A DNA stretch of 64,000 nt, taken from positions 159,640 through 223,639 of the forward strand of contig JAGBVR010000001.1 in assembly GCA_017630215.1 (NCBI GenBank). Reading direction: 5' to 3'. This document shows, piece by piece, positions 1 to 64,000 of the stretch. The notes beneath the pieces are model-generated. The model did not search any database and was not told where the DNA came from. It was given only the letters and a program-made list of their open reading frames with translations. Each line of letters starts with the position of its first letter. The stretch's first letter is position 1. Made by a program: the position numbers and the translations under genes. The stretch is from Bacteroidales bacterium (GTDB taxonomy: Bacteria; Bacteroidota; Bacteroidia; Bacteroidales; UBA932).

Positions 1-68
1 TTATTCTCTAAAGCGACAATCTTTAGCAGAATAACTACATCTTGAGGTTTAAGAGCTATAATTCCCAT
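1..68 (-). CDS. N-terminus of a winged-helix DNA-binding protein (cut by window edge)
   Basis: The first 22 codons are visible, reading MGIIALKPQDVVILLKIV and on to the edge. This opening resembles a Bacteroidales family of small winged-helix regulators that start with a 'LKPQDVVxLLKL' helix; that match is from memory. The ATG at 68 lies just downstream of a palindrome that overlaps a good -7 box, so autoregulation is likely. The rest of the protein, and so its family, cannot be checked here. Confidence 0.55.
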   Translation of the reverse strand, partial: MGIIALKPQDVVILLKIVALEN

Positions 69-81
69 AGTCAATTATTCG

Positions 82-101
82 ATTTGCGAATTGCAAATTT
101 A
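82..101 (-). promoter_or_regulatory. Operator-like palindrome overlapping a -7 box
   Basis: Bases 82-98 form ATTTGC-N5-GCAAAT. On the minus strand TAAATTTG (101 to 94) matches the Bacteroidota -7 consensus TAnnTTTG, with a TTG about 20 bases further upstream. The palindrome therefore covers the -7 element of the regulator gene that starts at 68. A protein bound here would block transcription. Confidence 0.55.
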
Positions 102-160
102 TATCATATTATTTGAAAAATCAATAAGATACGATAAATAAATTTGCTTAGTAATTTGTT

Positions 161-188
161 GAATTCGCGATTTGCAAATCGCAAATTC
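161..188. promoter_or_regulatory. Second operator-like palindrome, 28 bp near-perfect dyad
   Basis: A 16-bp perfect palindrome centred on GATTTGCAAATC is extended to 28 bp with one mismatched pair. Within it, 170-186 again reads ATTTGC-N5-GCAAAT, the same half-sites and spacing as the site at 82-98. Two copies 88 bp apart upstream of a DNA-binding protein gene suggest cooperative or looped autoregulation. Confidence 0.5.
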
Positions 189-207
189 TCATAATTTAAT
201 AGGCGCT

Positions 208-297
208 TTTCACATAATCCGTGCTATTTTGAGGGGTAAATTTCACATAATCCGGCCATTTTTGAGCTCAAATTTCACACTTTTCGGATTTTGGGCT
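208..297. repeat. Three short direct repeats, possible IS21-type end
   Basis: TTTCACATAATCCG occurs at 208-221 and 241-254, and a degenerate TTTCACACTTTTCGG starts at 273. The spacing is 33 and 32 bp, and each copy is followed by an AT-rich stretch ending in GAG. Repeated transposase-binding sites at the ends are typical of IS21-family elements, so this may be the remnant of one. No istA or istB reading frame is present. Confidence 0.35.
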
Positions 298-625
298 CGG
301 GATGCTAGTCTCTTGATGAGTAAACTTTCTTTGAAATGTTTGTTCGTTTGATAAAGGATATTGTCGTACTAGATGCTTTTCCTGCTCGAGAATACATGAT
401 TTACGGGCTATGAGTTTCTGATTTTCCATGAAGCCAAGAGTAAAAATATGCCCGGTTTTACACAATAAGCAAGATGGGCAATTGTAATACAAAGACAATA
501 CGATTTCAAAGTAAGATGATCAGAAAATACTGCCCAAATTTTTAATTGTAGCATTTCGTTAATGGATAAATAAGCGAAATGTAAAAATGATGGTTGGTTT
601 TTGTATCATAAACTAAATAATGGAT
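298..625. other. Non-coding stretch between repeat cluster and blaR-like terminator
   Basis: About 330 bases with no convincing gene. A 76-codon minus-strand frame (268-498) contains a CPSCLLC stretch but no recognised domain, runs into the repeats, and may be chance or an insertion-sequence relic. An imperfect inverted repeat (AGCATTTCG near 551 and CGAAATG near 575) is also present. Confidence 0.4.
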
Positions 626-663
626 AAAAAATCCCAGCCAGGGACTTATGTCTTCTGACTGGG
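626..663 (-). terminator. Rho-independent terminator of the blaI-blaR operon
   Basis: On the minus strand CCCAGTCAG pairs with CTGGCTGGG (663-655 and 641-633, one G-T pair) and is followed at once by ATTTTTT. It lies 27 bases after the stop codon of the BlaR-like gene. Confidence 0.75.
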
Positions 664-689
664 GTACTTATGTTTAACTACTGAAAAGG

Positions 690-2462
690 TTATCGTCTGA
701 TATCTTTCGGCTCTGTCTCTGATACATTCATCGGAACCGCCTGATATATCACCTGCATTTCTGCGTCAGAAAGTTCTGCGAGCGTCTTGCCGAATACTTC
801 TGCCGAGAGTTCCTCACGAAGTTCCTTGTAGGCTGTGGTAATGCATTCCATTGCTTTAGTATAGCCTTCATATGAAGTGCCTCTGTCAATTTGTAATGAA
901 ACAATAGCATTGCTTACTTTGAACTGCTTGGTCGAGCCGTCAGGCATTGTGATGTCCCTCATTTCGTATTCCGGTAGAGTTGCTTTATTCTCAGGATTCA
1001 AAATGTGATTCTTTAGGATTTCTACATCAAATTCCGAAGCATCGCAGATATAATGCCCTTGAGCCCTGAAAGATCTGTCAGTCGCCAGCAGTACCTTATC
1101 TTTTGCATTGATCTTAAAACTGATAAGATTTCTTCTGCTTACATCAGTTGCCCATTCTTCTGGAGTCATGAAACGAGGCTCATCTGATTTTTGTTCTGTG
1201 TTTTCTACAGCAGGCGGCATACGCTTCTCAATAGCACTATCGTCGGTTTCATATCTGACCTTCAATGCACGGGCATTTCTGAGCTGCTCCTTGATGTCAG
1301 TTATGATGCCCATCGGTACATTTTCATCCGCTGAAATGGAAACAGTCGTATTGTACATTTCCTCACCTGAGAAATATTCGGACACAGTCTTGCTGATGGT
1401 TTCAATGTCAGTCAGATTGTCATTGCAGTAAATAGAGTACGTTCCTTTCTCTTCATTGCTTTTAGCAACATGGATACGGAAGGTAAGCGGTTCCTGTTCG
1501 TCTAAAGTTAAGTTCGTAGTTTCTACGGCTTCTTCTTGACTTTTTACTCCGCATCCGAATGCGAGGAATACGAGAGCAATTACGGGGAGTGTGGCAGCCA
1601 GCCTGAGCCAGGCCCCTTTGCCACGATGAGATTGAGTCATCATAATGAATCTTTGTTTTGTCAATGAATGATTCAACCCACAGGTAATATCCGGATTATA
1701 ACCAAAGAGTTGTTTGAATATGGTTGTTCTATAAGTTTTCAGGCTCCATCCTTCGTCCAGCACATCCTTGTCAGCTTCCCACTCCTGCACTTCCTCCAGA
1801 TCCTTCTCTGCCATCCAGAAGAACGGATTGAACCAGAAGATAGAACGGAGTACCGACATGAGAAGTCGCTCGTATGAATGTCTATGTCGTACGTGACTTG
1901 CTTCATGAGTGAGGATCTGTCTGCGCTCCTGAGGCTCATAGTTGAAGCCCATGAATATGGTCCTGATGAAGGAGAACGGAGTCTTTATGTCCTCGTGTTC
2001 TGCGAGGGTATAGTCCTCTTCGTATGTGAGCTTTGACTTACTGCGAAGCCTGTATATCCTTGCTGTGTTGTATGCGAGCAGAGCAAGTGATATGGCTCCG
2101 ACTAATGTGTACAGGATGGTCAGGATCAATTTCAGGTCAATTGATTTGTCTGTTATTTGGGCTGATGATTCAGGCTTTATAGCCTCGCTGTTATGATTGA
2201 CTGCGACTGCTTCTTCCAGGTCAGCTGGAACTGCACCGAAATCGTCAAAGCTGAACACAGTCCATTCGCTGAGTCTAACCACGTTCTCAGATGGATACAA
2301 CGGTACATCCATAATCGGAATTGTCACAGAAAGCACCATCGTCACTATCAGATAGGCACGGCAGATCCTGAAGCCGACTTTCTTTGCCAACATCCAACGA
2401 TATAGCACCAGAAAGAGTCCGCTGCAGATCAATGATTCAACTATGAAACTGATTACTGACAT
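690..2462 (-). CDS. M56-family BlaR1/MecR1-like membrane metalloprotease sensor
   Basis: Polytopic inner-membrane protein of 590 residues. Membrane segments lie near 4-24, 33-52, 110-130 and 284-304. The cytoplasmic zinc site is HEASH (186-190) with a downstream EWEAD (227-231), as in the M56 proteases that cleave BlaI-type repressors. The C-terminal half (about 306-590) is extracytoplasmic and is not a penicillin-binding domain, so the signal is probably not a beta-lactam. It follows the repressor gene by 21 bases, and the pair ends at the terminator 626-663. It is likely to sense an envelope signal and destroy the repressor encoded just upstream. Confidence 0.88.
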   Translation of the reverse strand: MSVISFIVESLICSGLFLVLYRWMLAKKVGFRICRAYLIVTMVLSVTIPIMDVPLYPSENVVRLSEWTVFSFDDFGAVPADLEEAVAVNHNSEAIKPESSAQITDKSIDLKLILTILYTLVGAISLALLAYNTARIYRLRSKSKLTYEEDYTLAEHEDIKTPFSFIRTIFMGFNYEPQERRQILTHEASHVRHRHSYERLLMSVLRSIFWFNPFFWMAEKDLEEVQEWEADKDVLDEGWSLKTYRTTIFKQLFGYNPDITCGLNHSLTKQRFIMMTQSHRGKGAWLRLAATLPVIALVFLAFGCGVKSQEEAVETTNLTLDEQEPLTFRIHVAKSNEEKGTYSIYCNDNLTDIETISKTVSEYFSGEEMYNTTVSISADENVPMGIITDIKEQLRNARALKVRYETDDSAIEKRMPPAVENTEQKSDEPRFMTPEEWATDVSRRNLISFKINAKDKVLLATDRSFRAQGHYICDASEFDVEILKNHILNPENKATLPEYEMRDITMPDGSTKQFKVSNAIVSLQIDRGTSYEGYTKAMECITTAYKELREELSAEVFGKTLAELSDAEMQVIYQAVPMNVSETEPKDIRR

Positions 2463-2483
2463 CAGGGTAGGGAATTAGAATGT

Positions 2484-2867
2484 CTATCTGTCTCCGTTCA
2501 ATATCTTAAGAATCTCATCTGTCTCTTCAAGAGAGATTGACTTCTGTGACGAGAAGAAGTTCACCATACGGCTTACTGAGCCTTCGAAGAAGTTATCAAG
2601 GACGGTACGCATGTAAGTGTTGGTGTATTCCTCCTTGCCGACGATAGGGAAGTACTCGTACGTCCTTCCGTATGCCTTGTGCGAAACGAATCCCTTGTTC
2701 TCAAGGATTCTCACGATCGTCGACACTGTATTGTAAGCTGGCTTTGGCTCAGGCAGTTCAGCAAGCACGTCGTGAACAAGCACCTTCTCTTTCTGCCAGA
2801 TCACCTGCATGATTTCAAGCTCAGCCTTTGTAAGCTCCTGAGGTCTCTTCTTTAATGTCTCTCCCAT
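2484..2867 (-). CDS. BlaI/MecI/CopY-family winged-helix repressor
   Basis: The protein has 127 residues, the usual family length. The N-terminal winged helix (about 10-80) contains the family pattern 'LTKAELEIMQVIW' and 'AYNTVSTIVRILENKGFV'; the C-terminal part is the dimerisation region. Such repressors bind dyads and are released when the partner protease cleaves them. The gene precedes the BlaR-like protease gene, and its own promoter carries ACTAA-N4-TTAGT dyads at 2943-2977, so the pair should be autoregulated. Confidence 0.92.
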   Translation of the reverse strand: MGETLKKRPQELTKAELEIMQVIWQKEKVLVHDVLAELPEPKPAYNTVSTIVRILENKGFVSHKAYGRTYEYFPIVGKEEYTNTYMRTVLDNFFEGSVSRMVNFFSSQKSISLEETDEILKILNGDR

Positions 2868-2932
2868 TATATTTCGTCTATATTATGTAACAAATATGCA
2901 CCGGAAAATACGGTTCTCCGAACTTCCCGATG

Positions 2933-2977
2933 CAAACATAAAACTAATATTTTAATATTCCAACTAAAAGATTAGTT
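2933..2977 (-). promoter_or_regulatory. Promoter with two BlaI-type dyads
   Basis: A consensus -7 box TATGTTTG lies at 2940-2933 on the minus strand. AACTAA-N4-TTAGTT at 2962-2977 sits where the -33 element would be. A second dyad with one mismatch (ACTAA-N4-TTAAT, 2943-2956) lies between it and the -7 box. The arrangement fits steric repression by the BlaI-like protein encoded directly downstream. Confidence 0.6.
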
Positions 2978-3010
2978 AATTAACGAAATTTTTCATTTGG
3001 CTCTCGAAAA

Positions 3011-3397
3011 TCAGATTTTAGGTTTCTGGACGATCCTGATAATTAAAGAAATCAGGTAAATGACAATACCGTATATAGTAGAGATCAATGACACCCTTAG
3101 ACCTCCGAAAATAACAATCGGAGAAATGTCTGGTGCTCTTAAAATAGCACCGAATGCCTGATAAAGTCCCAAGAGAGTCCATAGGATGCTTGCAACAAGT
3201 GCGGCAATGCCGATTTCCTTTACCCATGCCGGGAATTTCCAAGCGGAGAACAACATGAATGCAAATAGAAGTGTGATGATACTCATACCTCCGAGTCCAC
3301 CGTCTACGAAGAACTGTACAAATGCGGCGTTTGGAAGAATTGATAACATAGCGATATAATTTAAGTGGTTAATTAATGTTTCTGCAAAGGTATTCAT
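3011..3397 (-). CDS. MotA/TolQ/ExbB-like small membrane protein
   Basis: 128 residues from the ATG at 3397; a TTG at 3442 would add 15 residues of little character. Three hydrophobic segments are visible (about 24-50, 56-82 and 98-122). The last contains 'GLRVSLISTIYGIVIYLISL', which resembles the final helix of the MotA/TolQ/ExbB proton-channel fold. Full-length ExbB is about 230 residues, so this is a short version with the same ending. No ExbD or TonB gene is adjacent. It is divergent from the LytTR gene with 114 bases between, and its role is unknown. Confidence 0.65.
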   Translation of the reverse strand: MNTFAETLINHLNYIAMLSILPNAAFVQFFVDGGLGGMSIITLLFAFMLFSAWKFPAWVKEIGIAALVASILWTLLGLYQAFGAILRAPDISPIVIFGGLRVSLISTIYGIVIYLISLIIRIVQKPKI

Positions 3398-3499
3398 GAT
3401 TAACGAATTATCGAAAGTCGAAACCCATTCTGAATCCGTCAAATCCTATTGTCGGACCTTATGAACTGCTTTCAGACCATATATTTAAAGTATTATTGA

Positions 3500-3507
3500 T
3501 AAATTTG
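3500..3507 (+). promoter_or_regulatory. Consensus -7 box 4 bases before the LytTR start codon
   Basis: TAAATTTG matches TAnnTTTG. If it is used, transcription would start at or very near the ATG at 3512, giving a leaderless or nearly leaderless mRNA. No clear -33 TTTG is seen, so confidence is limited. Confidence 0.4.
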
Positions 3508-3511
3508 TGTC

Positions 3512-4234
3512 ATGAAGATCAGAAGAACAACAGCATTGATTGCGTATTGGACGGCGGCCCTCATCATAGTGGCGATGATATTGCTCAGCTTGGATTATAA
3601 CTTTACAGAGGCATTGTTCATGTCATCTCTTTTTTCGCCTGGTGTAGTAGCCGCTAAATTTTTTCTCTCACAAGCCGAGAAGGGCGCCTCAAACAAGGCT
3701 GTCATAAACGCTGTATATATTTTCGGTGCTATCGCAGTGATGGAGTTTTTGCTTATTGTCATCGGTCACAGACTATTGGAATATATCGAAGAACAGAGTC
3801 CATTGTATTTAGGTATAGGGGTCGCAGACATCCTCGTAAACCCTGTCTTTGTAGCAGTGATAATCTTATTGATTCTGGCAGGGGAGCATCTGGTCCGGCA
3901 AAAATATAAGGAGACCAGTGAGGTCCGTACTATATCCTTTACTTCAGACCGTCATAAAATGATCATGAACAGCAACGAGATTTCCTATATAGAGTCCAAT
4001 GACTCGGAAGTCTGGGTCGTGGCAAATGACAGAAGACGTTTCCGCAACAAGACCGGCATAAGTCAATGGGAGAATCTACTTGGAAAAGATTTCATCAGAG
4101 TTCACAGATCCTATTTAGTCAGGAAAGAATTGATTCAAGAGACCTTATATGATTCTTTGACACTTGCGGACGGTACGTCCATTCCTGTTTCAAGGAAATA
4201 CAGAGATATAGTTGCATCGTTAAGTGACAACTAA
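3512..4234 (+). CDS. Membrane-anchored LytTR-family transcriptional regulator
   Basis: 240 residues. The N-terminal 130 residues carry four hydrophobic segments (about 9-27, 30-50, 65-85 and 108-128). The C-terminal LytTR DNA-binding domain (about 145-237) shows 'ISYIESNDSEVWVV', 'FIRVHRSYLVRKELI' and 'IPVSRKYRDIV', which are hallmarks of the fold. It has no receiver domain, so it is probably a one-component membrane regulator that binds DNA from the membrane. The ExbB-like gene across the divergent intergenic region is a plausible target. It ends at the shared hairpin 4242-4266. Confidence 0.88.
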   Translation: MKIRRTTALIAYWTAALIIVAMILLSLDYNFTEALFMSSLFSPGVVAAKFFLSQAEKGASNKAVINAVYIFGAIAVMEFLLIVIGHRLLEYIEEQSPLYLGIGVADILVNPVFVAVIILLILAGEHLVRQKYKETSEVRTISFTSDRHKMIMNSNEISYIESNDSEVWVVANDRRRFRNKTGISQWENLLGKDFIRVHRSYLVRKELIQETLYDSLTLADGTSIPVSRKYRDIVASLSDN

Positions 4235-4241
4235 AGAAAGA

Positions 4242-4266
4242 TGCCCTGCAATTCTACCGCAGGGCA
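4242..4266. terminator. Bidirectional terminator hairpin between LytTR gene and catalase
   Basis: TGCCCTGC pairs with GCAGGGCA across a 9-base loop. It lies between the converging LytTR gene and catalase gene. The stem and its leading AGAAAGA recur, slightly degenerate, at 46207-46239. Confidence 0.7.
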
Positions 4267-4277
4267 CTATAATTCAA

Positions 4278-5780
4278 TCACCTGTCATCCCATTCCGGAT
4301 GTGCCGGATCTTCGGCAATGAGGGCTTCATCCAATGAAAGTCCCAGTGCCACTGCGACTCCTTTACCGTATGCGGGATCGGCTTTGAAGCAGTTGCGGAT
4401 GTGCCTCTGCTTGATGAATATCTCCGAATCGCCCATCGCGCGTGCGGTGTTTTCGCATGTCGCCTTCCTGTCTTCCGCTGACATCAGACGCCAAAGCTTT
4501 CCCGGCTGGGTGTAGTAGTCGCTGTCGTATTCCCGCTCGTCATAGCTGAACACATCTCCCATAGCAGCTAACGGAGGCTCCTTTGCTGAAGGCTTTTCCT
4601 TCCATTCGCCGTAACTGTTAGGTTCATATGAAACTGCTCCTCCCATATTGCCGTCGGTACGCATCTGACCGTCACGGTGAAAGGAATGGAACGGGCATCG
4701 TGGACGGTTCACCGGAATTTCGTTGTAATTCACCCCGAGACGATATCGCTGAGCGTCACCATATGAAAAGAGACGTCCCTGGAGCATCTTGTCAGGGGAG
4801 AAACCTATGCCCTCGATGATGTTTGCCGGATTGAATGCGGCCTGCTCCACTTCCGCAAAGAAGTTCTCCGGATTGCGGTTCAGCTCCAGAATGCCCACAT
4901 CGTGGAGAGGGAAGTCTCCGTGATACCATACCTTGGTCAGGTCGAACGGATTGATCTCGTAGTTCCTGGCCTGTTCCTCCGTCATCAGCTGTACCTGCAT
5001 CAGCCAGCGTGGATAATCTCCTCTTTCGATGGCCTCAAACAGGTCACGCTGATGCGACTCTCTGTCCTTTGCGATGATTGTTTCCGCCTCGGCATCCGTC
5101 ATGTTCCTTATGCCCTGGAGTGTCCTAAGATGGAACTTTACCCATGTGCGACGGTTCTCGGCATCGTAGAAGCTGTAGGTATGGCTTCCGAATCCGTGCA
5201 TGTGGCGAAAGGATGCAGGGATGCCGCGTGGTGACATGGTGATCGTCACTTGGTGCAAAGCTTCGGGAAGGAGAGTCCAGAAGTCCCAGTTTGAGTTAGC
5301 CGAACGCATTCCAGTGTGGGGATCACGCTTTATCGCATGGTTCAGATCGGGGAACTTCAGCGGATCGCGAAGGAAGAATACCGGAGTGTTGTTGCCTACG
5401 AGGTCCCAGTTGCCCGAGTCTGTGTAGAACTTCATTGCAAATCCTCTGATGTCTCTTTCAGCATCTGCCGCTCCGCGTTCACCCGCTACAGTGGAGAAAC
5501 GCACGAAGCACTGCGTCTTCTTTCCTACTTCAGAAAATATCGAGGCGCGGGTGTACTTCGTGATGTCGTGAGTGACTGTGAATGTTCCGTATGCTCCAGC
5601 ACCCTTTGCATGCATTCGTCTTTCCGGGATGACCTCTCTGTCAAAATGGGCCATCTTCTCAAGAAGCCAGGTGTCCTGCAATGTCACAGGTCCGCGATGG
5701 CCTGCTGTCTGTGTGTTCTGATTGTCCGCAATAGGACGGCCGTTCTCCGAGGTGAGATGTTTCTTGTCGTTCGTTTTCAT
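4278..5780 (-). CDS. katA: Heme catalase (monofunctional, small-subunit clade)
   Basis: Converts hydrogen peroxide to water and oxygen in the cytoplasm. The 500 residues match small-subunit catalases. The catalytic His57 is in RRMHAKG, the distal Asn is in DLVGNN (126-131), and the proximal heme ligand Tyr340 is in [14 protein letters not shown]. The N-terminal [19 protein letters not shown] is also typical. It is a single gene facing the LytTR gene across the hairpin 4242-4266. Upstream, 5810-5826 carries a sigma-54-like element. No lesion is seen. Confidence 0.95.
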
Positions 5781-5809
5781 ATTGTGAAAAATTAGATGAA
5801 AACGCCGAT

Positions 5810-5826
5810 ACCTAAAAGTGTGCCAG
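5810..5826 (-). promoter_or_regulatory. Candidate sigma-54 promoter before catalase
   Basis: On the minus strand CTGGCACA-N4-TAGGT places GG and G 10 bases apart, as in -24/-12 promoters. Unlike the two strong sites at 18056 and 44830, no TGTAAAG enhancer is found upstream. It may be chance. Confidence 0.3.
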
Positions 5827-5848
5827 CTGGTTATGGAGGTACCTTTAT

Positions 5849-8800
5849 CTATTCTAACAATGAATTGAATCGTTCACGTATTGATGATGACATTGCAGTA
5901 TCTCCATATTCGTCAGCAACGGATACCAGGACTGCAAGGACATTGTAGCAAGATTCAAAATAATCTTTTGCATCCTCATAGTGCTTAAGGAAAAATTCAC
6001 ACGAGTGAAGAACTTGATCAGACATCGACGAGCACAATATAGAGGCTTTTTCTGGTTCTCCAGCAAGATAGTAAGCCTCAATTATACATATGAGATCTCT
6101 CTCGTTGCTTAAGCCATACATGATGATATCGAGCGGGAAGTTCTCCTCAGGAATCACAGACTGACATTTATCGAGGATTTCTACTGCCATGTCATATTCT
6201 CCGGCTTTGATCATTTCCATTGCTACAGATGCAAATATCCCTCTCTGAGACATTACCCCACAGAATGTATAAAGGTTCTGATAGTCTACAAACCAGTCAG
6301 TTCTCTTCAGTGTATCCCATGTGTACAAGGATGTCATCTTACGATAAAGTTCATCCGTGTCGGTAAATCCTCTTTCAGAGAGATTTGTCTTGTTCTTGAT
6401 AGGAACGAAACGATAGGTGAATCCGTCATACATAAGGTAGTCCTTTATACCGACCTGAAGGTCACCTCCTGCACTGAGAAAATTCAGAGGCCTGTCCCAC
6501 TTGTAATTTGAGAGGAGATCCAGAAGGAACAGTTCCGGTTTTGTGATTCCATTCTTGCCTTCCGGAATCGTCAAGATAATTTCTGATGGAATCATATCAG
6601 CATATTTCTCATCAAGAATACCATACTTGATCACATTCTCCTTGTTTACTGGTATGCTGAATTTTCTCGATACGATATAATCTGCATATTCACCGTTTGT
6701 CAATGGTATCTTTGCATCAGGATGTCGGAATACCCTCATTACATCAGTTAGCGGATATACCGAGTCTCTTGCATCATAAATGAGAACATACTCATTTTCC
6801 CCCTGCATATACTGCCTTTTACCTATATTCAGATCCAATGGCGCAGATTCATTTGATGCGTATTTCATCTGGTCAATGTGCCAGTCGGCTCCCAAAAGCG
6901 AGGTGTTTACAATACGTACATCCGTTCGGAATCCCTCGACTTCCTGAATATACCATATAGGGAACGTGTCATTGTCACCGTGAGTTACAAGTATGCCGTT
7001 TTCTCCAATTCCCCTAAGGTAGTTTATGGCGAGCTCGCGTGCCGTATATCTGTTGCTTCTATCATGATCATCCCAGTTCACGGTGGCCATCAATGCGGGG
7101 ATTCCCATGCCGGCGCATACTGTGACTGCAGCGATCCCTTTCTCCCATCGTGTGTCATTTATGCGATCAAGAATCTTCTGAACCAAAGCCAGACAGCCTA
7201 TTCCGATCCATGCACTGAAGAAGTAGAATGAGCCGACATAGGCATAGTCACGTTCACGTACCTGGAAAGGGGACTGATTGAGGTAAATCACAATGGCTAT
7301 TCCTGTCATGAAGAACATCAGGAAATTGAGCCAGCATCCTCTTTTATCTCTGGCATATTGGAAGAACATGCCGATAAGGCCTAGTAGCAGCGGCAGCATA
7401 TAGTAGTGGTTCTTTCCCTTGTTATCTGCCAGATAAGCAGGAGCATCTGACTGATCACCCAATCTCAATCTGTCAATGAATCCTATTCCGCATTCCCAGT
7501 TTCCTTGGAAGATATCTCCCGGCATCGGGCTGTGAATCTCATTTTGGCGTCCTGCGAAATTCCACAGGAAATATCTCCAATACATCCAGTTGACCTGATA
7601 GTCAAAGAAGAATATGAGGTTCTGAATGAAGGTCGGCTTCAGATCATTACAGCCGCGAACCTTGATCCCATTCTCACCTATATAACTTTTATATACGGCG
7701 ATATACGAATCGTCCCTGTTGTCCCACATGCGCGGAAAAATCATCTTTGATTCCGAAGTATATCTTACATCTATGCTGGAGCTCTTTACGTATCTGTCAC
7801 CCATGCGGGTCCAATAATCCTTCTCTACTATGTCATAGCCGGCACCATAAAACTCTCCATATACAAGGGGGCCTTTCGGATATTGGTCGCGAGCGAGATA
7901 GCTCATCAGAGTAAAAGGATTATCCGGTTTGTTCTCGTTCATGGGTGTGCCGGCATTGGAGCGGATTATGACCGTCGCATATAATGAGAAACCGATGATT
8001 ATCGTAGTGACGCACAGAAGGACGGTGTTGACTACTACCTTGCTATGTTTCAGACTGTTGAACAATCCCCAGAAGAGTGCTAAAAACAATACAAGCATGA
8101 ATGTTATCGCTCCACTGTTGAACGGAAGGCCGAATACATTGACGAAGAGCAGGTCGGTGTATGCTGCTGCCTTTGGCAGAAACGGAATTATCCCGAAGAG
8201 GATGGCTGCAAGAATAAGACACGAAAGTATGAAGATGCCGCACAATTCCTTAAAAGAGTATGAGCCGTTTTCGCGGATACGGTAGAAATACAGGAATACA
8301 ATAGCCGGAATGCTTAGAAGGTTGAGAAAATGTACTCCGATAGAGAGTCCCATCAGGAAGCATATGAGTATGATCCATCTGCTGGAATGCGGCTGGTCAG
8401 CCTCGTCGTACCATCTGGTCATGGCCCAGAATACGATGGCTGTAAATAATGATGACATTGCATATACCTCGGCTTCTACAGCGGAGAACCAGAATGTGTC
8501 GCTGAAGCAGTAGGCGAGTGCACCAACCGCTCCGCTGCCGCAGATGGCAATGATATATGAAACGCTGTATTCCTTTCGGGAAACAAGTCTTCTGGCGAAG
8601 AATACGATGGTGAGGTAAAGGAAGTAAATCGTCAAAGCTGAACAGATGGCACTGCATGCATTGATTGCAGCTGCGGCATGCTCTGGACCCACGAATAATG
8701 TGAATATCTTTGCAAAGATCTGCCATGTAGGGTTTCCGGGTGGATGACCAACCTCAACCTTGTAGGATGATGCAATGAACTCCCCGCAATCCCAGAATGA

Positions 8801-8899
8801 GACAGTTGGCTCGATGGTCAGAAGGTATGTTGCTGTCGCAATAGCAAGAACGACTAGCGAGGTGATGGTGTTCCATTTCTTGAAACTTTTCTCGGTCAT
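5849..8899 (-). CDS. DUF2723-family polytopic protein (GT-C-like, POMT-type fold)
   Basis: 1016 residues. The N-terminal half is a multi-pass membrane domain. Residues 29-60 contain the DUF2723 hallmark '[28 protein letters not shown]'-type stretch, with the acidic DCGE motif expected for a GT-C glycosyltransferase in an extracytoplasmic loop. The C-terminal part (about 640-1016) is soluble, with repeats of tetratricopeptide character near the end. The family is taken to be lipid-linked sugar-dependent glycosyltransferases; the acceptor is unknown. The gene stands alone behind a -7 box and a dyad at 8903-8926. Confidence 0.85.
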
Positions 8900-8902
8900 A
8901 TA

Positions 8903-8926
8903 TGTATCAGTTTTGATACAAAATTA
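8903..8926 (-). promoter_or_regulatory. -7 box and 18-bp dyad ahead of the DUF2723 gene
   Basis: TAATTTTG (8926-8919, minus strand) fits the -7 consensus. The perfect dyad TGTATCA-N4-TGATACA (8903-8920) overlaps its downstream end and the expected transcription start, ending 4 bases before the ATG. It could be an operator or a start-proximal hairpin. Confidence 0.4.
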
Positions 8927-9048
8927 TTGAGAGAAAGTTTTACATTTATCTTTCTTTAAGAAAATCACGCCATTATAATGAATTGATATGCAGCAAATTA
9001 GGAAAATTTTGTAAAAATTGGATCTGATAAAGTCTAACATCGGCCATT

Positions 9049-9990
9049 TTAGAGGTTCTCAGTATCCGAAAGCAGTGTTCTGAGCCAGATTCCGATGTTT
9101 GTATCGTGTTCGCCGAGTCCAAGTTTCTTACGGATCTCGCTGCTGATGATGTAGTGACGCTTCTTCTGTATGAATTCGCCGACTTCCTTACCTTTAAGAC
9201 CAAGCGTAAAGAGACAGCAGTAACCGATTTCCCAATCTGTAAGACCCTTCTGTTCGAGGATGCAAATGAACTTCGGATGATTCTCCTTGAATACGATCTT
9301 TGTGGAAATCAGGAATGATTCTCTGTCGGAAATCAGGTTTTCGATCTCCTCCTCAGAAATCCTGTATGCCTTGTCGTCTGATGATATATGCGATGCGAGG
9401 ACTTTATCCAATACAGATAGCCTTTGCCTGATCAGAGCCATTGCTTCATCATCAGGTTTCTGATTGAGTCTGTGAGCGTATCTTCTGATTATTATGATGC
9501 AGAGTGCAACTGCGGCAAAGGCGGCAAGAATAATGGCCGATGTCTGCCTTCTTTTCTCGACAAGTTCAAGTTTGTCTGCATACCGTTCCTGAATTATCCG
9601 GGCATTCTGTCTCTGGAGAGTGTCTGTCGGTGATATCTTCCCGGCATTTTCAAGGATTATGCGTCTCCACTGAAGTGCCGTTTCAATATTCTGCTGGTCA
9701 CCTTTATTGTTGTAGTAATCTACAGCGATATTAATGATGCTGTCATTCGTCATGCTTATTCCACATTTCTCGAGAGCAATGGAGTAAAGCAATGCATGGC
9801 GGGCACGCAGTTCCGGTGTATTGAGCTGACGTCGGTCAAGTGAATCCAATGCTACGAAAGCGCTGTCCGGGTGCATCTCAAGATGTGCTTCAGCATCGTC
9901 TAGAAGCCTTTCTGCATCGCTGTTATGCATGCATGAGACGACGCATAAGGATAATATCAGAATAAATATGATGTTTGATAGTCTCGACAT
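9049..9990 (-). CDS. Membrane-anchored lipoprotein regulator with LuxR-like C-terminal helix-turn-helix
   Basis: 313 residues. The lipobox 'LSLCVVSC' puts Cys20 at the mature end. Residues 25-130 are helical and TPR-like ('AEAHLEMHPDSAFVALDSL'). A membrane segment lies at about 147-165, followed by a cytoplasmic C-terminal region ending in a helix-turn-helix-like stretch ('LTDWEIGYCCLFTLGLKGKEVGEFI', about 250-274). This architecture is common in Bacteroidales regulators that read an envelope signal and act on DNA or an antagonist. It lies 75 bases after the NtrB-like kinase gene, on the same strand, so it may be read with it. Its target is unknown. Confidence 0.75.
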   Translation of the reverse strand: MSRLSNIIFILILSLCVVSCMHNSDAERLLDDAEAHLEMHPDSAFVALDSLDRRQLNTPELRARHALLYSIALEKCGISMTNDSIINIAVDYYNNKGDQQNIETALQWRRIILENAGKISPTDTLQRQNARIIQERYADKLELVEKRRQTSAIILAAFAAVALCIIIIRRYAHRLNQKPDDEAMALIRQRLSVLDKVLASHISSDDKAYRISEEEIENLISDRESFLISTKIVFKENHPKFICILEQKGLTDWEIGYCCLFTLGLKGKEVGEFIQKKRHYIISSEIRKKLGLGEHDTNIGIWLRTLLSDTENL

Positions 9991-10065
9991 AGGGTAATTT
10001 TAACGACTCGGAGAATAAGCAAAATTCATTCCTTTGAGATATACCCTCGGGTAATTAAACGAAAA

Positions 10066-11274
10066 TTACCTGAACACCAACGTAAACACAGTCCCATTCT
10101 CGTCACTTCTGGTCAGCTTCAGCGAACCATTGTGAAGTCTCATGATCTGACGAGAAAGGCTGAGTCCGATGCCTGTGCCTTCCTGTTTGGTCGTATAGAA
10201 CGGAACGAAAATCTCCTCCTGGCTTTCCTTGCTGATCGGATGGCCGTCATTGGTCACATTGATGATGATATGTTCAGAAAGGTTGATCTCGGCAGTAATC
10301 TCGATATTCTTAGCTTCTGCCTGGACTGCGTTCTTGACCAGATTGATGAGAATCTGCGTGATCTGACCTTCGTCGGCATAAAGAAGCACATCCTCTGACT
10401 TCTCGATATATGTGCATGCCGCTCCAGATATAACAGCCTGCTCACGAGTCAGATTGATCACTCTCTCTGCAAGCTCTCTGAAATAGAACGCCTTCTTGGA
10501 CGGTATAGCCACACGCGTGAGATTACGATATGTATCCACGAACTTGATAAGTCCTCTCGATGACTGCGAAATGGTGCTGAGACCATTCCTGACCTCTCCA
10601 TCCACATTATCAAACTTAAGAAGAGTCTCGCTGAGCGAAGCGATAGGAGTAACCGTATTCATGATCTCATGAGTCAGCACCCTGATCAGCTTAGACCAAG
10701 ACTCCTGCTCATTCTCTGCAATCTCATTACTGATATCGTTGAACGCAATGACACGAACGTGTTCCTTTCCAATGGTAGCAGCCGAAGCCGTAAGAGCAAT
10801 GGTCATCTTTCCGGACTCATTATAATAGCTGGCCCTCTCTTCAACTCCATCCGTAATCGACTGGAATATCTCATATAGTGAATCACTCACACTTCTTAGC
10901 TGACGTATGTGGCCGAATGTCGCCACACCCAAAAGAGTCAGCGCAGTATTGTTACAATAGTTGACACGGCCACTATCCTCGACGACAACGACACCAGTCT
11001 TTACGTGGTCCAGCATCAGTCCGAAATACTTCTCCTGCTCAATGATCTCGTGCCTCTCTTTGTCGAAGATACCACGAAGACGATTCAATGTCTTATTGAA
11101 TCTGCGTCCGATCAATCTCTTCTCGTCAAACCTGAAATTCAATTCCTTGTCTTCCAATGCATCAAGCATATATGCTACCTTCTTTCGCATCTTCCTCGAT
11201 GTGTGGAAAGCGGCAATAACGGCAGACACGATGGCTGTCGCTAATACGATTGATATGATTTGAATTGATGTCAT
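10066..11274 (-). CDS. NtrB/NtrY-like sensor histidine kinase
   Basis: 402 residues. One N-terminal membrane segment (4-24), a HAMP-like linker, a PAS domain (about 80-185) and HisKA with His202 in 'LTHEIMNTVTP'. The ATPase domain carries 'NLVKNAVQA' and 'GTGIGLSLSRQI'. Only a few residues lie outside the membrane, so it likely senses a cytoplasmic or membrane-borne signal. It follows the NtrC-like activator gene by 19 bases, in an activator-then-kinase order. Together they are the best candidates to control the two sigma-54-type promoters in the permease array. Confidence 0.92.
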   Translation of the reverse strand: MTSIQIISIVLATAIVSAVIAAFHTSRKMRKKVAYMLDALEDKELNFRFDEKRLIGRRFNKTLNRLRGIFDKERHEIIEQEKYFGLMLDHVKTGVVVVEDSGRVNYCNNTALTLLGVATFGHIRQLRSVSDSLYEIFQSITDGVEERASYYNESGKMTIALTASAATIGKEHVRVIAFNDISNEIAENEQESWSKLIRVLTHEIMNTVTPIASLSETLLKFDNVDGEVRNGLSTISQSSRGLIKFVDTYRNLTRVAIPSKKAFYFRELAERVINLTREQAVISGAACTYIEKSEDVLLYADEGQITQILINLVKNAVQAEAKNIEITAEINLSEHIIINVTNDGHPISKESQEEIFVPFYTTKQEGTGIGLSLSRQIMRLHNGSLKLTRSDENGTVFTLVFR

Positions 11275-11293
11275 TCCGAGCTTGACGAGGAAT

Positions 11294-12631
11294 CTAGATT
11301 CCGTATTTCTTCAACTTAGCGTAAAGGGTAGGACGGCTGATCTCCAACGACTTCGCCACCATAGACAGATTGCCTCCAAAACGGGCCATGGCCGCACGGA
11401 TAGCCTTTTCCTCTGTCTCTTCAAGCGTATTAGTGCCGGAAACTTCAACAGATGGCCTTGCCGGTATGATCTCAAGATCAGCAGCGGTCAGAAGCTCATT
11501 CTCAGAAAGAATGACTGTCTTCTCAATACAGTTCGAAAGTTCGCGGATATTGCCGCTCCAGAAGTGTCCCTTCAAGACTTCTGCAGCATCAGCGGAAATT
11601 CCCTTGACGTTTCTTCTGTATTTCTCAGCAAACTTATTCACGAACATCTCCGCCAACGGAAGGATTTCATCAGTCCTTTCCCTCAGGGCAGGGAGGTGGA
11701 GCTCGAATGTATTGATTCTATAGTACAGGTCCTGTCGGAATTCACCGTTTGCGACCATCTGCTTCAGGTCCTTGTTTGTAGCGCAGATGAGTCTAATATC
11801 TATAGGTATTGACTTGTCGTCTCCGACTCTTGTGATGCATCTGTTTTGAAGAGCACGCAGAAGCTTTGCCTGCAGATGCGGCGGAATGTTTCCGATCTCA
11901 TCAAGGAAGAGTGTGCCACCGTTTGCCTGTTCAAACTTGCCGACATGGTCTGCATGAGCATCTGTAAATGCACCTTTCACATGGCCGAAGAGTTCGCTCT
12001 CGAAAAGAGTCTCAGTGATTGCCCCCGCATCCACGCATACCATAGGTCTGAGAGACCTATCCGACATCCTGTGAATCTCACCAGCAAGTACGTCTTTTCC
12101 CGTGCCGTTCTCACCTGTAATAAGCACAGTCGCATCAGTAGATGCAATCTTCTCGACAGTCTGCCTTATACCGCTCATCGCCGGACCTTTGCCCCAGAAC
12201 ATCTTCATTGATGAAGGAGCGACCGCAGCCTTTTCCTTCTTGCCAGTACGGTCGTATGCCGCCTTCAGCGTTTCAACCAATTTGTCGTTGTCCCAAGGCT
12301 TCACGATGAAGTCGAATGCACCTCGCTTCATTCCTTCAACAGCAAGTTGGATATCAGCGTATGCCGTAAAAAGCAATACCTCAGTCTCCGGGCTGCGTTT
12401 CTTGATTTCCGAAAGCCAGAAAAGGCCTTCGTTTCCTGTATTTATGTCTGTGTGGAAGTTCATGTCCAGCAGCACGACATCCGGACGGAAGTCGGCCATC
12501 TTGGTCACCAGCTCCTTCGGCGAAGGAATCAGCTCCACCTGCGAGAAATGCAGCGGCAGCAGCACCTTCAGTGCCGCCCTGATTCCGCTGTTGTCATCCA
12601 CAACCAGTATTTTCGCTTTGCTTTTTGCCAT
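11294..12631 (-). CDS. NtrC-family sigma-54-dependent response regulator
   Basis: 445 residues. The receiver domain (1-125) has Asp12/Asp13, phospho-acceptor Asp56 and Lys111. The AAA+ domain (about 142-375) has Walker A GENGTGKD (173-180) and Walker B LFLDEIG. The sigma-54 contact loop reads GAFTDA (220-225) rather than GAFTGA, a variant I believe is common in Bacteroidota. A Fis-type helix-turn-helix closes the protein (about 405-443). It should activate sigma-54 promoters from upstream dyads. The only matching promoter-plus-enhancer pairs in the window lie in the adjacent permease array (18056-18155, 44830-44929). Confidence 0.94.
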   Translation of the reverse strand: MAKSKAKILVVDDNSGIRAALKVLLPLHFSQVELIPSPKELVTKMADFRPDVVLLDMNFHTDINTGNEGLFWLSEIKKRSPETEVLLFTAYADIQLAVEGMKRGAFDFIVKPWDNDKLVETLKAAYDRTGKKEKAAVAPSSMKMFWGKGPAMSGIRQTVEKIASTDATVLITGENGTGKDVLAGEIHRMSDRSLRPMVCVDAGAITETLFESELFGHVKGAFTDAHADHVGKFEQANGGTLFLDEIGNIPPHLQAKLLRALQNRCITRVGDDKSIPIDIRLICATNKDLKQMVANGEFRQDLYYRINTFELHLPALRERTDEILPLAEMFVNKFAEKYRRNVKGISADAAEVLKGHFWSGNIRELSNCIEKTVILSENELLTAADLEIIPARPSVEVSGTNTLEETEEKAIRAAMARFGGNLSMVAKSLEISRPTLYAKLKKYGI

Positions 12632-12661
12632 GTATTATTGATATAATTGCCAAATTCAAAG

Positions 12662-12669
12662 CAAAAGTA
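12662..12669 (-). promoter_or_regulatory. Possible -7 box for the ntrC-ntrB pair
   Basis: TACTTTTG on the minus strand fits TAnnTTTG and lies 31 bases before the ATG at 12631. No clear -33 element is visible. No enhancer half-site of the TGTAAAG type occurs here, so the pair does not look autoregulated through that motif. Confidence 0.3.
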
Positions 12670-12713
12670 TACTAAAACCATATACTTTCGGTGGAAATTA
12701 GGCAAAATTACAT

Positions 12714-12929
12714 TCATAGAAGGTTATTCTTGACCTGATTTATACGCTCCGCCCACCTCTCTCTCTTTACATCAATATTTCGCATCATCTGAGAAAAATA
12801 CTCTTCATCAGCCCTTCGTTTGCGCTGATTTGCTTCCATCGCCGCTTCCATCATGATTTGCTCCAGCATTTCATCGCTTGGCTCCTCACTAGAAACAAAC
12901 CTGTATGAATTCATTTCCTTCTCCAACAT
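12714..12929 (-). CDS. Small charged protein of unknown function
   Basis: 71 residues, all soluble and strongly helical, rich in Glu, Lys, Arg and Met ('EMLEQIMMEAAMEANQRKRRADEEYF'). I do not recognise a family. It sits between the array's last permease and the NtrC-like gene, on the same strand. The frame and composition look like a real gene, but no motif supports a function. Confidence 0.55.
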   Translation of the reverse strand: MLEKEMNSYRFVSSEEPSDEMLEQIMMEAAMEANQRKRRADEEYFSQMMRNIDVKRERWAERINQVKNNLL

Positions 12930-13009
12930 ATCTCTTGAATTGATCTGTTACTGCAAAAATAGCATTTTTTAAGTGCCGTTCTGATTCTTTCTTGCAATAA
13001 TTCTCTTGG

Positions 13010-15367
13010 CTACTCCTTCTTTAGCACCACAGCCGGGTTGGTACGCATCAGACGTATTGTCTGCAGCACGACCGAAATGAAGACAACTATCAGCACAAAA
13101 ATGACCGCGACGGCATATATGAACCATGAATTTTCTATCCTGACCATATAATTCTCGAGCCATTTCGAGGCTATGAAACAGGCCGTCGGAACCGCCGCGA
13201 CTGCAGATACGAGTACAGGCGCGATGAATCCCCATACCGTCTTGCGGAACACTTCCAGGCCGGATTCGCCAAAGACCTTGCGTACAGCGGTGTCGTGGGT
13301 CCGCAGCTGTGCGTAATAGCCGCTGAAAGCCGCAATAGCCAAAGCAGTCAGCAGCAGACAGGCCAGCACAAATGTGATCAGAAGATTCTGCAGATTCTTC
13401 TCCTTCCTTATGTCATCCTTCAGATACTGGTTTAAAGACTTGACTGAAATCATCTTCTCGTCGTATCCCAGTTCCTTATACATCTCCTGTAGTTTCATGA
13501 CCGCCGTTTCTTCATTTCCCTTAACCTTTACGAGATAATTATGCTCGTCCGGATTGTGCTCGGTCCTCCAGTCAGCAATGACCAGTGCGGCACAAATTCC
13601 CGAATCGAGTGTCTTCAATAATGTTCCTGTCCGGAAGTGACTGCATGTACCCATTATCTGCCTCCTTGAACCCCAGTCTTCTGCAAACCATTCCCTGTCA
13701 GTTATCGCACCGGGGATGGCATCCATCGTCGCCTCACTCAGGTACATCGCTTCACCAGCAGGGCTGAAATGTGTCTCCCCATAGTCATTTATCTCTATTC
13801 CCAGCATGTCAAATGTACTGCGTTGTGCCTCGATGTAGCCGAGAGCACCACCTCCATTCGGGAACATGACCCTGTAACGGTACATAGGGAGACAGTTCAT
13901 CGCTCCAACTTCCTCGACAAAGGCCTGGCTCTTGATCTTGTCCAGATATCTTGGGCCGGCGGTCCTGAAATCCAGATAGATGAGATTGTCCTTTTCGTAT
14001 CCCATCGGATAATTCATGATGAATGCGTTCTGCCGGGTGACTGTGATAAGCATGGCAGTAGAAGCAATCGCAATACAGCCTTCGAGTCCGATGAACAATT
14101 TACTGATGAGAGATTTTTCCTGTCTTCTGTTCTGTCCCTTTATTATGTCGACCGGACTGTATTTGGCAATCGCGATCGATGACGCTGTACCGGAAGGAAT
14201 TGCCATCAATAATGCTGTCAAAATCAATATGATATATTCTCCTGAAGTACGCATCGGATGCACTTCGGTGTCAAGCAGACTGCTGAATATATCCTTGCAG
14301 GAAATTGCTGCAAGGATGGCCATAATCATGGAAACTGCAATAATGAACAGTGCTTCAAAGGTACATCTGATCACGACCCCGTGTCTGTCGGTGCCGAGAA
14401 GCTGGCGGGTAGCCATCTCCTTTATCCTGAAATGCGAATATGCGACAGTCAGCAGTATGTAATTCAGTAGAGAAAGAATCGCCAATATGATGCATATGTT
14501 CAGATAAACGCTGTAAATATCTGTATTTCTGAATCTTCCATATGCCCTGGAGCCATGCCCGTACTTACAATGATAATCCTTCAGACTTACAAGTTCGATC
14601 TTATAATATTCTTCCCGGCCAGCAATGTTGTTCAGGATAGTTGTCAAGCTGGTCTTTATGGATTCTATATCGCCGCCTTTTTCTGTTCTGATGAATTCGA
14701 CTCTCGGATCACCTGTCCAATCCCTCCTCGAACCCCAGATCTTGGAGGCACATTCCTTATAGCTTTCGTGACTGATTATCACATCAGCTTCAGGTAGTGA
14801 TGTGTTCGGAAATCCCGGGAAGACTCCTTCTACGACAAACTCGTTCTTCTCACCGAATGAGACGAAAGGAATCCGAATCATCTTTCCCACTGGATTTTCA
14901 ATTCCGAAAATCTTTTCGGCAAGCTGTCCTGATATCACTGCTCCATTGTGCCCGGCCAGGTTTTTTAGAGGATTTCCAGAATCAAGAGGGAAGCTGAAAA
15001 AATCGAAAAAGTTATCCTCCACGGCAAGGAGGGAAGTGAAGTAATGTTCATTTTCCTGATATTCCGCCATGAAAGTCTGTCCTCCCAGGTTATCTTCTGC
15101 AAAGACTATCTGGGTCATGCTCTTGATGCCGGGAATATCACTGAATCTGTCTTCATCCATATCGTGCCGCACAAAGAACTCCTCCATACCGTTCATATTA
15201 CGCAGTACGTACACTTCCTCGGCATTCCCGATGCTCTTGTCGCAACTAAGATCTTCAAGAATATACGAACCCAGTACAATCACAAATGCCAGCGCAAGGC
15301 TCAGTCCCACGACCTCGATCGCGGTGTATAGCTTATTTCGGCTCAGGAATCTCAGGTAGCTTTTCAT
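13010..15367 (-). CDS. Permease A: FtsX/MacB-type ABC permease, subtype 1
   Basis: 785 residues from the ATG at 15367, chosen because nine of the ten paralogues begin MKSY[LI]RFL at this point; an upstream ATG would add 26 residues that are not conserved. General plan of the family: a first membrane helix (about 19-40), a large extracytoplasmic domain (to about 285), three helices with the FtsX core, a second extracytoplasmic domain (about 450-650) and four final helices. Subtype 1 is marked by 'LNYILLTVAYSHFRIKEMATRQLLGT'. The C-terminus is RTNPAVVLKKE instead of the usual NPAEALKKE. It is the last permease of the array and follows B by 185 bases. Confidence 0.9.
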   Translation of the reverse strand: MKSYLRFLSRNKLYTAIEVVGLSLALAFVIVLGSYILEDLSCDKSIGNAEEVYVLRNMNGMEEFFVRHDMDEDRFSDIPGIKSMTQIVFAEDNLGGQTFMAEYQENEHYFTSLLAVEDNFFDFFSFPLDSGNPLKNLAGHNGAVISGQLAEKIFGIENPVGKMIRIPFVSFGEKNEFVVEGVFPGFPNTSLPEADVIISHESYKECASKIWGSRRDWTGDPRVEFIRTEKGGDIESIKTSLTTILNNIAGREEYYKIELVSLKDYHCKYGHGSRAYGRFRNTDIYSVYLNICIILAILSLLNYILLTVAYSHFRIKEMATRQLLGTDRHGVVIRCTFEALFIIAVSMIMAILAAISCKDIFSSLLDTEVHPMRTSGEYIILILTALLMAIPSGTASSIAIAKYSPVDIIKGQNRRQEKSLISKLFIGLEGCIAIASTAMLITVTRQNAFIMNYPMGYEKDNLIYLDFRTAGPRYLDKIKSQAFVEEVGAMNCLPMYRYRVMFPNGGGALGYIEAQRSTFDMLGIEINDYGETHFSPAGEAMYLSEATMDAIPGAITDREWFAEDWGSRRQIMGTCSHFRTGTLLKTLDSGICAALVIADWRTEHNPDEHNYLVKVKGNEETAVMKLQEMYKELGYDEKMISVKSLNQYLKDDIRKEKNLQNLLITFVLACLLLTALAIAAFSGYYAQLRTHDTAVRKVFGESGLEVFRKTVWGFIAPVLVSAVAAVPTACFIASKWLENYMVRIENSWFIYAVAVIFVLIVVFISVVLQTIRLMRTNPAVVLKKE

Positions 15368-15422
15368 TTCTCTTGTTTTGTGGTAGCGCGTAAACGCCTG
15401 TGTTTCAGTGTTTTCCTTATTG

Positions 15423-15448
15423 TGCGTGCTGTCGGGAGACCGCATGCA
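15423..15448 (-). other. Covarying spacer hairpin, copy 1 (between A and B)
   Basis: TGCGTGC pairs with GCATGCA, with one G-U pair in RNA. The hairpin lies about 55 bases before the start of A. It is homologous in place to the hairpins at 26249, 28747, 31234 and 33737, each followed in the mRNA by a TAAGGAAA-like stretch. Confidence 0.5.
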
Positions 15449-15494
15449 GGTAGTGTAAGTCTTTGAAAATCAATGCGGTATCGGATGCTATCGG

Positions 15495-15520
15495 AGATCC
15501 TTCACTTCGTTCAGGATGAC
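15495..15520. repeat. REP-like palindromic repeat
   Basis: AGATCCTTCACTTCGTTCAG and the next six bases recur without change at 33853-33878. The element has REP character (AGATCCT near AGGAT, imperfect palindrome). It marks the A/B spacer as a place where repeats have accumulated. Confidence 0.6.
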
Positions 15521-15552
15521 AGTTTCCAGCCATGTCCTGCTCCGACCGAGCT

Positions 15553-17928
15553 TTATTCCTTCTTAAGCGCCTCAGCAGGATTCGTTCTCATCATATGCAG
15601 GGCCTGCAGAAGGATAGCTACGAGGACCACTATAAGGACAAGTGCAAGCGCTCCGGCGTATATCGCAGGGGAGTTGTCGGTGCGGATTACGTACCCCTCG
15701 AGCCAACGTCCGATGACCATATAGGCAATAGGGATAGCAACTACAGCGGAAATTATGACAGGAAGCATGAAGTTAAAGGTCAGTTTTCTGACCAACTCTC
15801 CTTTTGAGCATCCGAATACATTACGCACAGCATTGTTTCTTTCGTTTGTCTTCGCATGGTAACTGCTGAGACCTGTAACTGTCATTATCGTCATCAGGAT
15901 ACATATGATGGAAAAACCGGTGAGAAGTTTGAGAAGGTCATTTTCCTCTTTCAGTTCTGCCTTAAGATGATCCCTGAACGGTACAACAAAAACAGTTTCG
16001 TCATTAAACCCTTTTGAATGGTAGAACTCCTTTATCCTCTGACAGATATCGTCGATGTCACCATCCGTCCTGACACAAATCTGGACACCTAGACCGAATG
16101 AATTCTCGTAGTCATTGATAATCGTTATACCCATCAGTTTTCCGGTAGTATCTTCCGACAGTTTTCCCATTTTCAAATCGCTGACTGTGCCGCAGACCGG
16201 TGTCTTCCCCCTCCATGTCATAATTGTGTTACCATCCCTTAGCCCTGAAGTCGCATCATAGGTACTTTGACACAGATATATGTTTTCCGCTTCATACGGT
16301 TCTGAGAATTCTTCAATGAATTCCACTCCCAACATATCGAAATATGCTCTGTTTCCCTCTATGAATATCAATGACTCAGTCTGTCCGTCAGGTCGTCCGA
16401 TTATCGTGGCTGAGGGACTGTCAGGCCTGTTTGTGCAATAGCCTATCTCTGAGACATATGACTGTGACTCTAATTCTTCGTAATAGCGGTTCATGTTCTT
16501 ATCCAGGAACTGGATGAATATGACATCCTCATAATCATATCCCAGAGGCTGGTTCATCAGATGTCGGGTCTGTCTGGTAATTCCGAAACAGACAGCAAGT
16601 GCGCTGATGCTCAAAAGACCTGCTAAAGCGACGAATAGCTTCCCATAGACCATTTTATCCTTATACCTTGCTTCTCCTTTAATTACATTGATTGCACTGT
16701 AGGATGACAGAATGATTGAAGGAACCGCACTGGCCAATCCTACCATCACGAGTATGATTCCTGCGAGAATAAGGTATTCGTTCAGATGAGATAGGGGATT
16801 GATTTCCATGCCGAGTATCAGGCCGACAGGTTTCTTAAGCGATACAGCAATGATCGCTGCAAAGATACATGAAGAGACAAGCAGCAGGAAGGCTTCAATG
16901 AAACATCTTCCTATCACTCCTTTTCTGTCCGTACCGAGAAGCTGACGTGTGGCGATCTCCTTTATTCTGAATCTTGAGAATGCTATGGTCAGAACGATGT
17001 AGTCGAGCAAGGCGACAACTGTCAGAAATATGCACATCAGGAGATAGATTCCGAACAGCTTGCCGTTTCTGATGTTGCAGAAATACATGTTTATATCGGG
17101 GAATTGTCCTTCCGCTGGATTCTTCAGATCATCGAATGCCGTAAGTCTGTAATTTTTATAGAAAGGATGATCGACAAGCTCTTCAAGCTCATCTTTGATC
17201 CGGACAGCTACGGTATCTTTATCAGCACCTTCCGTCAATCTTACACAGCAGCATCCGTTCAGTATGAGCATACCCTGATACATATTCTGCATAAATTCGT
17301 TATATAGATCTATATTGATGATGATGTCCGGTTCATGGAATATGGTCTTTGAAAAGGGCTTGAAGACACCGGTCACAGTGAGATTCACGTCAAGATCGGT
17401 GAAGTCTGGATATTGACTCTTCATCGGGTTAGCCTCAAAAAGATTTATCTCTTTACCCAATACATCTCCGTCAGGAAAGAAGGTCAGCGCCAGTTCCTCA
17501 GAGATTATCACCGAGTTCTTCGATCTCAGTACTTCTTTCGGATCACCTTTTGACAATGGGAACGTAAAGAAATCGAATAGGTTTGCAGATGCCGCCATGC
17601 TTGAGACCTGCAACTCATCATCTGCATATCTTGCAAGCGTGACACCGGTAAACATCCTCTTTTGTCCCGTGCAGGGACTGAAAGAGCATGCATCCTTGAT
17701 CTGAGGAATCTTTCCTATAGATGAATTCAATGATGCATCTGCTGTAATATATTCGGAAAGACTGCATAGATAGATGTCGTCAGTGTGCTTCAGTACTTTG
17801 TTTACACTCATGTCATCCACGATGTAAGCGCTTAGCACTATCACAAATGCCAGCGCAAGACTCAGTCCCACGACCTCAATCGCGGTGTATAGCTTATTTC
17901 GGCTCAGGAATCTCAGGTAGCTTTTCAT
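15553..17928 (-). CDS. Permease B: FtsX/MacB-type ABC permease, subtype 1, close paralogue of G
   Basis: 791 residues from the ATG at 17928. The membrane parts are very close to G ('LDYIVLTIAFSRFRIKEIATRQLLGTDRKG' in both, 'LLSI.AL.VCFG.TRQT'), whereas the extracytoplasmic domains have diverged. This suggests a duplication followed by change of substrate or partner. The first 85 bases differ from those of A at only two positions. It is the first gene behind the internal sigma-54-type promoter 18056-18072, so B and A can be expressed apart from the rest of the array. Confidence 0.92.
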   Translation of the reverse strand: MKSYLRFLSRNKLYTAIEVVGLSLALAFVIVLSAYIVDDMSVNKVLKHTDDIYLCSLSEYITADASLNSSIGKIPQIKDACSFSPCTGQKRMFTGVTLARYADDELQVSSMAASANLFDFFTFPLSKGDPKEVLRSKNSVIISEELALTFFPDGDVLGKEINLFEANPMKSQYPDFTDLDVNLTVTGVFKPFSKTIFHEPDIIINIDLYNEFMQNMYQGMLILNGCCCVRLTEGADKDTVAVRIKDELEELVDHPFYKNYRLTAFDDLKNPAEGQFPDINMYFCNIRNGKLFGIYLLMCIFLTVVALLDYIVLTIAFSRFRIKEIATRQLLGTDRKGVIGRCFIEAFLLLVSSCIFAAIIAVSLKKPVGLILGMEINPLSHLNEYLILAGIILVMVGLASAVPSIILSSYSAINVIKGEARYKDKMVYGKLFVALAGLLSISALAVCFGITRQTRHLMNQPLGYDYEDVIFIQFLDKNMNRYYEELESQSYVSEIGYCTNRPDSPSATIIGRPDGQTESLIFIEGNRAYFDMLGVEFIEEFSEPYEAENIYLCQSTYDATSGLRDGNTIMTWRGKTPVCGTVSDLKMGKLSEDTTGKLMGITIINDYENSFGLGVQICVRTDGDIDDICQRIKEFYHSKGFNDETVFVVPFRDHLKAELKEENDLLKLLTGFSIICILMTIMTVTGLSSYHAKTNERNNAVRNVFGCSKGELVRKLTFNFMLPVIISAVVAIPIAYMVIGRWLEGYVIRTDNSPAIYAGALALVLIVVLVAILLQALHMMRTNPAEALKKE

Positions 17929-18055
17929 TATTATATTGGTTAAGTCGTTCATTGATTATACCGCCACGGTATTCGTCCTATATATCAAGCATTTTTCCCT
18001 CCGGCTATACGATTACAATGGTCGGAATGCCTGATATTTCTAATCAATATGACAA

Positions 18056-18072
18056 AACTATATTCGTGCCAA
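18056..18072 (-). promoter_or_regulatory. Sigma-54-type promoter P2, internal to the permease array
   Basis: TTGGCACG-N4-TAGTT on the minus strand (18072 to 18056). The -24 element is a perfect match, and the -12 G has the required 10-base spacing. Transcription would start near 18046 and give a leader of about 118 bases ahead of permease B. The same -24 octamer occurs in P1 (44830-44846). Confidence 0.72.
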
Positions 18073-18127
18073 AATTTCTACTGTCTTGCATATCAATGCA
18101 TTGGCGTGTTCGTGCTTATTCTGCCAC

Positions 18128-18155
18128 TGTAAAGAAACTTTACACAATTGTAAAG
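18128..18155 (-). promoter_or_regulatory. Enhancer-like site of P2 (three half-sites)
   Basis: TGTAAAG-AAA-CTTTACA is a perfect 17-bp dyad, followed after 4 bases by another TGTAAAG. The same arrangement, with one base change, lies at 44902-44929. In both cases 55 bases separate it from the -24 box, although the sequence in between is unrelated. It fits a binding site for the NtrC-like activator encoded at 11294-12631. Confidence 0.7.
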
Positions 18156-18248
18156 TTAAAATTTATTTTATCCAGCATAAAATTAATTTTACCAGTGGCT
18201 GATCGTGAACAGGAAAGTTTCAAAAACCAAAGAAAAAGAAAAAAAATC

Positions 18249-18754
18249 ATGAAGAATTACAGATTAGCCGTCGATGAAAACGGCTCTCCGTTCGTCCTGA
18301 ACAGCAAAGGATCAATCGATTTCGGGTACATCACAGAGGAAATGAACCTGTCACCTGCTCCTATCAGGGTTGCTGAAGGAGATGAAAGTTATGGTCTTGC
18401 GCATATGGTCAAGAATCATTCTGATCAATTATCCCAATGTGGATTTGCTGACGTGCCAGCATTCGTGGAATATGTGACAGAACACTTTACAACAATCAAA
18501 GAAGGACATACCGGATCATATCTTCTGGAAGTTAATGAAGACAGGAACCATACATTATTCATATCCTTGTCCAGAACAGAAGATTATTGGAAAGTGATCA
18601 GTGGAGGAGTGTTCAGGCTGAAATATTCCAGAAATAAGAAAATGTCTATTCCGTACCCGCAATCCGGATGCCTGAACCTGTCCTTCAGGCAAAGGTTCCT
18701 GCTTCTGGTGAGATTCAACAGGACTCAACCGAAGCGAGCGGGAATTCCTTATAG
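18249..18754 (+). pseudogene. Frameshifted PBECR-type (barnase/EndoU/colicin-like) nuclease-domain gene
   Basis: From the ATG at 18249 the frame reads 'IDFGYITEEMNLSPAPIRVAEGDESYGLAHMVKNH..' and 'YWKVISGGVFR', which recalls the PBECR toxin domains carried at the ends of phage and conjugative-element proteins in Bacteroidales; the family call is from memory. After about residue 130, at AATAAGAAAATG (18632-18643), the expected continuation (ENVYSVPAIRMPEPV..ASGNSL, stop at 18752-18754) lies in another frame, so one base has been lost. Unshifted translation runs on to 18926 with junk and overlaps the next gene. It is the only plus-strand gene inside the array and starts about 94 bases from the P2 enhancer, so it looks like acquired cargo. 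Confidence 0.6.
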
Positions 18755-18830
18755 ACCTTTTCTGCCTGCAAATATATCAAAATTCATTCAAAATCAATGC
18801 TTTGGTCTGAATCTTTTATTGATATACCGA

Positions 18831-20369
18831 TTATTTCAGATATTTGCCAATAGTTTCCTTTGTCTGAGGAATGGAAGGTCGCAGATGCTCTCCGAAGTCT
18901 ACGATGACCCCTTCCTTGTTGATTAAGATATAGAACGGAATGCCGTGACCGGTATGGAGAATCGGGTCGAGCCCCAGTCGCTGTTCATCAGTGAGATGGT
19001 AGGTTTCGATGTTGGTGGCGAAAGGATTGGTACCGTCCGAACCGTTGTCAAGATAGAAATTTACGATGCGTAGAGGCTGGTCCTTATATGCTTCTGCCAT
19101 TTCGACCTGGAACGGTATCTCATGCCTTGTACCAGGGCACCATGTCGCACCTACTTGTATATAAATGACCTTGTCTTCGTTACCGGCTATCACCGATCTC
19201 ATCAGTTTCAGACCCTCATTCTCCTTAACCAAGGCCATCTGTCCCTCTCGCGGACGGTCAGCATGCAGAATCGCATCAGAAAGAATCTTAGGGTTTTCTG
19301 CGTATGCTTTCTTGATAACGTATCTGTCTCTTGTATTCAGTTTCAACAGAGGAAAGGTAACAGTCTCATTGAACTCCCTGAAATGCTTCTCGAAACTCTC
19401 TGTATCATTCGCTTCCAGCATCTGGTTATAAAAATGAGAGGTAAGCATCTGAAGCAGCATCTTGTTCTTTGTTCTTTTCCTGAGAAAACGCATCAAAGAT
19501 GTGTTGTCAGCCATCATTAAACCCGCCTCTTCAGGATCCATATCATGCAGAAGCCAATAGTTGATATTCGACGAAAGCTCAAAAAGGTTGCTCGGCATAC
19601 AGTCCGGACTGAATAGCCCTGCAGCATCCTTGACACGAAAATAATCCGACACATCCTCTCCGGCATTCTTATACGACAGCAACCCCTGTATAAGTCTGGA
19701 ATAATAATCCGCCTCGATTTCTTTACGGCAGAGCGCCTCCAGTTCCTTGCTTGGATGCTTCTCCTTTATAAATGCCTCAAGCCTTGAAAGATGGTAAGCC
19801 AACTTTTCTTTCAATGCCTCGCTCAAACTTGCCGCATCCTTATACTTTCTTACAGGAGTCCCATCTGCAGCTACCTCATAATTGCCATGTGACGGCCAGT
19901 CATGGCTAAGATAATAGAACATATGGAACTCGTTCATCTTGATATTGTTATCCGCTCCATTTCCAGAAAAATGCACCTTCCCAAGTTCGGAGAAGTCTAA
20001 CTCAACATGAATCGAGTCGCCTGGACAAACGACCATATGATCGACATACGGAGCCATCGAAACCGTACGCGGTGCATACGGCAGCACAGAAAATCCGAAC
20101 CTATCTTCATATATCAAGGAAGTCTGCCTATTGTCTACTCTGTCGTAGAAAGGTATAGTAATCCCGACCTCTGTGACATTGGGATAGATATCACGATTGG
20201 CAATATGTCCAGTAATCACCGCAGGTTTCGAGTAATATGCCTCATCTCCCTCAATGTTTTCTGTGCTGAATACAAAATCAGCGGGTTCGCTTATAACATT
20301 ATGTCTGCACGCACATAACAGAGTGCATGCAGAAAGAAACAGCGTCTTTATATTACTTCTTATTCTCAT
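18831..20369 (-). CDS. TlpA/thioredoxin-like lipoprotein with a single-cysteine active site
   Basis: 512 residues with lipobox 'CTLLCAC' (mature Cys near 21). The N-terminal half resembles the DUF4369-type domain of Bacteroidota TlpA-like proteins, the middle is helical, and the last 140 residues have a thioredoxin fold ('YIQVGATWCPGTRHEIP', 'GIPFYILINKEGVIVDF'). The usual WCxxC is WCPGT, so one redox cysteine is missing and disulfide exchange is unlikely in the normal form. It lies inside the permease array, between C and B, on the array strand, and overlaps the RhuM pseudogene by 17 bases. It may be part of the inserted cargo. Confidence 0.82.
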   Translation of the reverse strand: MRIRSNIKTLFLSACTLLCACRHNVISEPADFVFSTENIEGDEAYYSKPAVITGHIANRDIYPNVTEVGITIPFYDRVDNRQTSLIYEDRFGFSVLPYAPRTVSMAPYVDHMVVCPGDSIHVELDFSELGKVHFSGNGADNNIKMNEFHMFYYLSHDWPSHGNYEVAADGTPVRKYKDAASLSEALKEKLAYHLSRLEAFIKEKHPSKELEALCRKEIEADYYSRLIQGLLSYKNAGEDVSDYFRVKDAAGLFSPDCMPSNLFELSSNINYWLLHDMDPEEAGLMMADNTSLMRFLRKRTKNKMLLQMLTSHFYNQMLEANDTESFEKHFREFNETVTFPLLKLNTRDRYVIKKAYAENPKILSDAILHADRPREGQMALVKENEGLKLMRSVIAGNEDKVIYIQVGATWCPGTRHEIPFQVEMAEAYKDQPLRIVNFYLDNGSDGTNPFATNIETYHLTDEQRLGLDPILHTGHGIPFYILINKEGVIVDFGEHLRPSIPQTKETIGKYLK

Positions 20370-20741
20370 TACAAAATAGCATCAATTTCTCAAATTCACT
20401 TTCGGCAAATGCCTTTGCCACCTCAGTAGATACTTTGCCGATGTTGTTCAATAAATCATACTCGTTAAACTGTAGAAATGCATCTAACTTTTTAGACCCT
20501 CCCATCGGAGGCAGTTGCCGAGAAATACTCGGTAACTGAACTCTCTTCGAGTTCTCCCTCTTGAAATATATGCTTGAGATGAAGGCTGATATTGTCAGAG
20601 GAACATTCAAACAGTACTCCCATCAACTTCTGACTTAACCATATAGTCTCATCCTGAAGCCTTACCTCTATTCCATCCTCTTGTGCCTGAATTGTAAAAG
20701 TCAGGAACTCTGCTGTTGCGAATCTTTAATGTCCTATTCAT
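20353..20741 (-). pseudogene. RhuM-family (virulence protein/ORF6N-like) pseudogene
   Basis: The ATG at 20741 opens 'MNRTLKIRNS'. The frame then breaks, probably by loss of 5 bases in a CAGCA repeat, and continues as 'AEFLTFTIQAQEDGIEVRL..SSDNISLHLKHIFQEGELEESS..EYFSATASDGR'. After a stop and a large internal deletion it resumes with 'KLDAFLQFNEYDLLNNIGKVSTEVAKAFAESEFEKL'. Both parts match the two ends of RhuM as I remember them; intact RhuM is about 330 residues. A -7 box TATCTTTG (20774-20767) survives upstream. It lies directly downstream of permease C. Confidence 0.75.
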
Positions 20742-20816
20742 AGACTATTTATCTAATAGTATATGGCAAAGATAAGTAATTTGTTTCGTCTTATTTCCAG
20801 TATGTCATGTTATACT

Positions 20817-23096
20817 TTATTCCTTCTTCAGCGCCTCTGCAGGGTTGGTGCGCATGAGACGGATAGTCTGGAGGGAAACTGCAGCGATGGTAGCCAGCAG
20901 CGTAATGAGTATTGCCACAGCATAGATGCCAGGAGAATTTGCAATCCTGATCACATATGACTGCAGCCAATGGCTGACATACATATATGCCAAAGGGACT
21001 CCGATCAAGGCTCCAAACAAGACTGGGAATATGAATCCCCATATTGTTTCCCAGAAGATTTCCCTGCGCGATATTCCTAATACTTTACGTATGGCTGTGT
21101 CATGTGTGTGCAGGTGCGAGTAGTAACTGCTCAACGCCGTCAACGCCATGATTGTCAGGATTATGCAGAGGAGTGAAAATCCTCCGATTATCATACACGA
21201 ATTCCGCTCGGTGGTAAAGCTTTCCTTTACCATATCCTTCAATATCTTTACTGGATTGGCTGAAACATATCTATCCTCCATTGCTTCATCAAAGGCTTTG
21301 ACAATCTGATCTTTTGCATCGTGAATATCTCCGTTCACTTCTACCAGAAGCCAACCAATTCTTCCTTCTCTTTTTGTCAGATCGATGCATACGGCACCGT
21401 CAGTGATTGTTGCTGAATTGCCGAATTTGAAGTCACTTACAATGCCACCGTAGTGGTGTTTGATACTCTCTTTATCAACTCCGTTGCTTTCATACAAAGA
21501 TTCTATAATTCCTTGACTGCTTTTGGTAAAGTATGTATTCTCGTCATTATTGAAATCCTCAAGAATCTCTATCCCAAGTATTGATAAAGCCTCCCTGTCG
21601 CATTCCAATTCATAAGCGGAAATATGCGACTTCTTGTCTTTTATCCCTAGAGATCTTCTAGCATGCGAATATGATATAGGCGCCGAACTATATCGTCCTA
21701 CTCTATTTACACATGGCAGACTCTCCAGAATATTATATAGATCCACATCATCGTAATAATCATCTACCTCTATCAGGTCTTCCGTCCGGTATCCCAATGG
21801 TGTATTGATCATCTTTCGAGTCTGAAGATACATTACCAGAGAAATAGAAATAATTGTGATACATATTCCAGCCTGTACAGCAATGAAAACTCTGCCGAGA
21901 ATCATCTTGTCTTTCTTGAGACTTTCGCCTTTGATGACTTCTATCGGCTTTACTTTTCCCATACTGAATGCAGGAACGAGTGCTGCGATTACAGAGCATA
22001 AAATGATGACAACAGTTCCCCAGAGGATTTCCGTATTATTGCTGAATATGTCTATTTCGCTTCTTAGCAGTAATGACACATGCTTCTCCACTCCTACTGC
22101 GATTAACGCACCTGCAGCAAATGCCACAGATGTCAGCAGCAATGACTCAGCCAACAGACGTCTCATTATCTCCCACCTGGACGTACCAAGGAGCATTCTG
22201 GTGGCAATCTCCTTGGCTCTGAATCTCGAAAATGCTAATGTCAGGAAGATATAGTTCAATAGTGAAAATATCAGAAGTATAACACACACCGATATGAATT
22301 TCTTCTGCTGATTCAAATCTGAGAGATTCTGGAAGGGATCCGGGGCTCCGATGTTGACATCCAGCTCGTCAAATCTTGTGAATTTCAGCTCCGGTACTAA
22401 CCTTGATTTAAAGAACTCGTCGGTAGAATTGTAATATATATCATGAGCAAGCTTGCTGATGTCCGGACTACCATTGAATCTGACCAGATTTACAGCTCCT
22501 CTCCAGCCGCCTCTAGTCTCTATTGATGGGATAAGCCGCTCATTTACAAGTATATCTGTATTAAGTATCTGTGTATTCTTTACGTCCTTGAAGATACCCG
22601 TGACTATGAGATTTCTAATAGTACCATCATAATCAAACTCAATAGTCCTTCCTATAGGATTCTCTCCCGGGAAGTATCTTTCTGCAAATGATTCAGATAT
22701 GACAGCAGAGAATTCTTGTTTGAGCACTTCATCCGCATTTCCGGAAATCAATTTGTAAGGAAGGAACTCAAAGAAGTTATCTGAAACCCACATTGGATAG
22801 CGTTCTATTTGTTCGCCCTCCATGAAGACTCCTATATATGCATTGCAAAATTGGCAAAACTCCCTGACTTCCGGATATCTGGAAAATTCCTCAGCCAAGA
22901 AAGTAAATGATGTGGCACCTCCTGTATTGTGGCATAAGTATATCTCATCCTTATCCTTTATCTCCCTGTCGTATGATAAATTCTTGATCACATACGAACT
23001 CATCAGGATTATAAAGGCAAGGGACACACTTAGCCCCACCATCTCGATGACGGTATACACTTTGTTTCTTGAAAGGAATCTTATGTAGCTTTTCAT
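20817..23096 (-). CDS. Permease C: FtsX/MacB-type ABC permease, subtype 1
   Basis: 759 residues, the second shortest of the ten. It starts MKSYIRFLSRNKVYTVIEMV, the most changed N-terminus within subtype 1, and carries 'LNYIFLTLAFSRFRAKEIATRMLLGT'. The end, LMRTNPAEALKKE, is normal. In the array order it follows D (subtype 2), but 755 bases with a toxin-like gene and a small-RNA candidate now separate the two. The downstream flank shares GACATACTGGAAA with the flank downstream of D, and RhuM has landed there. Confidence 0.91.
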   Translation of the reverse strand: MKSYIRFLSRNKVYTVIEMVGLSVSLAFIILMSSYVIKNLSYDREIKDKDEIYLCHNTGGATSFTFLAEEFSRYPEVREFCQFCNAYIGVFMEGEQIERYPMWVSDNFFEFLPYKLISGNADEVLKQEFSAVISESFAERYFPGENPIGRTIEFDYDGTIRNLIVTGIFKDVKNTQILNTDILVNERLIPSIETRGGWRGAVNLVRFNGSPDISKLAHDIYYNSTDEFFKSRLVPELKFTRFDELDVNIGAPDPFQNLSDLNQQKKFISVCVILLIFSLLNYIFLTLAFSRFRAKEIATRMLLGTSRWEIMRRLLAESLLLTSVAFAAGALIAVGVEKHVSLLLRSEIDIFSNNTEILWGTVVIILCSVIAALVPAFSMGKVKPIEVIKGESLKKDKMILGRVFIAVQAGICITIISISLVMYLQTRKMINTPLGYRTEDLIEVDDYYDDVDLYNILESLPCVNRVGRYSSAPISYSHARRSLGIKDKKSHISAYELECDREALSILGIEILEDFNNDENTYFTKSSQGIIESLYESNGVDKESIKHHYGGIVSDFKFGNSATITDGAVCIDLTKREGRIGWLLVEVNGDIHDAKDQIVKAFDEAMEDRYVSANPVKILKDMVKESFTTERNSCMIIGGFSLLCIILTIMALTALSSYYSHLHTHDTAIRKVLGISRREIFWETIWGFIFPVLFGALIGVPLAYMYVSHWLQSYVIRIANSPGIYAVAILITLLATIAAVSLQTIRLMRTNPAEALKKE

Positions 23097-23158
23097 TTAT
23101 TTGTATGTCATTTTACTTTTTCAATAAACTGTCATACTGAAGACTAAATGGTTTATGA

Positions 23159-23189
23159 TTTGCTTTTATAATGAAAATAACTATCTTTG
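23159..23189 (+). promoter_or_regulatory. Strong Bacteroidota housekeeping promoter for a small RNA
   Basis: TTTG (23159-23162), 19 bases, then TATCTTTG (23182-23189): a perfect -33/-7 pair on the plus strand. No reading frame follows, but a hairpin at 23256-23280 does, so it should produce a short transcript. Confidence 0.75.
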
Positions 23190-23194
23190 CAGAG

Positions 23195-23290
23195 AAAGAT
23201 GAGAGTTGCATATAGGCGCGATAACATCAAGCTCCGCAGCCGTCTAGTTATACGAGGCCGTAAGTTCAATGCTTACGGCCTTAGTGTTTC
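23195..23290 (+). ncRNA. Probable small RNA of about 95 nt
   Basis: Bounded by the promoter 23159-23189 and the hairpin 23256-23280. Inside, GGCGCG can pair with CGC-AGCC around a short loop, so the RNA is probably structured. Its 3' end overlaps the end of the toxin-like gene read from the opposite strand, which allows antisense contact over about 15-20 bases. I do not assign it to a known family; a covariance-model search would decide. Confidence 0.5.
23256..23280. terminator. Hairpin shared by the small RNA and the toxin-like gene
   Basis: GGCCGTAAG pairs perfectly with CTTACGGCC across a 7-base loop. The stop codon of the minus-strand gene (23275-23273) lies inside the right arm. On the plus strand a weakly T-rich tail follows. 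Confidence 0.6.
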
Positions 23291-23752
23291 TAGTTTGGTT
23301 TCAATTTCTCTTCTTGTCTGATATCTTGCATTCACTCTGACTGCCTTCCCATAGAATACTACATAACAATCCGTAATCATGCATGATGTAAAATCGGTTT
23401 TCCTCCTTGAAATGTATTTGGATAGTGAAAATGAGTCAAGATGCATTACGTGTTCATCAAGGTCTATAACGACAATCTTACATCCTTGTCTCTTTGCAGA
23501 CTTGAATCCAGCTGTTATCCCTTTCTCGCTCATTACACCCTTTCTGTCACCCAATTCTTCACAAATTGTATACTCCGGATTCTTATGCCCGATAGCATAC
23601 GTATGAGGATTTATGCGTATACTGATCTCATCATATGACCGCAGAATAGCTCTGGCAGCCCTTATGTTGCTGCCTAACTCACTTTTGTCTGCATTGATAC
23701 TGATTAAGAGACGTTCCCCGAACTCCTCATCCAACAAATACTCAGTCTCCAT
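23273..23752 (-). CDS. Orphan CdiA C-terminal-like (tRNase-type) toxin domain protein
   Basis: 159 residues, no signal peptide. The core 'HKNPEYTICEELGDRKGVMSEKGITAGFKSAKRQGCKIVVIDLDEH', shown here only to locate it (about 55-101), and 'CYVVFYGKAVRV' resemble the toxin domains fused to MuF phage proteins and CdiA in Bacteroidales; this recognition is from memory. Here it is free-standing, without a delivery domain and without an evident immunity gene. It has its own consensus promoter (23776-23807) and lies between permeases D and C. It may be a captured toxin, an antidote-like decoy or a domesticated nuclease. Confidence 0.6.
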   Translation of the reverse strand: METEYLLDEEFGERLLISINADKSELGSNIRAARAILRSYDEISIRINPHTYAIGHKNPEYTICEELGDRKGVMSEKGITAGFKSAKRQGCKIVVIDLDEHVMHLDSFSLSKYISRRKTDFTSCMITDCYVVFYGKAVRVNARYQTRREIETKLETLRP

Positions 23753-23775
23753 ACATTAAGAATATGTTTCAGCGA

Positions 23776-23807
23776 CAAATGTAGGAATCCTTTTCTGTAT
23801 AATCAAA
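23776..23807 (-). promoter_or_regulatory. Housekeeping promoter of the CdiA-CT-like gene
   Basis: On the minus strand TTTG (23807-23804), 20 bases, TACATTTG (23783-23776). The gene therefore does not depend on transcription of the array. Confidence 0.7.
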
Positions 23808-23851
23808 CCTATTTAGTTTCCAGTATGTCAAAGAACTTTTCGTGTTATATT

Positions 23852-26191
23852 TTACTCCTTCTTCAACGCCTCTGCAGGGTTGGTGCGGGCTGCACGGCTG
23901 ACCTGCACAAAAACTGCTGAGAGTGAAATGATTACAGATATGGCCATTGCAAGAGCATATACCCACCACTTGTTGTCGATCCTGTATACAAATTCTTCAA
24001 GGTATCTCCCGCAGGCATAGATTGCTATCGGGAGCGCAATTATACAGGAAACCAGGACAATACGCATATATCTCCATGTGCTGACAAGCGTTTCAGAGCG
24101 AGCAGAGCTACCGTATATTTTTCGAATCGCTATGTCTGAGGTACTTTCAGATGAATAATAAGTGCTCATAGCAAGCAGACCCATAAAGGATAATATGATG
24201 GAAATCAGCATAAACAGATCCATTATCTTCGTCTGGTTATCAACTGTCTGAAGTTTCTTTGAAAGAAGATCTTTGATATATCCCGAATATGCAGGCTCCG
24301 TATATCGACCTTCCACAGATTCTACATATTTACGATATTCCTCATCTATCTTCTTTTTGTTGTCACCATGCTCACCAGTTGTTTTAATAAGCAATCCTGC
24401 GCCATTGGACATCCACGGAGAGAAATTTTTCGCATCCTGAATCTGTATATATGTAAGATAGCCCTCACTGTCGCGCAGGGCATCCAAAACAGCATAATCC
24501 TCCACAATTCCTCCGAATGTTATCGTTTCCTCACCTGCAAACAACGGGTGTTTTTCAATAAATCCAGCTTGAGATACCAGGGTGGAGTATGTCTGCTGAG
24601 GCATCCATATCGAATTCACAGTAGGATGGTTGTTAGCAGATGCTCTCTTGAAGTTATATAGGCGGAATGCGGTAGAGTCACATAGAATCATACCTATTTT
24701 GATCTCATTGCCTTCTCTGTCAAAAGTGTTAGTCTCAGTGGCTTGCCCAGGAAAACCTTCCGAAACACCAACTTCGCAGACAAAAGGAAGTTTCTTCAAT
24801 GCATTTTCAAGAGGCTCACGCCTATCGATGTCATTGACGTAAAGATAGTACAGATCACCAGTATCTGCCCCAACTGGCTTACTGATCATATGATTCATCT
24901 GTGACTGCATTGTAATGGCAAGCGCAATGAGCACAGTGGAAATGGTGTTCTGTAACAATATGAATGCTTTGCTGAATACTCTTTTATTGTCCCTTTTTAT
25001 ATCTCCCTTGATAACATACATTGGATGAACGGATATTCCTATGGAAGCAGGGATCAGGCCTGACACTACACCGACCAGAATAGCAGCGACTGCATATATA
25101 AGAATTGCGCCGAGGGAGTGGGAGACCTCTATGGGAATATCACTTCTGACCAGATTGTTGATGTAACCTTCAAGGACAATGGCGGTTACTATGGCAATGA
25201 TTCCACATATAAGGCTGATGCCGGCCGATTCAAATAAATATCTGTAAAACAACTTCTTCCTGCCAGCACCGATAATCATTCTTGAGGCAGTCTCCTTCAT
25301 TCTCTTTGTATACAGGGCCGTACTCAGATTCACAAAGTTAATGATTGCAGATGCAAACAGAAGGATCACGACAAACAACATAACCTTCAGCGACTTCAAG
25401 TCTGACTTGTTAAGCCACATATAGCCATACTTAGAAAAGAAGAGTTCTTTGCAGTTTACTATTATGCAGTCTGGCGACTTTAAGAATTCACCTTCTTCTG
25501 CAATTTTCTTCATTTCCTCCTCAATCTTAGGCTTAATCGTTTCAATATCAACGTCTTCTCTTAGCTTCAGAAATGGTATGGTGGTGCTATAGAATTTGAA
25601 TCTCTTCAGCCTTGAATTGATGTCGGAGTCGGGGTTGATGACTATGTCATAATCTTTGAATAAAGACTTCTTCTGCTCCTTCAGTACTGCGGCGACGACG
25701 AACTCTTTGTTTCTTAATATGACCTTTTTGCCAATGACTTCAACAGGGCCTCCGTTAGCATTAGCAAAGGACTCGCTTACAATTATATTTGATTTGTCAT
25801 CGAGCACATTGCAGGAACCATTCAAGAACTCAATTCCGAATATGTCAAAGAATCCCTTGTCTGCGCATATGGGCTTTGCCTGTATATTGATGCCGTCGCA
25901 TACGATATCCTGAAGTGGCATATCCAGATAACTTCCTGAGAGTTCGATCTCAGGAATATTGTCTCTTATCTTATCAGCGGCACCAAGATACAATCCGACT
26001 CGGGAAAATTCTCCAGTATCATATCCTAAGGAATATATCCTGTCATAATCCCTTATATTATGAGCAGTATTGAATTGTTGCCATACATAAGTGCCAATCA
26101 ATGTCACGAATGTAAGCGCAACGCTCAGCCCCACCGCCATGATCGTGGTGTACAGTTTGTTTCGGGAGAGGAATCTTAGGTATGATTTCAT
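23852..26191 (-). CDS. Permease D: FtsX/MacB-type ABC permease, subtype 2
   Basis: 779 residues from the ATG at 26191; an ATG 69 bases upstream is not conserved. Subtype 2 is marked by 'INFVNLSTALYTKRMKETASRMIIGAGR' and by an ending with 'RAARTNPAEALKKE'. It opens MKSYLRFLSRNKLYTTIMAV, closest to J (which has AIMAV). Its extracytoplasmic domains are Lys-rich and unlike those of its neighbours. In the original order it would pair with C (subtype 1). Confidence 0.91.
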   Translation of the reverse strand: MKSYLRFLSRNKLYTTIMAVGLSVALTFVTLIGTYVWQQFNTAHNIRDYDRIYSLGYDTGEFSRVGLYLGAADKIRDNIPEIELSGSYLDMPLQDIVCDGINIQAKPICADKGFFDIFGIEFLNGSCNVLDDKSNIIVSESFANANGGPVEVIGKKVILRNKEFVVAAVLKEQKKSLFKDYDIVINPDSDINSRLKRFKFYSTTIPFLKLREDVDIETIKPKIEEEMKKIAEEGEFLKSPDCIIVNCKELFFSKYGYMWLNKSDLKSLKVMLFVVILLFASAIINFVNLSTALYTKRMKETASRMIIGAGRKKLFYRYLFESAGISLICGIIAIVTAIVLEGYINNLVRSDIPIEVSHSLGAILIYAVAAILVGVVSGLIPASIGISVHPMYVIKGDIKRDNKRVFSKAFILLQNTISTVLIALAITMQSQMNHMISKPVGADTGDLYYLYVNDIDRREPLENALKKLPFVCEVGVSEGFPGQATETNTFDREGNEIKIGMILCDSTAFRLYNFKRASANNHPTVNSIWMPQQTYSTLVSQAGFIEKHPLFAGEETITFGGIVEDYAVLDALRDSEGYLTYIQIQDAKNFSPWMSNGAGLLIKTTGEHGDNKKKIDEEYRKYVESVEGRYTEPAYSGYIKDLLSKKLQTVDNQTKIMDLFMLISIILSFMGLLAMSTYYSSESTSDIAIRKIYGSSARSETLVSTWRYMRIVLVSCIIALPIAIYACGRYLEEFVYRIDNKWWVYALAMAISVIISLSAVFVQVSRAARTNPAEALKKE

Positions 26192-26248
26192 TGTCTTGTG
26201 TTTTGTTGCAGCACTTAAATGCCTGTATTTCAAATTGTTCCTTAAAGT

Positions 26249-26274
26249 GCGTGCTGCCATAGGGGAGCACGCAG
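26249..26274 (-). other. Covarying spacer hairpin, copy 2 (between D and E)
   Basis: TGCGTGCT pairs perfectly with AGCACGCA, the strongest stem of the set, about 58 bases before the start of D. On the mRNA strand it is followed by ACTTTAAGGAAC rather than a U-tract, so it is not a typical terminator. Confidence 0.55.
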
Positions 26275-26344
26275 ATAATGTAACTTGTTGTGCATCAGTG
26301 ATGTCGCTGTTGTGCCGTTATTGCCGTACAAAGCAGATATGGCG

Positions 26345-28696
26345 CTACTCCTTCTTCAGCGCCTCGGCAGGGTTGGTGCGCATCAGGCGAAGAGCCTGAA
26401 GGGTGACGGTAGCGAGGGTCACGAGCAGGACGATGGTGAGGGCGGCGAGGTATATGGCAGGGGAGTTTCCGATGCGGACAGGATAGGCCTGGAGCCATCG
26501 GCCAAAGTATGCGTACGACAATGGCATGGCAACGGCCGCACCGACCAGGACTGGTGCGATGAAGCCCCATACCGTCTTCCAGAAAACATCTCCGCGCGAG
26601 ATGCCGAATACCTTCCGCACGGCTGTATCGTGCCTGTTGGTCTGTGCATAATAGCTGCTGAGTGCGATGATCGCAAGGGCGGTCATGATCATGCATATAA
26701 TCGCAAATACGGCTATAAGTCTCATCATCCTGTTTTCATCTTCATAATTCATCATGGACCATTCCTCAAGGGTGTGGATACGTAACTGGTCATTGTACAG
26801 TCCCTTGTCCATATAGAACTGACGGATCGCATCCCTAGCTTCATACTGGTCGCCGGACACCTTGACAAGAAGGTTGTTGCCGACCCATTCTATGGCTGAA
26901 TCATCAATCTGCACCTCAAATATCGTCTTGCTTTTTTCCACTTCCTTGATGTTGCCGATATGAAAATCCTCCAATATTCCCACAATCCTGCCGGACCAGT
27001 CAATCTTTTCCAATGAATTGTGAATTTCATAGCTACTTTCAGACAGATAAGTCTGCCGGTTGAGCATACCTGAAATATCAAGATACTCCTTGACATTGAA
27101 GCCCAATATATCAAATGCAGACTGATCGCATGTGAGATAGCACCATTTTATATCGTCTTCAAGATTCTGTACTTGAGCATATCTTATGAACTCATTGATA
27201 GTGCATCCGATATCTTCTACAAAATGGAGATTGCGTAGCTCATCCTTATAATTCATATAAGATTTTTCATCTCCATTGATTTGTATGATGTTCTCCATAT
27301 TGTATCCTACCGGATAATCTGTCATCTTCTTTGTCTGCATCATGATACCGATACCGAAGACGACCGTCGCGATACAGATTGCGCTCTGGAAGCCGATGAA
27401 TATCTTGCCCATTACAGCTTTGTCGTGATAACGGCTTTCGCCGCGGATTACATCGATCGGGCGGTATCTTCTGTTGATCATGAAGTTGATTCCGCTTGCA
27501 CAGGCAGCTGTAAGTAAGGCTGTTATTATGATTGCAATTACAACGGCGGCATTTCCTAATGGTCTGATTTCCAAGCCGAAGAATGAACTTAATTCATTCT
27601 GGAATGCAAGTATAAGCAGGACAGCCATCACGCAGGAGCTGCTGACAAGAATCAATGCTTCTGCAAATCCTCTCAGCACGATTTCCCTGCTTGATGTGCC
27701 CAGCAAAGACCTTGTAGCAGCTTCCTTGAGTCTGAAACGTGAGAAGGCAACAGTCAGCGAAACGTAGTTCAGGAGCGCAAAAGCAAGTATGACTATACAT
27801 ATCAGGCTGAATGCGTTGGAGAACTTCGGATCCGAAATATTCAGATAATTATATGCTCGTATCTTTCCGTCCTTGATGTCCTCGAATGGAATGATGTCGG
27901 TCTGCTGGAAATCTCTATCTGTGTATTCGTTTCCAGTCTTGTGATTGCGGATAAGATCCTGTATAGCTTTGACATTCTTCTTCGAATCAGGTTTGAACAT
28001 CCATCCGTTCCTATGATACGGCGGTTCACAGAAACTTATGTACAGATCTGCATCTGGAAGAATGCACTTTCCCAATTCCTCCGCAATGCCTGTAATCGTA
28101 TATGTTCCTCTTATGTCACTCTCAGCGTGAAGACTGATGCTCTTTCCGATTGGATGTTCATCAGGAAAGACTGCATCGGCCAGATGCTTGGACAGCACGA
28201 CGTGACCTCTTGGCTCCAACGGTTTGGTATCCATGTCACTAGGTCCTGCCAATGCAAAGGCACCGCCTCCTGAACTCACAAAAGGCCTCTCCTCTCCATT
28301 GATCTTCAAGGCCTGCTCCTGATCGCCATGAATCAGGTCAATACCGAAGAAACTGAAGAAGTTTGAAGTAACCTCCATCGGGGAGACGAGCAGGCTGTCG
28401 CCATTCTCCTTCTTCATCTTCACTTGCCTGGCTGGGCTGAAACGGCACCACTCCTTGACCATCGGAATCTGATCGAGGAATGACCCTACACTTCCGTAAT
28501 GACCTATCGAGGCATACTCTCCCGTAGTTGCTAATGAATAAATTTCATCTGCGTACTTTATATCGTCATTGACCTGACTCTTCTCGATAAGTATCGAACC
28601 AAGAACGATAAGAAACGCCAGCGCAATGCTGAGGCCCACGACCTCGATCGCGGTGTACAATTTGTTCCGTGAGAGGAATCTCAGGTAACTTTTCAT
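26345..28696 (-). CDS. Permease E: FtsX/MacB-type ABC permease, subtype 1
   Basis: 783 residues. Subtype 1 core 'LNYVSLTVAFSRFRLKEAATRSLLGT'. The first extracytoplasmic domain has a Gly-rich insertion ('SSGGGAFALAGPSD', about 146-159) absent from the other permeases. The C-terminal third is very close to A ('WLQAYPVRIGNS', 'ALRLMRTNPAEALKKE'). It lies between F and D, both subtype 2. Confidence 0.92.
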   Translation of the reverse strand: MKSYLRFLSRNKLYTAIEVVGLSIALAFLIVLGSILIEKSQVNDDIKYADEIYSLATTGEYASIGHYGSVGSFLDQIPMVKEWCRFSPARQVKMKKENGDSLLVSPMEVTSNFFSFFGIDLIHGDQEQALKINGEERPFVSSGGGAFALAGPSDMDTKPLEPRGHVVLSKHLADAVFPDEHPIGKSISLHAESDIRGTYTITGIAEELGKCILPDADLYISFCEPPYHRNGWMFKPDSKKNVKAIQDLIRNHKTGNEYTDRDFQQTDIIPFEDIKDGKIRAYNYLNISDPKFSNAFSLICIVILAFALLNYVSLTVAFSRFRLKEAATRSLLGTSSREIVLRGFAEALILVSSSCVMAVLLILAFQNELSSFFGLEIRPLGNAAVVIAIIITALLTAACASGINFMINRRYRPIDVIRGESRYHDKAVMGKIFIGFQSAICIATVVFGIGIMMQTKKMTDYPVGYNMENIIQINGDEKSYMNYKDELRNLHFVEDIGCTINEFIRYAQVQNLEDDIKWCYLTCDQSAFDILGFNVKEYLDISGMLNRQTYLSESSYEIHNSLEKIDWSGRIVGILEDFHIGNIKEVEKSKTIFEVQIDDSAIEWVGNNLLVKVSGDQYEARDAIRQFYMDKGLYNDQLRIHTLEEWSMMNYEDENRMMRLIAVFAIICMIMTALAIIALSSYYAQTNRHDTAVRKVFGISRGDVFWKTVWGFIAPVLVGAAVAMPLSYAYFGRWLQAYPVRIGNSPAIYLAALTIVLLVTLATVTLQALRLMRTNPAEALKKE

Positions 28697-28746
28697 GGCT
28701 ATAGGTGTATTGTAATTTATTGATTGCTAATGATTTACTTATTGTT

Positions 28747-28769
28747 CGTGCGGGTCAGTGGCAGGCACG
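28747..28769 (-). other. Covarying spacer hairpin, copy 3 (between E and F)
   Basis: CGTGC pairs with GCACG around a 13-base loop. This is the shortest stem of the five, and the surrounding spacer is the least like the others. Confidence 0.4.
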
Positions 28770-28841
28770 TACATGATGTAACTCGTTGGTTGCCAGGCTT
28801 TTGCTGTCCACCCTGCGGACATGCATGGTCCCGAACGGGCA

Positions 28842-31178
28842 TCACTCCTTCTTCAGCGCCTCGGCAGGGTTGGTGCGGGCGGCGCGGATAGTTTGCCAAA
28901 GTACGGAGCCGAGGGAGATTGCGAAGGAGATCAGGACACAGACTACATATATGATCCAGATGTTCGTTATCTTGTCGGCGAAACTAAACATGATTGTCGA
29001 AAAGGCGGCTGCGGCTAAAGGTATTGCGATCAGATTTGCTATCAGCGTAATCTTGACAAATGTCATCAGGTTTCTCTTCAGTTCTGACTCTGAGGTTCCT
29101 CCAAAGACTTTCCTGATCGCAATTTCCTTCTCGCGTTCAGTGGCAAAGTAGATGCTGATGCCTGTAAGACCCATGACTCCAAGAATGAATATGAATCCAA
29201 GCAACTTCTCCAAAAGGTCATTCAGTCCCTTCCAAGGAGCCAATCCGTCCTCATTTATCTCCTTGATATACATCGATGTCATTCCGAATTCTCTCAAATC
29301 CTGGACTTCGATTCCCGTAACTTCTTCGTATACTGATGCAATTGCTTTCCGTGCCTTCTCATGGTCATCGATTGTCTTGATAACCATAGAATTATCTTTT
29401 GCATCTGCGACCACTACAACAGCAGGGAAGTCGTCTATATTGTTCTGTCCGTCTCCAGTAGGGATATTCTCAATCATTCCGGCAATACGATAGTCTCCGA
29501 AATTCCAGCTTAACAAATCCTTGAAATACTCCGGATAAATGCTTTCGGTCTTTACCGCTTCCGGAGTCATCCATATTCCCCTGAGGTTGGTTGTGTCATT
29601 TACAGTCATAATGTCAAAACCGAATATCTCGAAAGCTTCTTCTGTACATTCAACACAACTTAGGTATATCCTGTCACCATTTGTCGATTCATAAGTGATG
29701 GATGTAAGACTTGATGGAACACGGTTGGAATGCCCCACGGCAATGACTTCCGGGCGTTTTTCCAATTCCGACTTCAATGTTTCAGGTGACAGATTGACAC
29801 CGTAGTCCGGCATAAGGAAGAACACATCGTCTATGTCGCAGTTGTATTCCATATCCATATACTTGTCGTACTGGGCATTGAATATCAATGTGACTGCAAG
29901 AAGAAGGACAGTCAGAATGGTCTGTATGCAAATGAACACTTTTGTCATTGTCTTCTTGCTATGGTATCTGAAATTACCTTTGGCAATATCCAGCGGGGTG
30001 AATCGCGAAACGATCGAAGCAGGAATAAGTCCTGTTACCAATGTCAGTACTAGAATAAATACTGTATAGACACATATATCGGAGAATGAATATCCGACAG
30101 TGATAACACCATCGCTTTCTACTGTCTGAAAGAATGTGCTTATCATATCTGTAGTCACCCCTGTCAACAGCATTCCCACCCCGAAGCATATCAGATTCAT
30201 TATCAATGCCTCTCTCAGGAATAGCAATATGACTTGCCTTCTTCCAGCTCCTACAAGTTTACGCGTGGCAATCTCCTTGGCCCTGCGAGTCGAGAGTGCA
30301 ACATTGAGATTGATATAATTGATTACTGCGAATATCAGAAGAACAACAGCTATTACGCAAACAATGATGAATCCGCCGCCTCCGCATTCGTTAAGCTGAT
30401 AATTGTCTTTTGTCGTAATCTTTGAGTAAGGTACAATATCATACCTTTCCGGTCTCTTGAAACTGTACTGATTCTCGAACTCTTTATCATCCATCGGTCC
30501 CCAATAGGCAGCACAAGCTTCCTGAACTTTCTTTTTCAGTATGTCATAATCTGTTCCTTCCTGTACTTTGAAGAAAGTCATTATGAGAATGTTGTTTCCC
30601 CAAAACGCCATATCTGGCTCGTTCGGACTTTCGACACGGGGGATCATCATATCGTATTTCTTGAATCTTGGGTCTTGGCAGTCTTTGAATATCCCGGATA
30701 TGACATATGATTCGGATCCGAGATTAAGAGTGCGGCCGATCACATTGCCATTCTCTGAAATCTGATTTGCAAAAGACTCTGATACAGCCATCGCGGTCTT
30801 AGCCTCTGTATCAAGCCCGCCGGCAACGAATTCGTGAGGGAAGAAATAGAAGAAATTACTGTCATATCTGATGTATGACGCCATCTTTCCGTCCACCTCA
30901 AATGTATAATTCCCGGACAGATGTGATGGAGAGCTTACGATCTCAATCTCAGGAATGTTTTCTAGAAGATATTGTCCGATATTCGGTGATGAGCATTGCA
31001 TTCTGACAACGCTGAGGCTATAGATATTTTCGTGATGGGGATGAGCGTGGTTAACTTCATTAAGCCTCAGGAGATAGCTGAGCAGGGGCACTGCAACAGC
31101 AATAGCGACACTCAATCCGAGTATCTCGATCGCAGTATATAGTTTGTTCCTAGACAGGAATCTTAAATAACTTTTCAT
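28842..31178 (-). CDS. Permease F: FtsX/MacB-type ABC permease, subtype 2
   Basis: 778 residues. Subtype 2 core 'INYINLNVALSTRRAKEIATRKLVGAGR' and end 'WQTIRAARTNPAEALKKE'. Just after the first membrane helix it carries NHAHPHHEN (about 44-52), four His in nine residues at the membrane surface, which could bind a metal ion and is not found in the other nine. The rest of the protein has the usual two-ectodomain plan. Confidence 0.92.
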   Translation of the reverse strand: MKSYLRFLSRNKLYTAIEILGLSVAIAVAVPLLSYLLRLNEVNHAHPHHENIYSLSVVRMQCSSPNIGQYLLENIPEIEIVSSPSHLSGNYTFEVDGKMASYIRYDSNFFYFFPHEFVAGGLDTEAKTAMAVSESFANQISENGNVIGRTLNLGSESYVISGIFKDCQDPRFKKYDMMIPRVESPNEPDMAFWGNNILIMTFFKVQEGTDYDILKKKVQEACAAYWGPMDDKEFENQYSFKRPERYDIVPYSKITTKDNYQLNECGGGGFIIVCVIAVVLLIFAVINYINLNVALSTRRAKEIATRKLVGAGRRQVILLFLREALIMNLICFGVGMLLTGVTTDMISTFFQTVESDGVITVGYSFSDICVYTVFILVLTLVTGLIPASIVSRFTPLDIAKGNFRYHSKKTMTKVFICIQTILTVLLLAVTLIFNAQYDKYMDMEYNCDIDDVFFLMPDYGVNLSPETLKSELEKRPEVIAVGHSNRVPSSLTSITYESTNGDRIYLSCVECTEEAFEIFGFDIMTVNDTTNLRGIWMTPEAVKTESIYPEYFKDLLSWNFGDYRIAGMIENIPTGDGQNNIDDFPAVVVVADAKDNSMVIKTIDDHEKARKAIASVYEEVTGIEVQDLREFGMTSMYIKEINEDGLAPWKGLNDLLEKLLGFIFILGVMGLTGISIYFATEREKEIAIRKVFGGTSESELKRNLMTFVKITLIANLIAIPLAAAAFSTIMFSFADKITNIWIIYVVCVLISFAISLGSVLWQTIRAARTNPAEALKKE

Positions 31179-31233
31179 TTCTGTGTTTTTGCCTGGCGCG
31201 TAACTGCCAGTATATCAATCATTTCCTTAAGAT

Positions 31234-31257
31234 GCGTGCCGTCAAAGGGGAGCACGC
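31234..31257 (-). other. Covarying spacer hairpin, copy 4 (between F and G)
   Basis: GCGTGC pairs with GCACGC around a 12-base loop. Position and flanks (TTTCCTTA before, GCGTAAG after, plus-strand reading) match copies 1, 2 and 5. Confidence 0.5.
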
Positions 31258-31300
31258 GGTTTGCGTAAGTTGCTGTAGTTTAATAAGTTGCGTATAACGC

Positions 31301-33682
31301 TTACTCCTTCTTCAACGCCTCGGCAGGGTTGGTGCGCGTCATACGCATGGCCTGAAGGAGAATCGCGGTAATGACCACGACGATAACAACAGCAAAAGCT
31401 CCAGCGTAGATGATAGGGGAGTTGTCAGTGCGGATGACATATCCTTCGAGCCAGCGTCCGATGACTGTATAAGCAATCGGAATCGCGACAGCGGCGGAAA
31501 TCACGACCGGAAGCACGAAGCTAAGAGTGATATTCCTGATGAGCTCTTTCTTTGAGCATCCGAAGACATTGCGTACTGCATTATCCTTTTCCGTCGTCTT
31601 GCTATGATAACTGCTGAGTCCGACTATGGTCATTATGGTCATAAGGATGCAGATAAGAGAGAATCCGGTCAGGAGCTTGAGCATATTCTTCTCCTCCTTT
31701 ATTTCTTTTTCCACTATTTCGCGTAAGGTAGATACAATGAACATATTGTCGTCATATCCCTTGCTTCTGTAGAAATCATATATCTCCTGCTTTGCCTTGT
31801 CTTCATTTATGTTCACCTTTGCCACAGGGTAAGCATACTGAATCCATTCCGGCATATCTATCACATTGATGAATGCATTTCTGCTGTATGCATTTTCTTT
31901 CACCTGTCCGATCTTTATGTCACTGATAGTACCGCCAAGAGGGGCCGGGGTGAAGAAATTCAGCATTCCGTCAGTCATATATTGCGATATTCCTTCTTTG
32001 GAACTTTTGCATATATACCACTTGCCGTCTTCGCTCATAGTGGTTCCCTGCCCATAGTCCTCAAGGATTTCGACTCCTAATATTTCAAAGAAAGCGCTGT
32101 TTCCGTCGATAAAGGCTACCTTGTCATATTTGCCTGTCGTATTGTCTCTCAATCCAGTCATTATCCAGCTGGTCGGCAATGAAGTCGTGGCTCCCACCTT
32201 TTCCACGAACGGAAGCGACTCCAGTTCTTCGAAGAACCTATTGTCTTCCGTAATGAATTCTGTGTAAATCATATTGTCGTATTCATATCCGAACGGCTGA
32301 TTGATCAGGTGCAGTGTCTGGCGTGTAACGCCGAAGCAAACTGACAATGCGCCGATGCTGAGCAGACCTGCGAGGCCGATGAATACCTTGCCGAATGTGA
32401 CCTTGTCCTTATATCTTGCCTCACCTTTGATCACATTGACCGCGCTGTAGGACGAAAGGATCAATGAAGGGACGGCGCTGGCGATTGCGACCATTATCAC
32501 GATGATGCCGGCCAATATCAGGTACTCGTTCAGCTGGGACAGAGGATTAATCTCTGCGCCAAGAATCTGGCCGATAGGGTCCTTGAATGCAAGAGCGATG
32601 ATCACCGCGAAAATGCATGATACGGCCAGCAGCATGAATGCTTCAGCAAAACAGCGGCCGATTATGCCCTTCCGATCTGTGCCTAGGAGCTGACGCGTCG
32701 CTATCTCCTTGATTCTGAATCTGCTGAAGGCAATGGTAAGCACGATGTAATCAAGCAGGGAAACGATGGCTATGAATATGCACATAAGAAGATATATTCC
32801 GAAGAGTCTGCCCTGGCGGATATTGTCGAAATGATAACTGAAGTGTTTCGGATCCTGTTTCTTGATATCATCAAACGGTGTCAGTACAAGCTCCATCTTG
32901 AAGGAATCCGGATCATAATTCCTTGCCACCTTCTTGAATTCAGTGGTGAGGGTGCTGCAGAGGCTGTAAGGGTCTGCCTCTTTGTCCAGCTTTACAAAAC
33001 TATATTCAGCGATTCTCATCCCGCCTCCGAACAGTGATTCCTGCTTCTCGAAAATGAGGTCGAGGTTCATTATTATGTCCGGCTCGATGAATACGGTGCG
33101 CGAAAATCGTTTGAAGATGCCCGTAACGGTCAGATTCACGTTTAAATCCTCCACCGGTTCGTCAGACCATTGCCAGAAAGGATTCCTCTCAAATATATTG
33201 ATTTCCTTACCGAGCACGTCGCCGTCAGGGAAGAGTGTGTTTGCCATCTCTTCTGATATCACAACACTGTACTTCGATGACAATGCATTTTCCGGATCGC
33301 CTTCCAGCAAAGGGAATGTGAAGAAGTCAAAGAAAGTGTCTGATGCTCCCAGGATTTTAGCATTCATCTTTGTGTCTCCATAGCTGACGGTAGTCAGATC
33401 GTCGAACAAAGATGGATTTCTGCCGCTATGCACCATACCGCATGAACTCTTTATCTCCGGCATAGTCTCATATAATGCCGGTACCTCGCTAAAGCAATCC
33501 GAACGCTCCAGACCGTGAACCATGTATACATCATCCGTATTCTTCAACACTTTGTTCACACTCATATCGTTCACGATATATGAGCTCAATACAATCACAA
33601 ACGCCAGCGCGACGCTCAGCCCCACGACCTCGATCGCGGTGTACAGCTTGTTTCTTGATAAGAATCTTAAATAGCTTTTCAT
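31301..33682 (-). CDS. Permease G: FtsX/MacB-type ABC permease, subtype 1, close paralogue of B
   Basis: 793 residues. Shares with B long near-identical runs around 'VLSSYIVNDMSVNKVLKNTDD', 'RFRIKEIATRQLLGTDRKG' and 'SAVNVIKGEARYKDK', while the second ectodomain differs. It ends MTRTNPAEALKKE, an MT in place of the usual LM. It stands between H and F, both subtype 2. The 314-base gap upstream is the longest simple spacer in the array. Confidence 0.92.
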   Translation of the reverse strand: MKSYLRFLSRNKLYTAIEVVGLSVALAFVIVLSSYIVNDMSVNKVLKNTDDVYMVHGLERSDCFSEVPALYETMPEIKSSCGMVHSGRNPSLFDDLTTVSYGDTKMNAKILGASDTFFDFFTFPLLEGDPENALSSKYSVVISEEMANTLFPDGDVLGKEINIFERNPFWQWSDEPVEDLNVNLTVTGIFKRFSRTVFIEPDIIMNLDLIFEKQESLFGGGMRIAEYSFVKLDKEADPYSLCSTLTTEFKKVARNYDPDSFKMELVLTPFDDIKKQDPKHFSYHFDNIRQGRLFGIYLLMCIFIAIVSLLDYIVLTIAFSRFRIKEIATRQLLGTDRKGIIGRCFAEAFMLLAVSCIFAVIIALAFKDPIGQILGAEINPLSQLNEYLILAGIIVIMVAIASAVPSLILSSYSAVNVIKGEARYKDKVTFGKVFIGLAGLLSIGALSVCFGVTRQTLHLINQPFGYEYDNMIYTEFITEDNRFFEELESLPFVEKVGATTSLPTSWIMTGLRDNTTGKYDKVAFIDGNSAFFEILGVEILEDYGQGTTMSEDGKWYICKSSKEGISQYMTDGMLNFFTPAPLGGTISDIKIGQVKENAYSRNAFINVIDMPEWIQYAYPVAKVNINEDKAKQEIYDFYRSKGYDDNMFIVSTLREIVEKEIKEEKNMLKLLTGFSLICILMTIMTIVGLSSYHSKTTEKDNAVRNVFGCSKKELIRNITLSFVLPVVISAAVAIPIAYTVIGRWLEGYVIRTDNSPIIYAGAFAVVIVVVITAILLQAMRMTRTNPAEALKKE

Positions 33683-33736
33683 TTTGTGTTTTTATGGAGG
33701 GGTGTAAACCCTTGTGTTTCAATATTTTCCTAATTT

Positions 33737-33763
33737 TGCTTGCTATCCTTTGATCCGCAAGCA
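33737..33763 (-). other. Covarying spacer hairpin, copy 5 (between G and H)
   Basis: TGCTTGC pairs with GCAAGCA. Compared with copies 2 and 4 (GCGTGC/GCACGC) both sides have changed together, which is the strongest single piece of evidence that the structure is selected as RNA. Confidence 0.55.
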
Positions 33764-33804
33764 CTTTGCGTAAGTCTTTGATGTTCAATATGATATAATT
33801 TCCT

Positions 33805-33925
33805 ATCATTCTGAGCGTCAGCGAAGAATCTTTATGATGATTCTTTGGCAAAAGATCCTTCACTTCGTTCAGGATGACAAGTGAGAATGTTCATGATGAC
33901 ATTTGAGAATGTTCATGATGACATT
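33805..33925. repeat. REP-like inverted pair and 22-bp tandem repeat in the G/H spacer
   Basis: 33805-33831 (ATCATTCTGAGCGTCAGCGA and on) is an inverted relative of 33853-33878, the REP-like unit also found at 15495-15520. It is followed by two copies of a 22-bp unit beginning TGAGAATGTTCATGATGACA (33882-33925). The 314-base spacer holds these repeats, the hairpin 33737-33763 and the stem 33976-33997, and no gene. Confidence 0.65.
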
Positions 33926-33975
33926 CTGTCCCGACATACACGGCACCAACCCATCATGCCTAACCTCGAGTCGTC

Positions 33976-33997
33976 ATGCCCGCCACTGACCGGGCAT
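33976..33997. terminator. Hairpin at the stop codon of permease H
   Basis: ATGCCCG pairs with CGGGCAT and abuts the stop codon of H. The stem has the same core as the palindromes at 61268 and 63885, so it may be a decayed copy of that repeat and not a dedicated terminator. Confidence 0.4.
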
Positions 33998-36273
33998 CAC
34001 TCCTTCTTCAACGCCTCGGCGGGGTTCGTCCTGGCAGCGCGGAGCGTCTGCCAGAGGACGGAGGCGAGGGAGATCGCGAAGGATAGTATGACAGCGAGTA
34101 CATATATCCACCATACATTCTTCGGTGATGCTCCGAGCTCCATGAAGAGCTGGCGGACCAATTCAGCGACACATATTCCAAGCAATGATGCTATGCCGGT
34201 CATGATCAGATAGAATCGGAGATTTCTTATCAATTCGCCGTTTTCCGTCGCTCCGAAGATTCTCCTGACCGCAATTTCATTCTTTCGTTCATTCGTGAAA
34301 TGCATGCTCATTCCGATGAGTCCCATCATGGACATGATCACGACAAGTATCATCACTATTCTGATCATCTCGATGATCATTCTGAAAGGTGCAGTTGTTT
34401 CCTCGAATATATCGAGAACATATTTAGCTTTTTCCATACCGGTGATGTTGCCATCCGGAGCAGCCTTGTTCATCTGAGCGTCGTTGAACAGGGACTGTAC
34501 CAGCTCGCGGCCTTTCTTATGATCCCCTGCAATCTTGAAGACAACCGAGGTCCTGATGGTTTCCTCCTTGATAGAAGCTACTGTCAGACATGGACCACCT
34601 CCCTCAAGCGGAGCCATGCCAGGAAAATCATTGACAACACCGGCAATATGGTTCGTCCCTGTAGATTTGTACAGATGATCAAGGAGACGGGGATCGTTCT
34701 CTATGAATGATTGCGTGTAGGGAGTCAGCCACAGCCCGTTGAAATCATTGCCGTTCTGCTGGAGGATCTCGAATCCCAATGTCTCGAATCCGCTTCGGTC
34801 ACATTCGATGTGGCTGAACAGATATTGAGGGGCGTCCGGAATATTGATGACACCGCTCAACCCCTGGGTTGGAACCTGGGCGGCACGGCCGCATGACATG
34901 ATTTCCGGGTATTCAGCTGCTTTTGACAGCATTATCGCTGCATTTTCAGGTGTTACCCTCATATAGACAACATCTTCGATGGCGCAGTTGAAATCAACCT
35001 TCATGGCATCACGATGACATTTGTCGGCCATGAGCACGACTGACAGAAGGACAACCGAAAGAACCGTCTGGAAGCTGATGAAGAATTTTGAAAGTCTTCT
35101 TTTGCTGTGAAGCCTGAAATCTCCTTTAGTAATGTCCAGCGGGCTGAATCTTGATGCCATCAGAGATGGGGCAAGACCGGCTGCAAGTGAGGTGATGAGA
35201 ATGATCGAAACTGATGCTACAATTGTTCTGATGTTCCATACAGGCTCGACTGAGAAATCTGTGAATTCTGTCATTGCCAGCAGCCCTTTGACGAACTGAC
35301 CTGTATATCCGCTCATTACATATCCGAGTGCGAAGCATGCCGTTGTAAATACCAATGATTCGCACAGATTGCTGATTATCAGATTTCTGCGTGTCGCTCC
35401 AACAAGCTTCCTCGTTGCATTCTCCCTTGCTCTGGCAGTCGAAAGAGCTACGTTCAGATTGATATAGTTGAGTATTGCAGTGATGAATATCAGAAGCAGA
35501 AGAGCGGCAACCAAAGCCATCGGGCCATGCTGATATTTCATGAATTGTCCGTAATTCATGATACATGTCGGCAGTTCATCATAACTTACCAAGCCTCTGA
35601 ATACACCGGCCTCCTTATATTTCAGATAGGTCTCGTCACCTGCATTGAATATGTCTGCAGCCTTCAGGATTCGGTTTTCGATTTCATTGCGGTCATATCC
35701 TTTTCTGATTGACACGAATGTCACTCCGCTTGATATGCCTCCGTTTTCTCTGAGTTCTTTGAATGGAGCTATGTTCTGCAGTATTTCGCAATCCTTCAGA
35801 ATGTCATTCCTGCTGTTTTTGAAGACTGCGGCGACAGTGTAATATTTATCCTCGATCTTTACAGCCTTGCCCATGGCCGATCCGTCTGCAATCATAGCAG
35901 CGAACTTCTCCGACACGGCGATATTCTCCCTCGAATCCAGAAAAGATTCGTCACCTTCCACGAACTCAAACGGGAAGAAATAGAAGAAGTCCTTATCTAC
36001 AATGCTTCGTGGACCTAACATCGCAGAAGTGGTCCTTTCAATTTCCGGGATGCTCTCCTTCAGGTAATCTCCGAAATTGACTTCTGTATACAAGTTTCCA
36101 AGATATCCTACAGCGTATATATCCTCATATCTTTCATGTGCACGCGATCTCTCGTATTTGTCCGCCACGACATTGATCATCGGAATGACAAATGCCAGTG
36201 CCAAGCTCAATCCCACCACCTCAATCGCGGTGTACAGCTTGTTCCTAGACAGGAATCTTAAATAGCTTTTCAT
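33997..36273 (-). CDS. Permease H: FtsX/MacB-type ABC permease, subtype 2
   Basis: 758 residues from the ATG at 36273. Subtype 2 core 'LNYINLNVALSTARARENATRKLVGATR' and end 'WQTLRAARTNPAEALKKE', closest to F. The stretch just after the first helix reads 'INVVADKYERSRAHERYEDI', long and charged. It follows I by only 35 bases and has no spacer hairpin. Confidence 0.92.
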   Translation of the reverse strand: MKSYLRFLSRNKLYTAIEVVGLSLALAFVIPMINVVADKYERSRAHERYEDIYAVGYLGNLYTEVNFGDYLKESIPEIERTTSAMLGPRSIVDKDFFYFFPFEFVEGDESFLDSRENIAVSEKFAAMIADGSAMGKAVKIEDKYYTVAAVFKNSRNDILKDCEILQNIAPFKELRENGGISSGVTFVSIRKGYDRNEIENRILKAADIFNAGDETYLKYKEAGVFRGLVSYDELPTCIMNYGQFMKYQHGPMALVAALLLLIFITAILNYINLNVALSTARARENATRKLVGATRRNLIISNLCESLVFTTACFALGYVMSGYTGQFVKGLLAMTEFTDFSVEPVWNIRTIVASVSIILITSLAAGLAPSLMASRFSPLDITKGDFRLHSKRRLSKFFISFQTVLSVVLLSVVLMADKCHRDAMKVDFNCAIEDVVYMRVTPENAAIMLSKAAEYPEIMSCGRAAQVPTQGLSGVINIPDAPQYLFSHIECDRSGFETLGFEILQQNGNDFNGLWLTPYTQSFIENDPRLLDHLYKSTGTNHIAGVVNDFPGMAPLEGGGPCLTVASIKEETIRTSVVFKIAGDHKKGRELVQSLFNDAQMNKAAPDGNITGMEKAKYVLDIFEETTAPFRMIIEMIRIVMILVVIMSMMGLIGMSMHFTNERKNEIAVRRIFGATENGELIRNLRFYLIMTGIASLLGICVAELVRQLFMELGASPKNVWWIYVLAVILSFAISLASVLWQTLRAARTNPAEALKKE

Positions 36274-36308
36274 GATATTCAAATGTTATTCTTTCAATAC
36301 TCCCGAAT

Positions 36309-38726
36309 TTACTCCGTCTTCAACGCCTCCGCAGGATCGGTATTCGCAGTCTTCCATGAACGAACAGTCACAAGTGCTACAGTAACTGCAAGGACGAGAA
36401 CTAAAGCTACGATATATATCCAGTATGGGGTTGCGATCCTGTTTGCAAATTGTTCCAACCATCGTGAAGATAACATCCATGAAACAGGTGCGGCAATGAT
36501 GAAACAGATGAGTACGATGCCAACATATCTGCTATTGAGCATTGAAACCATCTGCATAGTTGTTCCTCCATATACCTTGCGAACTGCAATTTCGCTTCGA
36601 CGGTATTGAGTCTCAAACATTACAATGCCGAACACTCCCATCAGTGCAATTACAATCGCCAATATTGCAAACAGGCCAATAAGCACCATATCCTTCTTCG
36701 TCTGTTCATACAGGCTCTCAACCCATTCTTCCAAGTAATGGAGCTCAGGCTCATCGGCAGCTGGAGCAAGTTCCTCTGAAATACTCTTTACATAGTCAGC
36801 AAAGCCTTTAAAATCAGCTCCGCCACGCAGACGGATATAGAAATGACTCATCCTGTCTTTTTCTGAAACACAGTAGAATGCATGATACTCGTCTGGTTGA
36901 CTTACCGATGTCAAACGAACATCTCGTATGATGCCGACATATTTCATAGCACCTTCTTCGTGTCCCAGTGGTATACCGATATCTCGGTGCATCTGCTGAG
37001 TCATGACAATCTCATTAGTTCGCTCCGATGATGGGGTAAAGCCGTTTCCTTCGAGAATGTCAAAGCCAAAGAAATCAAGAAAATTCCAACGGACTCCGTT
37101 TGACTTCATTGAATAATCCCTTTCCTGATAAACTCGTCCCCATCTCTGGTTGCAGCTGAGAAGATTCATCTGGGAGGCTGTTACATTTTCTGCATCTGGG
37201 TGTTGCATGAGACGCTCTATGACAGTTTCAGACCGGGTACTCAAGTCCCAAGAAGCAAATGTCACTACATTTTCCCTGTCAAATCCCAGATCGTATGTAG
37301 TCATATACCTGTATTGGAGGTAGAAGACAGCTGTTGTGATAATCAATACCATAGCAACGGTAAACTGTAGCCCCACCATGACAGCACGCAGCTTTCGTCC
37401 AGTTGCAGATTGTGCAAAACCATTCTTGACTCCTAATGACGCATTGAAGCGAGTGATGTAGAACGCCGGATAGAGTGCAGCTCCAAACGCCAGCAGCACC
37501 ATCAAGGCAAGAATCATCATAAAGACCGGAATATTGTCAGCAATAGCAAGGGAACAGATTGAAAAATCAGTTATGAAACTATCCTTGATTCCTATTATGA
37601 CACATAAAGTCAAAGCCATTGACAGCAGGACAAATCCGATTGCCTCAAACAGAAAGTTCCAACGCAATGATCTCTGACTCGCACCGAACACTTTGCACAC
37701 ATTGACAGATCGCATACGTATCGGAACGAGAGCAAAGAAGAAATTGATAAAGTTAATAAAGGCTATAAGCACAATTATCAACGCTATACTTGACAGAATA
37801 ATAGGAGTTGACTTCTTACCTGTCTGAAAATTACCGGAATCGTGAAACTCCGTATAGTACATCTTATCAACGCGTACGAGACGTGTGGCGAGCATATGAG
37901 CGCCATTCTCTATCTCGGCTTCTATTTCAGCTTTATATTCTGGCTCTTCCTCGATCCATTCTTTCATCATTCCAAGTTTCCACTCAGCATAACGCTGCCT
38001 GAATACATCGATATAGCCGTTTATATCAGTCCCTTCCTTAAAACGGACATAGTTACAGTAGTTCCAATTATTGGTTTCTGTGGTATAAACCTTCTCATCA
38101 TGTTGCATTATGCCCCAATGTCCGAAAATGCAATTTTTCGGCATATCCTCATATATGGCTACGACTGTCTGCTGGTGAGCAGGTTTTCCATCATCGTGCC
38201 AGCGTCCACCCTCAAACCAAATGGTTTCACCTACGCCAATACCCAGCTTCTCTGCCACAGAACGTGAAAAAATTACAGTATTCGGGTCTTTCAAACCCGC
38301 AAAGTCTCCACTGAGACACTCGAATCCAAAGAAGTCCGGAACATTAGGCGTACCTTGATATACATATTCGTTGAACGGCTCAAAGTGACAGTCATTCTCC
38401 TTTATCCACACACGGCTTATTGCAGGATAGGGAGCAACTGAAGCCACCTCTTCTGTACCCGGATATGCCTCCATTACTTCGTACGCCAATGCTCCAGGAG
38501 AGTTAGGGCTCCAGTGCATCTCGTTAGGATCTCCACCGAAATTTGGAGAAATCAGGTAAGTGTGCTCGGTGTCCTTCAGACAGCTATTATATGTAAGGGT
38601 GTACCATACTTGTGAAGCGATAACGTAAAACGCAACAAAAGCAAAGGTAAGCCCGATCACATTCAATAGCGACGCAGTCTTGAAGCGACGAAGCGTTGTA
38701 AGAAAATTTGATATATGTGCATTCAT
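36309..38726 (-). CDS. Permease I: divergent FtsX/MacB-type ABC permease
   Basis: 805 residues and the odd one out. It lacks the MKSYLRF opening and begins 'MNAHISNFLTTLRRFKTASLL', the form usual for stand-alone Bacteroidota MacB-type permeases. It ends NTDPAEALKTE. The first ectodomain is rich in Trp and acidic residues. Its FtsX core 'RRSEIAVRKVYGGTTMQMV' is canonical. Together with the ATPase next door it may represent the ancestral transporter to which the MKSYLRF-type genes were added. Confidence 0.9.
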   Translation of the reverse strand: MNAHISNFLTTLRRFKTASLLNVIGLTFAFVAFYVIASQVWYTLTYNSCLKDTEHTYLISPNFGGDPNEMHWSPNSPGALAYEVMEAYPGTEEVASVAPYPAISRVWIKENDCHFEPFNEYVYQGTPNVPDFFGFECLSGDFAGLKDPNTVIFSRSVAEKLGIGVGETIWFEGGRWHDDGKPAHQQTVVAIYEDMPKNCIFGHWGIMQHDEKVYTTETNNWNYCNYVRFKEGTDINGYIDVFRQRYAEWKLGMMKEWIEEEPEYKAEIEAEIENGAHMLATRLVRVDKMYYTEFHDSGNFQTGKKSTPIILSSIALIIVLIAFINFINFFFALVPIRMRSVNVCKVFGASQRSLRWNFLFEAIGFVLLSMALTLCVIIGIKDSFITDFSICSLAIADNIPVFMMILALMVLLAFGAALYPAFYITRFNASLGVKNGFAQSATGRKLRAVMVGLQFTVAMVLIITTAVFYLQYRYMTTYDLGFDRENVVTFASWDLSTRSETVIERLMQHPDAENVTASQMNLLSCNQRWGRVYQERDYSMKSNGVRWNFLDFFGFDILEGNGFTPSSERTNEIVMTQQMHRDIGIPLGHEEGAMKYVGIIRDVRLTSVSQPDEYHAFYCVSEKDRMSHFYIRLRGGADFKGFADYVKSISEELAPAADEPELHYLEEWVESLYEQTKKDMVLIGLFAILAIVIALMGVFGIVMFETQYRRSEIAVRKVYGGTTMQMVSMLNSRYVGIVLICFIIAAPVSWMLSSRWLEQFANRIATPYWIYIVALVLVLAVTVALVTVRSWKTANTDPAEALKTE

Positions 38727-38836
38727 TTATGTCTGCTTGTTAAGTTAGAGATCGGCAGTATCTCACGACAGTGCCGCAATATGTATGTTTAACTGCGTGT
38801 ATTCTTTATGATTTTATTGATAAGTGGAGGCGACAT

Positions 38837-38930
38837 GCCACCCCCGGCAAGGGGTCGTGAACGATAAAGCAAACAGCCCTGTGGGCTTTTGCAGCGAACA
38901 GCCTGCGGTAGCAGGGGAGAAGCCGGGGGC
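38837..38930 (-). other. Multi-branched structured element between the ATPase gene and permease I
   Basis: An outer stem CCCCCGGC/GCCGGGGG (38841-38848 with 38922-38929) encloses two hairpins: GCAAA-c-AGCCC/GGGCT-TTTGC (38869-38892) and CCTGC/GCAGG (38902-38915). It lies in the 226-base gap, on the transcript of the array, and has no reading frame. It is much more GC-rich than its surroundings. It could be an RNA-processing or stability element, or a small repeat of the REP/MITE type. Confidence 0.5.
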
Positions 38931-38952
38931 GCTGGAACTTACAATAAAATCA

Positions 38953-39633
38953 TTACAGTTCGTTCTTCACATCGCTGACGATCTGGCCGTCGAAGAGGTT
39001 GACGATGCGCTGAGCACAGGCTGCGTCTTTCTGTGAGTGGGTCACCATCACGATGGTTGTGCCTTCCTTGTTAAGTTCTGTGAGGAGGTCCATCACTTCC
39101 TTACCATTCTTCGAGTCGAGGTTACCGGTAGGCTCATCGGCGAGGATCAGCTTAGGATTCGATACGACTGCACGGGCGATGGCAACGCGTTGCTGCTGAC
39201 CTCCAGAGAGCTGCTGTGGGAAGTGCTGTGCACGGTGGCTTATGTTCATTCTCTTGAGCATTTCGGTTACGCGAGCCTTGCGCTCTGATGCGCTGATGTT
39301 GAGATATCTCAAAGGAAGCTCTACATTCTCAAATACGTTAAGTTCATCAATGAGATTGAAACTCTGGAACACGAAACCGATGTTTCCCTTACGGAACTTT
39401 GTGCGGTCCTTCTCCTTGAGTTTGGCAACTTCCTGTCCGAGAAGCATGTAGCTTCCGTCAGTAGGGTTGTCAAGAAGGCCAAGGATGTTCAGTAGGGTAG
39501 ACTTACCGCAACCTGATGGGCCCATGATGGCTACAAATTCGCCGTCCTTGATTTCGAATGAAACCTTGTTGAGTGCTGTTGTCTCGATTTCCTCTGTGCG
39601 GAAAACCTTGCTGAGGTCTGTTACTTTGATCAT
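38953..39633 (-). CDS. ABC transporter ATPase of the MacB/LolD family (only one in the array)
   Basis: 226 residues, stand-alone nucleotide-binding domain. Walker A GPSGCGKST (38-46), Q-loop Gln90, signature LSGGQQQR (142-149), Walker B LILADEPTGNLD (162-173) and a downstream H-loop in 'VMVTHSQKDA'. The Q-loop neighbourhood 'FVFQSFNLIDELNVFENVELPL' is typical of the LolD/FtsE/MacB group, which drives mechanotransmission rather than pumping through the membrane. It sits between J and I and must serve all ten permeases unless other ATPases are encoded elsewhere. Confidence 0.95.
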   Translation of the reverse strand: MIKVTDLSKVFRTEEIETTALNKVSFEIKDGEFVAIMGPSGCGKSTLLNILGLLDNPTDGSYMLLGQEVAKLKEKDRTKFRKGNIGFVFQSFNLIDELNVFENVELPLRYLNISASERKARVTEMLKRMNISHRAQHFPQQLSGGQQQRVAIARAVVSNPKLILADEPTGNLDSKNGKEVMDLLTELNKEGTTIVMVTHSQKDAACAQRIVNLFDGQIVSDVKNEL

Positions 39634-39669
39634 AATGTTAGTTGTTTTGTGTTTATTTTATAATATTGT

Positions 39670-42003
39670 TTACTCTTTTTTTAATGCCTCTGCCGGATTA
39701 GTGTGGGCTGCCTGGAGGGTCTGCCAGAGGACTGAGGCGATGGATACTGCGAGGACCGCAAGAGCGGCGACTGCGAATATCCATATAGGCAGATCCATCT
39801 TATATACAAAGGTTTCAAGGTATCGTCCGGCAACCCATACTGAAACCGGAATAGCAATCACCGAAGCTATCAGGCAGTATCCTATATACTCGAAGATATT
39901 GCGGATACTTTCACTACGGACAGTTCCTCCGAAGACCTTGCGGATGCCGATTTCCTTCTCCCTTTCGGTCGCATAATATGTACTCATGGCAATCTGACCG
40001 AGAGCAGAAAGCAGGATGGCTATGATCATGAATATGATAACCATCTTCATCTGATTCATCATACCTTCATATTCTTTCTCAATCTTATACGGAATATAAC
40101 CGGACATATCCGGCGCATGCGGACCACGGATGCGTATTGCCTCCTCCCTGCATAGCCTGTCAAGTTCCATGAGGTTTTCGCCTGAAGGATCGAGTATTTC
40201 AACTATAAAGTCTCCGCATAATCCAGACTGTCTGTTCCTAGGAACAAGATTAATGACACCAACTTCATCAAGATTCAGATTTTTTGCCGATGACATCTGT
40301 ACATCCTCAAGGATTCCTGCAAGATCGGTAGTTCCGCATATCCATGAGAATGCCTGAGGCAGAACCGGATTATTCTCGTCAAGTTCCAGCAATCTGAATG
40401 CACTTTCCGTAAGCCAGACTCCCGCATTGCCTTGCAGCCCATAATTTCTTACGATCTTGAAGTCAAACATCGAAAATGAAGCAGAATCGCAGTTGCAGAC
40501 ATTGAATTTTCCACGCTTTGAATGGTCTTCATTCAACGGGATACCGATGGTCATATATTTCTGTCCCGGCCTTCCGTCTGCCTTACCGATTCTTCCTACA
40601 TATGGAAGAGATGAGAGCGTCTCTTCAAAACTGTTTTCTGCTAGTTTGACTTCATACAGTCCTTCTACGTTTGCATTCAGCGGCATGTCTATCATATGCC
40701 TGATTTGTGATGACATAATCAACGAAACCGCAATGATAACTATTGCTATTGCATTCTGAATAATAATAAAGACCTTACTGAAGATTCTTTTTCTGCTATA
40801 TCTGAATTCCCCTTTGATTATTTCTATCGGCTTGAAGTTAGAGGTCATCAATACAGGGATGATTCCGCAGAATAAGGTGGCCACTACCATAATCAGCAGA
40901 TACATATATAAAAATCCGTCTGTGAGTCTCATCTCAATCGGTATAGGAGAATCTATCAGTCTGTTGACAAGCGGAAGAAGAAGATGTGCCGTCAGAAATG
41001 CTGCTGACATGCAGACAATTATGAATACTATAGATTCAGTAATACATCTGACAAATATTCTGCTGCGAGATTCACCCACAAGTGCTCTGGTTGCAATCTC
41101 TTTGCTTCTCCTGCCGGTCAGTGCTGTATTGAGGTTGATATAATTGAAGATTGCCGATATCAGAAGAAATACCACTATCATGCTGAATGCAGTCATCAGT
41201 CCTTTGTTACCTTTCTTAAGCCCGGACATTCCTTCATTAACATCATCCATGTACAATTTATCCAATCTGGTAAGCGAAAAGTGCTTTTCATTTCTTCGGT
41301 ACTTTTCTTCCAGACTATCTTCAAGCATTTTATCCAACTTTTCTGTAAGTCCGGTGATGTCTGTACCTTCAGCAACCTTTATGAATGTGAACATGCCGCT
41401 TGACCACATTCCCAATTGTTCATCCCTATTCTTGTCGAAACGTGGGGCTCTTGTATTGAAGATGATTTCCGCGTTATCAAATATGGTATCTTCGAATCCT
41501 TCAATCACAGCACCGACACGAAATTCGCCTCCATAAAATTCATCTTTGATTATTTTGCCGAGAACATTTTCACCTCCAAATTTTTCAGCCAGGCTTCTGG
41601 ATATTATCACATTACTGAAATCGTTGAATGATTCCTTGCTGCCATAAACGAATTCTGTCGGAAACATATCAAAGAAATCCGGATCCACACCCATGAATTC
41701 CTCCTTCTCCAAAGCTACTCCGTCCATGGAGTATTTTCCGTATCGGTTCATCACCGTAACAGCCTTCTCCACTTCCGGAAAATTATCTTGAATGGACTGT
41801 CCTAAGGTAAAGTTCGACAAGATATTGCCGAAACCGCCGACAATGAATATTCTATCTGCATCCGGATACATCCTGTTAACTCTCATATTCTGCCATACGA
41901 AGCAGGACATGATGATCACGAATGCCAGCGATACACTAAGGCCCACCGCCATGATAGCAGTGTACAATTTGTTCCTTGTTAGAAATCTTAAATAACTTTT
42001 CAT
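39670..42003 (-). CDS. Permease J: FtsX/MacB-type ABC permease, subtype 2, promoter-proximal
   Basis: 777 residues. Opens MKSYLRFLTRNKLYTAIMAV; core 'FNYINLNTALTGRRSKEIATRALVGESR'; end 'QAAHTNPAEALKKE' with His in place of Arg. First permease after the adaptor gene (40 bases) and 36 bases before the ATPase, so the adaptor-J-ATPase block looks like the basal tripartite pump. Confidence 0.92.
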   Translation of the reverse strand: MKSYLRFLTRNKLYTAIMAVGLSVSLAFVIIMSCFVWQNMRVNRMYPDADRIFIVGGFGNILSNFTLGQSIQDNFPEVEKAVTVMNRYGKYSMDGVALEKEEFMGVDPDFFDMFPTEFVYGSKESFNDFSNVIISRSLAEKFGGENVLGKIIKDEFYGGEFRVGAVIEGFEDTIFDNAEIIFNTRAPRFDKNRDEQLGMWSSGMFTFIKVAEGTDITGLTEKLDKMLEDSLEEKYRRNEKHFSLTRLDKLYMDDVNEGMSGLKKGNKGLMTAFSMIVVFLLISAIFNYINLNTALTGRRSKEIATRALVGESRSRIFVRCITESIVFIIVCMSAAFLTAHLLLPLVNRLIDSPIPIEMRLTDGFLYMYLLIMVVATLFCGIIPVLMTSNFKPIEIIKGEFRYSRKRIFSKVFIIIQNAIAIVIIAVSLIMSSQIRHMIDMPLNANVEGLYEVKLAENSFEETLSSLPYVGRIGKADGRPGQKYMTIGIPLNEDHSKRGKFNVCNCDSASFSMFDFKIVRNYGLQGNAGVWLTESAFRLLELDENNPVLPQAFSWICGTTDLAGILEDVQMSSAKNLNLDEVGVINLVPRNRQSGLCGDFIVEILDPSGENLMELDRLCREEAIRIRGPHAPDMSGYIPYKIEKEYEGMMNQMKMVIIFMIIAILLSALGQIAMSTYYATEREKEIGIRKVFGGTVRSESIRNIFEYIGYCLIASVIAIPVSVWVAGRYLETFVYKMDLPIWIFAVAALAVLAVSIASVLWQTLQAAHTNPAEALKKE

Positions 42004-42043
42004 AAATTATTCTATTAGACTCCTATAAAATCGAGGATGACGA

Positions 42044-43300
42044 TTAAAATATCAACACTTCATTATCTCCAAAATTGTCATACCCCGAAGTTATGACTTT
42101 TTCGCCAGGCTCAAGGCCTTCGAGCACTTCGTAGTACTGCGGATTCTGACGTCCGATGCGGATCTCGCGTTTCACAGCCTTGCCTCCGTCAGGGGATACA
42201 ACATAGATCCACTTGCCTCCCGTCTTCTGGTAGAATGTGCCGCGTGGAATAAGGACTGCGCTTTCAGGCTGCCCGAGCTGGAGGTTAAGATAATAGGTCT
42301 GACCGGTGCGGATATTCGCAGGTTGCTCTCCGCTGAACTTGAAGTCGGCCTGGAACTTTCCGCTGCGCACTTCCGGATATACCTTGCGGATGACCGCGTC
42401 GTAGGTCTCGTTCTGTCGCTCAAATGTTGCAGTAAGACCAGCTGAAACCCTGTCAATATAATGCTCGTCAATAAGCGCTTCGATCTTATAGCTATCCAGA
42501 GCGTTGATCTGACCAATCTTCGCTCCGCTGCCAATTGACTGTCCAAGAACTACTTCCAGCAGACCGAGCTCACCGTCAATCGGAGCCTTGACCGCCAGAT
42601 TTTCTTTTCGATTACGGATCCTCTGCATATTCAGCTTCATGTTCTTGAGGCTTTCCTCCATCTGCTGGATCTGCACAGTTCTGTAGATACTATCCTGCTC
42701 TGCACGGGCCAATGTCACCTCCAGTTTCTTGCAATAAAGAGTATAGTCTTCCTCCGAGCGGAGATATTCCTCCTTTCCGATCAAGCCATCGTTGAAAAGT
42801 CTCTTCTGCGATTCAAGAGTACGTCCCTTGCGCTTGACTTCTGTTTCAAGCTCAAGGATATTCAGGCTCAGCTGCATCTTCTCCTGCTCCATCTGGATCA
42901 TCGTGTTTCGCAGCGCGTTCTCCTTCTCCGCGAGGTTCGCCTCAGAATTGAGAATCTCCATATCAAGGTCATCATTGCTTAGGCGGATAATCACATCACC
43001 AGCCTTAACCTGTGTGCCTTCCTCGATCACGATCTCCTCGACGATACCTGACTCGCGGGGACTGAGCTGGATGGTTGTCATAGGATGCACCTGACCGCTT
43101 ACGCGGATATAATCATTGAATTCGCCTGCGCTTACCTCGCTGATTGTCAGTGTGTCAGCATTGACGCGAAGGGTGCTTGAGTCGTCGCGGAATATGAGCC
43201 ATATAATGAATATAGCCATAAATCCTCCGAACCAATATGGGAGTGCCTTGCTGGTGAATGCCAATGCCAAGCCTTTCTTTTTTTCAATAGGTTTATCCAT
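42044..43300 (-). CDS. HlyD/MacA-type periplasmic adaptor
   Basis: 418 residues, anchored by one N-terminal helix (about 14-37). A lipoyl/barrel-sandwich half-motif (about 64-100, 'GIVEEIVIEEGTQVKAGDVIIRL') leads into a long coiled coil (about 105-225). The second half-motif ('KAPIDGELGLLEVVLGQSI') and beta-barrel and membrane-proximal domains follow ('GEKVITSGYDNFGDNEVLIF' at the end). It should link the permeases to the TolC-like channel. Only 2 bases separate it from the tolC stop codon, so the two are surely cotranscribed. Confidence 0.93.
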   Translation of the reverse strand: MDKPIEKKKGLALAFTSKALPYWFGGFMAIFIIWLIFRDDSSTLRVNADTLTISEVSAGEFNDYIRVSGQVHPMTTIQLSPRESGIVEEIVIEEGTQVKAGDVIIRLSNDDLDMEILNSEANLAEKENALRNTMIQMEQEKMQLSLNILELETEVKRKGRTLESQKRLFNDGLIGKEEYLRSEEDYTLYCKKLEVTLARAEQDSIYRTVQIQQMEESLKNMKLNMQRIRNRKENLAVKAPIDGELGLLEVVLGQSIGSGAKIGQINALDSYKIEALIDEHYIDRVSAGLTATFERQNETYDAVIRKVYPEVRSGKFQADFKFSGEQPANIRTGQTYYLNLQLGQPESAVLIPRGTFYQKTGGKWIYVVSPDGGKAVKREIRIGRQNPQYYEVLEGLEPGEKVITSGYDNFGDNEVLIF

Positions 43301-43302
43301 AG

Positions 43303-44775
43303 TTACATTATCATTTCATTTACATCTATCTCAAGATCTTCACCCTTTATGAAGTCATACAGTGTTGCCTGACGAAGGCTGTAGTAGAATGTCCAGAAGT
43401 TGCTGACATCGCTGATCCACTGACGGAATGCGCTGTCATTCTCTGTCTGGGCCATGTTCAGGTCTGTCACTGTTGCATTGCCTTCCTTAAAGCGGTGCAT
43501 TGTCAGTTCATACCTTTCTGCTGCAATCCTCATGGCCCTCTCTGAAACCATGCACTGCTGTCTTTGATTATTGAACTGGCTTACTGCAGTGAACATCTGC
43601 CTTCTGTAGTCGTTCTCATACTGCTGTACCTGGGCCTTGACAACCTCCTGTGCTGCCTTTGCCTTCTGCACCTTTCCTTTGCCCAAGCCCCAGTCAAAGA
43701 TCGGGATACTGAAGGTAATGCCGACAGTCTCCTGGTCAAGCAGATTCTTGTATGCCTGAGGGAACTCCGGACCTGTCTGAGACATACCGAAACGGGCATT
43801 CAGAGCAAATGAGAAGCCCCTCGATGCCTTTGCCCTTGCCACATTGGACTCTGCATTCAACAGACTCAGTTCATTATCCAGACAGAAACTTGAATTCTCA
43901 AGAGCCTTCTGCATTACAAGTTCATAATCCATCTGAACCATTGGCAATTCAGCGCTCATATCAGGAATGATTTCAAAGGACTCATCATAACCAAGAAGGG
44001 AGTTCAGCACCATCTGCGCTTCGCGTACCTGCACAGCGGTCTCATTGATGGCAATGCTGTCGTTAAGCATTCGCAGCTCAAGCTGAAGATATTCCGCCTT
44101 TGTCACATTGCCCAGCTGAAGCCTCTCCTTCGCGATCTTGAGCATGTTGCCCGAGTTCTCGAAGTTGCTCTGGCTGATCTCATTATTCATCTGTGCAAGC
44201 AGGAGATTGTGATAAGCGTAGACGACATTGATTGTAATCGCCTCCATTGCCTCCAGATAGTCCCTCTTTCCCTTTTCATAGGCCTTAGGCTCTATCTTCT
44301 TGTCCCATTTGAACTGATTGTAGGTAAAGAGTGGCTGGTAATACGACACCGTTATCGGGCGCGAATACCAGGTCAGGCTCTTGTTGCTTCCGAACTGGTC
44401 TATTCGTGAGAGGTCCGAGAATACGGAAAGAGTACCTCCTGTAAAAGTAATGTTCTGATTCATCTGCAGGCCCACTCCGTTCTGAAGATTGTTCGAGCTA
44501 ACATACTTCAGGCTTCCGTCTTCAGGGTTCTGAAGCAGTGTGAGCGAACGGTCGAAGTTCATGATATCTCCATAAAGGTAGAACGATGGAAGTCTGCTAG
44601 CCTTATAAGAACGATAAGCCCAATATGTAGATATGAATGCCTGTCGTGCCTCCAATGCCTCGACAGACTGATGCCGCGCAGTATGGATAGCCTCATCAAG
44701 GCTCATCTCATTCTGAGCCGACAAAGTCGTCAAAGCCGGCACCAAGGTCAGTAGCGTCAATAAAAGTCTCTTCAT
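43303..44775 (-). CDS. TolC-family outer-membrane efflux channel
   Basis: 490 residues with a signal peptide cut near 20-21 (ALTTLSAQ). Two long alpha-helical repeats, the second beginning near 'MQKALENSSFCLDNELSLLNAESNVARAKAS', and the outer-membrane efflux motif 'GITFSIPIFDWGLGKGKV' identify the family. It is the first gene behind the sigma-54-type promoter 44830-44846 and so heads the 26-31 kb array. Confidence 0.93.
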   Translation of the reverse strand: MKRLLLTLLTLVPALTTLSAQNEMSLDEAIHTARHQSVEALEARQAFISTYWAYRSYKASRLPSFYLYGDIMNFDRSLTLLQNPEDGSLKYVSSNNLQNGVGLQMNQNITFTGGTLSVFSDLSRIDQFGSNKSLTWYSRPITVSYYQPLFTYNQFKWDKKIEPKAYEKGKRDYLEAMEAITINVVYAYHNLLLAQMNNEISQSNFENSGNMLKIAKERLQLGNVTKAEYLQLELRMLNDSIAINETAVQVREAQMVLNSLLGYDESFEIIPDMSAELPMVQMDYELVMQKALENSSFCLDNELSLLNAESNVARAKASRGFSFALNARFGMSQTGPEFPQAYKNLLDQETVGITFSIPIFDWGLGKGKVQKAKAAQEVVKAQVQQYENDYRRQMFTAVSQFNNQRQQCMVSERAMRIAAERYELTMHRFKEGNATVTDLNMAQTENDSAFRQWISDVSNFWTFYYSLRQATLYDFIKGEDLEIDVNEMIM

Positions 44776-44829
44776 CAGGTTTTATTATGAAATTATAACG
44801 GCCAATGTCAATTGGTCCGCATCCCAATG

Positions 44830-44846
44830 AACATCAGCCGTGCCAA
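44830..44846 (-). promoter_or_regulatory. Sigma-54-type promoter P1 of the transporter array
   Basis: TTGGCACG-N4-ATGTT on the minus strand (44846 to 44830). The -24 octamer is perfect, and the -12 G is in register. Transcription would begin near 44820, 45 bases before the tolC ATG. Confidence 0.75.
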
Positions 44847-44901
44847 ATGTTATAATGTATTGATGTACAGACTTTTATTAAATTTACCCGTCAAGGGCAA
44901 G

Positions 44902-44929
44902 TGTAAAGAAATTTTACACTTTTGTAAAG
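44902..44929 (-). promoter_or_regulatory. Enhancer-like site of P1 (three half-sites)
   Basis: TGTAAAG-AAA-TTTTACA, 4 bases, TGTAAAG: the same order, orientation and spacing as at 18128-18155, again exactly 55 bases from the -24 box. Confidence 0.72.
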
Positions 44930-44984
44930 TCTTTCTAAAATAAGTTCTGCACCTTCTTGAAAAACTCCTTCGAAACCTTTGCTC

Positions 44985-45040
44985 GCAACTCAGCGGAAAG
45001 TATAAATAATTGATATATTCCGCTGAGTTGCCTATTTTTG
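44985..45040 (+). promoter_or_regulatory. Promoter of the HExxH-protein gene embraced by a 14-bp perfect inverted repeat
   Basis: A TTG (45010-45012), 20 bases and TATTTTTG (45033-45040) make a Bacteroidota promoter on the plus strand. A 14-bp perfect inverted repeat, GCAACTCAGCGGAA and its complement, lies at 44985-44998 and 45018-45031, so it flanks the -33 region and abuts the -7 box. No gene ends here, so an operator or a DNA loop is more likely than a terminator. Confidence 0.55.
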
Positions 45041-45060
45041 CAGTTAATTTCTAAATTGGC

Positions 45061-46101
45061 ATGAGAATTCTCTTGGCTATTATCATTACACTATATACTT
45101 TACCTGCCATGGCCCAGAAGGTCACGGTAGGTAAAGTTCTTGAGAGAACAATCAAGGACAAGAAGGAAAGCAGTGCCTTGAAAATTATAGAATCATGGCG
45201 TCAGTATATAGATAGCCACGGCAAGGCACGGGAAAGTACTGCGGATATGTGGATTAATCGTGACACAACTAAGTTTCTCGCTAGTTATAATGGAGAGGTA
45301 GAGAAAAATTATGACCATGAAATATTCCGCTTAGACTCCTATGCGAGCGGGGAATATGGATTCTCGGTAAAAGCTACCTACCGAGGAAGGGTTTCCCGCA
45401 AGACATATGGTCTCAGAAGTATAAATTACCATATGTATGCTTTAGAAACCGAGGATGGTATCAGATTCATGACACCATTGGACTATGGAGTTTATAAGAA
45501 TGAGATTATCAAAAAGACAGGCGCTCTAATAGACTTTTACTATCCTCGGGATTTAAAGGTTACAGATAATGAAATACAGGAATGTACTGATTTTATTGAC
45601 ATGTTGGTTTCTACATTCGAGCTGAAAAATCTCAATAAAATTAATTACATCGTATCTGAAAACCATGCTTCCTCATGTCTTATTGCAGGAATTATGATGC
45701 AGGACGATAAACGGACCTCCGGCATCAATGCGGAGTTCGTTTATCCCAACACGATATTAGCTGGCAGGGTATGTCACAGACATGAATTGGCTCATGCAGT
45801 TTTCTATCAGCATTATCCTGATGCCCACAGGCTGATTCATGAGGGCTTGGCAACGTATCTTGATACAGATGCTGCTGGAAAATATAATTTGGATGGTCAG
45901 ATGGACAAAGTACAAAAGATCAAAGATGCCAGAGATTTAAGTGCTCTACTTCAGACCGACACAAAGTTATATTATTCAATAGCCAGACATATCATAAAGA
46001 CAACATTTGAGAAGGAGGGCTACAACGCGATATTGAATCTGCTAAAACTGAAGACCGATAATGAGGTTTATGAGTTGTTTATTAAATTTTTCAATTTATG
46101 A
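45061..46101 (+). CDS. Secreted putative gluzincin-type metallopeptidase
   Basis: 346 residues with a signal peptide (cleavage near AMAQ, 16-19). The C-terminal half has HELAHAVFYQH (about 240-250) and, 20 residues on, HEGLATYLD, i.e. HExxH plus a downstream Glu as in gluzincins. No known family is recognised; the N-terminal 150 residues are of mixed beta character. It is divergent from the transporter array and is followed by a 36-codon gene with an overlapping ATGA. Confidence 0.7.
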   Translation: MRILLAIIITLYTLPAMAQKVTVGKVLERTIKDKKESSALKIIESWRQYIDSHGKARESTADMWINRDTTKFLASYNGEVEKNYDHEIFRLDSYASGEYGFSVKATYRGRVSRKTYGLRSINYHMYALETEDGIRFMTPLDYGVYKNEIIKKTGALIDFYYPRDLKVTDNEIQECTDFIDMLVSTFELKNLNKINYIVSENHASSCLIAGIMMQDDKRTSGINAEFVYPNTILAGRVCHRHELAHAVFYQHYPDAHRLIHEGLATYLDTDAAGKYNLDGQMDKVQKIKDARDLSALLQTDTKLYYSIARHIIKTTFEKEGYNAILNLLKLKTDNEVYELFIKFFNL

Positions 46102-46208
46102 ATATGAGACGACTTCTTACAATATTATCAATGATATTGACGACAAGCTCTCTGTTTGCTACAATCCTCGGCACTTGTGTCGGGGATTCGTTTTGTAAGG
46201 TGAAATAG
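46098..46208 (+). CDS. 36-residue secreted or membrane peptide, translationally coupled
   Basis: The ATG overlaps the stop of the preceding gene (ATGA), so translation is coupled. The peptide is MNMRRLLTILSMILTTSSLF followed by ATILGTCVGDSFCKVK: a signal-like hydrophobic N-terminus and a short tail with two Cys. It ends 6 bases before the hairpin 46214-46239. Too short for homology; the coupling and the position inside the operon are the only support. Confidence 0.45.
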   Translation: MNMRRLLTILSMILTTSSLFATILGTCVGDSFCKVK

Positions 46209-46213
46209 AAAGA

Positions 46214-46239
46214 TGCCCTGCAATTCACATCGCAGGACA
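46214..46239 (+). terminator. Terminator hairpin repeating the one at 4242-4266
   Basis: TGCCCTGC faces GCAGGACA (one mismatch). The flanking AGAAAGA and CTATAA are shared with the hairpin downstream of the LytTR gene. A 14-codon frame (46262-46306) follows but lies upstream of the next promoter. Confidence 0.5.
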
Positions 46240-46337
46240 CCTATAACCTAAAACTTAACCTATGAAAAAACTATTCAAGTTCTGTAACAGCAAAACCCGT
46301 ACCTAATCCTTTGAACGAACTTTCAAAGAAAATCCTT

Positions 46338-46345
46338 TATCTTTG
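46338..46345 (+). promoter_or_regulatory. -7 box that fixes the start of the FecI-like gene
   Basis: TATCTTTG is a perfect -7 match. Because it lies inside the longest open frame (ATG-like start at 46311), the real start must be downstream, at the ATG 46368. Confidence 0.6.
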
Positions 46346-46367
46346 TGACTCTAATAAGATAGAGAGC

Positions 46368-46886
46368 ATGCCACAGCCAGACAATAACATAAACTTCGAC
46401 GACCTGTTCCGCTACAACTACAGGCCTCTCTGTCTATATGCTCTGCATTATCTTCAGGATGTTGATCTTTCAGAGGATATCGTTCAGGAAAGCTATGCCG
46501 CACTCTGGGAGAAACTCCAGGAAGGTACACACGTACTGAACCGCAAGTCCTATCTATATATGATGGTGCGAAACCGTTGTCTGGACCATCTTCGTAAGAA
46601 AGGCATTCCTACTGAATCCCTAAAACCATACGACACCTACGGAATCATTGACGATGACGACGCGCAGGAGCGATCACAGACTGAGGCCAAGCTCTGGACT
46701 GCGATAGACTCCCTTCCCGAAAAATGCCGCGAGGTATTCATCATGAGTAAGCGTGACGGACTCAAGTATGAGGAGATTGCCGAGGAGCTGAATCTGTCCG
46801 TCAATACGGTAAGGAACCAGATCAGCAAGGCCTTGAAAGTCCTGAAAGAAGGTGTCCACAAACTTTATACATTCTTTTTCGCATAA
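46368..46886 (+). CDS. FecI-type ECF sigma factor
   Basis: 172 residues from the ATG at 46368. Region 2 (about 8-75, 'LSEDIVQESYAALWEKL' and 'YMMVRNRCLDHLRKK') and region 4 (about 110-165, 'CREVFIMSKRDGLKYEEIAEELNLSVNTVRNQISKAL') are complete. It is followed after 75 bases by a FecR-like anti-sigma factor and a TonB receptor with an STN domain, the standard cell-surface signalling order. Confidence 0.92.
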   Translation: MPQPDNNINFDDLFRYNYRPLCLYALHYLQDVDLSEDIVQESYAALWEKLQEGTHVLNRKSYLYMMVRNRCLDHLRKKGIPTESLKPYDTYGIIDDDDAQERSQTEAKLWTAIDSLPEKCREVFIMSKRDGLKYEEIAEELNLSVNTVRNQISKALKVLKEGVHKLYTFFFA

Positions 46887-46961
46887 TTTTTCAAATCATA
46901 TAGTACTTTTTCAAAACACTTCCGTCTTAATGTCGGATTAACGGAATCTTAGATCTTATTT

Positions 46962-47759
46962 ATGTCAGACTTTGAGGATAAACACCTGGACTTCGTCCTG
47001 AAACACTATCAGGAAGGCAAGTTCGACACTCAGAAAGCATTGCAGCGCTTCAATGAGGCCCACGGCATCGTCCGGAAGCTTCGCAGAAGAGTATTGCCTT
47101 GGGTGTCAGGCGTAGCAGCGGCAGCAGCTGCAGTTATCCTTTGTGTGTTCCTCTTCCGTGACAATGGCCAGCAGATCCAGCTCATGGCAGATGCCCAGGT
47201 GCAGGAGTTTGTCCTTCCTGACGGCACTGAGGTAACTCTTGCTCCAGGATCCAAACTCACCTACAGCGAGACGTCCCCTCGAAACACAGCGCTTGAAGGA
47301 AAGGCTTACTTTGAGGTTGCACGTGACGAGGCCGTGCCGTTTGAAATCACTTCGGACGGTGCATTCGTAAGAGTGCTCGGAACAAAGTTCATGGTCGATG
47401 CAGGTTCATCTGTCAAGGAAGTCTATGTGACAGAAGGCAAGGTGCTGTTTGCAAAGTCTTCAGATGCTGAAGGTGTGATCCTGACAAAGGACATGCAGGC
47501 GACTCTTTCGCCTGACGCCAATGTCCCTGTCGTATCAATGGAAGCCGACGTCAATTCCATTGCATGGCAACGCGGATCGTTCATCTTCGACAAGACACCT
47601 CTCAGAGAGGTGCTTGAGACTCTTTCCGAGCACTACAAGGTGTCGTTCGCGGCGACTGACCTTGACAAGCAGCTCAGCGGAGAGTTCTACGCAGAAGACC
47701 TTGACCTTATCATCAGCCTCATAGAATCTGCACTGGATGTTCACATCGTCAAGAGATAA
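46962..47759 (+). CDS. FecR-type anti-sigma factor
   Basis: 265 residues. Cytoplasmic N-terminus (1-42), one membrane helix (about 46-66), FecR domain (about 75-170, 'GTEVTLAPGSKLTYSE' and 'VTEGKVLFA') and a C-terminal DUF4974/STN-like module ('FDKTPLREVLETLSEHYKVSF'). It should hold the FecI-like sigma factor until the receptor reports bound ligand. Confidence 0.92.
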   Translation: MSDFEDKHLDFVLKHYQEGKFDTQKALQRFNEAHGIVRKLRRRVLPWVSGVAAAAAAVILCVFLFRDNGQQIQLMADAQVQEFVLPDGTEVTLAPGSKLTYSETSPRNTALEGKAYFEVARDEAVPFEITSDGAFVRVLGTKFMVDAGSSVKEVYVTEGKVLFAKSSDAEGVILTKDMQATLSPDANVPVVSMEADVNSIAWQRGSFIFDKTPLREVLETLSEHYKVSFAATDLDKQLSGEFYAEDLDLIISLIESALDVHIVKR

Positions 47760-47779
47760 GATTCCCAAACGACTTGACA

Positions 47780-50200
47780 ATGAAGCACGTACTATTATTA
47801 ATTACAGCAACTCTCGCTATGGCTTTCCTTGCCATAGCCCCTGCCTACGGACAGCAGAGCAGGACTCTCAAATCCGAGATGGAGGTCATCCACGAGTCAT
47901 TGGGTGTGAACTTCGTATATGACTCCGCCATCGAGATCAATGTGCCGTATTCGGGCAAGCCGATGAAGGATATCATCAAGGACAACAGGAAGGAGCATTC
48001 TGTCATTTTGCAAGAGTGCCTGAAGACTCTCTTCGCCGGCACAAACATCGAATACGAAATAATGAAGAAGTACATAGTCCTCACACAGGCAGACAAGAGG
48101 AAGAAGCCCAAGGACTATACCATCTTTATAGAGGAACAGAATGACAGTATCCCTGAATCTGTCATCACAGCGATGATTGACCCACAAAGGAACTCGACCC
48201 AGACAGGAATGAAGCGCATCGACACCAGAGCTCTGCATTCGGGATTTGCCCTATTCAGTACTCCTGACGTGATCAAGACTCTACAGATACAGCCTGGAGT
48301 CGCTGCAGGAACGGAACTCCTTTCCGGATTTTATGTGCATGGAGGTGACGGCAGTGATAATCTTTTTCTGCTGGACGGAGTCCCCATCTACCGGTCTAGC
48401 CATCTTCTCGGTTTGTTCTCTGCCTTCAACAGCGATGTCATTTCAAGCATGGATTTCTACAAAAGCGGATTTCCGGCAAGATATGGTTCTAAACTATCAT
48501 CTGTGGTCGACATCACCACAAGGGATGGAGACTTCAACGAATATCACGGCTTGTTTGCTGTCGGTCTGCTGGACGGACGTTTCCAGCTAGAGGGTCCGAT
48601 AGTCAAAGGCAAGACATCGTTCAATTTCGGTCTCAGGCGCACATGGACGGAGACTGTAACACTGCCCTTGAACGCCTATCTCAACAAGACAAACGCTCCG
48701 GATAAAAGCAATTTCAGGTATGCCTTTACCGACCTGAATGCGAAGATCACCCATAAGTTCAGCAGCCGCAGCATCCTGTCCGCAAATTTCTACACGGGAA
48801 GCGACGTCTTGAAGTATCTTGACGATTTGCAGACAACATATGGAAACTTGAATGACGGACTCAGGCAGAGAAGGGAAGTCCTTGATCTGGGGCTGAGGTG
48901 GGGCAATACCGTCGGATCGCTGAACTGGAATTATGAGGTCAGCGATAACCTTTCCATGTCCAATAAGCTGTACTACAGTGGCTCGTCCTCCACTTTCGGC
49001 TTTAAGGAAGAGAACGTAGAGGATGAAGGATATGAAATGTCAGGCATCACATACGATAACGATGTGCATACGGTCGGTCTCAAATCCGACCTCTTCCACA
49101 GGCTCACTCCAAAGCAGACGCTCAGATATGGAGGTGCGGTACAGCTCCATTATTATAGGCCTGCATATCTGAGTCATTTCGAGGAAAGAAACGGAAATCA
49201 ATCATTCGAATATAATCCCCATGCGGATTCGTTGAAATACAATACGCTCGAGGCGTCCATATATGGTGAAGATGAAATCATGGTCAGTGATGCCTTCTCG
49301 GTAAATGCAGGATTGCGATATACGCTTTATCATTCATCCGGCAAGGCCTGGCATTCGCTGGAACCACGTCTTGCAATGAAGTACTCTTTCAATGAGCATA
49401 TTACCGCAAAGGCCTCCTATACAGAGATGAGTCAGCCTTCGCATCTGATTTCGTCGCTGTATCTCGATCTGCCGACCAACATGTGGCTTCCCTCGACGGA
49501 AAGGATCCGTCCGTCCCGCTCAAGGGAGGTGGCTGCCGGATTGTATTCGGACATATCTCCGACTATCCATATAAATCTTGAAGGATGGTATAAGCACATG
49601 TACAATCTGATCGAATATGCCGGACCATATACAATCTTCCCTCCACTGTCAGATTGGGAAAGAGGATTCAAATCCGGACAAGGCAGATCATGGGGAGCGG
49701 AATTTGACTTTGGATATGACAATGGCAAGACGCAAGTCAACGTCTATTATACTCTTTCGTGGTCACAAAGGAAATTCGACGATTTCTACAGAGGCTGGTA
49801 CAATGACAGGAACGACAACCGCCATAAGATTACGCTCATGGCAAGGCACAAGTTCAGCAAGCGGTTCGAGCTGTACGGAGCATGGAATTACCATAGCGGA
49901 AACAGGGTGACCTTGTCTTCTCACCAGACTCCGGACGGAACCCATATCTACCTGGAGCCGAATAATGTCAAGCTGCCGGATTATCACAGGCTCGATGTGG
50001 GAATGAATTTCGTTAAGAATACCAAGAGAGGCAATACGGCCATCTGGAACCTCAGCATCTATAATGCGTATTGCCGCACCAATCCTATTATGGCCATGGA
50101 AGAAGATAAGTATCTGGGAGATAAGGTCGTGGCGCAGTATGGAGCCGCTATGGGAATCATACCGATAGTTCCGACATTCAGTTATACCCTCAAATTCTAA
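47780..50200 (+). CDS. TonB-dependent receptor with N-terminal STN signalling domain
   Basis: 806 residues from the ATG at 47780; a TTG 6 bases upstream is possible. Signal peptide to about residue 24, STN domain (about 30-105, 'VNFVYDSAIEINVPY'), a short linker instead of the usual carboxypeptidase-like domain, plug (about 140-260, 'GFYVHGGDGSDNLFLLDGVPIY') and a 22-strand barrel ending in SYTLKF. The STN domain is the part that touches FecR in the periplasm. The following DUF4249 lipoprotein is a common partner. The substrate cannot be read from the sequence. Confidence 0.92.
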   Translation: MKHVLLLITATLAMAFLAIAPAYGQQSRTLKSEMEVIHESLGVNFVYDSAIEINVPYSGKPMKDIIKDNRKEHSVILQECLKTLFAGTNIEYEIMKKYIVLTQADKRKKPKDYTIFIEEQNDSIPESVITAMIDPQRNSTQTGMKRIDTRALHSGFALFSTPDVIKTLQIQPGVAAGTELLSGFYVHGGDGSDNLFLLDGVPIYRSSHLLGLFSAFNSDVISSMDFYKSGFPARYGSKLSSVVDITTRDGDFNEYHGLFAVGLLDGRFQLEGPIVKGKTSFNFGLRRTWTETVTLPLNAYLNKTNAPDKSNFRYAFTDLNAKITHKFSSRSILSANFYTGSDVLKYLDDLQTTYGNLNDGLRQRREVLDLGLRWGNTVGSLNWNYEVSDNLSMSNKLYYSGSSSTFGFKEENVEDEGYEMSGITYDNDVHTVGLKSDLFHRLTPKQTLRYGGAVQLHYYRPAYLSHFEERNGNQSFEYNPHADSLKYNTLEASIYGEDEIMVSDAFSVNAGLRYTLYHSSGKAWHSLEPRLAMKYSFNEHITAKASYTEMSQPSHLISSLYLDLPTNMWLPSTERIRPSRSREVAAGLYSDISPTIHINLEGWYKHMYNLIEYAGPYTIFPPLSDWERGFKSGQGRSWGAEFDFGYDNGKTQVNVYYTLSWSQRKFDDFYRGWYNDRNDNRHKITLMARHKFSKRFELYGAWNYHSGNRVTLSSHQTPDGTHIYLEPNNVKLPDYHRLDVGMNFVKNTKRGNTAIWNLSIYNAYCRTNPIMAMEEDKYLGDKVVAQYGAAMGIIPIVPTFSYTLKF

Positions 50201-50206
50201 GTGAAG

Positions 50207-51226
50207 ATGAAGAAGAATATATATCTGCTCATAGTGGTGGCATTGGGAACATTGGCTTCATGTGTCACTCCGTTCGATCCGGGGTATGATGAAACTCCGG
50301 TGATCTATGTGGAAGCGTTTCCCGGTGCATCTGCTGATTACATCGCCCTCAAAATCGTCCCTGCCTATTCCAGGTCCAATTCTGCAGCGGTCATCCCGTT
50401 CTATCCGGAAATCATTTTCGAAGTCAACGGCAACTCCGTTCCGACAGAATGTGTTGACAGTCATGAAGGACTGTATATGGTGCACCATAGCTCACAACCG
50501 GGCGACTTCATGACCATCTCGGTCCGCAGCGAAGGTTTCAAGAGCGCTTATGCGGAAACGGAAATTCCTTCCGTCAACCTCAGTAAGCGCATAGACTACA
50601 GAAAGGTTCGGAGTGGGGTGGATTCATACGACAACGTTCTTTATATAACATTGTCTGATATAGATGATCGGTATGCGTATGGACTGCAGCTGTATAATGA
50701 AACCATATACAGATATCCCTCGGAGCCTGAAATCAATGTGTATCGATATGCTGGAAACCTTTATCCCCTTGCTTTAGATATGCTGGAACTGGCTCCGGTC
50801 TCTCTCGAGGCGGTGGATATCGAATTGTTTGGCGACTATCTCTGGGCATGGGAAGGCGGACAGCTGAAGAATGCGGAAAATACAATTGCCATTCAGCCTC
50901 AGACCTACGGCTATGCCGACCTTGACTCATATAGTTCCTTCTTTGTGCAGGAAGGCCGGACCATGCGTTATGACGAATATGGGAATGAACTAGGTATTGT
51001 AGACTATGTTTCCCGCAACAAGATGATATTCTATATCATGTCGCAGGAGTTTTATAATTACAAGGTCGCCGCGCAATATCGGACCGATTATGATGGCTTT
51101 CTGAGCATTGTGGCTCCTGCGAATTACTGCTACTCGAACATCGACAACGGATATGGCGTATTCGCCGGAATCTGCATTGTAGAGTCCGAATGGATAACAA
51201 AGGAATTTATAGAAAACAACAGATAG
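50207..51226 (+). CDS. DUF4249 lipoprotein
   Basis: 339 residues from the ATG at 50207 (a GTG 6 bases earlier is possible). Lipobox 'LGTLASC' with Cys19, then 'VTPFDPGYDETPVIYVEAFPG', the usual DUF4249 opening. These lipoproteins accompany TonB receptors in Bacteroidota and are thought to sit on the outer membrane. Six bases after the receptor gene. Confidence 0.85.
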   Translation: MKKNIYLLIVVALGTLASCVTPFDPGYDETPVIYVEAFPGASADYIALKIVPAYSRSNSAAVIPFYPEIIFEVNGNSVPTECVDSHEGLYMVHHSSQPGDFMTISVRSEGFKSAYAETEIPSVNLSKRIDYRKVRSGVDSYDNVLYITLSDIDDRYAYGLQLYNETIYRYPSEPEINVYRYAGNLYPLALDMLELAPVSLEAVDIELFGDYLWAWEGGQLKNAENTIAIQPQTYGYADLDSYSSFFVQEGRTMRYDEYGNELGIVDYVSRNKMIFYIMSQEFYNYKVAAQYRTDYDGFLSIVAPANYCYSNIDNGYGVFAGICIVESEWITKEFIENNR

Positions 51227-51228
51227 TG

Positions 51229-52113
51229 ATGAAAAGATATATATACGCTGCATTGGCTGTATTGCTGATGCTTTCCGGATGTGAATATCATCCTTATTAC
51301 GACGGACAGGTCATGCGTGTCTACCAGAGCAGGTATGGTCTGATAGAGGGGAGTGGGGTTCATCTTAATGTTCCGATTGCCGACAGGCATCCATATGAAC
51401 TGGAAATCTATGGAGGTAAAGGAAAGAACCACAAGGTGACTGTCTCTGATCCGGATGTGCTGAGCTACAGATATAAGGAAGCATCGGTAGAGACCTTTCT
51501 CGGACAGGATATCGTTCCTGCGACATTGACCCTTGATCCGCACCGCCTTGGAGATGCTACGGTTGAGATAACAGATGAAGACACAGGAGAGACGATACTA
51601 TTGGAGCTCCACGTTGTGAATGTGTTCAACATGGTGGAAGTGTCTGATTCTCAGAATAGTCTTGAACTGGGGATTGTCCTTGCATTCGGATATCCGACAG
51701 CGTCAGAGGACATAAGGATATGCAGACGGGATGAGGAAGGCGCCGGGCTTGAATATCTCATGGACGCAAAGTGCAGGTTCTATGAAAGTGAGGCCGGTCT
51801 GGAGATGGAACTTGTCTACCTCGCCGATGAGAACGGACAGCCTTGTGTCCATGGAACCGAAATCACGAAGATATTTGTTGTGGAGTTCGCTGACGGATAT
51901 TCATACGGTGGACCTGCCTATCTTTTGCGTATCATGAATCTCGACTACTTAAGTCTGCAGACCAGGGCAGTCAAGGATTATATGGAGGAAACCGAATATG
52001 ACTCGGAATTCAGATTCATTGATGTGACTGAAAATGAGCGACCAGATATGGAATCTCCGGATACGAAGATATTCTTTGCGAAGAGTGCCAAGCTCATGCC
52101 ATGGCTCGAATAA
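51229..52113 (+). CDS. Lipoprotein of unknown function in the receptor operon
   Basis: 294 residues from the ATG at 51229, two bases after the DUF4249 gene stop. Lipobox 'LLMLSGC' gives a mature Cys near 18. The rest is beta-rich and acidic, with no recognised domain ('ATVEITDEDTGETILLELHVVNVFN' looks Ig-like). Position suggests a ligand-binding or accessory role for the receptor. Confidence 0.8.
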   Translation: MKRYIYAALAVLLMLSGCEYHPYYDGQVMRVYQSRYGLIEGSGVHLNVPIADRHPYELEIYGGKGKNHKVTVSDPDVLSYRYKEASVETFLGQDIVPATLTLDPHRLGDATVEITDEDTGETILLELHVVNVFNMVEVSDSQNSLELGIVLAFGYPTASEDIRICRRDEEGAGLEYLMDAKCRFYESEAGLEMELVYLADENGQPCVHGTEITKIFVVEFADGYSYGGPAYLLRIMNLDYLSLQTRAVKDYMEETEYDSEFRFIDVTENERPDMESPDTKIFFAKSAKLMPWLE

Positions 52114-52134
52114 TAACCTCAAAATCAGATAGAT

Positions 52135-52698
52135 ATGAAACGAATTCTTACAACATTATTTATGGCATGTAACTTTTTTGCCATAACATCCTGCCTGGAT
52201 AATAAGGTAGAAGAAGAACAGAAGGTGGACTTTGGAGAAGTGGGACCACACCTCGAACTGGATTATGTCAACGGAGAATTCGTCCCCAAGACCGCCCCTG
52301 TAGAACAAGCGGCATTCAATGCCTTTTTCCAAGGTACATGGACTTTGGAAATGATAAAGTATGTCTCAAGATCCGGCAAACTTACTGACGTGGAGATGCC
52401 GATAGGTGTTTCTTATCCTTGCTTCGGTGTCAAGGAAGGGGATAAACTCCGTGAATATTTCTATGACAATGTGACCCTCGAAACTACGTATAAGGATGGC
52501 AGTTATCTGTACAATCCCGAGACAGGAGTTCTGGAGTTTGTTGATGTCGTGGAGACTCATCCCAAATTCAGAGTGGTAACCCTCAAGGAAAGTGAGATGA
52601 CAGGTACCTTCAAATCTACGGACAACAATTATGATCAGGCTGTACTGACACTATATGTATACAGACGCCTTTCACCATTGGAAGAACCACATATGTAA
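52135..52698 (+). CDS. Small lipoprotein, lipocalin-like C-terminus
   Basis: 187 residues, lipobox 'FAITSC' (Cys near 20). The segment 'FQGTWTLEMIKYVSRSG..' and the end 'AVLTLYVYRRL' resemble lipocalin-like Bacteroidota lipoproteins. Last gene of the FecI operon, before the terminator 52762-52792. Confidence 0.78.
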   Translation: MKRILTTLFMACNFFAITSCLDNKVEEEQKVDFGEVGPHLELDYVNGEFVPKTAPVEQAAFNAFFQGTWTLEMIKYVSRSGKLTDVEMPIGVSYPCFGVKEGDKLREYFYDNVTLETTYKDGSYLYNPETGVLEFVDVVETHPKFRVVTLKESEMTGTFKSTDNNYDQAVLTLYVYRRLSPLEEPHM

Positions 52699-52761
52699 TA
52701 CAAACAGAACGAAGTTTATTGTGTTCGATTTCAAGAACTGATAATAATGTAAACTATACAT

Positions 52762-52792
52762 AAAAGCCTGATACATCAAATGTCAGGCTTTT
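52762..52792 (+). terminator. Rho-independent terminator of the FecI-receptor operon
   Basis: AAAAGCCTGA pairs with TCAGGCTTTT around an 11-base loop, with the T-run in the stem. Confidence 0.75.
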
Positions 52793-52848
52793 CCGTATCT
52801 TCGCGGAAGTATTTTCAAATGGCTGTCGTTATATAGTCGGAAAACCAA

Positions 52849-53409
52849 TTGGCAGAGATAATCAACATAGAGGACATCGAACTGGCGAAGCTATGCGCCC
52901 GAGGGGACGAAAATGCCAGACATGAGCTGTATACAAGGTATGCAGCCTACCTCTTTGCGCTCTGTATCAGATATGTAGGCGACAGAGAACTGGCTCGGGA
53001 CCTGATGCACGATGCGATGATCAAGATCTTCGATACGGTTGGGAAGTACAAGCCGACAGGGTCTCTGAAATCATGGTGCGGAAGAGTCACGGTGAACATG
53101 GTGATCGATCATCTGCGTAAATCCAAACGGATGGATCTGCAGCCAATAGAACCAATGCAGGAAAAGATTCCTGAACCCGCGAATGAAGAGGTCGCAAAGG
53201 TTCCGAAGCAGGAACTGATGCGGATGGTAGGGGAGCTTCCGGAAACCAAGAGAGTGATTTTCAATCTCTTCTGTGTGGAAGGATATTCGCATAAGGATAT
53301 TGCAGAAATGCTGAACATAAAGGAGAAGACATCATCCTCGCTGCTGTTCAAGGCACGAGCCCAGCTGGCGGAAAATGTCAGGGATTATATAAGGAGAAAC
53401 GGATTATGA
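52849..53409 (+). CDS. ECF sigma factor, second in the window
   Basis: 186 residues, apparently from a TTG start at 52849; no ATG precedes region 2 in frame. A TATCTTCG -7-like box at 52796-52803 fits a start here. Region 2 ('YVGDRELARDLMHDAMIKIF') and region 4 ('GYSHKDIAEMLNIKEKTSSSLLFKA') are clear. It overlaps the next gene by 4 bases, and that gene supplies its anti-sigma domain. Confidence 0.88.
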   Translation: MAEIINIEDIELAKLCARGDENARHELYTRYAAYLFALCIRYVGDRELARDLMHDAMIKIFDTVGKYKPTGSLKSWCGRVTVNMVIDHLRKSKRMDLQPIEPMQEKIPEPANEEVAKVPKQELMRMVGELPETKRVIFNLFCVEGYSHKDIAEMLNIKEKTSSSLLFKARAQLAENVRDYIRRNGL

Positions 53410-54671
53410 TGGAAGACTGGACAGATATCATAGGTGAGGAACTCGAGAACATCGAGGAACCCCTTCCTGCTGATGACTGGAGCGTCCTTCAGCAGAAATA
53501 TGCAGCCGCTCAGAGGAAAAAGAGGGCTGCTGCGTTCGCGTGGGCCGGTGGCATCACGTCGGTTGCTGCTGCAGTCGCTCTTGTACTTCTGCTTGTCCGT
53601 CCTGACCCATCTTCATTCATTCCTGGCTCAACCGGGGGGCACAATGATCTTGTTGCTGAATCCCTACCGCCAATTGAGGAAGTTGTTCCTCTTGACTCAA
53701 GTCATGTAGAATCTCCAATCGATACAGCTCATTATGTGACTCCTTCTGTGCAGAAGAAGGTGTCTGTACCTGTAGATGTTGTAAAGAAGTCAGTTGATGA
53801 TGTCCTGATCGCTGAAAATAATACTGAAGAAATTACCACTGAAAACACAGAGGAAGTGTTTGATGTAATCCGAGATACCACTTCCTTGAAGGATAAGCTT
53901 CTTGCGGATGCTTCTACAACCCCAAAGAATGATCCTAAGGAAGAAGAGTATGCCCAGGCAACCGGTTCATTTGGCTTTGATGACTTCCCTGATGATGAGC
54001 CGAGACGCAAGAGACGTCCTATGTCGATAGGAATATCCGGATCTACATCAGATACTCCTGTCATGAAAGTGATGGGAGATCTCGCTCCTGAACCTTCAAT
54101 GGATCATGAGCCACCAAAAGAACCTGACGATTCTCTTGCAACAGAGACCCCGCAGCCAACAATGGCGATGATGAGAGCAAAGAGCGGCTACTCGGATTCT
54201 TATCAGCATGAAATTCCAGTATCCGTTGGCTTGTCTGCAAGAGTCTTTCTCACAGACAGACTCTCAATCAATACTGGCCTTAATTACACAAGATACAAAT
54301 CTCTCCGAACCAGATGGTTTGTGGACACCCATGACCAGCAGAAAGACTGGCAGTATGCGCATTATATCGGAGTGCCGGTCAGACTTGACTATAATGCAGT
54401 AAACAGGAAGCATTTCAATCTGTATTTCGGAGCCGGCCTCCAGATGGATAAATGTGTATATGCCACTGTCGGAGACGAGAGACTGCATGAGAAGCAGATC
54501 CTGTTTGGCCTGAATGGAGCAATGGGTCTACAGGTCAATATCGTGCCTATGGTAGGACTTTACTTCGAGCCGGAAGTGTCCTATGCATTAAACAAGGGGT
54601 CGATTGAGACATTCCGTTCTGACGAACCATTTGTCGTAACCGTTCGAGGAGGTCTGAGATTCAATTTCTAA
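53406..54671 (+). CDS. Anti-sigma/outer-membrane beta-barrel fusion protein
   Basis: 421 residues. N-terminus (1-40) cytoplasmic and acidic; membrane helix about 42-62; a long Pro/Glu/Asp/Ser/Thr-rich linker (about 65-240); and a C-terminal PorT-like beta-barrel (about 255-421) with alternating strands and terminal RFNF. The same chain would thus span the inner membrane, the periplasm and the outer membrane. This layout follows ECF sigma factors in other Bacteroidota, to my knowledge. It should report outer-membrane state to the sigma factor it overlaps. Confidence 0.85.
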   Translation: MMEDWTDIIGEELENIEEPLPADDWSVLQQKYAAAQRKKRAAAFAWAGGITSVAAAVALVLLLVRPDPSSFIPGSTGGHNDLVAESLPPIEEVVPLDSSHVESPIDTAHYVTPSVQKKVSVPVDVVKKSVDDVLIAENNTEEITTENTEEVFDVIRDTTSLKDKLLADASTTPKNDPKEEEYAQATGSFGFDDFPDDEPRRKRRPMSIGISGSTSDTPVMKVMGDLAPEPSMDHEPPKEPDDSLATETPQPTMAMMRAKSGYSDSYQHEIPVSVGLSARVFLTDRLSINTGLNYTRYKSLRTRWFVDTHDQQKDWQYAHYIGVPVRLDYNAVNRKHFNLYFGAGLQMDKCVYATVGDERLHEKQILFGLNGAMGLQVNIVPMVGLYFEPEVSYALNKGSIETFRSDEPFVVTVRGGLRFNF

Positions 54672-54739
54672 AATATATTTTCTACCTATCGGAAGTATTC
54701 ATAACTCCATTGCGTTATCAAATAAACGAACGATGGATT

Positions 54740-55147
54740 ATGAAACGAATTTTAACACTTCTGGCAGTAATTGTCTGCCTTTGCTCCTGCGAGAAGGAAA
54801 AGAAACATCATTGGCTATCCATGGAATGGGTGGGTCAATATGAAACACAGGTTCAGAACAATGACACCGGAGAATACACAACAGTCACAGCCGGCATAGT
54901 ACTGACGTTTTCTGACGACAAAACCCAATGTACCGTAAAAAGAAGTTATTCTGGTCTCTTGAGTATGAACTCTAAAACATATTATGCGGATGTGTATGAT
55001 GAAGACAAATCATTCGCACTTAGAGAGCATCCTGGTGATGTTGAGTTAATCTATATCTCCGAAATAGTATCAGGCAAGCGTATCCTCAAATGGCGTGAAG
55101 GCCCAGAAGAAAGTTCTATCAAAATTGAAGCGATATTACTCGAATAG
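54740..55147 (+). CDS. Small lipoprotein of unknown function
   Basis: 135 residues from the ATG at 54740, lipobox 'IVCLCSC' (Cys near 17). Beta-rich, with no known domain. Begins a run with the barrel and BACON genes downstream. Confidence 0.75.
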   Translation: MKRILTLLAVIVCLCSCEKEKKHHWLSMEWVGQYETQVQNNDTGEYTTVTAGIVLTFSDDKTQCTVKRSYSGLLSMNSKTYYADVYDEDKSFALREHPGDVELIYISEIVSGKRILKWREGPEESSIKIEAILLE

Positions 55148-55173
55148 AAGTTGAATTTTAACTGGCAATGATT

Positions 55174-55782
55174 ATGAAACGACTAATTATACTAATTATT
55201 ACTACAATATTCTGCAGTTTGCTTGTTGCATCGGCACAGGATAAAGGTTATTACGGATCACTTGAGGCTTCGGGAGGATACATCTATAAGTTTATGCCCG
55301 GTGCAGAAACAGCACCTCAGGATTTTATGCTTGGAGTGTCATATGTGGGCGGATACCGTTTCTCCCCACATTTTGCAATGGGTCTTGGTGTCGGCGTAAA
55401 CTACTATTTTGACTTCGAGCAGTTCAGCGCACCTTTATATCTGCATCTTACCGCTGATATTCTGAAACGAGACATCACTCCTTATGTCAGCCTGAATCTC
55501 GGAAATAACTTCCAGCTGAATGGCGGCAAGTACAATTATGGAATATATGATGGAATGAGTGCAGAGGAAATAGCTGATATTTACGAAAATCACACAGTTA
55601 ATAAAGAACATTATAGAGGATTATTTGCAGAGCCATCAGTCGGGGTTAAGTTCAATTGTGCCGGCAAGAGGGCAAATGTAGGCCTTGCTTATGCGCTTGA
55701 CGGTGTATTGGATAGAACAACAGATGCCTACATAAGAAGGAACTATCCGCAGTTCCGTTTGAAGTTTGGTGTTGAATTCTAA
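55174..55782 (+). CDS. Small outer-membrane beta-barrel protein
   Basis: 202 residues; signal peptide ends at VASAQ (about 18-22). 'GYRFSPHFAMGLGVGVNYYF' and the C-terminal 'FRLKFGVEF' are typical of eight-stranded barrels. An ATG 6 bases upstream is an alternative start. The stop overlaps the next frame's upstream ATG. Confidence 0.8.
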   Translation: MKRLIILIITTIFCSLLVASAQDKGYYGSLEASGGYIYKFMPGAETAPQDFMLGVSYVGGYRFSPHFAMGLGVGVNYYFDFEQFSAPLYLHLTADILKRDITPYVSLNLGNNFQLNGGKYNYGIYDGMSAEEIADIYENHTVNKEHYRGLFAEPSVGVKFNCAGKRANVGLAYALDGVLDRTTDAYIRRNYPQFRLKFGVEF

Positions 55783-55793
55783 TGATATTGACT

Positions 55794-56222
55794 ATGAAAC
55801 GTTTTGCATATGCTATAGCACTTGTTGCAACACTATTCTGCGCATCGTCATGTGAAGAAACAATATTTGAAAAGGAAGGAGATTGGGATCCGATCGAGTT
55901 GGATAAGAGTCATGTAAATTTTCCTCCCGAGGGTGGACAGAATACTGTATCTGCCCTGAACTATAGCAGATGGTGGATTAACGGCGGATATGAATCATCA
56001 TATCAAGATTATATACACGCGACCTCATCTGGTGGAGAAGAAACATATACCTATGATATCCTTGACGGCGGCTGGTATCGTGTAACCGTTCCTGACAAAG
56101 GCAAGAGCAATACGATCATCATAACAGTCGATCCGCTCAGCGATGGTGGAAATCCACGTGAGGCTATCATTGAAATGCAAGCCGGCAATGCATTTACCAA
56201 GATCAGCATAGCACAACAATAA
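55794..56222 (+). CDS. BACON-domain lipoprotein
   Basis: 142 residues from the ATG at 55794; an ATG at 55782 overlaps the previous stop and is less likely by signal-peptide shape. Lipobox 'LFCASSC' (Cys near 19). 'VNFPPEGGQNTVSALNYSRWWI' and '..PREAIIEMQAGNAFTKISIAQQ' are the two ends of a BACON domain, a carbohydrate or mucin-associated Ig-like module. Confidence 0.82.
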   Translation: MKRFAYAIALVATLFCASSCEETIFEKEGDWDPIELDKSHVNFPPEGGQNTVSALNYSRWWINGGYESSYQDYIHATSSGGEETYTYDILDGGWYRVTVPDKGKSNTIIITVDPLSDGGNPREAIIEMQAGNAFTKISIAQQ

Positions 56223-56358
56223 ATCGTAACTTTATTTAACAACCTTGACACAGTCCAGCCGATACCACAACTGGACTAATCCAGTGACTATCTTCCAGAT
56301 AGATGCAGCGACTGAAGCAGTATTTGCATCTATTAATAAATTAATAAAATTGAATCTT

Positions 56359-57858
56359 ATGAAAGCTACGAATTTCCTTAAGGTACTGCTTGTGCCTGCT
56401 GCGTGTCTATTCCTCTATTCATGCGATATGGCTTATGATATGGACGGCGTTTTCATGCCCGAGGCTTCTTATGATGAGGCAATGCCAGGAGAGCCAGAAG
56501 AACCTACCGGTGGAGACAAGTTCGACGAGATCGTTGAGAACGACTTCATCAAGACAGCCGACCAGAATGTCTCCACATTCTCTATCGATGCTGATGGTGC
56601 AACATACGCCTACATGCGTAAATGCCTCCGTAACGGATTTCTTCCTTCTCCGAATGCAGTGCGAATAGAAGAGTATCTTAACTACTTCACATTCGATTAC
56701 GCAGATCCGACAGGAAATCATACGGTGGCAATCAACGGTGAAGTGGGCGAGTGCCCTTGGAATCCTGAGCATAAGCTCATCAGACTTGGAATCAAGGGTA
56801 AGTCAATGCAGGCAAGCCAGATGCCTGCAGCCAATTACGTATTCCTTATTGACGTGTCAGGCTCAATGAATCAGGATGACAAGCTCCCGCTTCTCAAGGA
56901 AGGACTCATCACACTGACCGACAGACTCAATCCTACCGACAGAGTCTCGATTGTGACATATTCAGGTAATGTCAAGCTCCTCCTTGAATCGACTCTTGCA
57001 AGTGATGCCAATTCTATCAAGAATGCGATATCAAAGCTTGGTGCAAGTGGATCGACAGCCGGTGGTGAAGCGCTCAAGATGGCATATGAAGAGGCTCTGG
57101 CAAATTATATAGAAGGTGGCAACAACAGAGTAATCATGGGAACAGACGGTGACTTCAATGTGGGAGTCACTTCGACAGACGCTCTCGTGGAGATGGTTCA
57201 GGGTTATGCTGCAAAAGGAATCTACCTTACAGTGTGCGGTTTCGGCTCAGGCAATCTCAACGACAGCATGATGGAGCAGATCTCCAATAAGGGTAACGGA
57301 ACATACGAATATATCGACTCTGAGGATGAACTCTCGAAGGTATTCGTGAACGAGAGGTCAAAGTTCCAGGCAGTGGCAAACGACTCCAAAGTTCAGGTCA
57401 CATTCGACAAGGAGAAGGTGGACAGCTACAGGCTTATAGGCTACGAGAACCGTGTGATGGCAAACGAGGACTTCGAGGATGATACGAAGGATGCCGGAGA
57501 AATCGGCGCAGGACAGACCATCACAGCACTCTACGAGATCATTCCTGTCGAGGGATTCAATGGTGAAGGTCCTCTTGCGGTATTCGACTTCAGATACAAG
57601 AAGATGCTTGGAGCGGAAAGCATCCCTCTCTCGCTTGAGATAACAGGCAGCGATGCTCTTGATGCTATGCCTACAGAACTCAGATTTGCGGCTGGAGTAG
57701 CCGCTTACGGAATGGTGCTCCGCGACTCGAAGTACAAGGGTACAGCTACATTCGATATGGCATACCAGCTTGTTGGCGAAAGGCTTTCATTCGACAAGTA
57801 CGGATACAGAGCACAGCTTCAGGAACTGATCATGATGGCAAAGGATACTCAGCAATAG
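56359..57858 (+). CDS. YfbK-like VWA-domain lipoprotein
   Basis: 499 residues from the ATG at 56359; the longer frame's TTG start is not convincing. Lipobox 'CLFLYSC' (Cys near 22). A vWF_A N-terminal domain ('FSIDADGATYAYMRKCL'), VWA domain with MIDAS DVSGSMNQ (about 165-172) and 'TDGDFNVGVTS', then a DUF3520-like C-terminus. Such proteins bind partners through a metal ion; in Bacteroidota they are often near extracytoplasmic-stress genes. It stands behind the ECF sigma operon and ends at the terminator 57883-57907. Confidence 0.9.
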   Translation: MKATNFLKVLLVPAACLFLYSCDMAYDMDGVFMPEASYDEAMPGEPEEPTGGDKFDEIVENDFIKTADQNVSTFSIDADGATYAYMRKCLRNGFLPSPNAVRIEEYLNYFTFDYADPTGNHTVAINGEVGECPWNPEHKLIRLGIKGKSMQASQMPAANYVFLIDVSGSMNQDDKLPLLKEGLITLTDRLNPTDRVSIVTYSGNVKLLLESTLASDANSIKNAISKLGASGSTAGGEALKMAYEEALANYIEGGNNRVIMGTDGDFNVGVTSTDALVEMVQGYAAKGIYLTVCGFGSGNLNDSMMEQISNKGNGTYEYIDSEDELSKVFVNERSKFQAVANDSKVQVTFDKEKVDSYRLIGYENRVMANEDFEDDTKDAGEIGAGQTITALYEIIPVEGFNGEGPLAVFDFRYKKMLGAESIPLSLEITGSDALDAMPTELRFAAGVAAYGMVLRDSKYKGTATFDMAYQLVGERLSFDKYGYRAQLQELIMMAKDTQQ

Positions 57859-57882
57859 AAATCGAATTTAAACACGAGAGAC

Positions 57883-57907
57883 AAGCCTGGCATATGATGC
57901 TGGGCTT
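57883..57907. terminator. Terminator between the VWA gene and the converging 58098-58898 gene
   Basis: AAGCC-tg-GCAT faces ATGC-tg-GGCTT, followed by TCTT. The 190 bases from here to 58097 contain no convincing gene. Confidence 0.65.
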
Positions 57908-58097
57908 TCTTGTATGTATAAAGTGTTACTTGCAAAACAATCTGTTAAGTATGTTGAAGATAACGTTTTGTAGATTTCAAACGCGTGATTATCTTTGTGC
58001 TGGCTTGAGTCAGTCAAACTTCTCGGTTGTGAAGACCTTCCACGAGAAACCATAAAAAGTGTTGCAGATCCGACCTTCTGATATCTTATCTGGCGTC

Positions 58098-58898
58098 TCA
58101 TTCGAATTTTAACGGACATGTAATATTAGGATAGATCCAATGCCATTCTCCATCACGGCAGTAGGTTTTCCAGTCAATGAGATTGAAGACTCTATTGATT
58201 TCTTTAACTATCATTTCCCGCATATCAGCTGACAGACCGTCATATCCTCGCAAGGGCTTGACTGACCATTCGGTTATTTTGCCTTCATTGCTGAATTCAG
58301 TTGCCTTTACCATAACGTTGGCGAGCTTCTGGGGGGATTGAATTTTACTTAAGTCCAGGTTCTGCGATATCATGCTTCTGGCTTGGTCAATATCTACAGA
58401 TCCCTGGGTCTTATTGAAATATGTCCTTGAAGAAACGACAACTCCATTCTCCACAATCAGCTCAGTTTCCTGCGTACAGACACTATCAAATCCGTTCTCA
58501 GCGACATATATACATTCTCCGGTACAGCATATGAATGTCCCAGAAACCCATGAAGCGAAGACCCTTCCTTTCCTATCCTTGTACAGATCCAGCAGACCAT
58601 CGAAGTCTGTGTGTTCCTTACCTGTATATATGCTCTTCAGATAGAGTTTTTTACCCTTGACTTCAAAAGTGGAAATATGTCCCCTCCAGTTGGCAGTGGA
58701 CCAGAATTTATCGAATTCAAGTTTCTTACCAAGAGCATCATATGTAACGGAATCAATCTGGTAGAGAAGAACCTTATTCAGCCTATGCTCTACCTTGTCG
58801 ATTATGATGATGTCACGGGCTTGTCTGGTAGCATTTGCAATGTGCGAAAATGCGAGGAGCAATGCCAGAGTCGATAGTATGTTAATCAGGCGTTTCAT
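58098..58898 (-). CDS. Exported protein of unknown function
   Basis: 266 residues from the ATG at 58898; 42 codons upstream are not signal-like. Signal peptide cut near HIANA (about 20-24). The second half has 'MVKEINRVFNLIDWKTYCRDG', a pattern I associate loosely with energy-transducer-like proteins. A 'FICCTGECIYV' stretch gives three Cys. No firm family. Confidence 0.7.
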   Translation of the reverse strand: MKRLINILSTLALLLAFSHIANATRQARDIIIIDKVEHRLNKVLLYQIDSVTYDALGKKLEFDKFWSTANWRGHISTFEVKGKKLYLKSIYTGKEHTDFDGLLDLYKDRKGRVFASWVSGTFICCTGECIYVAENGFDSVCTQETELIVENGVVVSSRTYFNKTQGSVDIDQARSMISQNLDLSKIQSPQKLANVMVKATEFSNEGKITEWSVKPLRGYDGLSADMREMIVKEINRVFNLIDWKTYCRDGEWHWIYPNITCPLKFE

Positions 58899-58927
58899 TA
58901 AACGATTCCGAATTACAATGTATGTTA

Positions 58928-59686
58928 TTACCAATTGATGCTGTTCAGAAGGGTAGTGGAAACCAGTTTCCCTTTCTTGTCGTAGGTGTTTTCTTTGACA
59001 AGGCCGATTCCGTAGGCATACCATGAAACGGTCTTTTCCACTTCTTTCTGCATCATGGCTTTGGTTGTGACTGTCTCTTCCATGATGAAACAGTCGAATG
59101 TTCCTGCCGGTGTGGTGAGCTTTTCCTTTCCTGATATCTTTCGTTCTGTACCCTTTACCGTCATGGTAACGAAGGATAACTTGAACACGAATTCATAATC
59201 AGGCAGAGCGCCGATGACAGGATATCTCGGTATTCCTCTTAACTCTCCGGACACCTCTATGAGTTTCCTGATTTCTTCCATCGCCTTCTTCTTCTCCTCT
59301 TCGGTTGCTTCTATACCCTCAGCCGCGGCGGCGGCATCTATGAACTCGCCCAATACATCCTTTTCAAAGAAAGCATTCATGTCTATCGTGAACTCGCCGT
59401 CCTTGAATTTATAGTATATGAAACTGTTCGTAGCCTCATCCAATGACCGTTTTCCGGCTCTTTCGAACTTGACTTTGGCGGTACCGTTGACGGCATCACC
59501 GGTCATAGAGTCTACAGAATAGGCCATTGTAGCGGTCGTAGCCCCGTTTCCATCCATTTCCAGGTAAGACCAGCGTGCGGTTTCAGGCTCAGGAACAAAA
59601 AATACCTTATCCTGTGCGTATGCGTTCATGCCCCACGAAAGCGCGAAGGCGATAGCCCAAGTCATTATATGTAAAATCCGTTTCAT
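58928..59686 (-). CDS. TapB/DUF3108-like periplasmic protein
   Basis: 252 residues, signal peptide ending at AYAQ (about 22-25). 'GKEKLTTPAGTFDCFIMEETVTT' and 'YAYGIGLVKENTYDKKGKL' are the usual marks of TapB/DUF3108-like proteins. The middle carries an Ala/Glu/Lys-rich helix ('EGIEATEEEKKKAMEEIRKLI'). Confidence 0.75.
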   Translation of the reverse strand: MKRILHIMTWAIAFALSWGMNAYAQDKVFFVPEPETARWSYLEMDGNGATTATMAYSVDSMTGDAVNGTAKVKFERAGKRSLDEATNSFIYYKFKDGEFTIDMNAFFEKDVLGEFIDAAAAAEGIEATEEEKKKAMEEIRKLIEVSGELRGIPRYPVIGALPDYEFVFKLSFVTMTVKGTERKISGKEKLTTPAGTFDCFIMEETVTTKAMMQKEVEKTVSWYAYGIGLVKENTYDKKGKLVSTTLLNSINW

Positions 59687-59692
59687 GGCGCT

Positions 59693-60130
59693 TTATTCTT
59701 TTGGCAAATGCTTGTTTACAAATTTAGGAAAAGTCAAGACAAAGTATATCGTTTCGAGGATTATCAGTTCTCCGAAGATGTTGACTCCATAGATGCCGCA
59801 TACAACAAAAGCGACAATGATGATAAGAACAAGCGGTAGGAAGTATCTGACAATCATCTTGCGGATAAACTCCTTTCTGTCGGTTTTGTTGCTGCAATTC
59901 GACAGGTAATCTTCGACGCAAAGCATTACCGCATAGCAGGCTAATCCCATGCCTGCTGCTATTACGAAGGTCCAGAAAAGACCGTCTGTGCCTTCAAAAG
60001 TCCTGCTGCTTTTCTTGACGAATTCAAGGTTTGAAATCATCAGAAGGAGAAAGAGACTGATAGCTCCAAACAGGAGAGAAATCAGAAGGGGTTTCTTCTC
60101 AAATCTCCATTTGCCGAAATTGCTGCTCAT
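59693..60130 (-). CDS. Four-helix membrane protein of unknown function
   Basis: 145 residues with hydrophobic segments near 15-34, 50-70, 92-112 and 113-135 and short charged loops. No motif. Seven bases from the TapB-like gene, so probably the same operon. Confidence 0.65.
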   Translation of the reverse strand: MSSNFGKWRFEKKPLLISLLFGAISLFLLLMISNLEFVKKSSRTFEGTDGLFWTFVIAAGMGLACYAVMLCVEDYLSNCSNKTDRKEFIRKMIVRYFLPLVLIIIVAFVVCGIYGVNIFGELIILETIYFVLTFPKFVNKHLPKE

Positions 60131-60141
60131 AAATGATAAGG

Positions 60142-60672
60142 TTAAAGGTTCGCTTTTATATATTGTTCGATTTCATCTTTACTTGGATCTATCTTTACGA
60201 TTATTCCATTTCTATCAATCAGAAGAGTTCTGCCAGCCACGTCTGGACATCCGTACTGAGTCCAGATATGATGACTGTCTTCCAAGGCCACCATGTTAGG
60301 CCATGGATATGCATCTTCTTCGAGAGCTTTTAGCCATTTCGCCGGAGTCCGGTATTCTCTGGCAGTTCCGATGATTTCGAATCCTGAATTATGGTATTTT
60401 TCGTAGAGTGGCTTTAATGATCTGGCATTTACTCTGCACGATCTGCACCATGATGCCCATAATTCAAGAACAGCGGTCTTTCCTTCTATCAATTCAGAAA
60501 GAGTACGCTCTGTACCAGACTGATCAGGAAGAGTGAAATCTATAAATCGTTTACCCTCTACCATAGAAACTGCGTCACTGACTGTGGTTATCAGATCATG
60601 CATTCGATCAGACGGAGACACATCTTTGAATTTATCTGTTGGTATCTCCAAATCGAAATCTAAAAGCGCCAA
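60142..60672 (-). CDS. TlpA-like thioredoxin-fold protein lacking its export and N-terminal domain
   Basis: 176 residues from a TTG at 60672, overlapping the end of the barrel gene by 13 bases. AhpC/TSA-like domain (about 38-176) with WASWCRSC (69-76) and 'RTLLIDRNGIIVKI'. No signal peptide, and the DUF4369-like domain usual ahead of it is missing, so it is either cytoplasmic or a remnant whose 5' part was lost. Confidence 0.65.
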   Translation of the reverse strand: MALLDFDLEIPTDKFKDVSPSDRMHDLITTVSDAVSMVEGKRFIDFTLPDQSGTERTLSELIEGKTAVLELWASWCRSCRVNARSLKPLYEKYHNSGFEIIGTAREYRTPAKWLKALEEDAYPWPNMVALEDSHHIWTQYGCPDVAGRTLLIDRNGIIVKIDPSKDEIEQYIKANL

Positions 60673-61214
60673 CTTAGACCGGTCATAAATCCCATAAAGG
60701 CGTGTCCGATTCCCAGTTCAAAGTACCAGGATACCTTCTTTCCTACAGATATGCCTACGGGAGTAAACTGTAATGCCACAAATGCATCATTTACTCCTGA
60801 GGACAGATCCATTCCAGCTCCGACTCCCAAGGTGGCATAATAGCGGAATACTGAATCATAACCGGTTGTAAACTTTACAGTAGGCATTACCGAGACAGCC
60901 TGCAATCGGTCGATACTATAAACCTCAAGCCCATCGCTGATGGTTTTCATATCACGCCATGAATTTCTATAATTCACTTTTGCACCTACTGTAAGCCATT
61001 TCTTCACCTTGTAGTCAAAATCAGCTGAAAAGATTCCGGCTGTCTTCATCGGTCCGTATGTAGTTTCACCTGATGGATCCTCTCCCATAAGATATACAAG
61101 ATTCAATGCATCTACAGGGAACCAGCCAAGTTTGGCCTCGTACTTATAATCCTGCGCACTCAAAGATATGAAAGGCATCAAAAGTACGCTGAATAATATT
61201 ATAGTCCTCTTCAT
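60660..61214 (-). CDS. Small outer-membrane beta-barrel protein
   Basis: 184 residues, signal peptide ending at LSAQ (about 18-21), alternating strands, C-terminal LSWRF with a terminal Phe. Probably an eight-stranded barrel. Its role is unknown. Confidence 0.8.
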   Translation of the reverse strand: MKRTIILFSVLLMPFISLSAQDYKYEAKLGWFPVDALNLVYLMGEDPSGETTYGPMKTAGIFSADFDYKVKKWLTVGAKVNYRNSWRDMKTISDGLEVYSIDRLQAVSVMPTVKFTTGYDSVFRYYATLGVGAGMDLSSGVNDAFVALQFTPVGISVGKKVSWYFELGIGHAFMGFMTGLSWRF

Positions 61215-61234
61215 ATTGTGGTTATTAATTAGTA

Positions 61235-61383
61235 GATAAATTCGAATTTAGTTATGTCTATTTAGTCATGCCCGGCTTGACCGGGCATCTTTTATACAAT
61301 ATCTGGGTCGATAATTATGTTACCGGTTAAATCTTCCCGGTTTGGATTCATTAAATCAACCAGTTCGTTTTTCCAGTCACGTT
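61235..61383. repeat. Left copy of a near-identical 149-bp duplication
   Basis: Identical, except for one base at 61242, to 63852-64000. It covers 30-odd bases outside the palindrome 61268-61288 and the 3' part of the GIY-YIG gene. The offset is 2617 bases, same orientation. Confidence 0.9.
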
Positions 61384-61648
61384 TATGATGCTTTATCTGC
61401 TTCTCACGTGCAATGGCTTGCTCTATGGTCGGAAGAACTTCAAAATACACCAATTTATTGCAGTTGTATTTGTGAGTAAATGCAGAACCTCTACCTTCAG
61501 AGTGTTCTTGAATCCTCCTTTTTAAGGAATTGGTAATACCGGTATACAAAACGCTATTATTCCGATTTGTCATGAAGTATATATATCCTTTCTTCTTCAT
61601 ATCCTTCTTCACTGTTATATTGTTTAGATCCCCGGTCAAGCCGGGGAT
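61268..61648. mobile_element. GIY-YIG gene bounded by inverted palindromes (candidate mobile unit)
   Basis: ATGCCCGG-cttga-CCGGGCAT (61268-61288) lies 4 bases after the gene's stop, and ATCCCCGG-tcaag-CCGGGGAT (61628-61648) lies 28 bases before its start. Each hairpin is followed, reading outward, by GACTA. So a 381-bp unit has inverted-hairpin ends and a nuclease gene as its only content, and a second copy begins at 63852. This resembles the REP-plus-transposase partnership in concept; the mobility itself is inferred. Confidence 0.45.
61292..61600 (-). CDS. GIY-YIG nuclease family protein (YhbQ/UvrC-type single domain)
   Basis: 102 residues from the ATG at 61600; the frame is open for 13 more codons but MKKKGYIYFM is the usual opening. 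GYIYFMTNRNNSVLYTGIT has the GIY-YIG tyrosines and glycine, and 'AIAREKQIKHHKRDWKNELV' is the family's conserved basic C-terminal stretch. It should cut or bind branched or single-stranded DNA. A second copy starts at the right edge of the window. Confidence 0.88.
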   Translation of the reverse strand: MKKKGYIYFMTNRNNSVLYTGITNSLKRRIQEHSEGRGSAFTHKYNCNKLVYFEVLPTIEQAIAREKQIKHHKRDWKNELVDLMNPNREDLTGNIIIDPDIV

Positions 61649-61698
61649 GACTAGCCGGTAAATTCCGATTTAGCTAACTCTTCCAGTGATATTATTAC

Positions 61699-62124
61699 TT
61701 AATTATTGATTTTGGTAAAAGTCATGGAAACCTCATTAGATGAGGATGAGAAGTCGTATAATGTGAATGAATCTGGGCCCCAAAATTGGTAAGTCCATTT
61801 TCCGCTTTTATGAATAGCGAAGTATTCGGGTCCACCATTCGGGTAATTGGTATAGTAATATGTTATAGATTGTCCACCTCCGACTTTGTAGGTTCCAGTG
61901 GCAGTTTCAGAACCACATGTCTCAATGAACGTTCCATCTGACAAGAATTCAATTGTCTTGTAGAAGTCATCCTTTTCATTCAATGAGTTGAACGAGCCAT
62001 TTTTCTTAATACCTCCAGAAACCATTCCCCATTTACCTTCAATAGAGTTCTGGGAGCCAAGTAAATCTCCGCAGGCTGTGGCCAACAGGCAAATAAATGT
62101 GGTGACGAATAAAAACCGTTTCAT
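61699..62124 (-). CDS. Lipocalin-like lipoprotein
   Basis: 141 residues with lipobox 'LLATAC' (Cys near 18). 'IEGKWGMVSGGIKKNG', 'YKTIEFLSDGTFIET' and a closing 'MTFTKINN' fit a small lipocalin-like barrel as in many Bacteroidota lipoproteins. No partner is known. Confidence 0.78.
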   Translation of the reverse strand: MKRFLFVTTFICLLATACGDLLGSQNSIEGKWGMVSGGIKKNGSFNSLNEKDDFYKTIEFLSDGTFIETCGSETATGTYKVGGGQSITYYYTNYPNGGPEYFAIHKSGKWTYQFWGPDSFTLYDFSSSSNEVSMTFTKINN

Positions 62125-62135
62125 AATTTTTCGCT

Positions 62136-62582
62136 TTAGAATTTCAGTGCCAATGCTACTCCTGCCCCATTCACTCCGTAGCTCAGAGTTGCATTATTTA
62201 GCTTCTTTATTTTACTTTGACCGATCCAGATTGTTCCTGCTCCAGCTAACACCATAACATATCCCGAAATCTCCACCGCCTGTCCAGTCTTGTAGTTTGA
62301 CTGTTTCTTTGCTTCCTGCTTCAAGTCATATATCTCCTCTACTGAGCCTGAGGTGTTATGGCTATTTATATAGCGGTTTTCAGCCACTGTACACATCACG
62401 CTTCCACATAGCCATGCAGCAGCACCGGTACTTGCTACGACGATACCGGCAGTTCTTGTATTCTTAGCAATCTTGAATTGTTTCTCCAATGTAACTTCTT
62501 CAGTAGTCTGTGTAGCATATTGAGCAAAGGATACCGCTGCAGATGAGAGCAGCATAACGATTATAAGAAGCGCTTTTTTCAT
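62136..62582 (-). CDS. Exported or membrane protein of unknown function
   Basis: 148 residues; signal peptide ends near VSFAQ (17-21). Two hydrophobic, Gly/Ala-rich segments (about 44-66 and 104-122) make it a likely membrane protein. No family is recognised. Eleven bases from the lipocalin-like gene. Confidence 0.7.
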   Translation of the reverse strand: MKKALLIIVMLLSSAAVSFAQYATQTTEEVTLEKQFKIAKNTRTAGIVVASTGAAAWLCGSVMCTVAENRYINSHNTSGSVEEIYDLKQEAKKQSNYKTGQAVEISGYVMVLAGAGTIWIGQSKIKKLNNATLSYGVNGAGVALALKF

Positions 62583-62600
62583 ATAAATAAAGTTTATGAG

Positions 62601-62901
62601 TTATTCTTTCTTTCCGCCACAGAATGTGACGCTTATTGTTGGGCCGACTGTTACTTCTCCGTCAGTAGGAATGCGCAGCTGGATACCAACCCTGAAATGT
62701 CGGAACAGTTCCACTCCTACCCTTGGTGTAAGTGCAGCAACAAAATATTTATCTGTATTCAATTCTTCAAGGATGTTTCCTTCGGGATCAACAGTGCAGC
62801 CTTCAAAGACCTGTTTTGTGGCAAGTCCGAATCCAAGGCCCATTCCGACATAAAATGACACTTTACATCAATATGATGAATATCAATGTAATCCTTTTCA
62901 T
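62601..62901 (-). pseudogene. Outer-membrane beta-barrel pseudogene
   Basis: The ATG at 62901 opens a signal peptide (MKRITLIFIILM) that stops after 12 codons at 62863. From 62861 another frame gives 86 residues of a barrel end ('SFYVGMGLGFGLATKQVF', 'VGVELFRHFRVGIQLRIP', 'VGPTISVTF'). The middle of the gene has been lost along with the frame. Confidence 0.65.
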
Positions 62902-62940
62902 ACTTTTACTTAGGATTGCAGCTGTTAGATAAATGTGAAT

Positions 62941-63444
62941 TTAGCGTCCTTCCTGAACTGCGCTGAATACGGTTGCCCATTCGCCCCAGTTCTCGGCAAC
63001 GCGATACTCCGTTGCTATGCTGACCTTGACTTCGACAGTCCGTTCCGATTCTGTCATATTCTCTGGAACAGCAAATGCAATGATTGCTTTCGAGTGGTCT
63101 GGATAACCTCCATTATCTTCGTACCATTTTTCATAGAATTCAGGATATTTTCTTTTAAGCTCACCTGTTAATGCTGCGAGTTCGGTGTCCTTTGTTACGA
63201 TTGTGGGGGCCTCCGATTCAATCCCTTCTATTTCTACAACGTATTTGAATGGCTTGAATGCCATGCCAGGCTGAAATTTAGTCATCACCTGCTGATATTC
63301 AACTTCAAACCAACAGGTATCTCCCTTGTGGGAAATCTTACCTTCAACCTTTGAAGTGTCTCCAATCTCAGGCTCAAAGTAATGTGTCGGAAAGCATGAA
63401 GTGATGCCGAGCATACAAAGAAGAATGATGTATAAGTGTTTCAT
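62941..63444 (-). CDS. Lipoprotein of unknown function
   Basis: 167 residues, lipobox 'LGITSC' (Cys near 17). It is beta-rich with Trp-containing strands ('DTCWFEVEYQQV', 'VEVKVSIATEYRVAENWGEWA'). Probably part of an operon with the preceding 107-residue lipoprotein, 14 bases away. Confidence 0.75.
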   Translation of the reverse strand: MKHLYIILLCMLGITSCFPTHYFEPEIGDTSKVEGKISHKGDTCWFEVEYQQVMTKFQPGMAFKPFKYVVEIEGIESEAPTIVTKDTELAALTGELKRKYPEFYEKWYEDNGGYPDHSKAIIAFAVPENMTESERTVEVKVSIATEYRVAENWGEWATVFSAVQEGR

Positions 63445-63458
63445 GCCGGTGTGTTTAA

Positions 63459-63782
63459 TTACAGTTCATAATTAAAATAAAGATGACTTTCCTGGCCTTC
63501 GTGAATCTGTACGGTTTGAGTGCCGTTGGCCTCTACTACATAATCTCCGGCATTAAGCGTGAATGTAACAGAACGTTTGCTTCCTTTGTTGACCTTTTGT
63601 GATGCAATTGGCAGAGAATAATCGCTGAATCCGTATGGGAATACTTCGACTTCGATGTCATATTTCAAATTGGACATGTGAACGGTCAATGTTCCGGTAG
63701 TTGGTGTGGCTTTCTCACAACTGGTGAGGGAAGCTGCCATAAAAGGCAGTACAATGGCAAGAAGTAATGCAAATCTTTTCAT
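63459..63782 (-). CDS. Small lipoprotein, FimA/carboxypeptidase-like beta sandwich
   Basis: 107 residues, lipobox 'AASLTSC' (Cys near 22). 'GTLTVHMSNLKYDIEVEVFPY' and 'LNAGDYVVEANGTQTVQI' suggest one Ig-like or prealbumin-like sandwich. No firm family. Confidence 0.72.
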   Translation of the reverse strand: MKRFALLLAIVLPFMAASLTSCEKATPTTGTLTVHMSNLKYDIEVEVFPYGFSDYSLPIASQKVNKGSKRSVTFTLNAGDYVVEANGTQTVQIHEGQESHLYFNYEL

Positions 63783-63851
63783 GGTATATCTGATTTAATT
63801 AAAATATTGCAAATCCAAGGGGGCGTCAGCTGAACTGTGTCAAGGCTGTTA

Positions 63852-64000
63852 GATAAATCCGAATTTAGTTATGTCTATTTAGTCATGCCCGGCTTGACCG
63901 GGCATCTTTTATACAATATCTGGGTCGATAATTATGTTACCGGTTAAATCTTCCCGGTTTGGATTCATTAAATCAACCAGTTCGTTTTTCCAGTCACGTT
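63852..64000. repeat. Right copy of the 149-bp duplication (runs off the window)
   Basis: Matches 61235-61383 at 148 of 149 positions, including the palindrome 63885-63905. The true extent is unknown because the window ends. Confidence 0.9.
63909..64000 (-). CDS. Second GIY-YIG nuclease gene, C-terminal part (window edge)
   Basis: The last 29 codons and stop are identical in the window to those of the gene at 61292-61600. The start lies outside. Confidence 0.85.
   Translation of the reverse strand, partial: RDWKNELVDLMNPNREDLTGNIIIDPDIV

Follow-up and report, generated by a model that had tools for sequence, protein, structure and literature searches.

Sigma-54 promoters of the NtrC and NifA type combine upstream activator sites with an IHF-induced bend, and in the usual description their enhancers tolerate changes of distance. 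The locus described here lies in a window of 64,000 nucleotides from a gut-type Bacteroidales bacterium and resembles that class in its tandem palindromic sites, in an AAA+ activator with a receiver and a Fis-type helix-turn-helix (HTH), in an IHF-like site within the spacer and in its -24/-12 promoters. Unlike that class, it carries the palindrome TGTAAAG-N3-CTTTACA, keeps a spacing of mostly 51-55 bp across an order, and has export pumps rather than nitrogen genes as predicted targets. For a sigma-54 regulon, this geometry appears unusually strict.

In Bacteroidia, sigma-54 promoters have been predicted to be enriched for ABC-type antimicrobial peptide permeases (COG0577), which was termed first evidence (PMC12316311), so that the link of sigma-54 to export permeases is not new. 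That system shares with the present one the sigma factor, the target family and the class of bacteria; the available text of the report describes promoter enrichment, and neither an activator site nor its spacing or a bend site was found there; "palindrom", "upstream activating" and "IHF" do not occur in it. Sigma-54 (SM4) promoters have also been mapped in Flavobacterium psychrophilum and linked to protein quality control and envelope stress (PMC9723704); these are likewise Bacteroidota sigma-54 promoters but, in the text available, with no activator assigned and with other targets named. The open-licence literature searched yielded no described binding site for Bacteroidota sigma-54 activators, and no description of activator site, spacing or bend site for such permease promoters.

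Promoters, palindromes and export genes in the window

The promoters, sites, export genes and NtrBC-like genes of the window lie on the minus strand. The promoter P1 (44830..44846) precedes a series of genes that, by profile match, encode a TolC-like outer membrane efflux protein (OEP, 43303..44775), an HlyD-type periplasmic adaptor (42044..43300), an FtsX/MacB-type permease (39670..42003) and an ABC ATPase (38953..39633). Seven further FtsX/MacB-type permeases occupy 20817..38726, and a 159-aa ORF at 23273-23752 has no Pfam match. The promoter P2 (18056..18072) stands upstream of two more MacB/FtsX-type permeases (13010..17952, profile matches), the first with its ORF start at 17952, and the NtrC- and NtrB-like genes come after these. 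The darobactin and macrolide exporter models of NCBIfam (DarB, DarC, DarD, MacB) are among the closest named models for the adaptor and the ATPase, and the array proteins score below their cut-offs. After the NtrB-like gene, a 313-aa lipoprotein-like ORF (9049-9990) was noticed, for which NCBIfam gives no more than a weak match, to the BT3442 family.

Both promoters, where the first-pass annotation had placed them, carry TTGGCACG as the -24 box, with its GG, and a G at -12 at the right spacing, reading TTGGCACGGCTGATG for P1 and TTGGCACGAATATAG for P2. The first T of TTGGCACG in P1 precedes the start of the TolC-like ORF (44775) by 71 bp, and the assignment of P1 draws additionally on the -12 TG found family-wide (see below). 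Both promoters lack the C that canonically follows the -12 G, and in P2 the -12 step reads AG, not TG. Common to the two leaders is CTTTACA-N4-TGTAAAr-TTT-CTTTACA, then exactly 55 bp, as the same annotation had counted, and then TTGGCACG; on the minus strand, P1 reads CTTTACA AAAG TGTAAAA TTT CTTTACA and P2 reads CTTTACA ATTG TGTAAAG TTT CTTTACA, each followed by 55 bp and by TTGGCACGGCTGATG or TTGGCACGAATATAG, respectively. P1 and P2 are best read as sigma-54 promoters of one regulon.

The window contains the core palindrome TGTAAAGN3YTTTACA twice, whereas 100 dinucleotide shuffles gave a mean of 0.00. At P1, the proximal candidate activator site is the 17-bp palindrome TGTAAAATTTCTTTACA (44902..44918, gap of 55 to the -24 box), and 21 bp further upstream lies a distal candidate site, TTTAGAAAGACTTTACA (44923..44939, gap 76, score 35.9), of which one half is degenerate. 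At P2, a palindrome match marks the proximal candidate site TGTAAAGTTTCTTTACA (18128..18144) and a sequence match marks the outer half-site CTTTACA (18149..18155), with no clear remainder of a distal palindrome. In relatives, the second 17-bp palindrome, 21-22 bp further upstream, is in many cases complete, and at P1 it is half eroded. The elements of the enhancer proposed at first, TGTAAAG-N3-yTTTACA-N4-TGTAAAG, are thus all present; the outer TGTAAAG is the surviving half of a second palindrome, which corrects the reading as a single unit of three half-sites to one of two tandem dimer sites accompanied by an IHF-like site.

Recurrence, spacing and a putative bend site in related bacteria

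The observation is real and reaches beyond the window, to related bacteria with a like arrangement. The organism's own assembly is partial (2.26 Mb, 58% complete). It contains the full pattern three times, and the reversed control gave 0. The third copy (G000:C7:18283-18196, minus strand) also has a gap of 55 bp, but it reads TTGGCGCG and is without the G at -12. Its leader is P1-like and homologous to that of P1, and it adjoins an esterase-like gene (L010:18196-18283; PF00756). In a 40-kb stretch around it, the sole match to an array protein is an ABC ATPase of 35% identity about 16 kb away, with no export operon nearby, and the copy looks like what is left of an operon that was lost or has moved. 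When one mismatch was allowed in the bare palindrome, this genome gave 12 rows against 7 in the reversed control, and the five extra places (L005-L009, 6 rows), not being above control, were dropped. The gene rpoN, whose absence would have spoken against sigma-54 promoters, is present (PF04552, E 1e-52).

For the three-half-site pattern followed by TGGC at any distance of 40-70, a scan of 150 genomes, the organism's own included, returned 19 match rows, spread over 8 genomes, and the reversed control had none; the rows correspond to 18 sites, since TGGC recurs at one site, which is therefore listed twice. At every site the distance to the first TGGC was 53-56 bp. The gap is 54-55 in members of the genus that carry the pattern and mostly 51-55 more widely. 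An rpoN match was found in 137 of the 150 genomes, the own genome among them; among the 8 pattern-bearing genomes it was absent from one, G066, which is 71% complete.

A collection of species genomes (84,980 by its description) was then scanned for TGTAAARN3YTTTACA-N40-70-TTGGCAC, again with the gap free between 40 and 70, which gave at least 117 loci and at least 125 distinct matches. Among the matches listed, 106 of 125 fell at gaps of 50-56 (in phase). Named genera were assigned to groups by what we take to be their membership in counting the labels of the 117 loci listed, and the 94 loci that bore the label Bacteroidales, Bacteroidia or that of a member group were without exception in phase, compared with 1 of 14 from other phyla (L204, a Sphingomonadales genome), 1 of 4 from flavobacteria or Chitinophagales (L178, a flavobacterium), 1 of 2 labelled only Bacteroidetes and 1 of 3 labelled only bacterium (L119). 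The 19 out-of-phase loci listed include none from Bacteroidales or Bacteroidia, one labelled only Bacteroidetes and two labelled only bacterium. Listed gaps outside the order scatter from 40 to 69 and serve as a built-in chance control. L178, L204 and L119 do not carry the expected labels, so that chance probably accounts for a few in-phase matches; this may apply to L119 and L204 in particular, as their first genes are not export-like by eye.

Within the order, 295 genomes (own included) were scanned at gaps from 9 to 101. Of 81 matches, 29 lay at 50-56, 23 at 73-77 and 29 over the other 81 lengths, that is, 4.1, 4.6 and 0.36 matches per gap length; the peak at 73-77 represents the distal palindrome. 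The window shuffles, the reversed controls and the concentration of gaps among the matches listed from the species collection led us to reject a chance origin. Conservation of helical phase alone, with displacement by one turn allowed, is not supported, since 3 matches lay at 40-49 and 6 at 57-70 in the 295 genomes and no out-of-phase locus among the 19 listed is labelled Bacteroidales or Bacteroidia. Spacing is kept across genomes with unrelated spacers, in agreement with the initial argument that a conserved length with diverged sequence points to selection.

From the matches listed, 77 non-redundant in-phase spacers were aligned on the promoter, and two elements that were not part of the search pattern emerged, the -12 TG and an IHF-like WATCAA-N4-TTR. 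At the -12 step of these spacers, T occurs in 82%, G in 95% and C in only 36%, and TG is present in 60 of the 77; over all matches listed, TG was found in 88 of 106 in phase versus 11 of 19 out of phase. The second element, ATCAA-N4-TT(A/G), ends 7 bp before TTGGCAC in the alignment. We call it IHF-like after what we take to be the IHF consensus, WATCAANNNNTTR, a label that does not identify the binding protein. At one offset, 40 of the 77 spacers scored at least 7/9 against this consensus, compared with a mean of 1.25 and a maximum of 8 in 2000 shuffles of the spacers and with 1 of the 19 out-of-phase spacers listed; the other 37 of the 77 fall below 7/9 at this fixed position. Counting either orientation at 7/9 or better, 16 of the 77 listed spacers carry both, 24 the forward only, 5 the reverse only and 32 neither, and the forward and reverse elements overlap in the family, giving a near-symmetric element.

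In the window, P1 has its IHF-like element, CATCAATACATTA (44853..44865), at the family's fixed place with 8/9 consensus positions. At P2, the fixed forward position scores only 6/9, and a reverse-oriented element with 9/9, CAATGCATTGATA (18091..18103), lies 12 bp upstream of the fixed place. The initial claim that the two 55-bp spacers are altogether unrelated is corrected here: in sequence they are, yet they are not featureless, because the P1 spacer has its 8/9 match at the fixed position. A consensus element is thus present between enhancer and promoter, as in IHF-assisted sigma-54 promoters, and bending is predicted only. The own genome has three HU/IHF-family matches. One of them (G000:C6:2871-3140) contains an in-frame TAG, for which a pseudogene, an assembly error or a frame end are possible.

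The genes behind these promoters point to export. Among the matches listed, a homolog of a window-array protein (TolC, HlyD, FtsX or ABC) lies within 700 bp downstream in 59 of 99 in-phase placements and in 1 of 17 out-of-phase placements; these counts leave out placements at contig ends (9 in-phase, 2 out-of-phase) and include two matches twice, each being carried by two loci. For the remaining 40 in-phase placements (39 loci), 46 first ORFs were taken, a few of them from placements already classed. Pfam analysis of 10 of the 46 identified 4 outer-membrane efflux proteins, 4 DUF2807 proteins and 2 carboxypeptidase-regulatory-domain proteins, one of which also has an outer-membrane beta-barrel; on visual inspection, many of the remaining 36 seem TolC-like. 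The DUF2807 (head GIN domain) genes, behind in-phase promoters at L104, L128, L136 and L207, form a second recurrent target class.

The linked NtrC-like regulator

The NtrBC pair noted earlier at the end of the array was recovered by profile match. The response regulator (11294..12631), the proposed binder of the palindromes, has a receiver, a sigma-54 AAA+ domain and a Fis-type HTH, with Response_reg, Sigma54_activat and HTH_8 all over cut-off; the sensor kinase (10066..11274) shows a weak PAS match and a HATPase domain, and a reading of its sequence gives one segment of membrane type and no clear periplasmic sensor. We call the regulator NtrC-like, not NtrC, because it reaches 340 bits against the cut-off of 558.6 for NCBIfam ntrC (TIGR01818), on which ground an ordinary NtrC nitrogen regulator was rejected; none of the best 25 of 81 NCBIfam models reached its cut-off. 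The AAA+ loop reads GAFTDA, not GAFTGA, and the fifth position is D in 57 of 59 orthologs, with H or N in the other two. GAFTDA is among the loop variants said to retain function in the accessible part of one report (PMC4641369). Surveys requiring GAFTGA would drop this activator family, as would the filter described in the available text of PMC12316311, where only GAFTGA sequences were kept.

Co-occurrence, and proximity in many genomes, tie the motif to this gene, whose product would be the binder. An ortholog at E<=1e-130 is present in 11 of the 15 order genomes with the in-phase motif versus 35 of the 280 others (Fisher p 3.7e-7 over 295 genomes, with shared ancestry ignored), and at 63% identity or more in 7 of 15 versus 4 of 280; the ortholog is accordingly missing from 4 and 8 of the 15, respectively. 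Of 23 loci fetched for the NtrC-like gene alone, 9 have the in-phase composite site, one (L086) has the distal site only, and 13 have neither in the stretch taken, among them L095 with a composite at gap 65. Mononucleotide shuffling of the 35 loci scanned gave 2 matches, both outside 50-56. At L070, L072, L073 and L086 the site lies just upstream of a solitary ntrC, with no array genes found within 18-20 kb around it at the tblastn threshold used, which is as expected of self-regulation; at L043 and L054 the palindrome is also directly upstream of ntrC. In the window, a gap of 378 bp precedes ntrC and may hold a promoter of its own.

Upstream regions of 59 ntrC genes contained a TGT-N11-ACA palindrome in 17 cases. 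Eight belong to orthologs with a P-type recognition helix (SRPTLY), 7 of them with TGTAAAG, and nine to orthologs with a Q-type helix ([ST]RQTLY), 8 of them with a TGTC or GACA half-site. G212 breaks the rule, combining an in-phase TGTAAA motif with a helix of the Q type, and most P-type upstream regions are without such a palindrome, many of these ntrC genes lying inside arrays and others not. This is weak evidence for a link between half-site and recognition helix, which a single clade change could explain. Upstream of [ST]RQTLY orthologs of 50-56% identity at L254, L259, L262, L267 and L269, tandem 17-bp sites, again 21-22 bp apart, mix TGTC[TA]AA or TT[AGT]GACA halves with TGTAAA, possibly a sister specificity.

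Proposed mechanism and alternative explanations

Very probably, the linked NtrBC-like pair runs a regulon for envelope export from enhancer-dependent sigma-54 promoters, with binding, bending and activation as predicted steps. The NtrB-like kinase would phosphorylate the NtrC-like regulator on a presumed cell-envelope or toxic-compound signal. Regulator dimers would occupy the two 17-bp palindromes (TGTAAAG-N3-CTTTACA), which lie in tandem 21-22 bp from each other, and would assemble the AAA+ hexamer, while an HU/IHF-type protein would bend the spacer at the fixed TTGATwATCAA-N4-TTR element. The hexamer would then remodel the sigma-54 polymerase held at TTGGCACG and the -12 G. P1 would drive the TolC, HlyD, permease and ATPase genes, and P2 the last permeases and probably ntrBC, as a positive loop; operon extent and exported substrate are likewise putative.

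The promoters could be sigma-54 promoters whose TGTAAAG palindromes are bound by another activator or an unrelated factor. A second strong PF00158 match in the own genome (G000:C15:106853), receiver-less as judged from its sequence, whose loop reads GSFTGA and whose helix, ISERTLYRKLKQF, differs, would be a candidate. The motif, however, tracks the NtrC-like ortholog (11/15 vs 35/280), it stands upstream of some solitary ntrC genes, and the half-sites differ, with exceptions, between the SRPTLY and [ST]RQTLY groups, so that we consider this alternative improbable. Much less probable still is that the palindromes are repressor operators or other sites beside an ordinary promoter, with TTGGCAC a coincidence. 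The missing C of the -12 box in P1 and P2 would fit this, as would TAGTTTTG in P2, which resembles what we take to be the housekeeping -7 box of the phylum; on the other side stand the -12 TG, which emerged unsearched in the wider set of listed matches, and the distance to TTGGCAC, mostly 51-55 across the unrelated spacers of those matches.

The homologous leader common to P1 and the third copy might suggest that the likeness is the inheritance of one duplicated leader with no selection on distance. Simple duplication is disfavoured by the unrelated spacers of P1 and P2, and, among the matches listed, 77 non-redundant spacers stay within 50-56 and 40 of them keep the position of the bend site, which leaves this explanation hardly credible. 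The regulon run by the linked NtrBC-like pair is the reading we retain, and the interpretation given first is supported after three corrections, to the outer half-site, to the range of the gap and to the featureless spacer.

A bolder extension of it, possible and proposed tentatively, is that Bacteroidales have a rigid sigma-54 "enhanceosome", in which tandem dimers, the promoter and a near-symmetric bend site of a form that suits a homodimer (YAA-N4-TTGATwATCAA-N4-TTR) would be held at near-fixed distances for an activator of the GAFTDA class, and in which half-sites would have changed with the helix (SRPTLY vs [ST]RQTLY). If so, distance and bend would be part of the code of the envelope-export regulon. 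The spacers of the relatives offer a natural series for asking how strict the distance from activator to promoter is. With a site, a geometry, a likely activator and targets, the computational hint of sigma-54-controlled permeases becomes a directly testable regulon.
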